NCBI GenBank assembly: GCA_030272155.1
Contig: CP126202.1
Location: 806,001 to 870,000 of the forward strand
Origin: Tetradesmus obliquus
Lineage: Eukaryota; Chlorophyta; Chlorophyceae; Sphaeropleales; Scenedesmaceae
DNA length: 64,000 nucleotides
Reading direction: 5' to 3'
This document shows positions 1-64,000 of this stretch, in pieces; the stretch's first letter is position 1, and every line of letters begins with the position of its first letter. The notes beneath the pieces are model-generated. The model saw nothing but the letters and a program-made list of their open reading frames with translations, was not told the DNA's origin and did not search any database. The translations under genes and the position numbers were made by a program.

Positions 1-129
1 GCTGCTCCCTGCACATGGTCTCCAGGTTGATGCTGGACAGCTGTACCGACTGCTGGTTCTTGCCCATGTGCACGCGCATGCACAGCTTGCCGTACTCCAT
101 GACACAGTCCTCTAGGGTGCCTGTTGGTG

Positions 130-181
<52 letters not shown>

Positions 182-251
182 AAAGGTGAAGCGCATGCAC
201 AGCTTGCCGTACTCCATGAACCAGTCCTCTAGGGTGCCTGTTAATAACAAT

Positions 252-313
<62 letters not shown>

Positions 314-376
314 AGAGGTGAAGCGCATGCACAGCTTGCCGTATTCCATGACCCAGTCCTCAAGGGTGCCTGTTAG

Positions 377-412
<36 letters not shown>

Positions 413-1033
413 TCACGCTGACTGGATGGTACAGCGTTTCTGCTCAACAGCTCTGCTGTCTGGTGTATGCATTACTGGTCCACCAAACTGCTGGCCTCAT
501 GAAGCGCTGCTTCAGTTTCCCCGCTGCCGCATTGCTGCAGTTCCTGGCTGCTGCTGCTTCTGAGAGCTGGTGGCTCCGCAACAGTCATCGCAAATCCACG
601 TGCTCGGCACTTCAATTGCCTGACTGCATGCAATTGCCACTGCCGGGCACTTCAGTTGCCTGACTGCATGCAATTGCCACGTGCTTGGAACTTCAGTTGC
701 CTGACTGCATGCATTTGCGGGTGGCGCCTCACCAGACACGCTGGCACCCTCTCCACTGCAGGGCACTGCAGTTGCCTGACTGCATGCATTTGCCACTGCC
801 GGGCACTTCAGTTGCCGGGCTGCATGCATGTGCGTGGCGCCTCACCAGACACGCTGGCACCCTCTCCACTGCAGGGCACTGCAGTTGCCTGACTGCATGC
901 ATTTGCCACTGCCGGGCACTTCAGTTGCCGGGCTGCATGCATTTGCGTGGCGCCTCACCAGACACGCTGGCACCCTCTCCACTGCCGGGCAGCCGCAGCA
1001 GCGCCATGCGCTTTGTTATGTCCCGAAGCTCCT

Positions 1034-1067
<34 letters not shown>

Positions 1068-3307
1068 AACAATATCTCCGCAACACATTTGCATATCTAA
1101 TCGCTCACTGAGTGTACTGCACCGCTCCAGCTGCTGCTGCACTGCTGGTAGCTATGCTGGTCTGCGCTTGTGCGGTGCCTCACCTGATACAGCGCTGCCC
1201 TCGCCAGCAGCAGCAGCAGCAGCGCCACTCCCGGCCAGCCGCAGCAGTGCCATACGCTTTGTTATCTCCCGCAGCTCAACCACGATCTGTTCAAGCGGCG
1301 CCGATGAGACTTGCAGCACTGTTTCAGGCGCAACTGCTGCGCGCAGCCGCTGCGTTGTGACAACAGCACCCTCTCCACCGTCCTCCGGCTCGTCCTGCTG
1401 CTGCTGCTGCTGCTGTTGCTGTCCAAAAGACAGAGGTTCGGCATGTGAGGTGCACCTGCCGCTGCTGCTGATGGGGTGCTGGGCGTGCGCGGCAGCTGTA
1501 GGTGTTGGGGCGGCTGTATGGCAGCTGCTGGCGTTGCTCGGCGGCTGCACCTGCACACAGCAGTTGGTGAAATGAAGTTGGAAATCAGGCATGCAGAGCA
1601 TCGGAAACTTGTTGTGTTGACGCGGCAGCATGGCAGCTGCTGGCGTTGCTGGGCGGCTGCACCTGCACACAGCAGTTGGTGAAATGAAGTTGAAAATCAG
1701 GCATGCAGAGCATCGGAAGCTTGTTGTTGTGTTAACGCGGCAGCATGGCAGCTGCTGGCGTTGCTGGGCGGCTGCACCTGCATGCAGCAGTTGGTGAAGT
1801 GGACATGAGACATGCAGCAGCATTGTCAGCTGCTGTTTGGGTGAAGGCTCTGCCACTGCAGCATGGCAGCTGTTGGCGTTGCTGGGCGGCTGCACCTGCA
1901 TGCAGCAGTTGATAAATTGTAGCAAAACAGGCTTGCAGCAGCATTGTCAGCTGGCTTGTGTGCCACAGCGGCTGCTTGCTCTGCATGATGTTATGTTGAC
2001 TGCTGCAGGAAGGTAGGGTCGCTGTAGCAGTTGAATTGCGTCACTTCTCAATGCCAGTAACAAACATGTCAGCCCTGCACATTGCTGCTGCTGCTGGTTG
2101 TGATACGGCAGGTATGCTACTGCTTCAGTTACTGCCATCAGGAAGATGCAGCCCGCAGCCTGCCCTCTCTGCTGCAGCTGCTGCAGCAGCTGGTATGCCA
2201 CAACGTCTGCTGCCAGCGCTGCTACCATTTCTGGCACGCATTGATGACAGCAAGCAACCTTGATGTGCAACAGTTCAATTGGTGTACTTCTGTCGTGGCA
2301 TCAGCGCAAACCTTTCCCCTGCTGAATGCTGCTGTAGGTGTAGAAGCTGCTGGTGATGCTAATGCTGTGGTTGCTTTTAAGCAAGCATGCAGGTCAACTG
2401 CTGTGCTCACCTGCTGCAGCTGCTGCAGCAGCTGGTAGGCCTCCACGTCTGCTGCCAGTGCTGCTACCACTGCTGCCGTCTGCTTGTCTGCCGCGGCGCT
2501 GCTGCTGCTGCTGCCGTCGCAGGCAGACAGCAGGGTAATGGTTCCCAGGTTGTGTAGGTAGTCCACCTGGCGCACAAAATGACATTCAAATTTATTTGTA
2601 AATTTAAATCTGATGCAAATCATATGTAGAGTGCGGCGGCCCCTGTCAACCAGAGAAGGTGCAGCTGTACAAATGGTGACAGGCGAGGGTGCACGTGGAG
2701 GAGTGCAGATGCCACTGCTGCACCTGCAATTCTGCTGCGCATTGATAAGAGGTCATGGACTGATGATGAGCAGATGCGCTGGTGTTGTAACTGCCTGGTG
2801 GGATTACAAACAGTACACCAGGATTTGATAAAACTTGATGGTTGATATGGGAGGCCAGTCTGTGCCACATGCCATCATGTGTTGCTGAGAAGACGTCTTA
2901 GTATGGTCTGGATGTGAGGACTGAATGCCTCTCCTGGTGCTGCCCAGGCAGCAGCAAGCACAGCAGCAAACTGCCCAACCAAGAGCTGCTGCTGCTACTG
3001 CTGCACCCCCAGCCAGCCAGCAGCTGCTTTCATGAGCCAGCTGCTGCCATATACGGCACGGTCGTGCACTGCCGATCCAACAGCATGCAATCCCTTGAGC
3101 TATATGCGAGTTTTAAGCCCCGCTTGCTGTTTGGCCTGGCTACGACCGACAGCCCTGGTCACCTGCTCCGCCAGTAGGCTGATCATGACCTTCTCTCTTC
3201 GCCTTAGCTGTATGTTTTCCACGGAGAGGTCGTGCGCCAGGCGTAATAGCAAGGCGTGCTTGCGCTGCAGCCGGGCATGCCTGCTTTTGTCCACAGAGGC
3301 AAGCATC
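1..3307 (-). CDS. Unrecognised coiled-coil protein, partial (gene runs off the left edge)
   Basis: Four exons join in phase on the minus strand: 3163-3307, 2411-2566, 1184-1550 and 1-120 (open at the window edge). Each has an AG acceptor and, except the last, a GT donor (GTGACC, GTGAGC, GTGAGG). The first exon gives a basic amphipathic helix (ARLQRKHALLLRLAHDLS...), the second contains DYLHNLGTITLLSACDG followed by Ser/Ala and a LLQQLQQ helix, the third has a poly-Gln tract, an acidic DEPEDGGEG stretch and the helix LEQIVVELREITKRMALLRL, the fourth reads TLEDCVMEYGKLCMRVHMGK. The pattern suggests a helical, coiled-coil protein. The exon before 3307 must end in phase 2 and was not found. I do not recognise the family. 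Introns hold several decayed copies of these exons (listed separately). Confidence 0.6.
121..400 (-). repeat. Two decayed copies of the edge exon start, separated by (CAG)n
   Basis: Positions about 190-237 and 325-371 repeat the first half of exon 1-120, coding TLEDWVMEYGKLCMRF, each with its own ACAG acceptor. They are separated by (CAG)n blocks at about 137-180, 255-290 and 381-410. On the plus strand this produces a spurious Ser-rich reading frame. Confidence 0.85.
721..1060. repeat. 113-bp tandem repeat, three units, carrying an exon-end copy
   Basis: The segment beginning GTGGCGCCTCACCAGACACG occurs at 721, 834 and 947, an exact 113-bp spacing. Read on the minus strand each unit contains the end of exon 1184-1550 (GEGASVSGEAP with its GTGAGG donor); the third unit extends into a longer copy (ELRDITKRMALLRL) ending near 1047. 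The array therefore derives from the neighbouring exon-intron boundary. Confidence 0.85.
1503..1940. repeat. About 115-bp tandem repeat, four units, carrying an exon-start copy
   Basis: The motif ATGGCAGCTGCTGGCGTTGC recurs at about 1518, 1630, 1745 and 1863. On the minus strand each unit holds the acceptor TGTGCAG or TGCATGCAG followed by VQPPSNA, the start of exon 1184-1550. The unit nearest the exon is the one kept in the gene model; the other three are upstream copies. Confidence 0.8.
2160..2240 (-). repeat. Copy of the end of exon 2411-2566
   Basis: The segment codes ALAADVVAYQLLQQLQQ on the minus strand, matching AALAADVEAYQLLQQLQQ at the end of exon 2411-2566. It lies downstream of that exon in the sense of transcription. 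Confidence 0.75.
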
Positions 3308-3566
3308 CTGGAGATGTAATGTTGGAGCTCAGATCATTGTGTGTGGATGATGCATCTGCCAACAGCTCAAAAATTTGCCAAAGTTTCGACAGCAGAAGAT
3401 TGTTAGCAAGCAGTCCTGATTTTTCACGGCTTGATTTTAATGAACACAACGGCAAACGTGCGTCATAGCAAGGGCGTACGATTGATGTCCATGTAACAGC
3501 AACAGATGCCTCTTGTGGGTCACTTGTGCCGGTCCCTGTGCGTAAGGGCACAAGCAGTGCGCTCAA

Positions 3567-6541
3567 AGCCGGAATTTTTTGCTTGGGTGTTGAAGCGAAA
3601 CGCTAAAGATGGATTTCTGCCCTTTCCACTTAGCTACAGCTGCTGTGCAACAATGTCATCGCGTCCGCAACACGCTCTTATGCTTACTTTTTCACGTTTC
3701 TACAATATCACTTGCTCTGATGACTTGCTCTGAACAACTCTTACTTTATGAATTAACAGATCATTACAATAGCACTGAACGACTGAAACCTCGGTGGCCA
3801 GCAGTGTCAACATCACTCGATTTTAAAGGTGCTTCGGCAACGGCCAGTGGTGACCTCGAATTAGCATTACACCAGCACCTTTATTGTTTACCTGCTATTC
3901 AAGAAATTGGTGGCTCGCATGGTTCCTACTCTGGCCGGACAGGCTGGAGCAACTCAGGCGTGAAGGTTTCTGGAGCAGGTCGACACAACAGGGCGTCGTT
4001 CTCTGTCATTTCTTGGTTTATAATGAATGTCTGAATAGCTTGAACTTGCAGCAGTGTCGACAAGGCTTGTCGTGACGCTGTCATCACGCCGGTGCATGCA
4101 GCACCTGCAGCTGTGGCACAGCACAGCAGCAGCAGGCTGCTGGCAGGGGCTGGCAGGGCCCTGGCTTCCTACCCAGGAGGCCCACTCTTAGCAGCTCAAC
4201 ACACTGCCCTGAATATATACCTTGCCAGTGGCATGCAGAATCAGCTGTCACAGCTGCCAGCAGTGCTGCACAACAGGCCGCCTGCTGCAGTGCGGCAGCC
4301 GCTGCGGCAGCGGTAACAACACACCCAGACCACACAGCAGTCACACCAGTCACCATGCACACTCGATCAAAGCACGCGCACACCTGACAGTGCACGGCCA
4401 ACGGCCAGGCATGTGCATTGGCTGCAGCATTTGCTGCTTTGCACACAGCGCGACAGCTTCACACCAGATTTGTGCCGCACCCGGCTGACAGTGTGGCACG
4501 AACAGGCATACAACACCCTACAGACGCCAGGCTGTGATTATCCAGTGAAAAGTCAGTGGGACGGTGGGATAATCGCCCCAGTGATTATCCCAGGCTGCAC
4601 TGACGGATAATCGATTATCTGCCGGATATTCAGTTCGCCTCAGAATTATCGCCAGGATAATCGATGGATAATCGCCGTGGATAATCCATCGGATTATCAC
4701 TTCGTACCAGATTACCCCAGCACTCTCTGGGCACAGCCAGCAGTACGCCACATGCTTTGTTACACCATTCATGATTACTGCAATAAGCTGGTCGGCCTCA
4801 CAGATGCAGCTGTGCTCCAGTAAATGGCGCCACGTGCACCGCAGCTGGCTGTTGTAGCAGTCAGTCAGCTGAGATGCAGCAAGATGCTGACGTCATGACC
4901 GTGCTATGGTCACTCATATGCCCACAATTGCACACACCAGCGGCTAAACAGCACACCTTATGCGTGACTCAGAGCAATGACAATGCACCACCATCTACAA
5001 GAAGCAGCTGCTGTCCTGCAGCAATATCATCAAGACAGATTGCAAGAAAGCAACTGAACCAGCACCCAAGCAATCGCCTGCAGGCCAGCTGGTCTGCCAC
5101 ACAACCCAACACCACAACTCAAATGTAAAAGCACAAATAAATGTTCCTGCTCTAGCTCAAAGCTCCGAGTCTGCCTGCATGGCGTGGATCTTTTGCTGTC
5201 TGTCTGCTACGGTCAGCCAGAAAACATCCATTGATTGCTGCAGGATCCAAGCTTCACCTGCAGCTGATGCAGCAACAAACATGAAAGCCACTCCAATACT
5301 GCTGTATTCATTTGGCAACAGCACATAATATCCAACTGCATGTGCGCATACACTAGCATACACTGCTGCACATGCTCAGTGCGCTGTGCGCGCAGCCCGT
5401 GCTGCTGTGCATGTGCGCACAAGGAAGTCACCATAGCAGTATATATCTGGCTATAACTCTCACTGATGACTTCTTATCAGCGCTACTAGCAGCTGCTGTT
5501 GGCAACATGTCCTGCTATACAAACTGACTTTGCACTTGGCTAGGCCAGCACCTGATCACCTGCCTAGCCAACCAAACAACGTCAGCTATGTGCCGCACCC
5601 CGTGATGCGTGATGCTGATGGCAGCCACCCACCGCATACAAGCGCGTCATCCAGCTGACTATGCAGCTGTAGACAGCATGCGTGCTGCTGTGTACCTGCT
5701 TTCTGGCAACACAAACATCATCACTGCATCCTGCAACAACCAATGGTGCTGCAGCAGATCTGACCAACCCTGCACAACACCAGCCCAAACCACCAGCTGC
5801 GTCGCTGCTTCGTGCGCTCAGCCGTGTTGACCAGACCCAATGGCAGCAGCGACATCAATCCAGTCGGCTTGAAGGTCACAAGACAACCCCATCCGGTAAC
5901 ACCGTTGTTGTGGCCCACCTGGTATGGGGTAAGGCGCAGCACACCAGCAGCAGCAGCACACAGCAGGGCAGGAGTGCTGTGGATCAGGACGCTGAGCAAT
6001 ATGTTGAGCTGATGAACAGATTTCCAGCAGATTAGCTGCCAGATCTGGTAAGTATATACACCTGTTATGGCCTAGATGGAGTCACCTGCTGCTGTATGTT
6101 CCTGTGGCGCTGCTGCACTTTACCTACTTGCTTTCTGACATAGGGCAGAGCCCCAGATCACCGACGCACCTGCTCATATGCCATCAGTATTGCTTCATAC
6201 GTTATCCACCGTCCAGTTCAGTGCATTGGCTCTTGTGCCGAGCAGCAGTCAGTCGCTGCCAGCGACCTCAACTGTTGGCAGCTCCTGCAACCCCCACACT
6301 GCATGGCTAGCCCTGATCTAGACCGATGCTTCGCTTATACAAGGAACGCGTCTTCAGACGCACTATGACCGGCAGCGCACGGTCAGGATCAAGCAGGGTA
6401 ACGGCCGAACAGCTGCTGCACTCGCGTGTCCATATTGCACGCATCTAGCCAGGCTATGATATCGGTAAGCTGAACGTATTACACATTGTATGTACTATCT
6501 TCGGCTTCAGAGCATGCTGTGAGATGAAGCTGCGAATAGCT
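3567..6541. other. Region without a supported gene
   Basis: Several open frames occur (for example 3609-4034 and 5682-6035 on the plus strand), but none shows a recognisable domain, conserved-looking pattern or exon partners. It contains the GATAATC-rich segment at 4535-4710. Confidence 0.5.
4535..4710. repeat. GATAATC-rich dispersed repeat, copy 1
   Basis: About ten GATAATC/GATTATC words occur within 175 bp, including the palindrome ATAATCGATTAT near 4615. A diverged copy in the same orientation and word order (TGATTATCCAGTG, then GGATATTCAGTT, then ATAATCGATTATC) lies at 11045-11190. Confidence 0.7.
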
Positions 6542-6549
6542 GTCGGTGG
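6542..6549. repeat. hAT target-site duplication, left copy
   Basis: GTCGGTGG immediately precedes the inverted repeat. Confidence 0.93.
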
Positions 6550-7025
6550 CAGGGGTGTGCCGTTACAGATTTCACTTTTAATTGTTTCAGTAATTTCACT
6601 GAAATTTCATTTCACATTTCAATCGATCTGGGCTCCACTGCGCGAAGTGAAATGACAGCGAAATGGGCTTTTGGAGAGCGAGGAACGCGTTGGCTCACGC
6701 AAGGATATATCAGAAATAGTCGATTAGCATTACAATATATCTTTTAGGGGTTACAGCATAGCAGAGGCCCCTGGAACCCATGCAAAGCAACCTACTGCAG
6801 TGAACTGCAAGGCGCTCCCTGCAGCTTGCTGCCACGTGGGGGGCAGGAGGGCGCTCCTACCAACTCATCATCATCATCATCATCATCAACTTATGCCAAC
6901 AATAACTGTACACATCACCGGTTAGTACAAGCAAGCATGAACATATGCAAAACAAAGCCACATTCCCAGCTCAGTGCCACTCTGCTGCTGCTCATCTTGT
7001 GTCATGATCCAGCTAGCATGCTGCG

Positions 7026-10000
7026 CTACCCCTGCTGCTGCTCCTCCCCCTCTCCCTGCTGCTGCTGCTGCTGCTGCTGCTCCTCGTCTTCTATGATGCT
7101 GTCCAGCCACTCCTGGTACTTTGCGAAGTCCTCTGCATCGCGCACTGCACCATCGCGGCTGAGGGCCTTGCTGTTGAAGTAAATGAACAGCAGCTTGCGC
7201 ACGCGTGTGCTCGTCATGCGGCTGCGGCTGCAGTCCCACACACGGCCCACAGCGCTGAAGACGCGCTCGCTGGTGGCGCTGGCAGGAGGGATGAACAGCA
7301 GCATGCGCGCCACTTTTGACAGCTCAGCACAGCTGTGGCTGATGTCCTTCCAGAACATCACAGGCGACACTGTCAGGCCGCCGCCCGTGAGCGTGGCAGC
7401 CACTGCTGTTGCCTTCGCCCCTATCTTGTCTGGATCATTTTTGTACAGCATCAGCTGCGCCTGCATGCGACATTGAACAACACCACAGAGACAGAGACTT
7501 GTCGCATCTGCAATGCAGCGATGCACGAAGTTCAGCAAGAAGATCGCTCAATGTGAACAAGCCACGACACGTTCCCTGCCACAAACACTGCAGCATGATG
7601 CAACGAAGGCTGCATCACCCACATTCTGACAGATAGAAGTTGAATGTGCAACGCTGGGCATGTTGTACTGCGCGTTGCCACCTACCGTCGCCTTTATCTG
7701 ACCCTCCTGCCCAAACATGCGTCCTGCCAGCTTCTCAATGAAGGCCTCCCCGCGCGTAAGGTCTTCGGGTGGCATGCTGTCAATCTTGTGCTTGTACCTG
7801 CATGCAGGACAAGCACACCTAGATGCTGATCATGTGGTTATGTGCAGCTGCAACAAACTGTTTGTGACTAGCCTTGCTACATGTGTGCAAATCATGAATG
7901 TACCTGTGCAACAACAAACTGCTGCTACTACTGTTGCTGAAGCTGCATTTCAGAAGCCACATGTTCACTCTGGCCTGCATGTGATCACCATACACACCTG
8001 GGGTCCAGGATCGCTGCTGCTACCACCATGTCCGTGCACGCCTGCTTTGTGCGCTGCTCCCAGGCCTCATCGAAGCCGCTGTTGACAAAGTCAAGCGCCA
8101 GCAGCTGAGTCTGCACAGGCGTGTCGTCATCCTCCAGCACGTGCACGAGGCTGCCTTGCACAGCCTTGATCTTCTTCACGTGCTTGTTGAGCACCTGCAG
8201 TGTGTAGTAGGCGTCAGACAGCTTGGCAGTGTCCCCTTCAACCTGCAGGGTAGCAGCACACATTGGACATAGCAGCATACTTTGCAATGTTAAGCAGCAT
8301 ACTTTGCAATGTTAAGCAGCATACTTTGCAATGTTAAGGATTGTTTTCTACGTCATTGCATGCTGTGCTGTGCAACTGTGCATGCTGAAAAATTGCGCCA
8401 GTGCTACACCCAAGAGCACAGTGCGGCTATGTTGCTGCGTTCAGCGCACACCTCACCTCTTTGATGGCTGACTGGAAGGGGGCCAGGGTGTCCACAGCCC
8501 ATTTCGTATCACTGAACAGGGTGGAGCTGGTGTCATTTATGAGCCCCTTGATCTTGACCGCTGCTGCCTTGTCTGCTGCCTTGCTCTGCTTTTGGATGTA
8601 TGCGTCGTACTCAGCGCTGCCGACAGTGGCTCGCAGCACCTTCCTGTGAGAATGCAGCACAGGCAGCGCATGTAGCTTGAGGGCATGGCCTTGCAGCACA
8701 TTGTGTCATCTGACTGCTGCAGCCCACACGCTTGCCGTAAAACACATGCAGCCAGCACAGCAGCACACCCAGCAAGCTGCACTCATAAGACTTAAAGCAC
8801 TGCTGCCAACTCACTCGTTGCGCTCCACTGATTCCATGGCTAGCACGTTGCTGCCAAAGCGTGTTGCGCCAGCCTTGATGAGCGCTGTGCCGTGCAGCTC
8901 CTTCTTCTTCTCGTCATAGATGGCGCGGGGAGCGCAGTGGCCTGTCACGTACTGAACCACCTCCTTTGCCTTGGAGATGACGCTGGCCAGGGACTCGTTC
9001 TTGGCAAAGTCCTTGAGGCCGTTGCTGATCAGGTGCTGCAGGCAGTTGACGCTGCCGACGTAGTTGCCCAGCATCTCCTTCAGGCTGTCGCCAGCCTTCA
9101 TCATGTTGCTGCCCCAATCAGTGACAAAGCTGACCGTCTTCTCCTTGAGCTGCCAATCACCCAGCACACCCTCCACCTGCGGCATTGCAGGTGATGCAGC
9201 AGCAAAGTTGTGTTTGCCAACACTGGTAGATCATTGCAGCTGAAACTCAGCAATGTCAAAACCTGCAGAAGCTTGGATGCACTTTGTGGGTCAGCAAGCG
9301 TACAACTTCAGCACAGCCACAATCTAGCACTGCTGGCAACTGCATTGCACAGAACACCCACCTGGGTGGCAATGTAGTTGCCAGTGTGGCTGTCAGCACC
9401 AGTGAACACCATGTCCAGGAACACGCTGGTGCCATTGGCCATGGCGTTCACGTTCAGCACATGCGCGCCAGCATTGTGCTCGCTGGACCAGGCGTCAGAG
9501 CTGGTGGCCACAAAATCCTGCACGCAACCACAAACTGTTTGTGCAAGATGTTGCTGTGCAGGAATGCGCTGCTGCATATGGACAGGGGCGCATGGACTGC
9601 CGCTGTCAGCCCCGACGGTGATCGCACACTGCTGAGCTGGCAACAGCATATCAATGTTTGGATCCCTACAGACAATCACCTGCTTGTCCAGGAACTGCTG
9701 CACCTCCTTTCGAGTCATGCCATAGACCTTGTCCAGCATCGTGGTTGCCAGGGCCTTGCGGCCAATCAGCTTGCCCTGCATCCAGGGTGCCACCCCGTAG
9801 ATGAACTTCAGGAAGTCCGGGTGCTCAACGATGGTCATGGGCAGGTTGCAGCAGTAAATGGCTGTGGCCAGGAGGGTGTTGGCCTCCTCAAAGTCCTCCT
9901 TGGTGAACTTGGGCCACTTTTTGACGAAGGGCACCCCACCACCGTCCCCGCTGCCGCTGCCGCTGCCGCTGCCGCTGCCGCTGCCGCTGCCAGCACTGCT

Positions 10001-10497
10001 ACCAGCACCGCTGCTGCTGCCACCTTTTAGCAGGCCAGTGAGTGTCGCCTGCCGGCCAAGCCTGCAAGGACACTTGGAGTGTGAGCAGATATGTTGCATA
10101 GCGCAATCATGATTGCTGCCGCTGCTGCTGCTGCTGTTGCAGTCGCTGCTGCATCTCACCTGCTGCTGTGCTCCAGCAGAGCCCGCTGAACCTCTTTGTT
10201 GCCGTTGTCCGCCTCTGCCTGTGCTGCTTCGCTCTCAAGGAACTTACGGCATTTCAGCAGGTGGAGTTTGGCGCGCGTAATGTTAGTAGACACGCTCTCG
10301 TTGCAGTGGGTGCAGTGGGGCTTGCCCTGAACCTTCTTGATCCAGTCGCGAGCAAAGCTGGGGGCTGCACCCTTTTGCTTCTTGTTAGACGTTTCATCAT
10401 CGTTGCCGAGTGCGTGCCGTGAACGCGCGAGTCCGACTCGGGCAGAGCTTGCAGTTTGAACTTGCCCGCCCGCTGGTTGTTGCTGCTGCTCAGCCAT
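7026..10497 (-). CDS. hAT transposase (BED zinc finger, DUF659-like, hAT dimerisation domain)
   Basis: Eight exons close in phase to a 738-residue protein: 10160-10497, 9680-10061, 9362-9517, 8815-9176, 8457-8643, 7998-8242, 7686-7797 and 7026-7460. It would bind the element's ends and catalyse cut-and-paste transposition in the nucleus. Exon 1 has a BED-type zinc finger (CTHCNES, then H-x4-C in KLHLLKC). Exon 2 has a Gly/Ser linker and EHPDFLKFIYG typical of DUF659 transposases. Candidate catalytic acidic residues are the Asp of SSDAWSS (exon 3), the Asp of VTDWGSNM (exon 4) and the Glu of SATSERVFS (exon 8), the last within the C-terminal dimerisation region. The C-terminus ends in a Gln-rich acidic tail. 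No break was seen, so the gene could be functional. Confidence 0.9.
8272..8338. repeat. 22-bp tandem repeat, three units
   Basis: GCAGCATACTTTGCAATGTT is repeated head to tail in an intron of the hAT transposase gene. It does not copy exon sequence. Confidence 0.85.
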
Positions 10498-10597
10498 CTT
10501 TCACTATTACACGTTCCGCGTTTCACTTTTCATTTCATTTCAGATTTCATGAAATTTCTTTCACGAGGATCCAAAAACCTGAAATGGAACACCCCTG

Positions 10598-10605
10598 GTC
10601 GGTGG
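10598..10605. repeat. hAT target-site duplication, right copy
   Basis: GTCGGTGG immediately follows the inverted repeat. Confidence 0.93.
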
Positions 10606-12026
10606 CAGTTTGTGCTGTAACACAGTGACAAGCAAGTGCCCCCCAAGCTTACTCCCGCGATCCTATGTGCACTGCTCGCCTACTGCGAGTATATGAGACA
10701 TGGCGTCTTTTTTGCTCTGCTTGGAAAAGGAATGACAGGCACCACTCACACACCACTGCTGCACTTAGAAGCTCCGCAATGCTTTCCAATGATAGTGGGA
10801 AAGGCAATTGCTCATAGGTGTTGCAGAATCTGGGCAATAAGACGTTTCCAACGCAATTACAAGAGTCCTGGGAATGTTTGTACGTACTAACCGGTCAGAA
10901 CCTGTGCTGCAGGGTGCTGCAGGCCTGCTGCCAGCCTTGGCATGGCAGCTATGACTGCCAGGGACCCTGCCCAGAAGTTCCTGCCAACCCAACTCCAACA
11001 GCAGCGTTGCACAATGCCCTGTATGAGATCCTGTACTACGCTGTGGATAATCTCTATGCTGTCAGGATATCCAGATGATTATCCAGTGCAATTACAGGAT
11101 AAACACATATTGCCAGATATCCGCCATGCCATGAGGGATATTCAGTTTATCCTTGAGATATTCACCAGATAATCGATTATCCTGTGGAATGAACACAGCC
11201 TGGCGGTAGGGACAACACCAGAGCAATGAGAGCGCACATCTCTGTAACCGACAAGGAGTTGCTGCAGTGCTAAACACCCTAACGTGCTTGCAGACTGCCA
11301 GACTGCATCACGGCAAAGCTATATAGCTATATATATGCGAGCTTTCAACAAAGCTATATACGTGCGAGCTGTCTGCAATCTGCGCACTACACCAGGTTGA
11401 CAGCGCTGGCATGTTGCCGCCACTCAGCTGCACAGCAATAGCACGTTGCTGCTGCCAGTGATCCCCTTGTGCATTGTGACATGGATAATACAAACTGCAG
11501 GACTCCATAAGGCGGGATGCACCAGGCCAACCGTTCCAGGGTGGCCACAGCAACGAAAGCAGCAGCCCACATGAGAGGACCTCAGGGCTGCTCCCACAAG
11601 CAAACCATGGATGCCACCTCACTTCCTGGCATGTGTGGCATTCTGGAAGGGCCCCAAACGCACATGCCTGCTTGAAACCCGAATGCCACATTATCTTTGA
11701 ACACACCATGAATGCTTTCGACGCGCTTCTTGATCGACGCGCTTCTTGATCCTACGTGCTCAGGACACTTCCATGCTTTCATGCCATATGCAAACTCTCT
11801 GTGAACACCAACATATCAACCCTGTGGCAGCCACAGCGCTGGACCCAATGCAAAGGGACAGGTGCCATGCAAGGTATGCAGCAGAACCCACAGTGTACCG
11901 CCACATCCGCCCTCGCCATTACGCAACCCAGCCTGCCTACAATGCATTACAGCGGCGTGGCTAGCCATTGCAATGCAAGGAATGTAGTAGCACTAACAAC
12001 CCACTACTCAATTGCCCCTCATTCCA
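10606..12026. other. Region without a supported gene
   Basis: Open frames on both strands (for example minus 11308-11709) show no recognisable domain. It contains the second GATAATC cluster and a 17-bp direct duplication (GACGCGCTTCTTGATC) near 11718-11752. Confidence 0.5.
11045..11190. repeat. GATAATC-rich dispersed repeat, copy 2
   Basis: It shares ordered blocks with 4535-4710: TGATTATCCAGTG, GGATATTCAGTT and GATAATCGATTATC, all in direct orientation. The two copies flank the hAT insertion, but about 2 kb and 0.5 kb away from it. Confidence 0.65.
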
Positions 12027-12753
12027 AGGCATGCATGTATGTCAAGCAGGTTTTTTTTAATTTTCAAGTCAAGTCGACCTGAATGCAAAAAAGATCACGT
12101 TTACGGGCTAAAACTGTGTGAAAATTCAAGAGACCAACGTGATTTTTGTATTCCTAGGCTAGCCCGGAATGCAGTTCTCGTGGACAGAATTTTGAATCAT
12201 CACGTCTAGGGCTAAAACTGTGTGGAAGTTCAATGTGAACTGTTTGAAAGTTCGGACCAACGTGGCACACGATTGTGCCGCAGCCCAGAGCATCGAACGA
12301 GAGCAAAATTTTGCTCTTTAAAGAGTTTCTTTCTTGTGCTTTTGAAGCTCATTCAACCTTCCCAGGGAGGTTGCAGCAGCACTCTCAACCTTCCCAGGGA
12401 GGTTGCAGCAGCACTAGTGCTCTCAACCTTCCCAAGGGAGGCTGCAGCAGCACTTTCAACATCCCTTGGGTTGATACGTATCAACCAGAAACCAAGTTGA
12501 TACGTATCAACCAGAAACCCAGTTGATACGTATCAATCAGAAACCCAGTACATACGCCGTATATATACACCAGCGCTGGTATTTATATACCAGCGAACTC
12601 CGCGTAGGTCTCCCGCGGGGGGCAGCACGCGGGAGACCTACGCGGAGTTCGCTGGTATACCGAAACGCGTATTTTCGCCATATATAGCAGCTTCCAGCAG
12701 ACACTCGAACTCAAGAGAAAACGTACTCCTCTTGCACGTGCTTTACCACGGCC
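12027..12753 (+). repeat. Left terminal inverted repeat of the Polinton-like element
   Basis: It matches the right repeat in reverse orientation over its whole length. It is longer than the right copy because it holds three instead of two AACCTTCCCAGGGAGG units (12353-12450) and more TTGATACGTATCAA palindrome units (12470-12545). Confidence 0.88.
12590..12658. repeat. 28-bp-arm hairpin inside the left inverted repeat
   Basis: CCAGCGAACTCCGCGTAGGT and its 8-base continuation are followed by a roughly 10-base GC-rich loop and the perfect reverse complement. The right repeat has the same hairpin at about 17151-17219 with one arm mismatch and the loop in opposite orientation. Its role is unknown. 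Confidence 0.85.
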
Positions 12754-13228
12754 GCCATGGCAGAGATGTGGTCTTGTCAGAACGGATGCGCGGGGGATCC
12801 CCGGCGTACAGCAGCGCGTCTGCATTGGACTTGTGTTCGATGGCGTATCGAGTTTCGCTCAGCTTCAGCTTTTTCTGTGCGAGGTCGCTGCTGCTTGCTG
12901 TCGCCCTCTCGAACAACTGCATGTACAGTCTCTTACTGTTGACTTGAGTTACGATGCCAGCATACACGTAGCCTGTTTGCCATCTTTTGTAAAGGTCAAA
13001 ACATTGCCATCATCGACACCCTCGACATCCAGCACCGCCAGCTGACCCACTTTCAGCATGTCCACGATGTGTTTGGCCACGGTTGCTCGCTCTTTCTCCA
13101 CCGGTGGCTCTGGCAGGCCCTCTTTGCGCATGCGCCTGTCCTGGCGGGATTGCTTGTTGGCCTTTGCGATGGCAGCGGGCTGCACGGTAGTGCGAGCTCG
13201 CACTACCTCGAGGTTTGCTCACTCGAAG

Positions 13229-14220
13229 CACTATGGTCACCGAGATGTCCAGCTGCATGTCCAGGCATGTCCAGTGGCACCAAATCGTGTCCAGTTGGTG
13301 GGTTTGCATGTCCAGTTGCAGGTCCACTGGACTGGCAGTCTGCCTGCAACTGGACATGTGCTGCTGCTGATGCGTTGTACGGCACGATACCCGGCTGAAA
13401 CGCCGCAAGTAGGTGTTGTTGCATGTATGCCGCTTATACTGTGTCGCTGAACAGCCAGCACGTCAGCTGGCCAGCCCATGGGCTTGCTGTAGGGTTTGTC
13501 GATATCACGTCAACACCGGCTTGATATTCACGCCTAAGCGTGCGATAGAGCAAGGAATAATCATATAAAGCAGCATTTATGGTGTCTTATGGCAGGACAG
13601 CGCCTCAAGGCGAAGATCAGCATGTCACTACAGCATTGCACGACTTTCCCCCGCTGCCGAAGCAGCAGCCTTTCCAGACACATCGTTTAGTTCTATTATA
13701 GTAAGTTTAGTGGCCCGTATAGCCCCATTGCGCGCTGCTGCAAGGTGTGTCACTTGTTAAAATACAAAATGGTCAGATGGCATACGCTCGTGAACTGTTC
13801 GTCTACTGGTAAGCAAACAGCTGCAAACGATGATCAATATGACTACTGCTGAAGCATTACAGTGATCGCACCTGTGTCGCGCACTGCTGCTGCGTTGCAT
13901 ATGGTGCACGGGGCTGAAACAGACTGCAAGCTCGTGTCCACTGGCAGAGACCATCGCTGAAAGCGTTAATGAACGACAACAGATCAATGCGGTTATTGGG
14001 CGTTTGTGAGGCTGCAGACGCCTGCTCATTGAGCAGCAGCAGTCCTTGAAGCACTATGCAGCTGCAAGGTTGATCCTGCAGGATTTCAATGCTGTAGAAA
14101 GCGCATGGAGCTGCTACTGCTTATCTTGATACTTTGATGACATGGTGAGCGACTCTTACCCAGATCAGCAGCGGCTGAAACGACAGCACCCAGCCCTGCA
14201 GCTGCTAGGGCGCCCAGCTC

Positions 14221-14255
<35 letters not shown>

Positions 14256-15967
14256 TACAGTTGCAGCAGTGCAGCAGTACTGTCGCAGGAATGATCACAC
14301 CATCACCAGATCAAGATCAGTTTCAGGTACAGCAGCATCAGCCGTGCTATGTCAGCTGTAGAGGCTGGGTGCATGCAGGTTGTCCACAGGTGCAGTTGTG
14401 TGTCACCTGCGTTGCTGCTGCTGCTGTGTGCAGGCTCCTGTCAGCTGCCCGTCTCCCAGCATCACAGGTAGGTCAGAATAACAAAAACGTTAGAACCTAA
14501 CAGGTAGCAGGTTACAGCTGCTGCTACTGCTGCTGCTGCTGTAAAGTGACAGCTCTCCCAATCAAGAGCATGCCGCTTGCTGCAGGGCTTGTCGTGATCA
14601 TTCTTGGCAACGCGTGCATGAACATACGCACGCAGCAGACAGCATGCCCAGCAGGCCAGCAGTTGCATAATGTGGAACGTGCTTGCGACGCACTTCACAC
14701 ACGCCATACTTGCTCGCAATGCCCTCCATGTGGTGTGCGCGCCACCCATCCAGCTTTTACTTCCTGCGTGCATGGGTCCTACTTGATTGCAGTCAGCATG
14801 GCGCCACTGTATCTGATGCAGCAGCAGACGCCTGCTTGGAGACCACCATTGTGATATATTGACATGAGACCTCTGTTGGTGCGCAGACCTTCCCTATAGA
14901 GACACAGGGGCCGACTTTCCGGCAGCGTGGCATGGCTGATGCACTTCCTGGTGAGCTTGAGCGGTGTGGCATTGCAAGCAGTCTGCCTCATATGTGCGAT
15001 TCAGTGGCAGCGATTATGTTGGCGCATATGCTGCTGCTCTGTAGTATTGCATGTAGTGGTGCATGGCGGGCGCCAATCAACGCGCAAACGCCGGTTGGCC
15101 CAGACCTTGATTGAGATAACGCCAACCTCAACAAGTGCCACATCCTACGCTGCAGCATGCAAATGTAAGTGCAGCTGCTCTGTTTCTGCTGCACTGCTGC
15201 AGGGGTGTTATTTGAAACAACCGCTACACTTGTGATGACTGCAGGCGGTGGCAGCCTGCCAACTCGCAGTTGATGCCGGCTACGCAGACACCAGTGCGCG
15301 ATCAGCAGCTGCTGGAACTTGTATGTTTTTGTTGGCAGATGGTGGCATGCAGCGGTAGTGGCAGCTGGTGCATTGCTGTGCTGGCGCTGCCTGCAACAGG
15401 ATGCACAGTGAATGCAGTTGGCATAGGCATCATCTGTACAAGTGGTAGAGACGCAATCTTGTCAATGCAGTTCTTGGCAGCTGTTCCGCGTGGTGTCCTC
15501 ACTGCTTATGTTGTGATTGCAGCAGCTGGGTGCCTTTACTGTCATGCAGCAGCTGCGTGCTGTTGATGTTGTTGTGATTGCAGCAGCTGCCAGATTCTGT
15601 TTGTATTGCAGCAGCTACATGCTGATTGTGTTACAGCCCATGGGTCACTTGCCCACTTGGCAGTTGCAGCTGCAGTGACTTGGTACCAGGGGGTCGAGGG
15701 CGCCAACCCAAGCACCTCGACATTGCTGTCCTGCCGCGAACACTTGTTTACTGCATCAAATACGTTTGATATAACGGTAATAGGCAGTTTATGAAAGTCC
15801 AATTGCCGTGTCCAGTATCGTGTCCAGTCACCTACTCGATGTCCAGCAGCATGCTGGACATGGCCATGTCCAGTCTCACACTGGACATGCCACATGGCAT
15901 GTCCAGTTGCACACCATGCAACTGGACATGCCTGGACATGCAGCTGGACATCTCGGTGACCATAGTG
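13229..15967. mobile_element. CACTA (En/Spm, CMC) DNA transposon, apparently non-autonomous, 2,739 bp
   Basis: It begins CACTATGGTCACC and ends with the reverse complement, with 47 bp of identical terminal inverted repeat (13229-13275 and 15921-15967). A 3-bp duplication AAG flanks it (13226-13228, 15968-15970). Both subterminal regions are dense in TGTCCAG in both orientations (13245-13360 and 15785-15960), the expected transposase-binding repeats of this superfamily. No transposase was recognised inside; short open frames at 14.0-15.5 kb have no visible domain. It lies inside the Polinton-like element and is therefore younger. Confidence 0.9.
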
Positions 15968-16137
15968 AAGATCTTCGAGAAGATCTAGATCTTCTAGAAG
16001 TTCATTCAGCTGAAGCTGCAGCTTGGCCTCACGAGCCACCAACTCACCTGCGGGGTATGTTTTCAGCTTTAAGCGCGATCCCCTCACAGTGACGACCTGA
16101 TAGACTTCGCTGGACCACACTTGAGTAGCCCCCTTTT

Positions 16138-16682
16138 TGTAACGGGGTCCGATCCCTCCTATGACATCCAGTTTTCCCTCGTTACAGTTGGTAGCTTGAG
16201 AAGGGCGGGGTGGTTTAGCTGAGGGGTGTATGTCACCTGGCTCGCAGCCCCGAGGTCCTGAGTTCGAACCCGGCTTGGAGGCGGTTGTTTCCCGCGACGC
16301 TCTGGTGGCAACAGGCTCGCTGGGGTGCATAACAAAGACATATGGCAGGGCTCTACCCCTGCGGGTTGATCGCCACAGATGTGGGGCACCCATTACAGTA
16401 CAGACATGCATAGCCGCGCTCGACGGTGGTCTGCTAGGGCAGAAAGCCAATGCCAGGAAGAACAAACGAGTGGAAAACGACCCATCAACGCTCAAAGAGT
16501 TATCGTGATGTGTGAATGTCTGAAAGTAACTCGAGGTCATCGCCACGGGGTGATTCCCGTGCGCTGGACGTCGAGTAGGCCAGTAAGACCGTCATGCTTA
16601 GCGAGGACGCTAAGAGAATAGGTGGGGGGGAGTTGTAACGGGGTCCGATCCCTCCTATGACATCCAGTTTTCCCTCGTTACA
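16138..16682. mobile_element. Miniature LTR element (TRIM-like) with 49-bp LTRs and a tRNA-like core, 545 bp
   Basis: Identical 49-bp direct repeats (16138-16186 and 16634-16682) start TGTAACGG and end CGTTACA, so they have TG...CA ends and a short internal inverted repeat. The 5-bp target duplication CTTTT flanks them (16133-16137 and 16683-16687). A TGGTAGC primer-site-like word follows the left LTR, and a purine tract GGTGGGGGGGAG precedes the right LTR. No coding capacity was seen, so it would depend on enzymes of another element. Identical LTRs suggest a young insertion. It lies in the Polinton-like element. Confidence 0.82.
16205..16285 (+). ncRNA. tRNA-like sequence inside the miniature LTR element
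   Basis: A box-A-like TGGTTTAGCTGAGGGG and a box-B-like GAGTTCGAACCC are spaced as in a tRNA gene, but acceptor-stem pairing is poor. It looks like a tRNA-derived internal region that may act as a Pol III promoter, not a host tRNA gene. Confidence 0.55.
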
Positions 16683-17053
16683 CTTTTCAAATAGCCCCTT
16701 TGCAAGCTTGAGACGTACAAACTGATCAGGCTGGAACATGCTGCCTATCTGCCGGTCTAGAGTCTTATTGTACTTGATGTCTTCTTCCCAAACTCTGTAC
16801 ATGGCGTTCCAATCACCGTAAACTTGTGAAGGCGTCGCACCGCAGAGTTTTGTGTGGGGTGTGTCGTTGTACTGGGTGATCACCTCATGCAGCCACTGAT
16901 GATCTGCCAGCACTACTCCGGGCCACAGTACCCCGGCGGGCCAATCATGCTGGCGCCAACACACGCAGTGTCCAACAATCTGGAGGGCGTCACCATCCAC
17001 CGGTTTGTGGGCGCCAACATCTACACGCAAACCGTCGGCCGCAAGAACCTCGT

Positions 17054-17702
17054 CGTGGCAAAAGCACGTGCAAGAGGAATACGTTTTCTCTTGAGTTCGA
17101 GTGTCTGCTGGAAGCTGCTATATATGGCGAAAATACGCGTTTCGGTATACCAGCGAACTCCGCGTAGGTCTCCCGCGTGCTGCCCCCCGCGGGAGACCTA
17201 CGCTGAGTTCGCTGGTATACACGGCGTATGTACTGGGTTTCTGATTGATACGTATCAACTGGGTTTCTGGTTGATACGTATCAACTTGGTTTCTGGTTGA
17301 TACGTATCAACCCAAGGGATGTTGAAAGTGCTGCTGCAACCTCCCTGGGAAGGTTGAGAGGGCTGCTGCAACCTCCCTGGGAAGGTTGAATGAGCTTCAA
17401 AAGCACAAGAAAGAAACTCTTTTGCTCTCGTTCGATGCTCTGGGCTGCGGCACAATCGTGTGCCACGTTGGTCCGTTGAACTTTCAAACAGTTCACATTG
17501 AACCTCCACACAGTTTTAGCCCTAGACGTGATGATTCAAAACTCTGTCCACGAGAATTGCCTTCCGGGCTAGCCTGGAAATACAAAAATCACGTTGGTCT
17601 CATGAATTTTCACACAGTTTTAGCCCGTAAACGTGATCTTTTTTGCATTCAGGTCGACTTGACTTGAAATTTAAAAAATCTGCTTGACATACATGCATGC
17701 CT
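17054..17702 (-). repeat. Right terminal inverted repeat of the Polinton-like element
   Basis: It is the reverse complement of 12027-12753 with scattered base differences, implying some age since insertion. Confidence 0.88.
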
Positions 17703-17818
17703 GTAACATAAGATGCAGCCCAGCTGGTAGCAGGCAAACTTCACACAACGTTACACTGTGCTGGCAACCAGCACACTACACACTCAACGTTGGCCTAGCC
17801 CCACTGCCCTAGCCCCTT

Positions 17819-19604
17819 TCAGTCACGCGCAGCGCTGCGTAATCGACGCGTGGAAGTGTTGAGATGCCGCACGGTGTTGCGGCAGCCCTGACACTCCAAC
17901 ACCTGCAGAGCGGGCGGCAGCGGCGGCAGCGGCAGCTGCTGCAGGGCTGTGCAGTGGCTGACGCACAACGTCTCTAGCTGAGGCGGCAGCTGCGCCGGCA
18001 GCTGCTGCAGCGCGCTGCACCCACTGCAGTCCAGCCCTCTCAGCCCTGCAGGCAGCTGCTCTGGCAGCTGCTGCAGCGCCGTGCAGTGGCTGACATCCAA
18101 GCTCACCAGCTGCGGGGGCAGCTGCTCCGGCAGCTGCTGCAGCTGCTCGAAGCCCTGTAAACGCAGCAAGGTCAGGCAGCTGGGCAGCACTGCCAGTGAC
18201 CGCAGCACCAAGCCTTGCAGATGCAAGGAAGACAGGCAACGGGGCAGCGCTGGCAGCTGCTGGATGGGTGTGCGGCCGCAGTGCAGCTCCTCGAGACACG
18301 GCATTGAGCTAGGCAGCTCTGTTATGCATGTTTCAAAGAGGTGCAGCACCTGAAGCGTCTCTGCAGGCAGCCTGGGTAGCTGGGTGAGCTGATGCAGGCT
18401 GTGAGCACACAGGCTCACAAGGCTGGCTGGCATGTCTGGCAGCTGCTGCAGCAGGGGGCAGATGCTGCAGGCGAGCTGGGTGATGCCGCTGTGCGCCAGC
18501 TGCGGGAGCTGCTGCAGGTTGCTGCATGCATGGCACTCCAGGTGGGCCAGGGATGGTGGCAGCTCTGGCAGCTGCAAGGCAGAGTGCGGCGGTGTCAATA
18601 TCAGTTGAGTTGAGTTGAGGCGGAGCGAAAGTGGAGGAGGGCAGTCGCAGCTACACTGATCATAATCTGGCGCGATGTTCTATGCGTGCCTGTTATAGGG
18701 CGTCCAATGCTTCAGACTGCAGGATCTGAAAGCAGCTGATAACATCGGCAAAGCGATCCCAACAGTGACGCAGCGCTGCCAGAACCGCGAGAGTGCTGTG
18801 TATCGCCGACTTTTCAGATCCGAGGCTATCTTGAAGTACACTGCACTGCTCACATGCAGCGCCCACCTACACAAGGTATGGCTGTGGTTCATTGCATAGT
18901 CATGCATACCAACAGCACTGGTCACTGTGTTGCTGCTGCTTACCACTGACAGCCGCTCGCAGCCCTCCAGGTATAGATGCTTGAGGCCTTCAGGCAGCGC
19001 TGGCAGCTGCTGCAAGTCGCAGCACTTCTTCAGCTTCAAAGTCATCAGACTCGGCGGCAGCTGTGGCAGGCTCTCGAGCTTCGGGCAACTGCAGAGCAGC
19101 TGCTGCAGTGTAGTAGGTAGGGCTGGCAGGCTGATCAGTTTGTGGCAGCCTTCCAGGTCTAGCTGCTGTGGTGGCAAGGGAGGCTGTGCAGCTGTGGTGG
19201 CAAGGGAGGCAGCATGTAGATGTGCTTGCCGCTGATGGTCAGGCAGGTCAAGTTCCTGCAAGGAGGACAGACACGTTTATTGGGTTTTGCTTCCATATGC
19301 ACGACAGATGCGACAGACGCGGCAGGGAGAGCTCCTGACCTATTCGCTGTTATTACTTAGTGCTTGGGGCAAATGCTTGTGTGGTCAGCGCAGACACAAC
19401 AATTGGGATTGTTGAGCTCCTGGTGCTGCGCTAGTGTCTGATGGAAATTCCATGACACAACTCACACTGCTTTTTCACACCTCAGCTGCCTGTGCTGGCC
19501 CACTCGCAAACAGATTGCAGTGCAGTGCAGGAGCGCAGATTCTACAGTGGCTTGAGGCGTATTTTTGCTGCTGATTCGCTTGCAGCATTCTCAGGCTGCA
19601 ACAA

Positions 19605-19651
<47 letters not shown>

Positions 19652-19949
19652 GCTGCTGCTGGCTGCTCACCTGCTGCCCCTCATGACAGGTGGTGCTTAT
19701 CGTAAGGCTCAGCTCCCCATGACAGGTGGTGCTTATCGTAAGGCTCAGCTGCTGCATGGACCCTATGTTCTGATGCAGCCAGGAGAGGGCTGAGGCCGAG
19801 TCAGTCAGCTGGAAATCGATGCTGTGGTCGCGCCAGGGCACCCACATGTCCCGCAGCTGCGAGCAGGAGCACCTAAACATGCATGTGTCTTGCGGTGTCA
19901 GGAGTTTGAGCAGCGCAGGGCAGAGCAGGACCTTGAGGAGCTCGGCCAT
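17819..19949 (-). CDS. F-box-like leucine-rich-repeat protein A
   Basis: Three exons (19671-19949, 18944-19255, 17819-18571) keep phase 0 and give 447 residues. The N-terminal 60 residues (LLKLLTPQDTCMFRCSCSQLRDM) resemble an F-box, so a substrate receptor of an SCF ubiquitin ligase is possible; this is inferred. The rest is LRRs of the form LPxLPxxLxxLxxxxCxxLxxLP, about 20-23 residues each, similar to bacterial LPX-type effectors and to plant TIR-NBS-LRR repeats. The start matches the AGCAC/G-rich context AG-CATGG-type start of paralogues B and C. Oddities: exon 1 ends in a perfect 36-bp tandem duplication (LSLTISTTCHGE/EG, 19680-19751), and the first third of exon 2 is read in a different frame from the paralogues, corrected by a local duplication near 19170-19215. 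Confidence 0.75.
19603..19655. repeat. (CTG)n microsatellite
   Basis: About 16 CTG units adjacent to the donor of LRR gene A exon 1 (intron side). Confidence 0.95.
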
Positions 19950-20084
19950 GCTGTGTTCGGCAGCTGTAGAGCTTGTGTAGTTGGAACAGTTGTCGCCGCA
20001 AATTATAAAAAAACGTTTGCGAAATGACGGACAAGTCGCTTTGTCGATGAACGGGGAAAAGTAGGAAGCAATCGCAGCTTGCAC

Positions 20085-21626
20085 ATGCTGCGGTTAGGAT
20101 TTGATGTGCCGCCCCGAACCCTGGACCCTCCGTGTAGGTAGTATCAAGTCGAATCCGGATGATATGCCTTCAGGACTGCTCTGCATCAGTATAAAGAATT
20201 GCAGGGAAGATGATACATTCTGCAATAGACGCATGCAACATTTTGCTCACTCGCATATCTAGAAAAGCCCCCCAAAGGCACCATGGCTGCTTCAACTTCA
20301 GGTGCTCTGCATCGTAATGCGGCTGCATTCAGCAGATGATAGACCCAATAATTGTATCACAATTTCGGTCAATATAGGTCACGATTACGTGTCTACACCA
20401 AGTGGCGCCCTTGAGCCGCACAGAGACGCCAACTAAACTTGCAACCCATACCAGCACAAGGAGCAGCAGCACCACCAGAGTTCATCCTGATGACATTCCC
20501 CGATGTTATGTTGTTGTCCAGCAGCTGCCATGGCAGGGCACCTGTCAATGAGCCATTCTTGCCAACCCTTAAAACAAACCAGGCGCCCCACACAACGATG
20601 TGGGATCACACACAAAGCACCGTTGAGCACGTAGTGACTCGAACCAATGTATGCCACACTCGCATTTGTGCAGTGGGGGCTGCGGCACTGTGGCTGCCAC
20701 AACCAGCGGTGGTGCAACTGTGGCACAGAAGAGCAGACAGATCAGCTGCTGCACAGACACACCTTCGATGCAGCTGCTGCAACGCAGCTGCTGCGCGAAA
20801 CCGTCCCTGCTTCTGCTTCAGCTGCAGCCCGCAGCAGCAGTACTGCTGCGTCAACAGCTGTTCTGCACACGAACTGCTGTACGATGCACACAGCCACAAC
20901 AGCAGGAGCAGCAGCTGCCTAAGAATCGATGCACAACACACACAGTTGCTAACAGTAGTACATCTGCCAGCTGGAGTGCGGATCAGTGCAGACGTGCGCC
21001 AGCAAATGGCACCAAGCAACATAATACTCCACAACACTGCACAACGACCTGGCACGCCAGCTGGAAGCAGCCACAGACACAACATGGGCCCCACGTTGCG
21101 TGCTTTGCACCCTGGCAGCGACACGGCATGCAACAGCGGAGCAGCACCGCCGCCAACATCACCAGCAGCCGCTGCCGCCCCGCCGCAAAAGCACGCACCA
21201 AGCGCACAAAGTCAGAGGCAAGGTGCAACGTAGCATGCAGGGCGGCACGGCTGCACACAGCATACTAACACACACAACCACACCCATAGCCCCTGATTGA
21301 CATGCAACATGTACACACCCACAAGCACCAGCTGTGAGGCACCGCACCAGGCGCACCCCAGGCACAACTGCAGGCGCCCTTCAGCCGCCAAAACCTCAGA
21401 CCTCACCCCACGTCTTAGTTACAGCTCAAAAGAAAGACCTTGATAAGCCTGACCATCCAAGGCTAAACCCTCGACCCACATTCAGATGAACTCAGCTCAG
21501 CTCAGCTGGCCTGAGCCATGGGTGCAGGCTCAGTCAGACCTGCCGCCAGCTCCACCAGCCGCTAAACCCCAGCACAACTTACAGCTGAAAACCCAAACCC
21601 CTAGCCGACCACAGCTGAAACCTCGC
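20085..21626. other. Intergenic region between LRR gene A and VTC4
   Basis: Long plus-strand frames (for example 20439-21233) are Ala/Thr/Gln-rich with no domain and no homologous exon. The part next to VTC4 repeats CCGCCAGCTCCACCAGCCGC twice (about 21542 and 21663), a copy of the VTC4 3' end. Nothing else is recognised. Confidence 0.5.
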
Positions 21627-23624
21627 TCAGCTGGACTGAACCAGCGACGGCTTGGTAAGCCCTGCCGCCAGCTCCACCAGCCGCTGAACCCCACCGGCGG
21701 GGTTTGGCATCAGCAGTGCCGGCGAGGGTGTAGGGCCTGGGCCAGGGCTTGGCGTAGGGTCTGGCGATGGTTTAGTGGACTCCAGGAAATCGATGAAGTC
21801 AATGAAGCTCACAATGAGGATGGCCACCAGGGCAGTGACAACGGCTGCACACAGGCCCAGGGGGCCCACGCGGTCGTCGAAGTGCTGCGGCTGCAGGTAG
21901 CAACAGCAGCAGCAGCAGCAGCAGTAGCGGCGGGGAGACAGGCGCAGTGAGTAACATGTGTCGTGCGGATGTTATTGGCACGCGTGCTGTGCAATTGCAG
22001 GCTGGTGCTGCTGCATGCGTTGCTGCACCGGTGCGCGTCGAGTGTTGCTTGCATCAAACAGATCATTGCATGCTGTTTGGGCGCATGCTGCAACGTGTTA
22101 CAAAAGACAACCCACCCGCTTCTTGGCGATCATGTCAGAGCGCCACTTGAAGATGAAGATGGCGTAGCCGCACATGCTGATGGCCACCGGCAGCAGGATC
22201 AGCGCGATGATCTCCACCAGGTGAGCAGACAGGCCCGTCTGCAGGGTTCAAGAAGCGAAACAGGGTTTAGGACTTGCAGGCATACGGTTTTGGGGTTTGA
22301 CGGAGTATCTGGTGAAGCATGCAGGCATAGCCGCACATGCTGATGGCCACGGGCAGCAGGATGAGCTTGATGATCTCCACCAGGTGAACAAACAGGCCCG
22401 TCTGCACGAGGGTTTAGAATGTCACGGGCGGAGTCAGGTTTTAGTTGAACAGCAGGAATTGTGTTATGCATGCGAAAGCAAGTGCAGGTTGTCAACCTGC
22501 CAACAATCATACACAGGCCCAACATTGCAGTTCTCATCACACTGCTACAGCTGCCGCTGCTCCAAATTAACACAAAAGTGCCAACATGACATAACAATAT
22601 AACACCCACCTGGCCCTTGGTGTTGCTGGAGCCCAGCGGTGCCGCTGCGATGGAGCCCAGCGTCACTGCCATGTGCAGCCAGCTGACACTGCTACAGCTG
22701 CTGCTGCTGCTAAGGAATAACACAAAAGTAACAATATAACATAACAATATAACACCCACCTGGCCCTTGGTGTTGCTGAAGCCCAGCAGGGCAGCTGCAA
22801 TGGATCCCAGTGTGACTGCCATGTGCAGCCAGCTGAGGAAGGTGCGCTCGTTGGCAAAGAATGTCTTGGGCTCGATGCGCATCATGGTGGTACCCTGCAG
22901 GGTTAGAACAAACGAATTGGGGGGTTAGGTTTAGGCATGCACCCATGTGGTGCAGCTGCAATGTTGGCAAAGAAGGTCTTGGGCTTGATGCACATCATGG
23001 TGGTGCCCTGCAGGGTATGAATAGAAGGTTCAAGAAAAGGGTTTAGACATGCAAACATGTGGCCCAGGTTTAGGGTTGGCGAAGAAGGTCTTGGGCTCGA
23101 TGCGCATCATGGTGGTGCCCTGCAGGGTTTAAATAGAAGATTCAAGATAAGGGGGTAGACATGCAAACATGTGGTCCAGGTTTAGGGTTGGCCCAATCTG
23201 GGTATGAAAGTTTAGGGTTCAGACATGCAAACATGTGAGCTACGCCGTCGAGAACAAAATGCAGCAGCAGTGCAGACAACCAAACATGCAACACATCGAC
23301 CCATTCACCGGCTGCCTTACAGGGGGCGCCCCCTTTGACCCAGCAGCTTCATACAAAGCCCGCCTGCATCCCAGAACCTTTCATGCTGTTATCAAGCAAC
23401 TTCCAACCACTGACAAGGCATGCAATCACTGAACCTGATAGCAGCACGCAGCATGTTCTGATGCCAACAAACATGGGATGCCCAACCATACAAAAATGAA
23501 GCACAACAAGTGTTTGCTCACCGGCTGCCTCACAGGGGGCGGCCCCTTGGGCCCCAGCAGCTTCATCCAGAAGCCAGGCGCATCGCCGTCACCACGCAGC
23601 GACTTGGCAAAGCCCTTGATCTGC

Positions 23625-23659
<35 letters not shown>

Positions 23660-26600
23660 GCCAGCGCTCAACATGCCAGACATTGAAACTGCAGTTCCAC
23701 TGGCTCATGCAGACTAGTCCACGGCAGATAGCAGCAAACCAGGGATCAGCAATCAATCCACAACCTGCTGCAAACATCACATTCTTGAAACATCACCTTT
23801 GAGGGGTCTGGCAGCAGCCTCAGAGTTGGCTGGTCGCCCAGCAGTGGGTGGCTCAGGTCCTCCAGGCCAGGGGTGCGCTTGCGGGGCTTGTCGACAGCCA
23901 CAGGGGACGTCAGCTACAGGAAATGACACGATTCACACAAAATGTCAAGTGGCGTTGTGCGACGCAGTTGATGGGGCACGCTAAAAAGAGTATGCCCGGA
24001 CGGCCATGAGGAGGATGCGCTTGAAAGGCTTGTTGAGGCCGCATGAGATGTCAGCTGCATGGTGTGCAATACCGACAATTTGTTGGCGGAAGATCTTGGG
24101 CAGATGGTATGGCATCTGCTGCGCACTGCATGTGAAAACCATTACTTCAACAGTGCAGTGCAGCAGATTTCAAGGCATGCAGCAGCAATCTGTTCTGATT
24201 TCATTTGCAAAGGATGCCTTGGCTGGCTGCACCACACCAGATGCTTCCACAAGATGCACGTCATGCTTCCCAGTATACAATTCAGTATACACCTTGCCTG
24301 CAGGATGTCTCAGTCGGACGCCGACTTAGATTTCCTGCAGGCCAGACCAAGACTGAATTGTATGCTGTGAATCACAACATGCATACCATGGCTGGTGCTG
24401 CAGTCTTTTGCCGAGGCGCAGCGCTGATGGCATTGCTGTGAAGATGTAGCCTGCGGCTCGCACCGTAAGCACTGCTGTATTGAGAACACAGCCACCCACA
24501 AAGTGACTCTGGCAATGCAGCAAGCACCAATTGAACCCGACGTAAACCCTAGTTTCTGGATGCTGAACCCTCAGCCACCGCCTCACCTCCTCCTGCACCT
24601 CCACCGACACATGCTGCCAGCAATGCACTGCAAGCACCAAATGCAGCATTCACCTAAAACCCCAAACCCTGCACCCTAAACCCTCAGCCGCCGCCTCACC
24701 TCCTCCTGCACCTCCACTGACACATGCTGCCCATTGCCTGCTGCTGCGCTGCTGCTGGCCGCTGCTGCATCTGCGGGGCGCACTGCTGGCGCTGACAGCA
24801 GCATGCTGGGGCGCACGCTCTCGTCATCAACCCAGTAGGGCACAGCCTGCGGAATGCAACGAAAAGTAACATAGTAACATGTTGCGTATGCAAGTCTTGA
24901 GGGACGGATGCAACAGCTGACGTAGAAGACAGATGCCAGCCTGATACTCAACTCTGATTATGACAGACCATCTTGACAAACTTTAATCAAGTATTTGCTA
25001 GCACAGTGCAGTCTCAAGATGCTGGCCCACACAGCAACTGCTGATGCAGCGCCCAAAACCCTGCAGCCGCCAGCTATGTTAAACCCCACCTGCACCAGCT
25101 CAGGGGTGAGCGTGCAGCTGCCGTGGATGAACTTGGAGAACTTGTGCACCTCGGTGAGGTAGCCAGACTCCAGCAGCTCCTGCGTTACATGACAAAATAA
25201 CACACGTTAAATATCACATTTTAGTCGAAGCAAACAACACAGCCAGCTGATGCAAGCACATCCATCTCAGAGATGCCTTCATCAGATCATCCCCACTGCA
25301 GTAGCTGCAGTCCCTGCTGTCTGATGCCTGCAAGCTGCTGCTGCAGATGCGCAGTGCGTCAACCGACTAGCTGCACCCGAGGCTGCCTCAGAACCCTCAA
25401 GTAACTGTAGCCCTGCACCCACCTGCACCCAGGCGGGGCTCTCCTGGGCCTGGCCCAGTGACAGCTTCACCTCCAGCGCCACCCCACCTGAGGCTGCCTT
25501 ACACCCCAAGTAACTGCTGCCTTCAATCCTGAACCCTAGAGGAATGCTGCACTAAACCCTAAACCCTGCACCCACCTGCACCCATGCGGGGCTCTCCTGG
25601 CCCTGGCCCAGTGACAGCTTCACCTCCAGCACCGCGTGGGGGAAGCGAGTGATCTCGTTGCGGTTGATGGGCAGGCTCGGGTCCCTGCAGGGGTTTTGGG
25701 CAGGGTTTAAAGCAGGGTTTTAGCAAGTTTCAATGCATCTTTTGGGAGTGCAGCATTGGCAGCGGCACCAAGTGAAGTGAGTGCTAACACCACCCACTTG
25801 CGCCTCAGGCCACAGCGGGCGTTGGTGTGAACCATTTGAACCACAGCACGCCCGGCATCTAATGCCTGCACACAAATGACAGTAATGACAGAAAAAGTAA
25901 CAGCCGCACCTGTACCAGCGGCCCGCCAGTGTGCAGCTGGGCCCCTCATCCGGGTTCTCCTTGATCATGCACAGGTTGGTGTCCATGGAGATGCGCACCG
26001 TGGAGTCAAAGGGGATCTGCAGCAGCAGCAGGGGTTGAAAGGGTTCAGCAGTGACAACACAGCTTTGCAATTGACGTCTTTCATGTTCTAAGGGTAGGAT
26101 ATAATGCTGACAAGACACACAAGTATGCCAAGAGTACTCCCTCAACATGGCTCCGCACTCACACAAGCAACTTTAGAATGAACATCCCAGCCCTGAACTT
26201 CGTATCTCTGAACCCTCGCTGCTCTCAACCCTAAGCCCTGTCACCCTCACCTGGAAGGCGGTGCGCATGTACTTTTCTGCTGCTGCAGCTTCTGCCCACT
26301 CCACATCGATGCCTTAGGTTGCTCAAGTATCAAACCACATTGGCTCCTCAACCCCGACCCCTCACCTGGAATGCGGTGCACTGAACATCCCAGCCCTAAA
26401 CTTCGAATCTTTGAACCCTAGCTGCTCTCAACCCTAAGCCCAGTCAAACCCCTCACCTGGAATGCGGTGCGCATGTACTGCGTGCGGATGAAGGGCCGCA
26501 GCTGCTTGGAGTCGATCTGCTGCCGCACTTCCGTGAACAGCGTGGAGAAGTTCTCAATCTCCTTCTCAGACTTGCCCGCAGCACGCAGGTCGGCCACAGC

Positions 26601-27360
26601 CTGCGGCAGCAGCAGCAGCGGCAGCAGCACTGGATTCAGCGACAGCTCAGCAAATTACACTGCGCTCAATACTGCAGATCCAACAGCAGCAGCGCCAGCA
26701 CTCCGCGGGAGGCATCAACAGTCCACACTCCAGCTGGCGGCAATAGAGGAACCCACAGTTTTGAACCCTACCGCCAACCTGATGATGGCTAAACCCTTGC
26801 TGTCACTGCCAAAACCCCGCACCTGCTCCAGGCCGTACTCCATCTCCAGGAAGGGCACCACCTTGTCCTCATCCAGCGTGAAGCGCTCTTTCACACTCTC
26901 CTCACCCTGCAGGGTTTGAGGTTATGCAGCGCAGGGTTCAGCAGCGCAGGCATTAGCTGTCAGTGGCAAAAGTTTTACGAGCTTTTGTGTACACTTTGGG
27001 AGACACCACGTTGTCCTCCTCAAGGGTGAAGCACTCCTTCACACTCTCCTCGCGATGCAGCAGGGGTTCATGAGAGCACGAATTTCAGTGATGTCAAAAA
27101 AAAGCACAAAAGGTGCATAGGGTTCCATGGACAACATGCTGCACTAGCTTGCAGTAGCTGTTGCTGGCCAGTAGTGGCGGATGCATGCGCAAGCTGACTG
27201 CTGCAGAACACATCGTGCCATGCGTGATAGAGGGTGTCAAGTGCATGAACCCCAAACCCTGCCGCAGCCATTGCTAACTCTTTCAAACCCTCACCTTCCA
27301 GCTCTCCCTGTGCGTCTTGCGCTCAATGAAGACCTTCTTCGGCTCACCAGGGCCGTACCA

Positions 27361-27406
<46 letters not shown>

Positions 27407-28123
27407 CACTAGTGAGCTCAGCAATCAGCAGGTGAAGAACGCAGGCGGCAAACCAAAGCGGCTGTTCCTTAGCGTCCCCACAGTGCGAAACCCAGTGACC
27501 ACACAGCATCATTCTCCACCCCAGACCATCTTCAATCCACCATCACAAACATCCTTCAGTACTGCAGCAACCCCGCACCTGATGCGCAGCGCAATCACAT
27601 TTGGTTTTTTGTCCAGCCTGCCGTTTTACAGCTCCAGGTTCTCGTTGTCAAACTAACACGCTGTTGATCTGCTCAACGCCCTTGAAACCTTCCAACCTCA
27701 AAACCCTTAGCCGGCTAAACCCCTAAAACCCACCTGATGCGCAGCGCAATCGCGTTGGGCTTCTTGTCCAGCCTGCCGTGGTACAGCTCCAGGTTCTCGT
27801 TGTCAAAGTACACGCTGTTGATCTGCTCAACGCCCTTGAAACCTTCAACCTCAAAACCCTTAGCCGGCTAAACCCCTAAAACCCACCTGATGCGCAGTGC
27901 GATCGCGTTGGGCTTCTTGTCCAGCCTGCCGTGGTACAGCTCCAGATTTTCGTTGTCAAAGTACACGCTGTTGATCAGCTGCGCATCTCCCGAAAAGTCG
28001 TGCTTGTCAAACTGGAACACGGGCAGCTGCTGCAGCACGTGGTACTTCACGTTACTGACATCCTCGGCACGCACCCAGTACTTGGTGGTGGAGCGCACAA
28101 AACCCTGCAGCAGCAATAGGGTT

Positions 28124-28155
<32 letters not shown>

Positions 28156-30458
28156 TACGCATTTGTTTGATGTTTGGGCAGTTTGCTCCAGCACGCGGTG
28201 CTTCAGGTAGCAAGTAGCAAGTAGCAGGTTGACAGGCATGACCAGAGCAATCCAGTCCAGCAGCAAGAGCAGGACGCCATGTGCACAACACAGCCGAGGC
28301 ATGAGCAGGACATGCTGCAAGTTCCACGGCACTCGGCGCCAAAACCGCAAACCCCAAACCCTGCTGAACCCCACCTGTGACGCGTCCTCGTCCTTCTGCC
28401 CTGCCTGGTCGCCGCGCAGCTGGCTGTAGCAGTTGCTTCGGTGCACTAGCACATCACTGTAGGTGCCCCGACCGGCACACCCCCCAAACCCTAAACCCTC
28501 TGCCTTAAAACCTGCTGAACCCCACCTGTGATGCGTCCTCGTTCTTCTGCCCTGCCTGGTCACCCCTCAGCTGGCTGTAGCAGTTGCTCAGGTGCACCAG
28601 CACATCACTGTAGGTGCCCTGCACCCATGGCTGCTGGTGCAGGTGTGCGATGTAGAACTGGCGGCAGGGGCTGTGCGGCAGCAGCTTGTCGTGCTTCTTG
28701 AGGATCTTGTGCACACCCTGCAGGGTTTAGGGTTTTGTATGTAACAGTGTTACAGCGGGGTTCAGTGTTGGAACAGTCTAAGCAAGGCAGCTAGTGCAGT
28801 AGTTGGGTAGTGCAACATGCATGCATTGTAATGCTGCCTGATTGAGGTAATCGCCATGCATGTGACGGTATGCACATGTCACATGTCACATAACATGTTA
28901 CATGACAAAATGACAAATCCCGCTCACCATGTAGTTGAGGTTGGCGTACTTCTCCAGCTGCAGGTAGTCCTCACCAATCAGCTTGGCCTCCTGCAGCAGT
29001 AAGACGAAGGGTTTCGGGTAGTAGTTCAAAGACGGCAGATGGGCAGTTGCAGCAGGTTCAGCAGTACACGTAGTGCATTTGACAGTAACAGTGCGTCACA
29101 CACACAGTCACGGGGCAGCTGCATATACCACGTTTGCAGCATCATCACACATGCCGCTGTTGCTGGCTGCTGCTCCCACACCCTTGCACCACTTTCAAGA
29201 CTGAGTGCACCACATGAGGCGTTGAGGCATGTGAATATGACAAAGCGAATGCTTAAACCCCGGAGCACCCGCACCTCCATGAGCCGCTCCTTCTCATCTG
29301 TGGCGCCCGCTGCTGCTGCCGCCTTGTCAGCCTTAGGCTGCAGGTTGGCCAGGCGCTGGCGCAGCTCTGCCACCACGCGCTGCGTGAACTTGCCCACCTT
29401 CTCAACCTGTGGTGAATTACAAACAGCAGCAGCAGCAGCAGAGGTTTTACGAGTTACTGGCTGGTTACGGCTCCGCAACGACACGCTGCGTGAACTTGCC
29501 AACCTTCTCAACCTGCGTTGCAATAAAAAAACAGCAGCAGCAGCAGGGGTGTTGCTTGCTGGTGGCAGGTGGGCCAGGCACTGGCCCAGCTCAGCCACCA
29601 CTCGCTGCAAAAACCTTGTGGCTTTCTCCAACTGCAGCACCAGCAGCAGTAGCAGCAGCGGTAGCAGCAGAACCAGCAGCGCAGCAGTAACAGCACCAGC
29701 GCAAGCTGCGGACATGCACAACCAGCATGCGCAGCATGACGAGCAGCAGCTGGGTGCAACTTGTGCGGCAAGTGTCGGTCACCATCACTTCCAGCACTTC
29801 TGCGGATCCAAAACAACTTGCATGCAACACTGAGCTCCGGCTTTCAATCAGGTTTGTGGTATACCGCCGTGCCACCAGCTTTGGAATCTGGAAAAAGGAA
29901 ACATCCACCTGCCACCGGCTATCTTTGCTGCGCGGACAATGCTCAGGCTGGTGGTGCGCGGGGTGAATACACGCCTGTGCGCGTTAGTCAAAGAAATTCC
30001 ACAAACCTCTGCGTCCAGCGTTTGCTAGACTTGCTCTTGTGCAGCGAATGCCCTTGTACCTCGGCTTAAAAGCATCACAAAGCATACCTAAGCACAGCAC
30101 GACCCCAACCCACCTCTGCCTGCAGCTTCTGGAAGAACCTCTCCTCAGCCGCATCCGCTGCCTTTGACTCGCGTAACCCCAAACTGCCACCCCACGCAAA
30201 AACCTCAAACCCTCAAGCTGCACATGCTGCACCTACCTCTGCCTCCAGCTTCTGGAAGAAGCGCTCCTCGGCCGCATCCGCTGTCTTTGCTGCGCGCACA
30301 ATGCTCAGGCTGGTTGTGCGCGGGCTGAATGCAGCGGGCCCTTGTGTCTCTGCCTCCTTTGCGGACTCCTTGATGAGGTCTTTGAGCCCCTTGTAGTCAA
30401 GGTAGAAGGAGCGCCAGTCCTCCTTGGCCTGCTTCTCAAGATACTTGCCGAACTTCAT
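21627..30458 (-). CDS. VTC4: VTC4: polyphosphate polymerase subunit of the vacuolar transporter chaperone complex
   Basis: Seventeen exons join in frame to 770 residues: 30237-30458, 29275-29406, 28928-28990, 28526-28717, 27887-28104, 27295-27361, 26823-26906, 26457-26600, 25910-26016, 25576-25684, 25090-25179, 24700-24846, 23797-23913, 23522-23620, 22760-22894, 22116-22238, 21627-21890. Yeast Vtc4 is similar in size. The SPX domain (MKFGKYLEKQ; HKILKKHDK, about residues 142-150) senses inositol pyrophosphates. The central catalytic domain has STTKYWVR, SVYFDNENLELYHGRLDKK, ALRIRWYGPGEPKKVFIERK and THRESW, whose basic residues line the ATP/polyphosphate tunnel. The end has EPKTFFANERTFLSWL and three membrane helices. 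It polymerises polyphosphate from ATP and feeds it into the acidocalcisome/vacuole. It is divergent from VTC1. Almost every intron holds copies of flanking exon ends. Confidence 0.96.
22324..23127 (-). repeat. Partial copies of VTC4 exons 15 and 16 in introns
   Basis: 22324-22404 repeats the start of exon 16 (TGLFVHLVEIIKLILLPVAISMCGYA in short form) with an acceptor. 22618-22690 repeats the end of exon 15 (SWLHMAVTLGSIAAAPLG, with GTGGGT donor). 22975-23016 and 23083-23127 repeat the exon 15 start (acceptor plus GTTMMRIEPK). Each lies on the side of the exon whose boundary it copies. Confidence 0.9.
23308..25490 (-). repeat. Partial copies of VTC4 exons 14, 12 and 10 in introns
   Basis: 23308-23350 copies the end of exon 14 (GGGGGCGCCCC region with GGTGAATG replacing the donor region). 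24577-24615 copies the end of exon 12 with its GTGAGGCGG donor. 25427-25485 copies the end of exon 10 (VKLSLGQAQESPAWVQ, GTGGGT donor). Confidence 0.85.
26250..27058 (-). repeat. Partial copies of VTC4 exons 8 and 7 in introns
   Basis: 26250-26272 and 26364-26385 repeat the last codons and donor of exon 8 (RTAFQ, GTGAGG). 27006-27058 repeats the start of exon 7 (EESVKECFTLEEDNVV) upstream of it. Confidence 0.8.
27576..27887 (-). repeat. Two tandem copies of the VTC4 exon 5 end, about 155-bp period
   Basis: The donor-side 85-110 bp of exon 5 (VYFDNENLELYHGRLDKKPN, IALRIR, GTGGGT) recurs at 27731-27840 and, more decayed, at 27576-27660, each with its piece of intron. Spacing of the donors is 153 and 155 bp. 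Confidence 0.93.
28376..28475 (-). repeat. Copy of the VTC4 exon 4 end
   Basis: It codes GTYSDVLVHRSNCYSQLRGD and QAGQKDEDASQ with a GTGGGG donor, nearly identical to the last 100 bp of exon 4 (28526-28717). Confidence 0.93.
29455..30168 (-). repeat. Partial copies of VTC4 exons 2 and 1 in intron 1
   Basis: 29455-29515 and 29575-29634 repeat the acceptor and start of exon 2 (VEKVGKFTQRVVAE; LEKATRFLQRVVAELGQ). 29905-29965 and 30114-30168 repeat parts of exon 1 (SLSIVRAAK region; AADAAEERFFQKLQAE with GTGGGT donor). They show graded decay. Confidence 0.9.
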
Positions 30459-31355
30459 TGTAGATAGTTCTGATAGCTACTCGGGATGTCTCGAAACGCC
30501 TGCTGTGGAAGCGCCTGCTGCTGCTGGAGCACCTGCTGCGTGCTATCTGTCAGCTGCTGGTACGTGCTGCTGCTGCTGCTGCTGCTGTGGTGCTGATCGG
30601 TGAGATACTGCTGTGTCTGCAGCAGCGGAGATCAGCGGGCAGGAGGCAGCAGTTGCAACAGCAGCACAGGCAGCAGGAACAACAGCAACAGCAGTAGGAC
30701 CTAGTGACATGCGCATGACTATTGCCCTGCAGAACACCAGTTTGACTGGAATCTAGTGCTTTTGATGCTATGTTTCATACTTTTAGTAGCGAATCCCGCT
30801 CACTCGCAGAGCAAGCACGAGCCTGGCACACCCGCAGCAGGCTCGGACACTGCATATTCGCTACACGCCACATGCTGCAAACACCCACCTGATATTGCAC
30901 CACGGCTGTAAGATCAGCAACTTGCCACAGAATCAAAGGCGCCGGGCTCCAGATCACGCCGCAGAGCGGGCGTGAAGTTACGAGGCACCCGCAAGTACTG
31001 GAACAATGCCGTTCAAGCACTCAAAAACGCATCAAGCGTTCAAACCACGGCATTCCCGGTTCCTGAGCGTCCCCAAGCAGTCCGCAGTCGACTGCGCATC
31101 GCGACATAACCCTAGACATAACAGGTATCGCATCAGCATCTTATGGCCGCTGCTGCGGCCACCCGTGGCTAACCCCAGGTAATATCCGTTCAGGGTGCCA
31201 AAGCTGATTTGATGTTTCAGATGAGCCGTTGCTGCTGATCAGCCCACGCACGTAGGGCAAGCAGGTGCCAGCAGCGTGATTTCGAAGTGTGTGTCCGACT
31301 AGGCGAGGGCATCTAGCATTCCAGGGCTTTTCGTGCAGCAAGGTGATCGGCAGCC
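30459..31355. promoter_or_regulatory. Bidirectional promoter region of VTC4 and VTC1
   Basis: The 897 bp between the two start codons must hold the 5' untranslated regions and promoters of both genes. It contains a (CTG)n run near 30565-30590 and one PHR1/PSR1-type motif (30852-30859). No TATA box was identified with confidence. Confidence 0.7.
30852..30859. promoter_or_regulatory. P1BS-like motif (GNATATNC), candidate PSR1/PHR1 site
   Basis: GCATATTC matches the palindromic P1BS consensus bound by MYB-type phosphate-starvation regulators of plants and green algae. By chance one site is expected about every 4 kb, so its position between two phosphate-storage genes is suggestive, not proof. 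Confidence 0.5.
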
Positions 31356-32538
31356 ATGCCTGCAGAAACCATTCGCAGGACTGAGGCAAAGGCCTACTTT
31401 GGTGAGCAGCACTTGCTGTCAGCTGTGCGCAGCACACAGCGACTGCATATTGCATGCCAGTCGCGAAGCACCTAGTTTCATGCCTAGCTGCATCCAGCAT
31501 GTTTGTGTTGAGCAGAACAACTGTCCTTGACGGGTTGCTGTGCGGGCAGTAAACAGCAGCAGCAGGAGCAGCAGCAGACGCAGATGCATAGCAAGTGACC
31601 AGCTGCCACATGCTGAACTGCGCTTGGTACTGCATTGCTCTGTGTTAAAATAAGTGACGCACGAGCATTGTCTGTTTGATTTCACAGCACCCATGTCAAT
31701 TGATTGCACACTGCTGGGAACGGGTTTACTGCTGCTGCATCTCTGCTGCATCAACCAGCTTATGTCTGCTGCATCAACCAGCTTATGTTGCATGCCACAA
31801 CAACAAGACAGCACAGTACTGCTGTCGCTGAAACTCATATACTCTTGCTGCTGCTGCTGCTGCTGCTGCCGCTGCTGTGCACCTCTGCATCATCCTGCTC
31901 CCGTGGATGCTCTCAGCCAATGAAAGGTGCGCGGCAAGTTGTGGTCACTGCTGCATCGAGGATATTGTCACAAACTTTATGCCCATCAGTGTCTCATGGC
32001 ATGTGGTCTGCACTGCAGCTGATGTGTGCGAGGGGGCTGGGTCTTGCGGCTAGTCACACAGCAAGGATGCGGAGAACCAACCTGGCTGCACCCTGCTGCT
32101 GCTGCTGCTGCCGTCGTGTGGTTGTTGCTTGCAGGACATTCCTTCACTGGATGAATGTGTCAGTCACCATCGGCAGCATATCAGCAGCACTTTCAGGTGA
32201 GCCGGCTGTGCCAGCTAGCCCTGTGGTGCCCCATCAGCCCTGTGGAAGCCCGGTGCTGCTTTTGGGGCAGTGCTGCAGCGTGCGTCGCACCCACAAACAC
32301 GTTTGCGCCTGCTGTATCTGCTGCACCTGCTGCATTACCGCTGTAGCGTCAGGAACTGGATGCCAGAATGCTTCATGCTACCAGAACTGCACAACCGCAG
32401 CGTACTGCATCCGTGCAACAGCCTTGTTGCTGCTGCTGCGGCGACTGCGGCTGCGGCTGCAGGTGTGGCTGGCCGCGCGCATCGCTCCTCCCGTGACTAC
32501 TACACTCCGTCAACTCAACCACCTGCCACCAACTGCAT

Positions 32539-32583
<45 letters not shown>

Positions 32584-33306
32584 AGGTGTGGCTGGCCACG
32601 CGCACCACAGCTGGGGTGACGACTACACCTCGTCAGCGCTGTACGTGCGCGTGCTGTCCATGTTCATGCTTGCCACCAGCATCATGATCGCGGTGTGGGG
32701 CGGATACAACTTCAACAACCGCGCCAACATGCTCACGTGAGTGGCAGTGCATGAGGCAGCTGTGGCGTAAGGTGCTTGAACTATGTGCAGGTGCAGCAGG
32801 GTGCAGCAGGTGCTGATTTGAGTGGTTCCAGACAAACCCTCGTTTCCAATTTTGTGCTAGGCGTGCTCAAAGCGCATAACCGGGAAACACAGGGCCAACG
32901 TGCTCACACTGCACTCCTGCTGCTGTGTCTCTTTTTAATTTCCCTGCTGGCTTGAGCTGGACGGGCAAAATGACAGCAAGGTGCTGCTGAGCTGACTACT
33001 GACGCCGCCACGCCTGCCTGCTCTCCGCCACTTTTGCCGCCCTTTCCTGCCTGTGCAAATTCAATTTCATCCTGCAGGCTGAAACTGGATGGGCCATATG
33101 ACAGCCAGGTGCTGCCTGCAGTGCTTCCACATGCAATCCATTTGACACATCACTATGTTTCCCGCCTTTTTTCTTTGTCCTGCAGGCTGAAGCTGGACGG
33201 GCCATATGACAGCAAGGTGCTGCCTGCAGTGCTGGCTGTTACGCTCGTGGCATCCCTCATGGTGGTATTCTCAGGGGCCGTCATGCGCCTACACAGCGAC
33301 AGCTGA
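31356..33306 (+). CDS. VTC1: VTC1: membrane subunit of the vacuolar transporter chaperone complex (DUF202)
   Basis: Five exons (31356-31401, 31917-31926, 32135-32196, 32586-32736, 33186-33306) give 129 residues, the same length as yeast Vtc1. The protein has no SPX or catalytic domain, only the VTC transmembrane (DUF202) domain with three helices (SVTIGSISAALSG; VLSMFMLATSIMIAVWGG; VLAVTLVASLMVVFSGA). The family signature RxEPKxFFANERTFLxWL appears as RTEAKAYFANERTFLHWM, spread across exons 1-3. The 10-nt exon 2 (CCAATGAAAG) supplies ANE and part of Arg; without it the frame and the conserved motif are lost. It would assemble with VTC4 in acidocalcisome/vacuole membranes for polyphosphate synthesis and translocation. 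It is head to head with VTC4. Confidence 0.95.
32452..32515 (+). repeat. Copy of the VTC1 exon 4 start
   Basis: CTGCAG followed by GVAGRAHRSS and RDYYTPST resembles exon 4 (GVAGHAHHSWGDDYTSS), 134 bp upstream of the true acceptor. Confidence 0.9.
32955..33128 (+). repeat. Two copies of the VTC1 exon 5 start
   Basis: 32955-32990 (LELDGQNDSKVLL) and 33076-33128 (acceptor CTGCAG plus LKLDGPYDSQVLPAVL) copy the start of exon 5 at 33186. Confidence 0.92.
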
Positions 33307-35432
33307 GCTGGCGGGCGCTTGAACTGTGTTATTTTGTTGTTACATTGATGTTATGGTGGAGGTTTGTAACTAGCTTGACCTGGGCAAGGATACAGCACTC
33401 CAGGAGCAGCAGCAGCAGTGGGGCAGCCAGCGGAAGTGCATGTTATCAGCATGCCAGCTGTGCAGTCAACAAAACTGCAGTGGCACTCTCGAGTACTTCT
33501 GGGAGGGCCATATCTATCTTGCACAGCAGCAGTAGGCAACCTTCAGTGGCAGCCCAGCCACCAGCTACCGCAGCAGCAGCAGCAGCAAGCTGGTGCTTGC
33601 ATGAGCACTGCCAGCAGCAGCATCTGTGCGAACGCGCTGCAGCAGCTGCAGGACGTGCAATGGCTGCAACAAGCATGTATGCGCTGGTAGCATGCTGTGT
33701 AGGCTGGCAAGTTGGTTTTTGGCTTGTGGTTTGGCTGCGAAAGGGGAGGGCAGGTGGCATGGCAGAGTGCTGCAGCATCAAAGCCGCGCCTTCGCTTGCT
33801 GTGCCACACTGCTCTTGGCCGGTTCAAGACTTTTGATGCCGCTGACTCCTATAACAGCAGCTGCTGTGACACAACTGTCAGTAACAGCAGCACCACCAGC
33901 AGCAGCAGCAGCAGCTATCTCTGCAGTCCCGTGCGTTGCTGTTGCTGTCGAGCTGTGCAGCATTTGATGATGCAAGTCAGGGGATGCTTGCAGCGTAATG
34001 TCGACACATACCTGTGTTGTGTGCTGGTGGTTTGCTTGATGCAGCTGGCTTGCACATGTTGTGGCTTGCTGCTGCAATCTGCTGGCAGTGGTTTGCACCA
34101 GATGCACTGTTAACGCCCGCTGCCTCTCGTTGTATATGCTTGAGACTTGCGACTCTTGGCATGTGCGTGTTGGGCTGTTGTGTACAGCATTGAGCGACCT
34201 GTCGTGGTCTTGTGACAGTGGCTGACATTGCATAGTTACGGCCTGTTAGGGTTGGCTTGGATGCTGCGTGCTGCATTGTTTGCAGACTAGTGTGTAGCTT
34301 GCAGTGGCCCCTGCAACCGCTGTCGTGCTGGGGGCGTGGCAGGAGGAATTGCAGTCTGGCGGGCGGTGTGCAGCTTGATGGGTATGTACTGCTGCTGTCT
34401 GAAGCCGCAGTGTGCATGCAGAGTAGTGAGTAGGTCACGTGGAGGTCCTGGAATGCTGTAGCTGCTCAGCACAGCTGCGCTGGTCTCTTGATACTGGCTG
34501 CGCCCTACAGACGGTTGGTGCTGGCCTGGCAGCTCAGGGTGGCATCACACTACATTCGTTTTGTTTGTTACGTGCGGCTCAAGGATGCTGGTTGGTATTG
34601 CCGGCATACATGTACAGGTCAACTTGTAAAATGACGAATTCTATACAAAGCCAGGATGGCGATGATGCTATGGCTTGATGAGTAACATGATGAAGAAAGC
34701 CAGGATACCGAAGTACGCTGGTCATGCACAGCTGCGCACCTTCAAGCATTGCTGAAACATGTATGTGTAACTCAAGATTTGCCCTGCCTACCTTCTGGCG
34801 TTGTGTGTACGCATGATGCTGCATTGTGCTATTGCAGTTTGCGGTCTCTTCAGCTTTTGTTAATGAGCCTCCTGTAGAGAGAACGGGGCACTGGCCAGGC
34901 TGCAGCCATAAAAGCCAAAACCCATGTCTGCACAGTTGCCAGCTGGCATCCAATGACTGTGCAGACATGGGTTTCGGCTTGATATACCCGTGCCCCCGCC
35001 CCAAACACGTCACACTTTATGATTCGGAAGGAGGTGGAGGCAGAAGTAGCTGCACGAGGCAGCTCCAGGGGGCATCGAGCAGCTGGTGCCGGGTTCACCG
35101 GAAAATGACATGCTGCAGCCGCTCGGGCCGGTAAGGTGTAGCTATATGAGCTGGAATGCTGCCTCGAATGCTCACACCAGCCATTCCCTTTTCGCCTTCT
35201 TCCTTTCCCATGCCTCCCTTTTCGTGCGTCCACCACACGCCCTCCTGTGCTTTCTCCTGCAAGCCCCACTGCTCCCAGGCCTGTCTCACGCATATCACAA
35301 TCCACACACTCTAAACACACATCTGGTTTCAAATATCACAAATCCACACATTCTTTGAAGGCAAAGCCATCCCTGTGCACGCCCCCGCGCCTCGACAGAG
35401 GGTTCCCGTCCGCAGCAGCTTCGGAGCTCAGG
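33307..35432. other. Intergenic region, VTC1 to ankyrin gene
   Basis: Several Ala/Gln-rich open frames occur on both strands with no domain. The only structure I see is the inverted repeat at 34911-34980 and short CAG/CTG runs. Confidence 0.5.
34914..34978. repeat. Short inverted repeat (hairpin), about 19-bp perfect arms
   Basis: AAACCCATGTCTGCACAGT (from 34918) is mirrored by ACTGTGCAGACATGGGTTT near 34955-34973, with weaker pairing (GCC/GGC) outside and about an 18-nt loop. Confidence 0.8.
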
Positions 35433-36257
35433 ATGCAGCAGCAAATGAGCAACAAGATTGTATTCAGCAGCTCCGCTCTGCCTTGCATCCACATGGCTGC
35501 CTATGAAGGTGAGCAGAGGGGATGTGGGGCTCCACCCAGCAGGAGCAGCGCTGGCAGGCTTCAAAGAGCAAATATTAATTTTTTGTGCGTCTATTAAGAG
35601 TTTGCGATAGCCTCTTGGTCGATCAGCAGGTGGTGGACGGACCAGCTTTTGCGCGGGATGCCACCCCGCCACTGACAGCCACGCACTCTGAGCAGCAAAG
35701 GCCGAGCAGTCCTCCTTCATGCTGCAAACAAACAAATCAAACTAGCTCCATCAATTTTCCTCTTCCAGCAGCAGGCAACTCTTGCACTTGCTGACATGGC
35801 CCATGCGCCTCCCCTTGTTGCTCCCTGACACTCTCCTGCCCTGCTACTGCTGTCCATCCTTGATGTACACCGCCCTTGCTTCCCAGGTGACATCCAAACC
35901 CTGCGCAGCGCAATCGCCGACGGCGAAGACGTCAACAGCCGCATCGACCTCCCCAACCAGTCGCAGCACACCGTATGCGGCGTGACACCCCTCTACCTCG
36001 CAGCACAAGCCGGCCACAAAGAGGCATGCGAGCTCCTCATAGCAGCAGGCGCTGATGTGTCAGTCAAGTGCGCTGTTCCAGAATCGGGAGACGTGTTTGG
36101 CCCCGCAGACATTGCGCTGATCCACTTCAACCTGAAGACGTGGTTTTACCTGGCAGCGGAGCAGAAGCGGCGCGCAGGGCGCATCAGCCGGCGGCGGCAG
36201 TTCCAGAGCAGCAGCATGGCGCAGCCGCTGGTGGAGCACTCGCAGCTGGTCATTTAA
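35433..36257 (+). CDS. Small ankyrin-repeat protein
   Basis: Two exons (35433-35508 and 35887-36257) join GAAG to GTGACATC and give 148 residues. One ankyrin repeat is clear (GVTPLYLAAQAGHKEACELL, then IAAGADVS), preceded by a degenerate one (IHMAAYEGDIQTLRSAIADG with GEDVNSRID). The C-terminus is basic (RRAGRISRRRQF) and ends in SSMAQPLVEHSQLVI. Ankyrin repeats mediate protein contacts; the partner and pathway are unknown. The ATG follows GCTCAGG and is the first in frame. Its 3' end, including a stop codon, is repeated twice downstream. Confidence 0.8.
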
Positions 36258-36312
36258 GCATTAGCTGAGTGTGTTTTTACAATGATATGTAAGCCAAATG
36301 CTTGTATGCTTA

Positions 36313-36490
36313 GTTCCAGCAGCGTGGTGCAGCCGCTGGTGGAGCACTCGCAGCTGGTTATCTAAGCAACCACTTATAGTATAAGTATGATACTTTGATT
36401 TGTGCTCAAGGTTGCTGCATGACTCAGCGCCGCGACAGGCGCAGCAGCATGGCGCAGCTGCTGGTGGAGCACTCGCAGCTGGTCATTTGA
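36313..36490 (+). repeat. Two copies of the ankyrin gene's 3' end, stop codons included
   Basis: 36313-36368 and 36430-36490 repeat the last 50-55 bp of the coding region: VQPLVEHSQLVI plus TAA, and MAQLLVEHSQLVI plus TGA. They follow the real stop at 36257. Confidence 0.93.
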
Positions 36491-37501
36491 GCATTGTGTT
36501 GACGGTTGCTTTGAAACTACTAGTGCATGATGCATCTGCATTGTCAGGGTTATGTTGTACATTACGTTGTGAAGTGATTGCAGAGCTCGCCGGGGTTGTT
36601 GAAGTTGTATGGTACCCTGGTACCTGGTTGTCAGTGACAATAACTGAGTGTTGGCATGGCACCAGCTCGACATCCCAGCTGGCGGCTCCAGCATCTGTGC
36701 TGGCGCCTGCTTTTACAATACAATAATACACAGGACTGGACCTGCCGCGGCACCAGCCAGCGAGCCGATATACCGCTCATGAGGGTTGGTTTATTGTACC
36801 CAGTCTTTTTCCTTCGTTGGATGGGCGCAAGTCCGTCAAATCCCAGTTGCCTTGAGTGGCGTTGCTGCCACATGTCATGATTGGTTTTATGCTTCCTTTG
36901 CTCCCAGGTGGAGCTGCTGCCAAAGCAGCTGCACATGTGATGTGCAGTGGGAGCTTCAACTGCACATCATGTGCTGTACAGTCGTGACAGGGATTGCTGG
37001 CAACGCCCAAAGTTAACAAAGTGCTCAAAAGTCTGATGAGAACATCAGATTCCCTTGGCATGATCGTCATGATGATCATCAGACTTTTGAGCACTTTGTT
37101 AACTTTGGGCGTTGCCAGCAATCCCTGTCACGACTGTATGGGTCCTCAGCAGTCCCTGATTTTCCGGCACTGCCAAGCACTAAGTGTAACATTGCATTAC
37201 ATTACATTACATTACATGCTCCATTGCAAAGCCTCAAAACCGTTGGTGACTGTTCAACAGTGACCAAGTCAAATACGTTGGTGACCAGCACAAATCACTT
37301 AGAGTGATGTTGTCACAATAGTGACCACGCAATCACGCGTCCACAGCTCTGCCACCACCCTAAATGCAACGAAGCACTTCAGAAACAGTGCCGCGCCTGC
37401 TGCTTGCCTTTGCCTGCCCTGCCGGCTGCAGCAGCCCAAGCTGCCGGTGTTCAGGGGCAATGCACTGCACCCCACACAGCACTGGACAGATCTGTACAGA
37501 T
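36491..37501. other. Intergenic region with a long perfect hairpin
   Basis: It holds the 63-bp-arm inverted repeat, a TTACA microsatellite (37192-37216, about four units), and near 37390-37440 a copy of the SHOC1-like gene's last codons (CTGCTGCTTGCCTTTG-CCTGCC). Confidence 0.7.
36977..37138. repeat. Perfect 63-bp inverted repeat with 36-nt spacer
   Basis: Arms 36977-37039 and 37076-37138 are exact reverse complements (TACAGTCGTGACAGGG... to ...CTGATGA). The spacer is itself partly palindromic (ATCATGACGATCATG on one strand). No terminal target duplication or coding sequence was seen. Confidence 0.95.
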
Positions 37502-38650
37502 TCAGCCCCAGTACAGGCGCGCCTGCTGCTTGCCTTTGGCCCTGCCAGCTGCGCGGCCAGCAGCAGTACCCCCAGCAGCCGGCTTCTGGTGGCGCAGCTG
37601 CTTGCTGGGGTTGCGGTGAGGCATGAAGGCACCCACCAACAGGCTGCTGCTGCTGCTGGTGCGAGCGGCAGGGACAGCGGCAGCAGCATGCTGAGGCGCA
37701 GCAGCACCAAACGCGCCAGCTGCTGAGCGGGCAGCAGCAGCAGCACGGCCTGCATGCTGCATGCGCAATGCACTGCTGCCAGCAGCAGCAGCAGCAGCAG
37801 CAGTAGGTGCCGCCAGGTCCTCACCAAAGCCGTCAAACCCAAACTCATCTGCAGCGCCAGGCCCTGGCGGTCTACCACCTTCAACACCCACAAAACCCTG
37901 GCCTGGATAGCCCAAGCTAGGGCTTAAGCCCATGCCTGAACCCTGGTCGTCACCACCCCCCAGAGCTGCTCTGATGGGCTTCCTGCCGCTGCTGCTGACT
38001 CCAAACATGTCTGCAGCACCCGCTCGGGTCCTGTGGCTACTGCTGCTGGTGGCGTTGCACTGCTGCCGTCTAGCTTGCTGCTGGTTGAAGCTTGCAGCAT
38101 TGCCGCCAGCTGCTGCACCAAACAGTGCTGCAGCCGACCCACGCCTGCTGGTGTGCCCTGGTGCTGCAAACATCCCTGCTGCTGCTTCTTGCTGCTCATG
38201 AACATCAAACTCATCACCATCACGGAGCATCCCTCCATCAAATGCATCACCATCATCAGCATAGTCATCAAAGCCCTGCATCCCTGCAGCACCTCTTGCT
38301 GGCCTACGCGCCTGCTGCTGCTGCTGCTGGCGTGGCAGCAGGTTTGCTGCTGCATAGTCTGCCTCAAAAGGTAATGCCCCACCTCCCAGCCCGTCAGTAT
38401 ACAAATCATCAAAATCAGCCGGCCCAGCAGCAGCAGCAGCAAGCCGCCGCCCGCCACGATCAATACTGCCGTATCCTGCACCTGTGCCCCATCCCTGCTG
38501 CTGCTGCTGCTGCTGAGCATGCAAAGCGCTAGCCCTGCTGGCAGGGTTTCGGCGTTGCGCTGAACCCCAGCCACCAGCAGCTGCAGCTGCAGCTGCAGCA
38601 GCTCCTGCTGCTGCATGCCTGCCTCGCTTTCCACCCATGCCAGCAGCACG

Positions 38651-38698
<48 letters not shown>

Positions 38699-38762
38699 TA
38701 CAACAGCACTGCCTCTATGACTCAGGAAAGCATCCAGCACCCCTGACGGATCAATGCCACCC

Positions 38763-38798
<36 letters not shown>

Positions 38799-38813
38799 AT
38801 GGACAGGTCACCA

Positions 38814-38858
<45 letters not shown>

Positions 38859-39378
38859 GGTTGGCCAGCCCACAGCTGCTGCTGCTCCAGCAGGTCATCA
38901 TCCTCGCCCCAGCCTTGCTGCTGCTGCTGCTGGTGCTGCTGCAGCAAGCCACGCTTCTGCTGCCTTGCGCTTGTGTGCTCCAGGCGCTGCTGCTGCTGCT
39001 GCTGGACAGTCATAGCAGCAGCAGCATCGTCAAACTCATCATTTCCCAGCATAATGTCGGGCCTATACCCCGCCGCTGCACTATGCTTCTGCTGCTGCTG
39101 CTGCATGTGCTGGTGGTGCATGGTGGCAGCAGAGTGCTGCTGCTGACCATGCCTCTGCTGCTGCTGCTGCAACTGCCTCTGTTGCTTTCTAGACAGCGTC
39201 AGGTCGTCATCATCATCTGCCAGCAATGCTTGTTGCTCAGCCAGCAACTGCTGCTGCTGCTGCTGCTGTTCGGCCAGCAGCTGCTGCTGCTGCTGCTGTG
39301 CCAGTAGGTGCTGCTGCCAGGCCTGCTCATCCGAGTACCCACACTGCTGCTGGTGCTGCAGCTGTTCCTGCTGCCACA

Positions 39379-39414
<36 letters not shown>

Positions 39415-42400
39415 ACAGCGGCCCAGCTCTGTCTGTTGCCTGCTGCTGCTGGTAGTGCTGCTGGTCATTCTGCAACTGCTGCTGCTGGTACAGTTGCTGC
39501 TGCTGTTGCTGCTGGTGGTGCTGTCGCTCCCCTTGCCTGCTGCCTGCCACCTGCCGCTTGGGACTCGGCTCCAGCCGCAGATGCACAGCCTTCAGCTGTG
39601 CTGCCAGCAGCTGCATGCTGTGTGCCGGCACACCAAGAGACAGCAGCGGGTCCTGCGGCTGTGCTGCTGCCAGCCTATCGATCAGCACCCGCAGAGGCTG
39701 GCCCTGGGAGTGCGATGCCAGCAGTGCAGAGCTCATGGGGTTTAGGGATACAAACGAGCCAAGGAAAGCCTCTGAAGGTGATGGTATGTCTGAGAGGTCT
39801 GGCGGCTTCAGCGTGCTCCAGAAGCTGCTGGCTGCTGACTTGCAGACTGCTACAGCCATGTCCTGCAATGCAGCAGTAAGATGACAGCAGCAGGGTCAGC
39901 GGCAGCAACCACAAAGCACATGGTTGGGCTGCAAGGAGCTGCTGTGTGACTGTGTGTTGTCCCTCTGCAGCCCACTGCACATGCTGTCACGTTCTGTGGG
40001 CGCTCACCTGTGAGTTTGCTGCAGCTGATTAGCTGCACAGCAGCGTCCGCCACACAGTCGTCCACTGAACATCCCAGCTCCCACCCAATCACCTGCCAAG
40101 GAGTTCTGTCACATCCCTGTCTCTCACCTGCGTGTTAGCTGCGGTGTAGCTGCACAGCAGCATCAACCACCCACCACGGCAATCAACCACACCCACCACC
40201 TACATTCTCTGCGTGCACTCGCCTGCGTGTTAGCTGCAGTGTAGCTGAACAGCAGTGTCAGCTTCACTCCTGCTGCTGCTGCTGCTGCTGCCAGGCCCTG
40301 CACCTGGGCACCAACACACACCCTACCACAACACCTACTAAGCAGATATCAACTGCATTCCGCACCCTCACCTGTGTGTTTGCTGCAGTGTAGCTGCAAA
40401 GCAGCGTCAGCTTTACGCCTGCTGCTGCTGCCAGGCCCTGCAGCTGGGCACTGCCCTGCAGCACTGCTGCCAGCTGCTGCTCTGGTAACTCCAGAATGAA
40501 GTACAGCCGCTGGTAGGACATTGACAGAGACAGTAGGGCTGTGGCCAGGAGCTGCAGCGCTGCTGAGGGATCCTGCATGTATGCAGACATCAGAGGGACA
40601 GAGAGGGTTGGTAAGTGTGCATCTCGGCTTATCTGGTAACTCCTGAATGAAGTGCAGGTGCTGGCAGGCCATTGACAGGGACAGCAGGCTGTGGCCAGGA
40701 GCTGCGGCACTGCTGAAGGGTCCTGCATGTGCGCATGGAGATACATGGGGCAAAGGTGCTCAGATGTAAGCAGTAGAGTATGAGATGTAGGCTGTCTGGT
40801 ATGTATAACCAGGGCAGGCCACACATAAGCACTGGCACAGGGGCACAAGATGCGTTGCAGCCAAAGTAGCTACTGGTGTAGTAGTGCTTGCCAACATACG
40901 CTGTACATATGCGCAAGCACCCACCTGAGGCAGCTTCCCTGGGTGCCATACACACAGGCACGCTGCTGGTGACAGCACCACATCCACCACACTGCTGCTG
41001 CTGCCGCCCCTGCTGCTGTTGGTCCCCGCTGTTGCTGCTGCTGCTGCCAGCAGGTTGCGCTCCACAAGGCAGTAGCCCTGGCCTTCCAGCTGCAGCAGCG
41101 ACTCATACAGAGACCGCCGCTGGCGCAGCACACTGCCAGGGCTGCAGTTGAGCAGCAGAGGCAGGTCTGGGGTGCTTTTGGCGGGCTGTGCTGCTGCTGC
41201 CGCCGCCAAATCGGCTCTGGCGGCTGCTGCTGCTGGCAGGTCTGGTTGGTGTGAGGAAGCTGGCGGAGCATGCACCGCTGCTGCTGCTGCTGCTGCTATT
41301 GCTGGTAGTGGTGCCTCAGGGGCCTGCGCAAGTGCTGCAGCAGGAACAGCCGGCCTGCTAGCTGCTGCTGCCGCTGCCTGCAAGTCAGGTTCAGTCACAG
41401 CGAGCGCATAATGCCAGCCAGCAAACTGCTTGGCTAGCTTCTCTCTCCTGCTGCAGCTGCCACCATCGCCGTCACCTGCTGCTTCTGCTTCAATCACATG
41501 TGCCAATTTCTCGCTGCTGCTGCTGCAGCCTGCAGCACCACCATTGTTCAGATGAGCACTATCCTCGCTGCTGGCGCTGCTGCTGCTGCTGCCTGCAGGC
41601 TGCATCCCTTTTACTTTGTCAGCAGCAATGTACTCCACCAAAGCATCAAACTTGTGGCAAGGCAGCCACGGGCTCAGCAGCTGCTCATGTGTCACTAACA
41701 CACAGCTAGCATTGGCCAGTGCTGCCTGCACAGCCGCCTCCCAAGCTGCTGCTGCTGCTGCTGCTGATGCCGCAACACCTCCTACATATGTGCTGGATCT
41801 GCCGCCAGCAGCTGCTGCTGCTGCTGCTTTTGGTGTTGCTGCTGCCTGGCTGAGCAGCTTGCGGTCCAGCTGCGCAGCTGGCATGCCTGCTGCTGACAGT
41901 GTCTGGTAGAGGCTGAAGAACGCCCTGGCCTCACTCACCAGCAGCACCTTGCAGCCCTGCAGCATGAGGCAGCAGCAGCAGCAGGCAGCGTGAATGATCT
42001 GCAAAACAAATGATGTATGACAGTGTCTGGTACAGGCTGAAGAAGGCCCTGGCCTCACACACCAGCAGCACCTTGCAGCCCTGCAGTACAAAAGTGGTGG
42101 TAGCAGCAGCAGCAGCATTCATGATGCCCTGTAGGAAAGACATGCTAAGAGTCGACATTATCAGGCACAACACTGCAAGATCAAGCAGCAGCAGCAGCAG
42201 CAGCAGCAGCTACTCTCGTGGCTTGGATAGTCGATTGTATTAGCATCACCACTGCCTGACAGCCCTACAGGGTAACGGCTGCAGCGCCAGCACCAGCAGC
42301 AGCAGCAGCAGCGACTCACTGGTTTAGCTGCCTTGAGCTTTGTCAGCAGCGCCTTCAGGCAAGCCAGCTTCGGGTGGTCCCCTTCCCCACTGCCACTGCT

Positions 42401-45400
42401 GCTGCTGCCAGCACCTCCCTTCTCCAGAGCTTCGTGTGCTGCTGCCAGTGCTGCTGCTGCCTCACTGCAGAGCTTTGACACGGATGGCAGCTTCTGCAGG
42501 CCATGCTTCAGAAACAGATGTGCCATACGCACACCATAGTGCAGCAGGCACCCCGAAGCCTGTGCCAGCAGCAGCAGTCCCACTAGGTGCTGTGCTGCCT
42601 GCTTCTGCTGCACTGTCAGCGGCCCTGCTGCTGCTGCAGCATGCACGCTGTCGACAGCAGCCTGGGCTGCTGCATCTTCCCATAGCTTGCTGCTTGTTAG
42701 CTGTTTGCCAGGAGGACTCTGCAGATGAGTCAGACCACACAATAGAGCCTGGCGGTTGGCTTGCAGCGCCAGCAGCAGCTGCAGCAGCGGGGTGCCTGAC
42801 AACTCCACTTGCAATACCTGATGCTTGGGCGTGTGGTGACGCAGCAGCTGCTGCTGGTGCTGCTGCTTGTCCAATGCTGAGTCGTGCTGTGCTCCAGTGA
42901 GTGCTAGATCTGCAGCGTCATGCTGCTGCTGCTCGTTGTGCGGGCCAAGCTGCAGCTTGGCACTTTCTGCCGCAGCAGCAGCACCAGCAGCAGCATCTGC
43001 TGTCTTTTGCCGCTTGATGCCAGCAGCCTCCGGCCCGTCTCTGCCGTCAGCAGCAGCAGCAGCTGCCTTGACACTAGCCGGCTTGTACTGCAGCTGAGTG
43101 GCAGTGAATCGCCGCTTGCCTGGCTTACTGCCCGCTGCTGCTGCTCCACTCTGCAGCTGCAGGAAGAAGTCTAGATCAGACTGCTCAGGCTGCTGCTGCC
43201 GCTGCTGCTTGGCGCCGCCACTGGCAGCAGCAAGGGCAGCACTGCCATGCCCTGATGCTGCTGCTCCTGCACCTGATGCTGCCAGCTGCTGCAAGCCTCT
43301 GCCTGACTGAGCTTTTCCATGTGCCCTGTCGGAAGCTGCTGCTGTTGCCGCTGCCTCCGCCGCTGCTGCAACTGCTGGTGGCACTTCTTCGCTTTTTCCA
43401 GAAACAGGGCAGCCTTCGCCCCAGCAGCTCACCACTGTGCTGGTGCTGCTGCTGCTGTTGCCCCCTGATGTCCCTGCTGCAGTCATAATCTGCACCTGCA
43501 GCGCCTCCTGCAGCACAGACTGGAAGCAGCTGAGCTGCAACTGCTGCTTGCGTGCACTGCTGCCGCCCACTGCAGCAGGAGCTGCTGCTGCGGGCTGGCT
43601 CTGCTGCAGAATGTGCAACTCCTCCTGCTGCTGCTGCTGCTGCATCAGCTCCAGGTGCAGCTGCTGCAGCCCTGGCAGCTTCCTGCAAGCTGCAAGCCAT
43701 GCTACAGCATCATAGGCAGTGATGCCACTGCTGCTGCTGCTGCTGCCGCCAGTATGTTTGGCACCACCTGCCACACAGCCATCTGTCACTTCTCCCCCAG
43801 CACCTTGATGCATCTCGGCTCCTTCAACACCTGTTGCGTCATTCTTACTGCGCTTTGCAGGCTGCTCTATGGCAGTGCTGCTGCAGTCCCCAATCGCTGC
43901 TGTCCTGCCTGCCTTGCTTGCAACAACGCCTGCTCGCCCGCCGAGCCTGCTACACCTGTCCTCCTGCAGCAGCGGCTGCAGCGCTGACCAGTCAAAGTAC
44001 AGCTCCAGGTGGCCTGTCGGCTGCCTCTTGTAGCCGCAGCCCTGCAGGTACTGCCTGAAGAAGCTGCTGCTGCTGCCGTCACTGCTGCTGCTGCTAAAGG
44101 CAGCTGCAGCCATGTCATCTGGCAGCAGCGGCACTGGCAGCAGCAGGTCCCCGCCATCCAGCTGCATGTCAGCAGCCAGCAAGGCCTCAAGCATCAAGCT
44201 ACCTATGCTGCTGCCGTCGCCGCTGCTGCCCAAATTACCCACTGCTGCTGCTGCCTGAGCCTGTTGTGCCGCTGTGTTGGGTGCAGCCTCGCCAACTGTC
44301 AATGCAGCACCTGACAGCATGGACAGCGCAGCCTGGCTGCACCACCAAGGGCCAGCAGCAGCAGTGCTTGAATGTGACCCAGCTGCTTGCTGCTGCAGCA
44401 GCTGATCCCTGTGCTTTCGCTGCACATCACCCCAGCTGGCATCCCACAGCCATTCACCTTGCTGCTTCCCACCAGCACCCTGCGAGCCTGCTCTCTCGCC
44501 TGCTGCTGCTGCTGCCGCTGCTGGCTCCTGCGCTGGCAGCTTGCTCACTGCTGCTGCCAGCTTCAGGCCATCTGCCAGCAGCTGATCTGTCAGGCTCAAA
44601 CCTGAGCAGTCTGGCACACACACTGGCACCTCAAGCATGAACTCACCAGGCGACAGCTGCAGCTGCAGCAGCTGCTGCTGTGAAGTTTCCTGGGGTGAGC
44701 TCTGCTGCTCAGCTGTCTGCTGCACCGCCGCTGGTGCTGTAGCTGCCACTGTTTCCAAGGAATCTTGCGATTGTACTGTGTCAGGGGGCACTGGCAGAGC
44801 CAATGCAGCAGCTGCCTTGCTGGCTACAGCTTCACCACTGACAGTCTGGGGCAGGGCCGGCTGCTGTCTATCTGGCTGAGCATGCTGCTGCTTGTCCTGC
44901 AAGCCGGGGGCTTCACCCGGCACTGCTGTAGCCGCAGCCTGCACTGTTACAACCTGTGCCACCATCCCCTGTCGCTGCAGTTGCTGAGCAGCAGCACAGG
45001 CACCTGCATCAGCGTGGCTGGCTGCGACACGCCTCTCGGCTGCTGGTTGCCGCTTGCTGCGCTGCGGTGAGCCGGCTGCAGCTGATGCCACCGCAGCTGT
45101 CACAAGCGCTGCTAGGCTGCAGGGTGCAGCAGCGCTGTTTGCTGCCAGCTGCCTGGCACTCCTGCGAGCAGCATCGGCGGCTGCACTTGCCAGGTCACCT
45201 GGCAGCGGCACCAGGTCAGCTGCTATTGCAGCAGGCAACAGCAGCGGCTGGTTGTGCTGTCCCTGCTGCAAATGCTTCTGCTGTGGCGCTCTGCTGGTGT
45301 CCGCACCAGGAGGCAGCCAGTCGAGTGCAACATAATCCTCCCAAGCCATGCCGCCCTTTGCAACTGCGCTGACGCTGCCAGCAAAGCCTTTGACACCGTT

Positions 45401-48054
45401 TGGTTGTCGCTGATCACCAACTGATGCCGCTGCCGCTGCTACCGGTGGTGATGGCATTGGAGCATGCACTGCTGCTGCTGCAGCCTCATGGTATCCAGCT
45501 GCTTCTGCTGCTGCACGTTCCTGCAGCTGCCTGAAACCCGCAAGCAGGGGCCCACAGGCGTCCTCTGGTTCAAGCCCTGACTCGGTTACAGCAGCATCAC
45601 CACTTGCAGCTGCTATGGCTGTGTGAGCCAGCTCACTGCTTGAGCTGGCTGCTAGACAAACAGCAGCCGACCCCTGCTGCTGCTGCTGCTGCTGCAGTGT
45701 GTGGTAATCAACTGGTGGCAGCACACCCTCATCCAGCAGCAGCGTAAGCTGCGGCTGCTGCGGCTCGCCCCACAACTCCACGGCCATATCGCTGCCACTG
45801 GTGCTTGCCCTGCAAGCCGCTGCTGCTGCCACTGCTGCCGGCGTTGCTGGTGCAGCAGCAGCTGGCCCTGTTGCTGGCTGGCTGCTTGGCGCGTGTTCTC
45901 TGACTGTCGCCCCTGCTGCTGGCAGAACAGCCTGGACGCTGCTTATCTTAGGTGAGCTGGTCTCACTGGCTGCTGCATTGGCGAAAGCAGCACCTGGTCC
46001 TGTATACCTGGCTGGTGACATAGCCGCAGGATCCACTGCCGCGGCTGCTGCTGCTTGGGCTGCTAGCCCGCCAGGCAGCTTGCAGGAAGCTGCCTGACAT
46101 GCATGTTGCTGCGCCCAGGCTTGCAGGAGACTGTGTATACTGGGTGGCCCAGCTGCATGCGTCCTGCAGTGGCCTTGAGTATCTCCTGCTGCTGCCTCGT
46201 GGTCTGCTGTGCTGGTGCTGGGTGAAGTAGCAGCTGCTGTTGCTGCTGCAGATGTACTTGTCTTGCGTGGTGTCAAAGGCTGCACCTGCAACACAAGAAA
46301 ATCAAAGCACATGACCTGCTATAGGTGACAGCATTGTAGCGCAGGTGCGGCAACGCCTTGCAGGAACAGCAGGAGCTGCTCAGGCCCAGCAGCAATCTCC
46401 TCCTGGCATGCAAGAAAGGCAGTGCATACCTGTCTGCTGCGACGCAGATGCATCCCTAGCCACAAGTGGTGTATGTCACCTGGTTTATTTGCAGGAAACT
46501 CCTGCCTACCAGCGCTAGGGAAGCAGCATGTACTGCTGACACCCACAGCAAGTGCGTGCTACACGATGCTGAACCCACACTACAGTGCGACCACTGGCAG
46601 CTGCTTGCTGCTCACCCTGGTGTAGAGAGCTTCGCAGGCGCCTGGTGGTGGCTCCTCCTCCTGCACCTGCTGCAGCATGTGCTGCAGCCCACCCAGCGGC
46701 AGCATCATGGGGCAACACTGCAGGCAGCAGAGACATCAACAGCAGCTGTGTAAATTGCATGTGAAAGAGCTGCAGATATGTGAGATGCATGCGAAAGGCA
46801 TGCAGCGCATGCTGCAGCCCACCCAGCGGCAGCATGATGGGGCAGCGCTGCAGGCAGCAGAGAGATGCGTGTGCAGCTGTGTGATTTGCATGCCATCTAA
46901 ATCCCTAGGCCGGCTGCTGGGTGGGTGCCTTGCATGATGCTGGCCAAGCTGGCTGCATCAGGGCTGCTGCAGCACTGCATGCGAGATGAGCAGATGATGG
47001 AACAACCAATGATGTGCATGCAAACGAATTTTGTGCACGCTGTTTCTGCAAGCTTGGCGGGCAGTAAGCAGCACATGCTGTGCAGCTTGCAGGAACCACC
47101 TTCCAGTGTTACCTTTGTTAGTATGGTAGGTAACACCAGTTGCGCAGGCCGCACAGATTCGCCACCAGCACTGCTGCCATCAGCTTCTGCATCCATGCCT
47201 GCCTCTGTGTCCGTGCCTGCTGCTGCCGCTCCTGCAAACTCTGCTGATGCAGTGTCTGGCAGCAGCAGTGGCACCTCAAGCTCAGCAGCAGCACCTGCCC
47301 GCAGATGCCGCTGCAGGCTCTCTCCCTCATTGCTGAAGGACAGCAGGTGCAGCTTTGTGACTTCCTGCAAGAGTGGAGCTGCTGCTGCTGTAATTGTTGC
47401 TGCAGCTGTGCTTGCAGGACAGCCAGAACTGCGAGACCTGACCATTGTACTGGCTGGCAGTGCTGCAGCTGTACCTCCAGAGCTGTCCTGCAAGCTGTTT
47501 GCAGCAGCTGAGGCACCAGTTTCAGCTGCAGGAGGCCTGTGTTGACCGCTGCTCTGCAGCTTGCTGCTTTGCTTGGTGTTGGGGCGTGCCAGGTCGAATG
47601 CTGCTGGCTCTATCCTGGCCTTGACCACTGCCATCGCCTGCTTGGTGGCAGCCTTCTCTGTTTTGCTGCGTGGCATGCTGGACATAAGCACTGGTAGTGG
47701 CTCACAGCTGCCACCATATTGCTGTGCGAATTCCAGTGTGTCAGCCCAGGCGCTGCTGCCTGCACTGCTGCTATTGCATGTGCTGCCTGGTGGTGCAGCT
47801 GCCGCTCTGACAAGCTCAAGCTTTCCTGCTTCTGCTGCTGCACTTGTGGCGTTTGACAACACCGGAAGCAGCGCAGCTGTTGGTTCCCCATGCTGTTCAT
47901 CTGCATCTGCTGGTGGAGATGGAGAGGGATGTGACAGATCAGCTAGCTGTGGCCCTGCAAGCTGGCACGCCTTCGCCAGTGCTTGCTGCCGCTTGACTGC
48001 GAGCAACCAAACGTTGCAATACCCCCCGTAAGACGGCAAACATGGGACCGTCAT
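37502..48054 (-). CDS. SHOC1/ZIP2-like meiotic crossover protein (XPF-like), very large
   Basis: Exons in phase: 47113-48054, 46616-46717, about 46355-46402 (weak donor), 42320-46285, 40925-41956, 40372-40572, 37502-39862, about 2,880 residues. SHOC1/ZIP2 proteins are XPF-related, partner PTD/SPO16 and promote class I crossovers on meiotic chromosomes. Family-like blocks: LLHYGVRMAHLFLKHGLQKL; KVLLVSEARAFFSLYQTL; CVLVTHEQLLSPW with FDALVEYI; GYCLVERN with VVDVVLSPAACLCVW; SMSYQRLYFILEL with LTLLCSYTAANT; and a helix-hairpin-helix-like EAFLGSFVSLNPMSSALLASH. Between them lie very long Ala/Gln/Ser tracts, and the last exon is mostly poly-Gln/Ala. Canonical nuclease residues (ERKxxxD) are absent, as expected for SHOC1. 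Family assignment is from remembered motifs. The start is uncertain; further 5' exons may exist. Confidence 0.7.
40015..40300 (-). repeat. Three copies of the end of SHOC1-like exon 40372-40572
   Basis: Three segments (near 40012-40045, 40128-40165, 40221-40300) repeat LLCSYTAANTQ with its GTGAGG-like donor, downstream of the true exon. Confidence 0.88.
40625..40726 (-). repeat. Copy of the start of SHOC1-like exon 40372-40572
   Basis: CTGCAG acceptor is followed by a frame-disturbed copy of DPSAALQLLATALLSLSMSYQ, just upstream of the true acceptor at 40572. Confidence 0.88.
42020..42085 (-). repeat. Copy of the start of SHOC1-like exon 40925-41956
   Basis: GCKVLLVCEARAFFSLYQTL follows a CTGCAG acceptor, 1 residue different from the true exon start (GCKVLLVSEARAFFSLYQTL). 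Confidence 0.92.
46800..46860 (-). repeat. Copy of the start of SHOC1-like exon 46616-46717
   Basis: CTGCAG is followed by a near-identical CCCCATCATGCTGCCGCTGG stretch (LPLGGLQHAL), upstream of the true exon. Confidence 0.85.
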
Positions 48055-48643
48055 CTCTAGCTGTTTCAGGACATCGTGCGAAATTTGAATTAATGCTACT
48101 GAGCAGGCCAGCCAGGTACAAGGGGTTTGATACCGCCCCACCGTATGCCGAGTACGCCGTGAACCCTTCGGCCTGAACTGACACAGTGATTGGGCAAATG
48201 ACTGGAGCAGCGGTGCGGACAGTGACGAAGCAGGTTCTGCTGATATGGCGCACGGAACATGAAAGATCGTGTCTCCAGCATCAATCTGATACCTGTATGA
48301 GGGGGTGCCCGTGCCCGCAGCAGTGATCGCGACGTGTGCTGTGCTTTAACTCCCGTAGCTGATGCTGTCGCAATACGGCCGATGCGCGACCTCCCACCCT
48401 CTGGTCAAGAATGTATGCTAATCACTTTGCATTTGATCATCCATGCAACGCCATCATGTGCCATGTACTGTGCACGTTTGAGTGTCGTACGGCAAGCAGT
48501 AAGCAGTACTGCTTGAACTACTCCACACAAGCATTCTGCAATATGAAGACATTACCAACTACAACGGCAGTGGTCTCATATAGATGTGTGTGAGGTGATT
48601 GTTCGTCCCCATTAGGAGTAGAGGGGGACGACAATGCTCTCAC

Positions 48644-49188
48644 GTTCTGAAGCTTGAGCTGCACTCGAGTGCTGAGCTCAGCAGGCTGCGGTTCTGCCAC
48701 AGCTGCCAGCTGCTTCACTGCTGAGGCCGTTTGCACCGTGACATCTTTACAATTAAGAATCCCAAATTTGGCATGTGGTAAAGCATTGCCTTTGCAAGAG
48801 ACTGCCACCTCTGGCTCAACCAGCAGCTGAGTGGGGCCCTCAACACTGTTTGGATGGCAACAGCCTGATGCTGATTTTGCCGAAAAAAGCAGGTTTGGCC
48901 TGATAACACATCCCTAGAATTCTTTAACGTCTGTGGACTGTCAAACGTACACCGTTTGCCATTCAGCAGTGCTGCAATGCAGCAGCACCACTGGTGAAGT
49001 CACTTCAGCTGGTGCCTTGGAAGGGCACGAACCAACATGCACACCAGGAAGGAGTTAAGATCATCGGTGGGACAGTTCAGGAGTTGTATCTGAGCGAATT
49101 CAAAAGGCAAAACAGCCGTGCTCAACTGCCTTACGGCTATGCTACACGCCGGGGGCTGAAGTGACAAAACAACCCTAGGTAGTGCCAT
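48644..49188 (-). CDS. Two candidate 5' exons of the SHOC1-like gene
   Basis: 49045-49188 starts with ATG and codes 48 residues (MALPRVVLSLQPP... LPFEFAQIQLLN...) up to a GTGTGC donor. 48644-48826 (61 codons, LLVEPEVAVSCKGNALPHAK...) lies between a CAG acceptor and a GTGAGA donor. The two join in phase 0. A further frame at about 48165-48290 (YQIDAGDTIFHVPCAISAEP) looks coding but its phases do not fit neatly. They could be the N-terminus of the SHOC1-like protein or a separate short gene. Confidence 0.4.
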
Positions 49189-49339
49189 GATTCAAACCGC
49201 AACATCGTCATAGCTGGCATTGGTTCACATTGTTCTAATGACTAAGTTTATTACCTGAACGAAAAAGAATCATTTCATGGGACTCTTGCAACCCTTCCGA
49301 GCACAGCATCATTTCATGGGACTCTTGCAACCCTTCCGA

Positions 49340-51880
49340 GCACAGCATGGACAAGTTTCTGCACATTCTGCCGCTCTGCCTCCCATGGCTGACGCCAAAT
49401 GAACTGTGCATGATAACGTGCACATGCAAATGCTCCGAGCTGCGGGACCTGGTCTTGAGCTTGTCCTGGCAAGACCCCAGCATCGACTTCGAGCTGGACG
49501 GGACGGTCTCTGCCATCGCCTGGCTGCATAAGAACATATGGTCCATGCAGAAGTTACGCCTTAGCATAAGCCTTGGTTTGCCGGGGAGGATGCTGCAGGA
49601 TGTCTTGAAGGGTGGCAGGTGAGCAGCAGCATGAGCGGCAGAACTTCTGCTGCTGAGCAACAGCAGAAGCCGCCATGCCGTCAGCAGGCGCTGCAACCTG
49701 AGCAAGCGACTGCACGGGAAAGAGTTTTTCTTCACGTACTTTTCAGCACCCTGCCCTGCTGGTTGCAAATCATAGTGTCTAAGTCACCTACAAGAGCCGC
49801 GGCTCGTGCTGAAGCACATTGTCGCACCATCGCATCTGTTATCCTTGCAGGAAACTAACCTGCGTATGCATCAAGAGCAAGCACATCCAAGAGCTGCCGC
49901 CTTTTCCACCACAGCTGCAGCAGCTGGATGTTGCAGGCTGCAGCAAGCTGCGTGAACTGCCAGCGCTACCACCCACACTGCAGCAGCTGAACTGCAAAAA
50001 CTGCCAGGACCTGGGGGCGCTGCCTGGCAGCTTGAGCACCACTGCTGTCTCAGTGCTCAATTGCAGCGGCTGTGATCTGCTTGACAGCCTTCCACAGCTG
50101 CCGCCGAGCTTGGTTGAGCTGGATGCGAGTTGCTGCGACAGCTTGCGGCAGCTGCCGGCACTGCCTGAGGGCCTCCAGCGCCTGAACACTGCAGTGTCCC
50201 AAGAGCTGGCAGCGGTGAGCGCAGCTGCTGATCCCTGCTCAAGTGTTACGGTATTCAACCATGTTGCAGCACTAAATCGCTCATGGTTGTTGCGCTCAAG
50301 CGAAGTCAAGCCTGCATTGGTCCAGCATTGCAGCTGTGTTGTGTCCTCAGCCTGGCCTCCTTCAGCCCCATCAACCAGCACTTGACTGACTGCTGCACTC
50401 CGCCCCGTTTGTCTGTTGAACATTCTGCCGCACTCTGCCTTGCAGCTGCCAGAGCTGCCAGCCTCGCTGACTCACTTGGATTGCTATGAGTGCAGCAGCT
50501 TGGAGAAGCTGCCGCAGGTGGCACACACACGCATGATTGAGCTCGCCTGCAACCACTGCTTCCTGCTGGAGGAGCTGCCTGACATGCCAGACAGCCTTGA
50601 GAAGCTGTGGATAGCCGACCTTGAGAAAGTCACCAGGCTACCTCGGATGCCTGCAGAGCGCTTGACGCTGCTGCATGTCTACGATACAGCAGTCAGCCAG
50701 CTGCCTAGCTCTATGCTATTGCTTGAAGAGTTGCAGTGTGGCAGCCCACAGCTCCAGCGGCTACCAGCAATGCCAAGCTGCACAATCCTGAGCTTGAGCG
50801 GCTGCGAGCAGCTGCAGCAGCTGCCAGAGCAGCTGGCTGCTGGTCTCATCGGCCTGGACTGCAGTGGGTGCAGCGGCCTGCAGCAGCTGCCAGCGCAGCT
50901 GCCTGCCAGCCTCACCAAGCTGGACTGCAGGGGATGCAGAAGCCTGCAGCAGCTGCCGGCGCAGTTGCCGCCAAAGCTCGAGTGGTTGAATGTCAGCAAC
51001 TGCACAGCCCTGGATCAACTGCCAGAGCTGCCGCCTACTCTGTGTCTGTTAAGGTGTGAGGGCTGCAGCAGCCTGTGGCAGCTGCCAGACCTGTCACAGT
51101 GCCAAGTGCAGCGCGTGTCGCTAGAGGGGTGCAGTGCACTGAAGGAGGTGCGCGTGGGTGGCCGCACCCTGTTTGAGTTTGTGTGAGGCGTGTTTGGCCA
51201 GGGCTGGATGTGGGGTTGTGAAAGCTGCTGCATGTTATGCAGATGGTCTTGCACTTTGCTGCGCTGCTGCTGCAGTGTACGGTGGCTGTGGCAGCACATT
51301 TTGACTGAATGGGTGGGGACTGTGTTGGATTTGGCAATGGATGTGGCGATGTGGATGCTGGCACACGCCTTGCAGTGGGAAAGTTCAGGATATGAAGTGC
51401 AGATTGAAAAGGCAGTGTGAGCGTGGTTTGGGGGCGGGGTTGTTTTTGACCAAGTTGTGACGGGGCGGTGTGGTTGCTGCTCTGTCCTGTGCAGCATGCA
51501 TCCGGGGGCTAGTCCACACTGTACATGCATGTGCTAAGTGTGTGGTGTGCTGGTGCTGCATGTACACCAGAGTGCAGTGCATGCTCCCCCCTAGAGCTGG
51601 CCCACCTGCATATTGCAGGGTGTTGTACTATGCACCAACAGTCCCAGACTCATATTATGATGATCTACAGTCCTTCAACTGCGAGCAATGCTTGCATGCC
51701 ACGGCGATCTGGCCTGATGTTCTGCTGCTGTGCCAAGTGACTCTAGTAACTTCCAGAAATGTGACTGGCAACAGAGGTGCTGCACTGCTTTGCTGCAGGG
51801 GAGAGTCTCCTGTGCTGCACATAGTTCAATATATGTCTATACTTCGGCACCATGTTATGTAGGTCACATTCTTCCGCACC
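49340..51880 (+). repeat. Segmental tandem duplication, copy 1
   Basis: The whole of gene B plus about 700 bp of 3' flank is repeated at about 52390-55500. In the flanks GGGGCTAGTCCACACTGTAC and CACATAGTTCAA-ATATGTC occur in the same order in both copies. Confidence 0.88.
49347..51186 (+). CDS. F-box-like leucine-rich-repeat protein B
   Basis: Exons 49347-49618, 49851-50214 and 50446-51186 give 458 residues. The first exon holds the F-box-like region (LPWLTPNELCMITCTCKCSELRDL) and the conserved AWLHKNIWSMQKLRLSISL. Exons 2 and 3 hold about fifteen LPX-type LRRs (for example LPALPPTLQQLNCKNCQDL). The protein is nearly colinear with paralogue C. A role as a ubiquitin-ligase adaptor or pathogen-recognition protein is possible but not shown by sequence. 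A (AGAGCACAGCATGG-like) start context is shared with C. Confidence 0.8.
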
Positions 51881-52398
51881 GTGCAGCAGGCAGTGACTGC
51901 CTTGACCGCTGCAGCTGTACAGCGGCCACAATGCAGCAATGGCCCTTGCTCGCAAACTTGCACTCGGGCCTGTTGCCAAAAGCAAGTGTATCACCATGCA
52001 GCCAGAAATCAGGCACACATCGTTGCGACCCACACCAGCTGGCAGCAGGTACCAGCTGGCAGCAGCCTGACCTGAGGTCACCACTAGTAGTGGTACTGCT
52101 GCCACCACCACCGCTGCTCTACGCAGCCATAGCCGCTGAAGCCGTGCTCTGTTGTCACAAACTATGCGTACACCAGATCAAAGAGTCGATTACCAAACCT
52201 GCCGAGGTCCAAGCAGGCGGTTCGACGGTCCAAAGCAGGCGGTCCGACGGTCCAAAGACCCATAACTACAACCGTCGTGTGCAACGACTGCTGATATCTA
52301 CGACACGTGTTATGCTTTTTGCTACATTGCTGCTCATTGTACTGGAAACACCCCCTCGCATCGGATTTTGCAGTCGTTTGCGACCTCCCAAGCACAGC
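51187..52398. other. Region between LRR genes B and C
   Basis: It contains the duplicated 3' flank of gene B up to about 51880, then about 500 bp without visible features apart from a small direct repeat CGGTCCAAAGCAGGCGGT near 52225. Open frames here have no domain. Confidence 0.55.
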
Positions 52399-54365
52399 AT
52401 GGACAAGCTTCGTGAGGTCCTGCAGCTGTGCTTCCCCCGCCTGACGCCAGAAGACATGTGCAGGCTGCAACGCACTTGCCGTGAGCTGCGAGACATGAGG
52501 GTGTCCTGGCGGGACCACAGCATCAACTTCCACCTGAACGAGTCGGTATCTGCTCTCTCCTGGCTGCACAAGAACATCGGCTCCATGCGGAAGCTGAATC
52601 TCAGAATCAGTGTTGTTTTGCCACGGTGGATGCTGCAGCAAGTGATGGAGGCTGGCAGGTGGGCACACGCAGCAAGCAGCAGCAGCAGCAGCAGCAAGCA
52701 GCAGGCGCTGCAGCCTGAGCAAGCCACTGTAATGGCTAGCGTATCTCGAAGATCTTGTTACAGTGAGCAAACTCAATCAGCCAGCTTCCTGCATTTGCTG
52801 CTGCTCAGCGTATTGTAAGACGGCTTGCATGGCTAGTGCCACTACCACTGGCATTGTGTAGGAGCTGCCATCCGCCATTCGATGTTTGCGTGTTTTTGCC
52901 GTCGCCAGTTTTGCCCTGCGTTCAGGTCCTGACTACCTTTTGTGGCTGCTGCTTTTGATGGGGTACACCATCGTCCTTTCTGCCGCCACTTGTCAGGGAC
53001 TTGACCTGCCTCAAAATCAGCAGCGACAACATCACAGAGCTGCCGCCCCTGCCGCCACAGCTGCAGCAGCTGGACGTGGCACACTGCAGCAAGCTGCGGT
53101 CACTGCCAGCGCTGCCACTCACACTGCAGCAGCTGTGCTGTGCAAGTTGCCCTAAACTGGAGAGCCTTCCGCAGCTGCCGCCCAGCTTGGTTGAGCTGGC
53201 TGTGAGCTGCAACAGCCTGCTGCAGCTCCCCGCGCTGCCTGAAGGCCTGAAGCGCCTGGACACTGCAGGATGCACAGCGCTGACAGCGGTGAGCTCAGCT
53301 GCTGGGTGCTGCTCGTGCCAAGATCCTAACATCGAGTATGCTGCAGCATGTGAAGCGCTGACAGTGGTGCACAGCAGCGCCTGAACCCTGCTGAAGTTTA
53401 CTGTGATCCAGTAACAGTGTTGGCGGGCATGGCTTCTGGTACTGTGCAGTCACACCTGGCAAGATACAGCCAGACAATTCGGCTACACACAGCAGCTGTC
53501 ACACTTGCAGTCTGGCAGCTCTGCATCACTGGCACTGTTGTCACTCCCGTAGGAAGTCACGCATGCGCATTCAGCAATGATGGCAGGTGTGTTTCCTGCT
53601 GCCAGCCTGACCCAATCAGCCAGCGTGTTCCCAGCAATCAGCACGCGACTGACTGCTGCACGCTGCCTCTCTGCCTTGCAGCTGCCAGAGCTGCCAGCGT
53701 CGATGACTCACCTGAGATGCTACGCATGCCACAGCTTGGAGCAGCTGCCGCAGCTGGCGCACACGGGCATGATCGAGCTAGTATGCCAAGACTGCCCACT
53801 GCTGCAGGAGCTGCCAGACATGCCAGGCAGCCTTAAGAAGCTGTGGGCAGGCGGCCTCACTCAAGTCGACAGGCTACCCAGGCTGCCTGCAGAGGGATTG
53901 CAAAGGTTGTCTATCCAAGGAACAGCGATCAGCGAGTTGTTCAGCTCATTCAGCGTATTCCCAAGCCTTCAGGAGTTGCGGTGCGGCAAGACACCCATCC
54001 GGCAGCTGCCAGAGCTGCCAAGCTGCACTTCGCTGAGCTTAGTCGGCTGCAAGCAGCTGCAGCAGCTGCCAGAGCAGCTGCCTGCTGGCCTCATCGACCT
54101 GGACTGCAGCGGATGCAGCGCACTGCAGCGGCTGCCAGCGCAGTTGCCACCCAAGCTCGTGAACCTGTGGCTCTGGAATTGCACAGCACTGGAGCAGCTG
54201 CCAGAGCAGCTGCCTGCCAGCCTCACACTCGTCAACTGCAGTGGCTGCAGCAGCCTGCGGCAGCTGCCAGACCTGTCACAGTGCCAGGTGAAGAGCTTGA
54301 TTCTGAAGGGGTGCGGTGCGCTGAAGAGGGTGCGCGTGGGTGGCTGCACTCTAAGCTATGAGTGA
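52399..54365 (+). CDS. F-box-like leucine-rich-repeat protein C
   Basis: Exons 52399-52658, 52997-53288 and 53682-54365 give 411 residues. F-box-like start: CFPRLTPEDMCRLQRTCREL, then RDHSINFHLNESVSALSWLH. LRRs follow the LPxLPxxLxxLxxxxC pattern, such as LPEQLPAGLIDLDCSGCSAL. It is shorter than B because one LRR block in exon 2 is missing. The intron positions and phases equal those of B (2, 0). Function as for B is unproven. Confidence 0.82.
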
Positions 54366-54589
54366 GGCATGATATGTCTTGATTGTGGTGTTGCTGTGCT
54401 GCTGTGTGTCCCACATGGCGCTGCCCTGGGGCTGCAGTGCATGGATGCCCAGGAGCGAGCTTGCGACCTCAGGGTTTGAAGGTCGGCCCCCATCGGCCTT
54501 TTTGCCAACTTCCGCGCTTGGGTGGCTGCACTCTTGACTTTGAGTGAGGCGCGTTTGTTTTGTTGGGCCGTTTGTGGTGCTGTGACAGC

Positions 54590-54820
54590 TGCTGCATGCT
54601 TTGCATTATGCTGCTGTGTGTCTTGCAATGTGCTGCTGCATGTCTTCCATTGTGCTGCTGCATGTCTTCCATTGTGCTGCTGCGTGTCTTGCATTGCGCT
54701 GCTGCATTTTGTGCATTGCGCTGCGGTATGCTTTGCATTGTGCTGCTGTATGGTTTTGCAGTGTGCTGCTGCATGCTTTGCATTATGCTGCTGTGTGTCT
54801 TGCAATGTGCTGCTGCACTG
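54590..54820 (+). repeat. Minisatellite, about 21-bp unit, about 11 units
   Basis: Units such as TGCTGCTGCATGTCTTCCAT and TGCTGCTGTGTGTCTTGCAA repeat head to tail with variation. The paralogous flank of gene B (about 51226) has only one unit-like sequence, so the array expanded after the duplication. Confidence 0.88.
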
Positions 54821-55965
54821 TAGTGTGAAAAGGCAGTGTGAGCGTGGTTTACGGCGGGGTTGTTTCTGGAGAAGGCGTGACGGCGCGGTGTGGTTAGCGC
54901 TTCGTCATGTGCAGCATGCATCCCGGGGCTAGTCCACACTGTACATGCATATGCCAAATGTGTGGTGTGCTGGTTCTGCCAGGATTGCAGTGTATGCTCC
55001 CCCCTAGTGCTGTCCCACCTGCATATTGCTATGTAATGTACTATGTACCAATAGTGTATGATGAAGTACAGTGTGTGGTGTGCTGGTTCTGCCAGAAATG
55101 CAGTGCATCAGTGGCTGCTCCCCCCCTGGTGCTGGCCCACCTGCATAATGCAGTGTACTTCAATATGTACCAACAGTCTATGATGAGTACAGTCCTTCAT
55201 TTCCGAGCAATGCTTGCATGCCATGTTGAGTAGCCATGATGGATTCGGGGGCCCTTCTCACTGTTTTGATACACATTATGCTGATTGTGGTTGAATTGTT
55301 TGCCTGCGTGCACGTTGTAACTCTTTAGAATGCAAGGTCTCGGCGATCTGGCTTAATGTTCGGCTGCTGTGCCAAAGTGACTGGCATGAGAGGTGCTGCA
55401 CTGCTTTGCAGGAGTCTCCTTTGCTGTGCTGCACATAGTTCAAAATATGTCTATACCTCGATGGTGCCGAGTAATGTAGGTCACATTTGTTTAGTTGATA
55501 AGAATTCTATTCTCTCTCAACGTGTCATTGGACTACAATGCAGACACCAAACAATGCACTGGCAGTCAGGCTGGCAGAGGCAGTGACAGCTGGTGACATC
55601 GTGCGACCATTATGGTTCGACCCTGCATAGATTTAGCAAACGTAAACGAATCTACTGCGTTACCGGCAGGCGAACAAGCATACAACTTTGAACACGCTCG
55701 CATCTCAGGCCCTGAGGGTCAACCAACGGTGGTTTCACCGACCCGGTGCGGTCCGCACTGCCTGAGGCAACAGCTGTCAGTTTGCATGCACTTTCGGCCA
55801 AATATACACATGCTATCTAGAATGAAAGTTCTTGTCTTCTGTGTCCTGGCGCTCAATCATACACATCGCAGCATGCGACAAGCGTCCACTCTGAATCCGT
55901 TCATCCGTGCATCTGTGCGTGCATGGCAGAATTGAATATGGTTCGAGTATGACGAGTTGAAGCTG
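54821..55965. other. Region between LRR gene C and the SGNH gene
   Basis: The first part is duplicated flank (to about 55500). The remaining 450 bp should hold the promoter and 5' untranslated region of the SGNH gene; no motif is recognised. Confidence 0.5.
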
Positions 55966-56265
55966 ATGAGCTGTAAACAAACAGAGCGGGCTTTGCTTGC
56001 AATATGGCTGCAAGGCCTGCTGCTGCTTCAGCCAGTTGCAGTGCTTGCTGCTGCTTCTGCCACCAAAGAACAGGCAACAGCCGCAGCACAGCACGCTTCA
56101 GCTGCATCACCGCGCGCAGACACAGTAAACGTGCAGGTGCATGGCAATCAGCAGGAGCAGGCGCAACAGCAGCAGCAACAACTCAGCACAACATCAATTG
56201 CTGTGTCACCAGCAGCCAAAGAGGATGTGCCACCACCAGCAGCAACACCAGATAAACCAGCAGCA

Positions 56266-56310
<45 letters not shown>

Positions 56311-59044
56311 GCAGAAGCAGCAGCAGCTTCTGATGCAGTTGCTGCCTGGGGCTTCAACCCATCAGATCCAGCACGAGCCAGCGCCATGCTTGCAGCAGCT
56401 GGCGCATACCAGCAAGTGCAGGGCTCATACCAGCACAGCCTGAGCATAGGCAGGAGGCAAAGGTAGGCTATCGCTGCAGCTGTAGACCTGATCAAACCTG
56501 CACCGGCAAGTAGTACAACATATGAAGCAGCTGCTGTAGCCTAGCAGCTGCACTGGCACCAACACAGCCAGGGAAGGCGGCGCAGGTAGCTGACCTCTGT
56601 GCAGCTACCAGTTGTGAAACGTCAAAAAGGAGCACCAGAAGCGGCTGTGCTGTCATGCTTTCCTGACCTCACTAACTAGTTTGGTATGGGTTGCTGCACC
56701 ACTGCCAGCAGCAGCGGCAGCAACAGCAGCGAGTGGTATGTATAGCTAGGCTAACAGTCCTAACATGCAGCACTGCATTATTCGCGGTTGTGCTGCGCAG
56801 CACCCTTGACACAAGGCAGACAGCGCTGGATGTACTCGTGCATGCTGCTTACTGTGTTACCAGGCAGGACACACGAATGCTGCGGCTGAACCTTGAGATG
56901 CATTAGCTTGCTGGGGCATGTGCACAGCAGTTTCTTGTACTGCTGAGCTGCCAAGAGGAGTATCCTGCTGCGCTTCATCAGATGCTGCTGCTGCTGCTGC
57001 CGGTGTTGTGCAGGGCCTTGGTGAATGTTGGCGCTGCGCTGCGGTTGCGCAGGGTGATTGCAGACCTGCAGGCTGGCAAGAATGTGTCAGTCGGCGTCAT
57101 CGGTGGATCCATCAGCTGGTGAGAGCATGACGGCAGCAGCAGCACGATAGCAGCGGCGGCGGCAGATTTGCAGCGCATTCAAGGGCAGCAGCAGCGACAC
57201 AAGCAGCAAATGCACTGACAGCACCAGCGTACATTTGAATGTTCTGCTTGCGCACTGGCATTTGCGACCCGCATTCTCACACATATAGCAGCATAAATGC
57301 TCTCCTGCCTTTGAGCAGCTGTATGCTGGTGCTCCAGCCACTTTGATGTTGTGTTGTCGACACGAGCACTGCAGCGTTCCACTGTACCCCATGCGCTGCG
57401 CACACCCTTCTGCTACTGCTGCTTTGTGCACGGCTGTGCATTGTCACCGCAGGGGCTTCTAAACGCAGTGCGAAGTGAGCGACCGGTTTGCGCTGTTCAC
57501 CAGCTGGCTGCGGCACAACCACATCAAAGTCCTCCTGCTGTGCTGCTGCTGCTGCCTGTGCATTGTCACTGCAGGGGCTTCTACATGCAGCGTGCAGTGA
57601 ACGATTGGTTTGCGTTGTTCACCAGCTGGCTGCGCCGTTGCCTGATTGGCCCCTGCTGCTGCTGCTGCTGCTGCTCTTTGGTTGGCTGTACAACACAGGG
57701 GCTCCTACATGCAGCGCGGCCGAACGACTGGTGTGCACTGTTCACCAGCTGGCTCCGGTGCAACCATGATGAGTGCTCTGCTGCTGCCGCCTGTGCATTG
57801 GTACTGCAGGGGCTTCTACATGCAGCGTGGTGTGAACGATTGGTTTGCGCTGTTCGCCAGCTGGCTGCAGCGCGCCTTCCCAGCTGCAACAGTCACGCAG
57901 CGCAACGGCTGCGTGCCAGCTACCACTGCAGAGTATGTCTCTATGTGCCTGGTGAGTGTGGACAGCTTTACCCGCTATAATTACCTGCGATTCAGCATGA
58001 ACGATGCTGCAGCGCAACGGCGGCGTGCCAGCTACCACTGGGAAATATGTGTCAATGTGCCTGGTGAGTGTGGGCAGCTCAAGCAGCTATTTTGTGTTGA
58101 CTGTCTATGGCTCAGCTGCAACAGTCACGCAGCGCAACGGCTATGTGCCGGCCACCACTGCAGAATATGTGTCAATGTGCCTGGTGAGAGTGGGCAGCTT
58201 TACCTGCTAATTAGTACCTGCGTCTCAACATAGACAATGCTGCAGCCCAATGGCCGCGTGCCAGCCACCACTGAGGTCAGAAGTGGTGCTGGAAAGTGTG
58301 GCGAAAGCAGTCAGCAGCACTACATTTGTAAAGCCTCCAGCACCAGCAAATAATTTCAAGCCATGACTGCATCATTTCGAAGTTTATGAACTAGCTGAGA
58401 CAGGTTTCGATGGGATTAAGGGCCGGTGTGCCTTGAAGTGTGCCGGAGCGATTGAGCTGTTTCCACGAATGCAGTGTCAATGTGCAGCACAAAACGGGCA
58501 GGAGCTCTGAGCCGAATGCTGTCGCTGTACGCTGGCTGCTGATGTTGCAGCCATGCTGCTGGCGCTGCTGCTGTTGGAAAGCAGTATGTAGCTGGATGCT
58601 GCAATGCCATTGTGAAGCAGTATAGTCCTGCTGTTGCTGCCAAGCAGCACAAGCGCCAGATACCATTTGAAACCCACGCTGCAACTCAGCCTGTTTCCCG
58701 CCAACAATGCGCTTTTGCTGCTTGCAGGACAAGTTTGTTGACCGTGACGTTGACTTGATATTCCTGGAGTACGCAATTAACGACGGTTACACAGTGAGTC
58801 TGACGGAAGCGCCGCGCATGTTGCATGCCAAGCAGTAGCTGGTGTAGCAGCAGAACAAACTGTGCATGTGTGTTGCCAGCTCTGCTAAGCGTTGCAGCTG
58901 CAAATGGATATTGCAACAACATAAAGCTTGATGACTGGTGCTGTTCTTGATGCCGCTGCAATCTGCAGCCACCCGCGACGTTCGGCAGAACCTCAACGGA
59001 CAACACCTTTCCCATGCCACAGCGTGACCCACCACACCAACCAC

Positions 59045-59092
<48 letters not shown>

Positions 59093-61161
59093 GTCCAGGA
59101 CACCTCTGTCAACACGCAACATGCCCAAGCCTTTGAGCGGTTGATTCGCAAGCTGCTGCAGCTGCCGCACAAGCCTGCAGTGGTGCTGATGCAGGCTCTA
59201 GCCCAAGGCATATATGGGGCAAGAGGCCTGTTCTACTGGACAGTAGAGGTGAGCTGAGTTGCTGTACACAGTTCCGCCAACAGCCTGGAGGCTTGGTGTT
59301 GTTTTGATGCAGGCGCTGGCTCAGGGCATTTACAGTGCACGGAACTGCCACTGGTCAGTGGAGCTGCGCAGCTGCACAGTACTGCACTTTGCTGAGTGTG
59401 CAAGAGTGAACAAGCTTCCCAAGACAGACCGCCAAACACCCTCACGGCCAACGGTATCTGCTGCATCCCAAGTGTGCTAGAAGTGTGCTTGGAGTGTACT
59501 GTGCTGTGTTATTGACCCAAGCCCAACTTTGCTTGCAGGACCACTATGGAGTCTAGCACTTTGCTTGCAGGACCACTATGGAGTGCTGGCGCAGCGCTAC
59601 CAGCTGCCGCAGCTGCTGATTTTAAGCAGCCCTTGTTTCAGTGCTGTCTTGCCGAGACATCCCAAGTCAGATTGTTGTGCTGATCATTGTATCTCTTCAT
59701 TGGCACTTGCAGGACCACTATGGCGTGCTGGCACAGCACTACCCGCTGCCGCATCAGCCAATTCAAAGCAACCGGTGTTTCATTGCTGTCTGGGAATGCT
59801 GTGCTGATCATTGTATCTCTTCATTGGCACTTGCAGGACCACTATGGGGTGCTGGCGCAGCACTACCAGCTGCCGCAGCTGTCAGTTCGAAACGCCATGT
59901 ACCACGAGGTTTTAGCAGGGGCGCCAGGGTTCAGCACGGCAGAGATATACCCTGATGTTGAGCAGGCGATGCAGCGGCACCCTTCGCAGCTGGGGCACAG
60001 ATACATGGCAGATGTGGCAGGTGCGGTTGTTTTTTTGTGTTTAGTGCTACGATTATTACATTGACAAGTCCTGTTGTGACATTGTATGAGACGGCTCACC
60101 TAATGGTCTGAATATGGTATGCCGGGCTTCTGCAGAAACCAGCCTTTGAGTGTCTGCTGATGAGATTTTAAAACTTGAAAACTGAGAAAAGGCCGCACAG
60201 CCATCATTTGCTAATGGCTTCTGTGCAATGCATCTACTGCCAGCAAAAGCAGCTCTTGAACAGGCCAAGACGTCAACAGGCATACATACATAGCTGCACG
60301 AGTGCAGTGTCAGCCATGAGTGTCGAACGGAGTTGAAATTATGCTTGCAAGCTGAATCTGCACGCTTGCCGGGCTGCCTGCTTGCCTGTCTGCGTGCCTG
60401 GCTGCAGTGACCATGGTGCAGCAAGTGTTCCAAGATATGGCGCTGGCACCAATCGACCTGCAGGATGAGTGGAGCCAGCGGCTGATGCAGGTGGGCAGCA
60501 GCAGCGGCAGCAGCAGCAGTGGCAGCAGCAGCAGCGTAGCCTCGCTGTTCTCGCGACATGTTTGCAGCTGCCAATGTACCTGGCTACCACAAAGACGCCC
60601 GCATGAGCAGCAGCTCGCGCAAATAGCGGGTGCTGAACGCGCACTGCCTTATTGTGCCTGCAGGTACCAACCCCAATGTTCCCTCGCAATTTCGAAGGCC
60701 GCAACCTGGCCTGCCTCATTGGCTCAGACTTCACATCAGTTGTGAATGCCTCACAACATTGACTGCTGTGCCCATGCACTGTGGATACAGGTACCAGCCC
60801 CAATGTTCCCCGGTAACTTTGAAGGCCGCAACCTGGCCTGCCTCATTGGGCCAGAATTCAGATCAGTTGTCAATGCATCCCAACATTGGACCTGGCAGAA
60901 TGACGGCACTGCAGAGAAGCCCAAGTGGGGCTACAGCACCAGCAGCGCCGGCGCAACGTTGGACATAACTGTTGACACGCGTGCAGGTTTGGTGTCAGAA
61001 GATGCTGCGGAAATGGCAGCGGCACATGGTACCACTGCAGATGCTAGGCATGGTGCTGCTGCTGCTGCTGATGCTGGCAGTGGCATCGCAGCAAGTGCTG
61101 TGCGCTTGGAGGCTGCAAAGGCAGCAGCTGAGCCTGGCAGGCACTTGCTCTCACAAGATCT

Positions 61162-61203
<42 letters not shown>

Positions 61204-62379
61204 GCAACAAGCAGAAGTGCGTGACGAGGCGTGGTGGGAAGCACAGCAGGCGCAAGCAGAGGAGCAGGAGAGGGGGCGGCTTCAGGAGTCATATGTTGGC
61301 TTCCAAGATGCAGATATGCTTGTGTGGGTGGGGTACACCAAGACCTGGAGGCGAGGCGGAAGGGCGCTGCTGACGTGTCACGGCGGCTGCAGATGTAACA
61401 ACGAAACAGTGGAAGGCTACCACAGGTGGGTGGTGAGAGAGAGGTGAGGTAGGGTAGGGCTATGTTTTGGTGTCAAACAGAGAGCAGCAGAGTGGGTGTG
61501 AATGCACAGCTGGCAGGGATAGTGCAGCCCCACTCAATGTGGAGTTGGCTTGGCTCATGCGGAGCCACCCTCCTTATAGTCACTGACCAGGGATGGCCCC
61601 ACGGGTACCCTGCCGGACCCTCGGGTATGGTAGGGATGGTAGGAGGCGTGGAGGCGCATGAGGTATCCTCATCGCCACACACGTCCCCTTCCTTAACTTA
61701 CGCGGGTGTTACGTGTGAACACACCACACGTAGCTCACTCACTCACACTGACCAGGTGCATGGTTGGGTCGCGGAAGTGCTTGCATGCGCTGTGGCCTAT
61801 AAACACACCATGGCCTACAAACCGCCAACAAACATGCAATGTACTGTTGTTGACCTGTACGTCACTTTCACAGGTACAAGACCAGGCAGAGCTACATGGC
61901 CAAGGTGTACAAGCAGCCGGCTACATGCTTGGGTTGCAGCAGTGCTTGCATGCACTGTGCTAGCATGCGCTGTGGCCTGGCATGCGGTCACATGCTGCCT
62001 GGCAAACACAGTGCACCCCTCCTTAAGAACCTGCTGCAAAAACATCCACGTGTGTTGTTACAAACATACAATGTACTGTTGTTGCCTTATTTGTCAATTT
62101 TGCAGGTACAAGACCACGCAGAGTTACATGGCCAAGGTGTACACGCAGCAGGCGGGAGCCTGCACGGTGCGCGTGACGGTGCTGTCCGCCGGCAGCAGCA
62201 GCGGTGGCGGCGGCAGCAGCAGCAGCAGCGGCAGCAGCAGCGGCGGCCGCGGCAGCTACTTCAAGGTGTCTGGGGTGATGGTGACTCGCAGGATTGGTGA
62301 CTACATTGGCGGGGACCATACGGATGTGGTGCTGCTGAACGCGATGCAGGGCGAAGAGTATAAGCTTGCATATGGGTGA
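55966..62379 (+). CDS. Secreted SGNH/GDSL-hydrolase-like protein
   Basis: Nine exons close in frame to 711 residues: 55966-56462, 57014-57118, 57810-57951, 58728-58793, 59099-59248, 59837-60020, 60408-60490, 60791-61425, 62106-62379. A signal peptide is clear (ALLAIWLQGLLLLQPVAVLA), so it is secreted or cell-wall bound. SGNH block I is VGVIGGSISW (Ser nucleophile), block III is IFLEYAINDGYT (Asn), and block V is RHPSQLGHRYMADV (His). The Asp normally three residues before that His is Met, so the catalytic dyad or triad is altered. A low-complexity Ala/Gln insert and a C-terminal region with CHGGCRCNNETVEGYH and SGVMVTRRIGDYIGGDH follow. Polysaccharide deacetylation or acyl transfer in the wall is a reasonable guess only. 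Introns hold many exon copies. Confidence 0.82.
57449..57765 (+). repeat. Three upstream copies of SGNH exon 3 start
   Basis: 57449-57520, 57572-57640 and 57690-57765 repeat an acceptor-like (CACCGCAG, CACTGCAG, CAACACAG) plus GFYMQR-VNDWFALFTSWL. The true exon starts at 57810. Spacing is about 115-125 bp. Confidence 0.93.
58003..58275 (+). repeat. Three downstream copies of SGNH exon 3 end
   Basis: 58003-58070, 58110-58200 and 58240-58275 repeat QRNG-VPATTAEYVSMCL; the first two keep a GTGAGT/GTGAGA donor. Exon 3 thus has six partial copies around it. Confidence 0.93.
59047..59091. repeat. (CTG)n microsatellite at a splice acceptor
   Basis: About 15 CTG units directly precede GCGTCCAG, the acceptor of SGNH exon 5, where a polypyrimidine tract is expected. 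Confidence 0.95.
59300..59380 (+). repeat. Downstream copy of SGNH exon 5 end
   Basis: VLMQALAQGIYSARN and WSVEL resemble exon 5 (VLMQALAQGIYGARG, WTVE); 59099-59248 is the true exon. Confidence 0.85.
59534..59800 (+). repeat. Three upstream copies of SGNH exon 6 start
   Basis: TTGCAGGACCACTATGG recurs at 59535, 59569 and 59709 before the true exon (59837); the last two continue with VLAQRYQLPQLL and VLAQHYPLP. Confidence 0.93.
60655..60765 (+). repeat. Upstream copy of SGNH exon 8 start
   Basis: CCTGCAGGTACCAACCCCAATG continues as a near-identical copy of the first 100 bp of exon 8 (60791), including GRNLACLIG. Confidence 0.93.
61862..61930 (+). repeat. Upstream copy of SGNH exon 9 start
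   Basis: CACAG followed by YKTRQSYMAKVYKQPA copies exon 9 (YKTTQSYMAKVYTQQA at 62106). Confidence 0.93.
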
Positions 62380-63281
62380 TCCCATGATCAATGCTTGCGC
62401 GATGAAGAGGTGCATCTCCATATAGCAAGGATGCCGGAGTTTAAGTATTATAACGTCGATCTGGCGGTACTCCAGGTGATGGTGATCAAAGCATCATCCC
62501 AAATGACGTGTTGCAAATGAACTTCAGGTCAAACCTCAGGCTGTTATAGTGTGTTGTCTGGTGTGACTGTCACGGGCAGCCGGGCCAGACGCACAGCGCG
62601 GCACAGTTGCACACCGTGTTGTGTACTGTGATGCATGCAAACCAGCTTTGACGCTGTGCTGCAGTTGAGTGTGGCTGCCAGGCACGGCTGTGTAGCTCCT
62701 GGTTTGCTTGCATGCTGCCTGCATTTCTGTGTACAGAGTTGCAGCAAGCACTCTAGTCAAGCACTCTAGCACTCTAGGAGGTGAATTTGACTTCTCCAAG
62801 TGTGGACACCTGTACACGACGTCGAAATGGCGGGGTTGATGGCTGTCTTCCCATTGGGAAGACAGATGGGCGCGTTACAAGTGTAGCAGCGGGGTTGTGT
62901 ATTGTGGCTGGACCCCGCCCTCATGCTGAAGCTTTTACACTCCCGTTCCGTGTTGCTGACGTTTCAGCCCGCGTTAATACCTTGTGTGCCTGCTCGTCTG
63001 TGCACGGGGCAGCGACGAGTGACAAGGCAGCACAGCTCAGACAACTTGCAGCAGCGTGGCGTTTTGCCATTCACGTAACTTACTCACAGGTCGCGGTTGT
63101 CACAAGTTTACATCGTTTTCAACGCCTGCATTGCTGCAGTTGAGCCCATATTCTGTCGCGACTTAATCTCCAACGCCACGGCACAGCCTTTTTCAATGAT
63201 CAGGGCGGTTAATCTCACAACATAACACTGTAAACACGCTTTGGTTGAGTCCGTGGTCGCGGTAGGCGCGCAGTTGCAGCA
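62380..63281. other. Intergenic region
   Basis: No convincing gene. Short tandem words (CAAGCACTCTAG repeated near 62755-62775) occur; the last few hundred bases should be the promoter of the following gene. Confidence 0.5.
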
Positions 63282-63803
63282 ATGGCCCAGCTCAACCCGG
63301 TTCTGCCTTGCATGGCGGAGCCTATCAATTTCAAGTTCTTGTGGAGACAAGACCACCTGTCTGATTACATCCTGGTCATCTGCAGTCAGCCAGAGGAGCA
63401 GGAGCACGCGCAGCAGGATCTAGTGCCTCAGCAGCATCAGCAGCAGCAAGCATCAGCACCAGCAGCAGTCAGGCAACAGCTCCAACAGCAGCAGCAACAA
63501 CAGCAGAACTTAGCACCAGCATCACCGCCAATCAGCCATGCAGCAGCTGAGCAGCAGCAAGCCATTGCAGCAGCTTCGGCAGCAGCAGCAGCACCTGCAG
63601 GCACCAGCAAGCAAGCTGCAGGGCGCAGAAAACGCAACCACCAGCAGCAGCAGGCAACCGACACTGCAACAGCAGCAGCAGCAGCAGCTGCTGCGGCAGC
63701 ACAGCGCACGACACGCAGCTCCAAACGGCAGCGAGGCTCAGCGGCAGCAGCAGCAGCAGCGGTGCACATAAAGTCTGAAACAGATGTAGAGGAAGATGAC
63801 GCT

Positions 63804-63838
<35 letters not shown>

Positions 63839-64000
63839 CCACTGCACAGACACTAGCATTGGTGACGCAGGGCACAAGCAGCAGGGCTCAAAGCCTGCCA
63901 GGCGCTCTTCTAGCAGAGCAGCAGCAGCAGGGAGTCCCTGCAGCCCAAGTGCAGCAGCAGCAGCAGCAGCAGGCAAGCACCGAGCATGGCGAGGCAACAC
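63282..64000 (+). CDS. Gln/Ala-rich protein, N-terminal part, possible BTB domain start (runs off the right edge)
   Basis: An uninterrupted plus-strand frame runs from ATG at 63282 to the end (239 codons). The N-terminus (FKFLWRQDHLSDYILVIC) resembles the first strand of a BTB/POZ domain, where a hydrophobic SDYxLVI motif is typical. It is followed by poly-Gln and poly-Ala tracts with basic clusters (GRRKRN, SSKRQR) that could be nuclear localisation signals, and an acidic KSETDVEEDD stretch. If it is BTB, the domain is interrupted by the low-complexity insert. Codon content is almost entirely CAG/GCA in the tracts. The opposite-strand frame is a shadow of these repeats. Confidence 0.5.

Follow-up and report, generated by a model that had tools for sequence, protein, structure and literature searches.

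Differences in intron length between related species are usually ascribed to transposons or, loosely, to drift. Introns of Tetradesmus obliquus have been reported to average 462 bp, and those of four other green algae 230-302 bp (PMC5966456). In the potato RdRp case (PMC4974935), as described there, a tandem duplication across an exon-intron border gives duplicate splice sites, which is what we find in this alga; here, however, existing introns lengthen, the copies lie inside them, and the events are numerous genome-wide. Small tandem duplications attributed to the repair of breaks with complementary overhangs (PMC8355091) are likewise described as head-to-tail copies, although the insertions in that report are below 100 bp and the units in the alga are mostly 100-160 bp. 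Introners (PMC9860276) share with the present case a genome-wide process that adds intron sequence, but are described as self-copying elements in many genes, whereas the copies in the alga match their own adjoining exon. Among the literature matches listed (titles and abstract openings, in a coverage that leaves subscription journals largely outside), none attributes intron length in Scenedesmaceae to the duplication of exon edges.

The window analysed here is a 64,000 nt stretch of T. obliquus (assembly GCA_030272155.1, contig CP126202.1, positions 806,001-870,000); with a 200 kb sample of the same genome, the DNA examined comes to 264 kb. The first-pass annotation of the window had described decayed tandem copies of exon ends beside their own exons, and proposed that such duplication acts on nearly every gene and serves as a route to intron gain and growth. 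Its VTC4 and VTC1 proved to be a single gene of 17 exons, running from start codon to stop. These exons were fixed by tblastn with the T. obliquus protein P0001, identical to the window at 769 of 770 window residues, and by an open frame through all 17 joined exons; in addition, Pfam SPX matched the exon-1 ORF. Copies of 3' exon ends were found in the downstream intron for 8 of the 16 ends, copies of 5' ends in the upstream intron for 4 of 15, and no copy lay on the wrong side of any VTC edge tested. These copies scored 41-70, compared with 15-25 for the upper end of 30 shuffles. The farther exon-5 copy carries one stop and one indel, and the P0001 gene model carries an extra KGEESVKERFTLDED at the point of the exon-7 copy. 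Coordinates are collected in Table 1.

Table 1. The VTC gene, its exon-edge copies, and edge copies at other loci of the window (positions in the window)
Feature	Position	Strand	Basis or score
SPX-VTC-DUF202 gene, polyphosphate polymerase type	21627..30458	-	tblastn with P0001, open frame, P0001 Pfam domains
Exon 1; downstream copies of 3' end and inner piece at 30108-30166 and 29918-29971	30237..30458	-	score 60
Exon 2 (29275-29406), 5' end copy, upstream, AG kept	29470..29553	-	score 56
Exon 4 (28526-28717), 3' end copy, GT kept, 92% identical	28356..28468	-	score 63
Exon 5 (27887-28104), 3' end, two tandem copies with donor and intron start	27576..27828	-	score 70
Exon 7 (26823-26906), 5' end copy, AG changed to AT	27004..27060	-	score 49
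Exon 8 (26457-26600), 3' end, two copies, GT in both, the nearer only 23 bp	26179..26379	-	score 41
Exon 10 (25576-25684), 3' end copy, GTGGGTGCAGGG donor kept, 96%	25411..25480	-	score 70
Exon 12 (24700-24846), 3' end copy	24512..24618	-	score 59
Exon 14 (23522-23620), 3' end copy	23305..23370	-	score 52
Exon 15 (22760-22894), 5' end, two copies, CCCTGCAG acceptor in each	22963..23129	-	score 66
Exon 15, 3' end copy with donor, unit 147 bp, 87%	22539..22686	-	score 58
Exon 16 (22116-22238), 5' end copy, AG kept, 92%	22324..22406	-	score 56
Exon 17, stretch copied 3' of the stop codon	21500..21571	-	self-BLAST and exon model
Predicted exon 35909-36257 (ankyrin ORF), end, two downstream copies, up to 96%	36208..36495	+	gene-finder exon
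Predicted exon 59837-60020, 5' end, two upstream copies	59564..60020	+	gene-finder exon
Predicted exon 62106-62328, 5' end, one upstream copy	61828..62328	+	gene-finder exon

When the window was compared with itself by BLAST, 74 pairs lay less than 3 kb apart: 60 direct and 14 inverted, many of the latter being palindromes. Under stricter filters the 264 kb contain 102 duplication clusters; 35 of these fall in the window, including 13 within the VTC gene. Direct repeats spaced 100-300 bp numbered 89 in the 200 kb sample and 0 in order-1 Markov shuffles of it, which excludes chance. Inverted pairs closer than 600 bp (4 in the sample, 10 in 60 kb of the window) are far outnumbered by direct pairs. 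Exon-edge copying extends beyond the window, on many contigs. A single assembly is the sole basis of these data, but an assembly artefact or chance is extremely improbable given graded decay, the absence of hits in shuffles, the presence of copies on many contigs, and a duplicated exon start in a separate T. obliquus gene model.

Outside the VTC gene, exons were called with a purpose-built gene finder trained on sequence only; the VTC exons served for the start, and its own predictions thereafter. In its last round it recovered 16 of the 17 VTC exons and called 14 extra exons in that gene; 1.9% of order-2 shuffled DNA was called coding. The edge test on the sample and the rest of the window took 176 exons (the nearest earlier total is 257 predicted exons, at the strict-cluster cut-off). 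It left out weaker or shorter exons, those with too little flank or masked ends, and decoys of a stronger neighbour; predicted exons within the VTC span were swapped for the 17 protein-checked ones, and the exons of two repeat-array loci (L024, L025) were retained. Copies lay on the expected side at 28 of 149 3' ends and on the wrong side at 1, and the corresponding counts for 5' ends were 16 and 3 of 137, the exclusion of decoys lowering wrong-side counts by construction. The VTC test is free of that rule, as is a genome-wide homology search with kinesin and CCT genes (E 0.001 and E 10, respectively; paired rows at most 1 kb apart and at least 70% contained), which gave 16 exon-end copies on the expected side, one of which (C17:17833) may be an adjoining exon, and 0 on the other. 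Two interior copies and one whole copy came in addition, all downstream. Some edge copies have expanded to arrays, for example one of six copies in a kinesin gene, which recalls intronic VNTRs and minisatellites; unlike these, the unit in the alga includes an exon end and mostly occurs in few copies. The asserted side rule, with 3' copies downstream and 5' copies upstream, is thus borne out, as are the graded decay and the genome-wide spread. "Nearly every gene" is an overstatement: 56 of all 317 edges tested have a copy, and these are very unevenly spread among genes (0 of 5000 label shuffles as uneven).

Unit length is 100-160 bp in 66 of 102 clusters, in a search that misses units of up to 50 bp (0 of 60 simulated duplications recovered at 40 bp and at 50 bp). 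Median units measure 131 bp with a predicted exon and 125.5 bp without one (KS p 0.90), and because the length is equal in both, the source looks like general short-range tandem duplication. At 31 of 54 nearest copies, the stretch from the exon end to the copy is homologous to DNA beyond the copy (p ≤0.02 each), compared with 0 of 29 control introns of other genes; the remaining 23 fell below threshold. The copies are direct and adjacent and include the DNA between them, as small tandem duplications do. Insertion of foreign DNA, suggested by seemingly unrelated fillers, was dropped in view of this displaced homology and of the uniqueness of the one filler searched genome-wide, an 83 bp sequence (1 of 15 listed) with two matches, both in its own array and hence not dispersed as introners are. 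None of 40 donor copies matches at least 9 of 12 bases of the next exon's start (10 more have no listed next exon), and 28 of 50 match their own intron at that level; of 31 acceptor copies with a listed previous exon (8 others have none), a single one reaches 9 of 12 matches to the end of that exon, yet it agrees with its own intron at 11. Since donor copies do not cross exon-exon junctions, an mRNA-templated or retro copy was rejected, and classical intron gain by tandem duplication of exonic AGGT, as the annotation had invoked, is unsupported because they do not run into the next exon.

Together, these observations are probably explained by short tandem duplication across exon borders, with protein-neutral outcomes kept, introns lengthened, and near-neutral decay thereafter. 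The nuclear genome would undergo frequent short-range tandem duplication, in units mostly of 100-160 bp that may arise in the repair of staggered breaks, by fill-in and then end joining, as for small tandem duplications elsewhere. Exons average 136 bp in the VTC gene and introns lacking copies have medians of 225-267 bp, sizes of a similar order, so that many units would straddle an exon border. Where a unit includes a donor, splicing from the first of the two donors would still yield the correct protein, leaving the second exon end inside the intron; where it includes an acceptor, the last acceptor would do so, and the earlier copy would come to lie in the intron. Such protein-unchanged outcomes could persist, their copies lengthening the intron and then decaying nearly neutrally, and whole-exon and exon-internal duplications would mostly be lost to selection. 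This account has behind it the presence of the copies, the side rule, the unit length, near-neutral decay and the greater length of introns with copies. Counting against it are a deficit of intron-only duplications and an excess divergence of intronic halves, both of which it leaves unexplained, together with long copy-free introns and very similar copies that have no intronic counterpart (e.g., 55 bp at 98%).

The side rule itself follows if the protein must stay intact, and therefore gives no evidence for a machine that seeks exon edges. A junction-directed process that copies exon ends selectively, for instance because splicing, R-loops or chromatin provoke breaks or template switching at exon-intron borders, is quite unlikely, even though 66 of 100 clusters hold an exon edge against 42.5 (sd 4.8) under random placement (two clusters >1200 bp left out), an excess that is overstated because the permutation included intergenic DNA and decoys called as exons. 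Such a process would also fit the intron-only deficit (0 of 15 in the VTC gene, compared with 39% of protein-neutral events under random placement, p 0.0007), which detection fails to explain at up to 10% divergence, and the pairs (11 of 31 at donor edges, 7 of 19 at acceptor edges) whose similarity reaches at most 10 nt into the intron. Over all introns examined, 9 of 68 pair rows were intron-only, where rows are not independent events and only pairs assignable to one of five classes were counted; one pair comparison covered pairs of up to 220 bp, spaced by up to 330 bp and with at least 25 bp between them. Against junction-directed copying stand the similar unit lengths with and without predicted exons, and the failure of donor copies to enter the next exon makes a spliced RNA template unlikely. 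Edge targeting as a mechanism is unproven and not supported, because unit lengths are equal and protein preservation yields the side rule.

Splice sites are frequently retained, as the annotation had noted: GT in 37 of 50 donor copies, with 13 having lost it, and AG in 36 of 39 acceptor copies. Between exons and 44 copies we counted 143 synonymous, 98 nonsynonymous and 4 stop differences, and 13 gaps, 11 of which are not a multiple of three; 3 of the 44 copies have an in-frame stop. The synonymous excess had suggested strong coding constraint on the copies, which was dropped after polarising on 24 arrays because changes private to one copy are near neutral (52 synonymous, 83 nonsynonymous, 4 stop, or 37/60/3%, compared with about 28/69/3% for random change). 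Changes common to some copies were 11 synonymous and 7 nonsynonymous, and those in which the exon differs from all copies 34 and 9. The copies decay almost neutrally; the neutral-repeat control (155 substitutions, 11 indels) spans just a few loci. Kept splice sites, the synonymous excess, the 14 extra exons called in the VTC gene and the 15-residue duplicate in the P0001 gene model could all be read as signs of functional alternative or cassette exons. We regard this as very unlikely, given that the copies are parts of exons with frameshifts and stops, that the synonymous excess is strongest, where polarisable, at positions that set the exon apart from every copy, and that the first exon-5 copy (89 bp) would shift the frame if included. 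The one whole-exon copy, judged by profile coordinates, is in the CCT genes, the other copies found being exon parts.

Similarity drops just past the splice core. In 37 donor copies with exonic identity of at least 0.90, identity falls from about 0.95 within the exon to 0.83 over +0 to +5 and 0.65 over +6 to +10, values past +18 being mostly 0.3-0.4; in 23 acceptor copies at the same threshold it is 1.0 at -3/-2 and 0.83 at -5, values past -8 being mostly 0.4-0.65. Homology was found in 31 of 54 intronic halves, where about 51 were expected from the exonic halves under a criterion slightly stricter than that for displaced homology, and the divergence of the intronic halves seems 2-3 times that implied by the exonic halves. 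These profiles, with the scarcity of intron-only duplications, could mean that the exonic half of a decoy is actively kept exon-like, by gene conversion, template switching or splice-site selection, while the intron around it turns over. This is possible, if rather unlikely: private changes are nearly neutral, stops included; frameshifts and losses of GT occur; and copy identity is biased upward because copies are found through exonic similarity. A search from the intron side also counts against it, with 9 cases, 8 of which have an exonic partner, at identities of 0.93 exonic and 0.95 intronic. We offer only tentatively, as an unlikely extension, that exons continually refresh or protect their own decoys, so that a self-renewing belt of decoy splice sites in each affected gene, and not transposons, sets intron length in this lineage.

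Under the favoured duplication account, introns with copies should be longer, and they are. VTC introns measure 388-830 bp with copies (n=9) and 176-284 bp without (n=7); elsewhere the medians are 525.5 bp (n=26) and 267 bp (n=67; p 1e-4). Once the copied span is subtracted, introns carrying 1, 2 and 3 or more copies (n=20, 9 and 3) have medians of 310, 288 and 189 bp, near the 262 bp median of 77 copy-free introns. These data support the claimed contribution of edge copies to intron growth, copy-bearing introns being about twice as long. Copy-free introns outside VTC are also long at times (75th percentile 427 bp, 90th 808 bp), to which missed exons may contribute. A single, countable type of mutation lengthens these introns in increments of a hundred to a few hundred bp, each traceable to a particular exon edge, and the growth, decay and splice-site competition of introns can be followed event by event. 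The copies also call for caution in annotation: a gene finder takes decoy exon ends bearing good splice sites for exons, as its 14 extra calls within VTC show, and one decoy may sit in the public T. obliquus gene model (P0001).

Of the other gene labels proposed for the window, ankyrin was confirmed by a Pfam scan (ORF 35829-36257), as were leucine-rich repeats, whereas SHOC1, SGNH and hAT had no Pfam support in 30 window ORFs scanned singly, a scan in which intron-split domains can be missed. Copies in the SHOC1-like and SGNH-labelled loci are placed on predicted exons or DNA alone. Copies had also been claimed in a gene at 0-3.3 kb; arrays such as those at 595-1277 and 1502-1978 resemble minisatellites and were not counted as proven exon edges.

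No copies had been noticed in the introns of the hAT transposase, which was taken to fit accumulation over residence time. The transposon at 12027-17702 holds no strict-filter duplication cluster, where the genome rate predicts only about 2, but looser searches found two direct pairs (12094/12199 and 16137/16633) and small minisatellites inside it. It is young, since its terminal repeats are 98% identical over 639 aligned columns, but is too short to test the residence-time argument, which is accordingly weak.

Telomere-like TTTAGGG/CCCTAAA at intron ends was considered as a cause of the copies and dropped, the heptamers being too local to explain copies elsewhere. A telomere-like 14-mer with up to 3 mismatches has 20 matches against 1.0 expected, and heptamers of this type cluster between 20 and 32 kb in the window; smaller excesses occur at 32-40 kb and in a few sample loci such as L013, L018 and L019.

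The window comprises positions 806001-870000 of contig C12. The two VTC genes of the first-pass annotation, VTC4 and VTC1, are in fact one SPX-VTC-DUF202 gene with 17 exons. Its product in the window is identical at 769 of 770 residues to P0001, the T. obliquus protein (a public gene model) that was used to fix its exons, and P0001 differs further by one 15-residue insertion; on this match the genome belongs to T. obliquus or a very near relative. We scored the first and last 40 bases of each of the 17 exons against both adjoining introns. Exons 1, 4, 5, 8, 10, 12, 14 and 15 have their 3′ end duplicated downstream (scores 41-70), and exons 2, 7, 15 and 16 have their 5′ end duplicated upstream (scores 49-66); scores on the wrong side reached at most 18 across all 17 exons and both introns; the highest of 30 shuffles scored 15-25. 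The sole insertion in P0001 repeats the start of exon 7, and at the insertion point the window carries a decayed copy whose AG is gone, suggesting strain differences, as far as a public gene model can be relied upon.

Twenty 10-kb stretches at preset positions (200 kb) were used as a genome sample, in which 89 direct repeats spaced 100-300 bp were found; Markov shuffles of this DNA contained none. With exons predicted by a self-trained gene finder in these stretches and the window, excluding the VTC gene, copies of 3′ ends lay downstream for 28 of 149 ends and upstream for 1 of 149, and copies of 5′ ends lay upstream for 16 of 137 ends and downstream for 3 of 137; shuffles for this test gave no copies. 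Independently of our gene models, kinesin-motor and CCT profiles were searched across the whole genome (104.66 Mb, 17 contigs), giving 135 and 98 matches, respectively. Nearby overlapping matches included nine copies of 3′ ends, all downstream, and seven of 5′ ends, all upstream, with none on the opposite side among these whole-genome matches; two interior copies and one whole copy also lay downstream. The kinesin family contributed only three of the exon-end copies, all at one exon start. The exon-edge copies claimed in the first-pass annotation are real and widespread, as judged by the VTC gene, the sample with the window, and the profile searches. Overall, 56 of 317 edges have a copy, very unevenly spread among genes (0 of 5,000 shuffles were equally uneven). 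Tested exons at four sampled loci (L009, L015, L020 and L025; 3, 6, 6 and 9 exons) lack edge copies, in contrast to L013, L018, L019 and L023. A finer search showed that the kinesin exon start with the three profile-detected copies, at locus L029, has an array of six copies upstream, and the preceding exon has its 3′ end duplicated twice downstream.

The side on which copies lie would follow from reasoning alone. If a duplicated unit spans a donor, the first donor can still yield the old protein; if it spans an acceptor, the last acceptor can. Because an exon is by definition what still encodes protein, copies of 3′ ends would appear downstream and those of 5′ ends upstream, and on this reasoning no edge-seeking machine need be supposed.

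Repeat spacing is most often 100-160 bp, and a second hump lies near double that value; clusters show the same spacing whether or not they contain predicted exons. In simulations at 8% divergence, about nine-tenths of units of at least 80 bp were detected, about six-tenths at 60 bp and none at 50 bp or less; hence the peak can be taken as real for units above 60 bp. In 31 of 54 cases, the DNA separating an exon end from its nearest copy is homologous to sequence past that copy; the control gave 0 of 29. Donor copies run on into their own intron in 28 of 50 cases (at least 9 of 12 bases) and into the next exon in 0 of 40. One filler, searched genome-wide, was found in its own array only, making a dispersed element an unlikely source, judging by that one filler. 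Together, these observations favour genomic DNA duplicated in tandem over copying from an mRNA template. Plain tandem duplication is hardest to reconcile with a 55-bp exon-end copy in L018, 98% identical, which has TG in place of the donor GT and is followed by nothing recognizable from the intervening intron.

Other observations are at odds with plain tandem duplication. If the observed units were placed at random in the collapsed VTC gene, 39% of protein-neutral events would be expected to be wholly intronic, whereas 0 of 15 were (p 0.0007); intron-only pairs made up 9 of 68 listed repeat pairs, which are not independent events, across all introns examined. Simulated detection was equal for intron-only and edge duplications up to 10% divergence. 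Intronic halves were still recognizable in 31 of 54 cases, against about 51 of 54 expected from the divergence of the exonic halves, a shortfall that fits a 2-3 times higher intronic divergence. Among 37 donor copies with exonic identity of at least 0.90, identity was about 0.95 in the exon, 0.83 in the first six donor bases, 0.65 across five further bases and, past +18, mostly 0.3-0.4, a profile biased by detection through the exonic part. An intron-side search yielded only nine cases, eight with partners, and exon and intron identity did not differ. Faster intron turnover, conversion from the exon, selection on decoys, or formation at junctions are possible sources of the misfit.

The 104 edge copies differ from their exons by 296 synonymous, 247 nonsynonymous and 7 stop changes. 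In 24 arrays with at least two copies each, the exon differed from all copies at 34 synonymous and 9 nonsynonymous sites, changes common to some copies were 11 and 7, and those confined to a single copy were 52 and 83, plus 4 stops. These private changes are therefore close to neutral, with a mild synonymous excess. GT is retained in 37 of 50 copies and AG in 36 of 39.

VTC introns with a copy measure 388-830 bp (n=9) and those without 176-284 bp (n=7); with the copied span taken out, seven of the nine shrink to 189-270 bp, and the remaining two are still 601 and 673 bp. A palindrome within a long VTC intron may account for part of its extra length. Outside the VTC gene, median lengths are 525.5 bp with copies (n=26) and 267 bp without (n=67; p 1e-4), and a quarter of the copy-free introns exceed 427 bp. 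Edge-copy spans cover 16% of intron bases in 109 introns (32% in the VTC gene), a count that decayed copies escape. Mean intron length is 462 bp in T. obliquus and 230, 302, 284 and 270 bp in Raphidocelis, Monoraphidium, Chromochloris and Chlamydomonas, according to a table in PMC5966456; we infer that duplications lie behind the longer T. obliquus introns. Tandem duplication across exon borders is a known theme, and the variant seen here, in which it lengthens introns and strews them with decoy splice sites, is real and widespread; the papers listed by our literature searches do not describe it in this role.

Features located in the window and at sampled loci
Feature	Location	Strand	Remark
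Inverted terminal repeats	window 12027-12744 and 17061-17702		flank 5.7 kb element
Paralogous stretches	window 17913-19963, 49332-51870, 52384-55487	two in tandem on +, one on -	leucine-rich-repeat matches
SPX-VTC-DUF202 gene	window 30458 to 21627	-	17 exons
Telomere-like intron ends	window 22000-29000		several VTC introns
Palindrome	window 24254-24384		~131 bp, in VTC intron
Palindrome	window 36977-37138		~162 bp
Exon-end copy	L018 591-755	-	TG for GT
Tandem array	L025 1-10000		4282-bp unit with predicted exons; two units compared 100% identical

On the sense strand, several VTC introns start with telomere-like sequence, for example GTGGGTTTTAGGG, and sequence resembling CCCTAAACCCTGCAG stands at the end of several. 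If at most 3 mismatches are allowed, the window contains 20 occurrences of TTTAGGGTTTAGGG, where 1.0 would be expected; telomere-like sequence is scarce at most other loci. The 5.7 kb element is probably the hAT element of the first-pass annotation, and five of its ORFs scanned against Pfam gave no transposase domain. Its terminal repeats share 98% identity across 639 aligned columns; the alignment contains three indels of 14-39 bp as well as two small ones.
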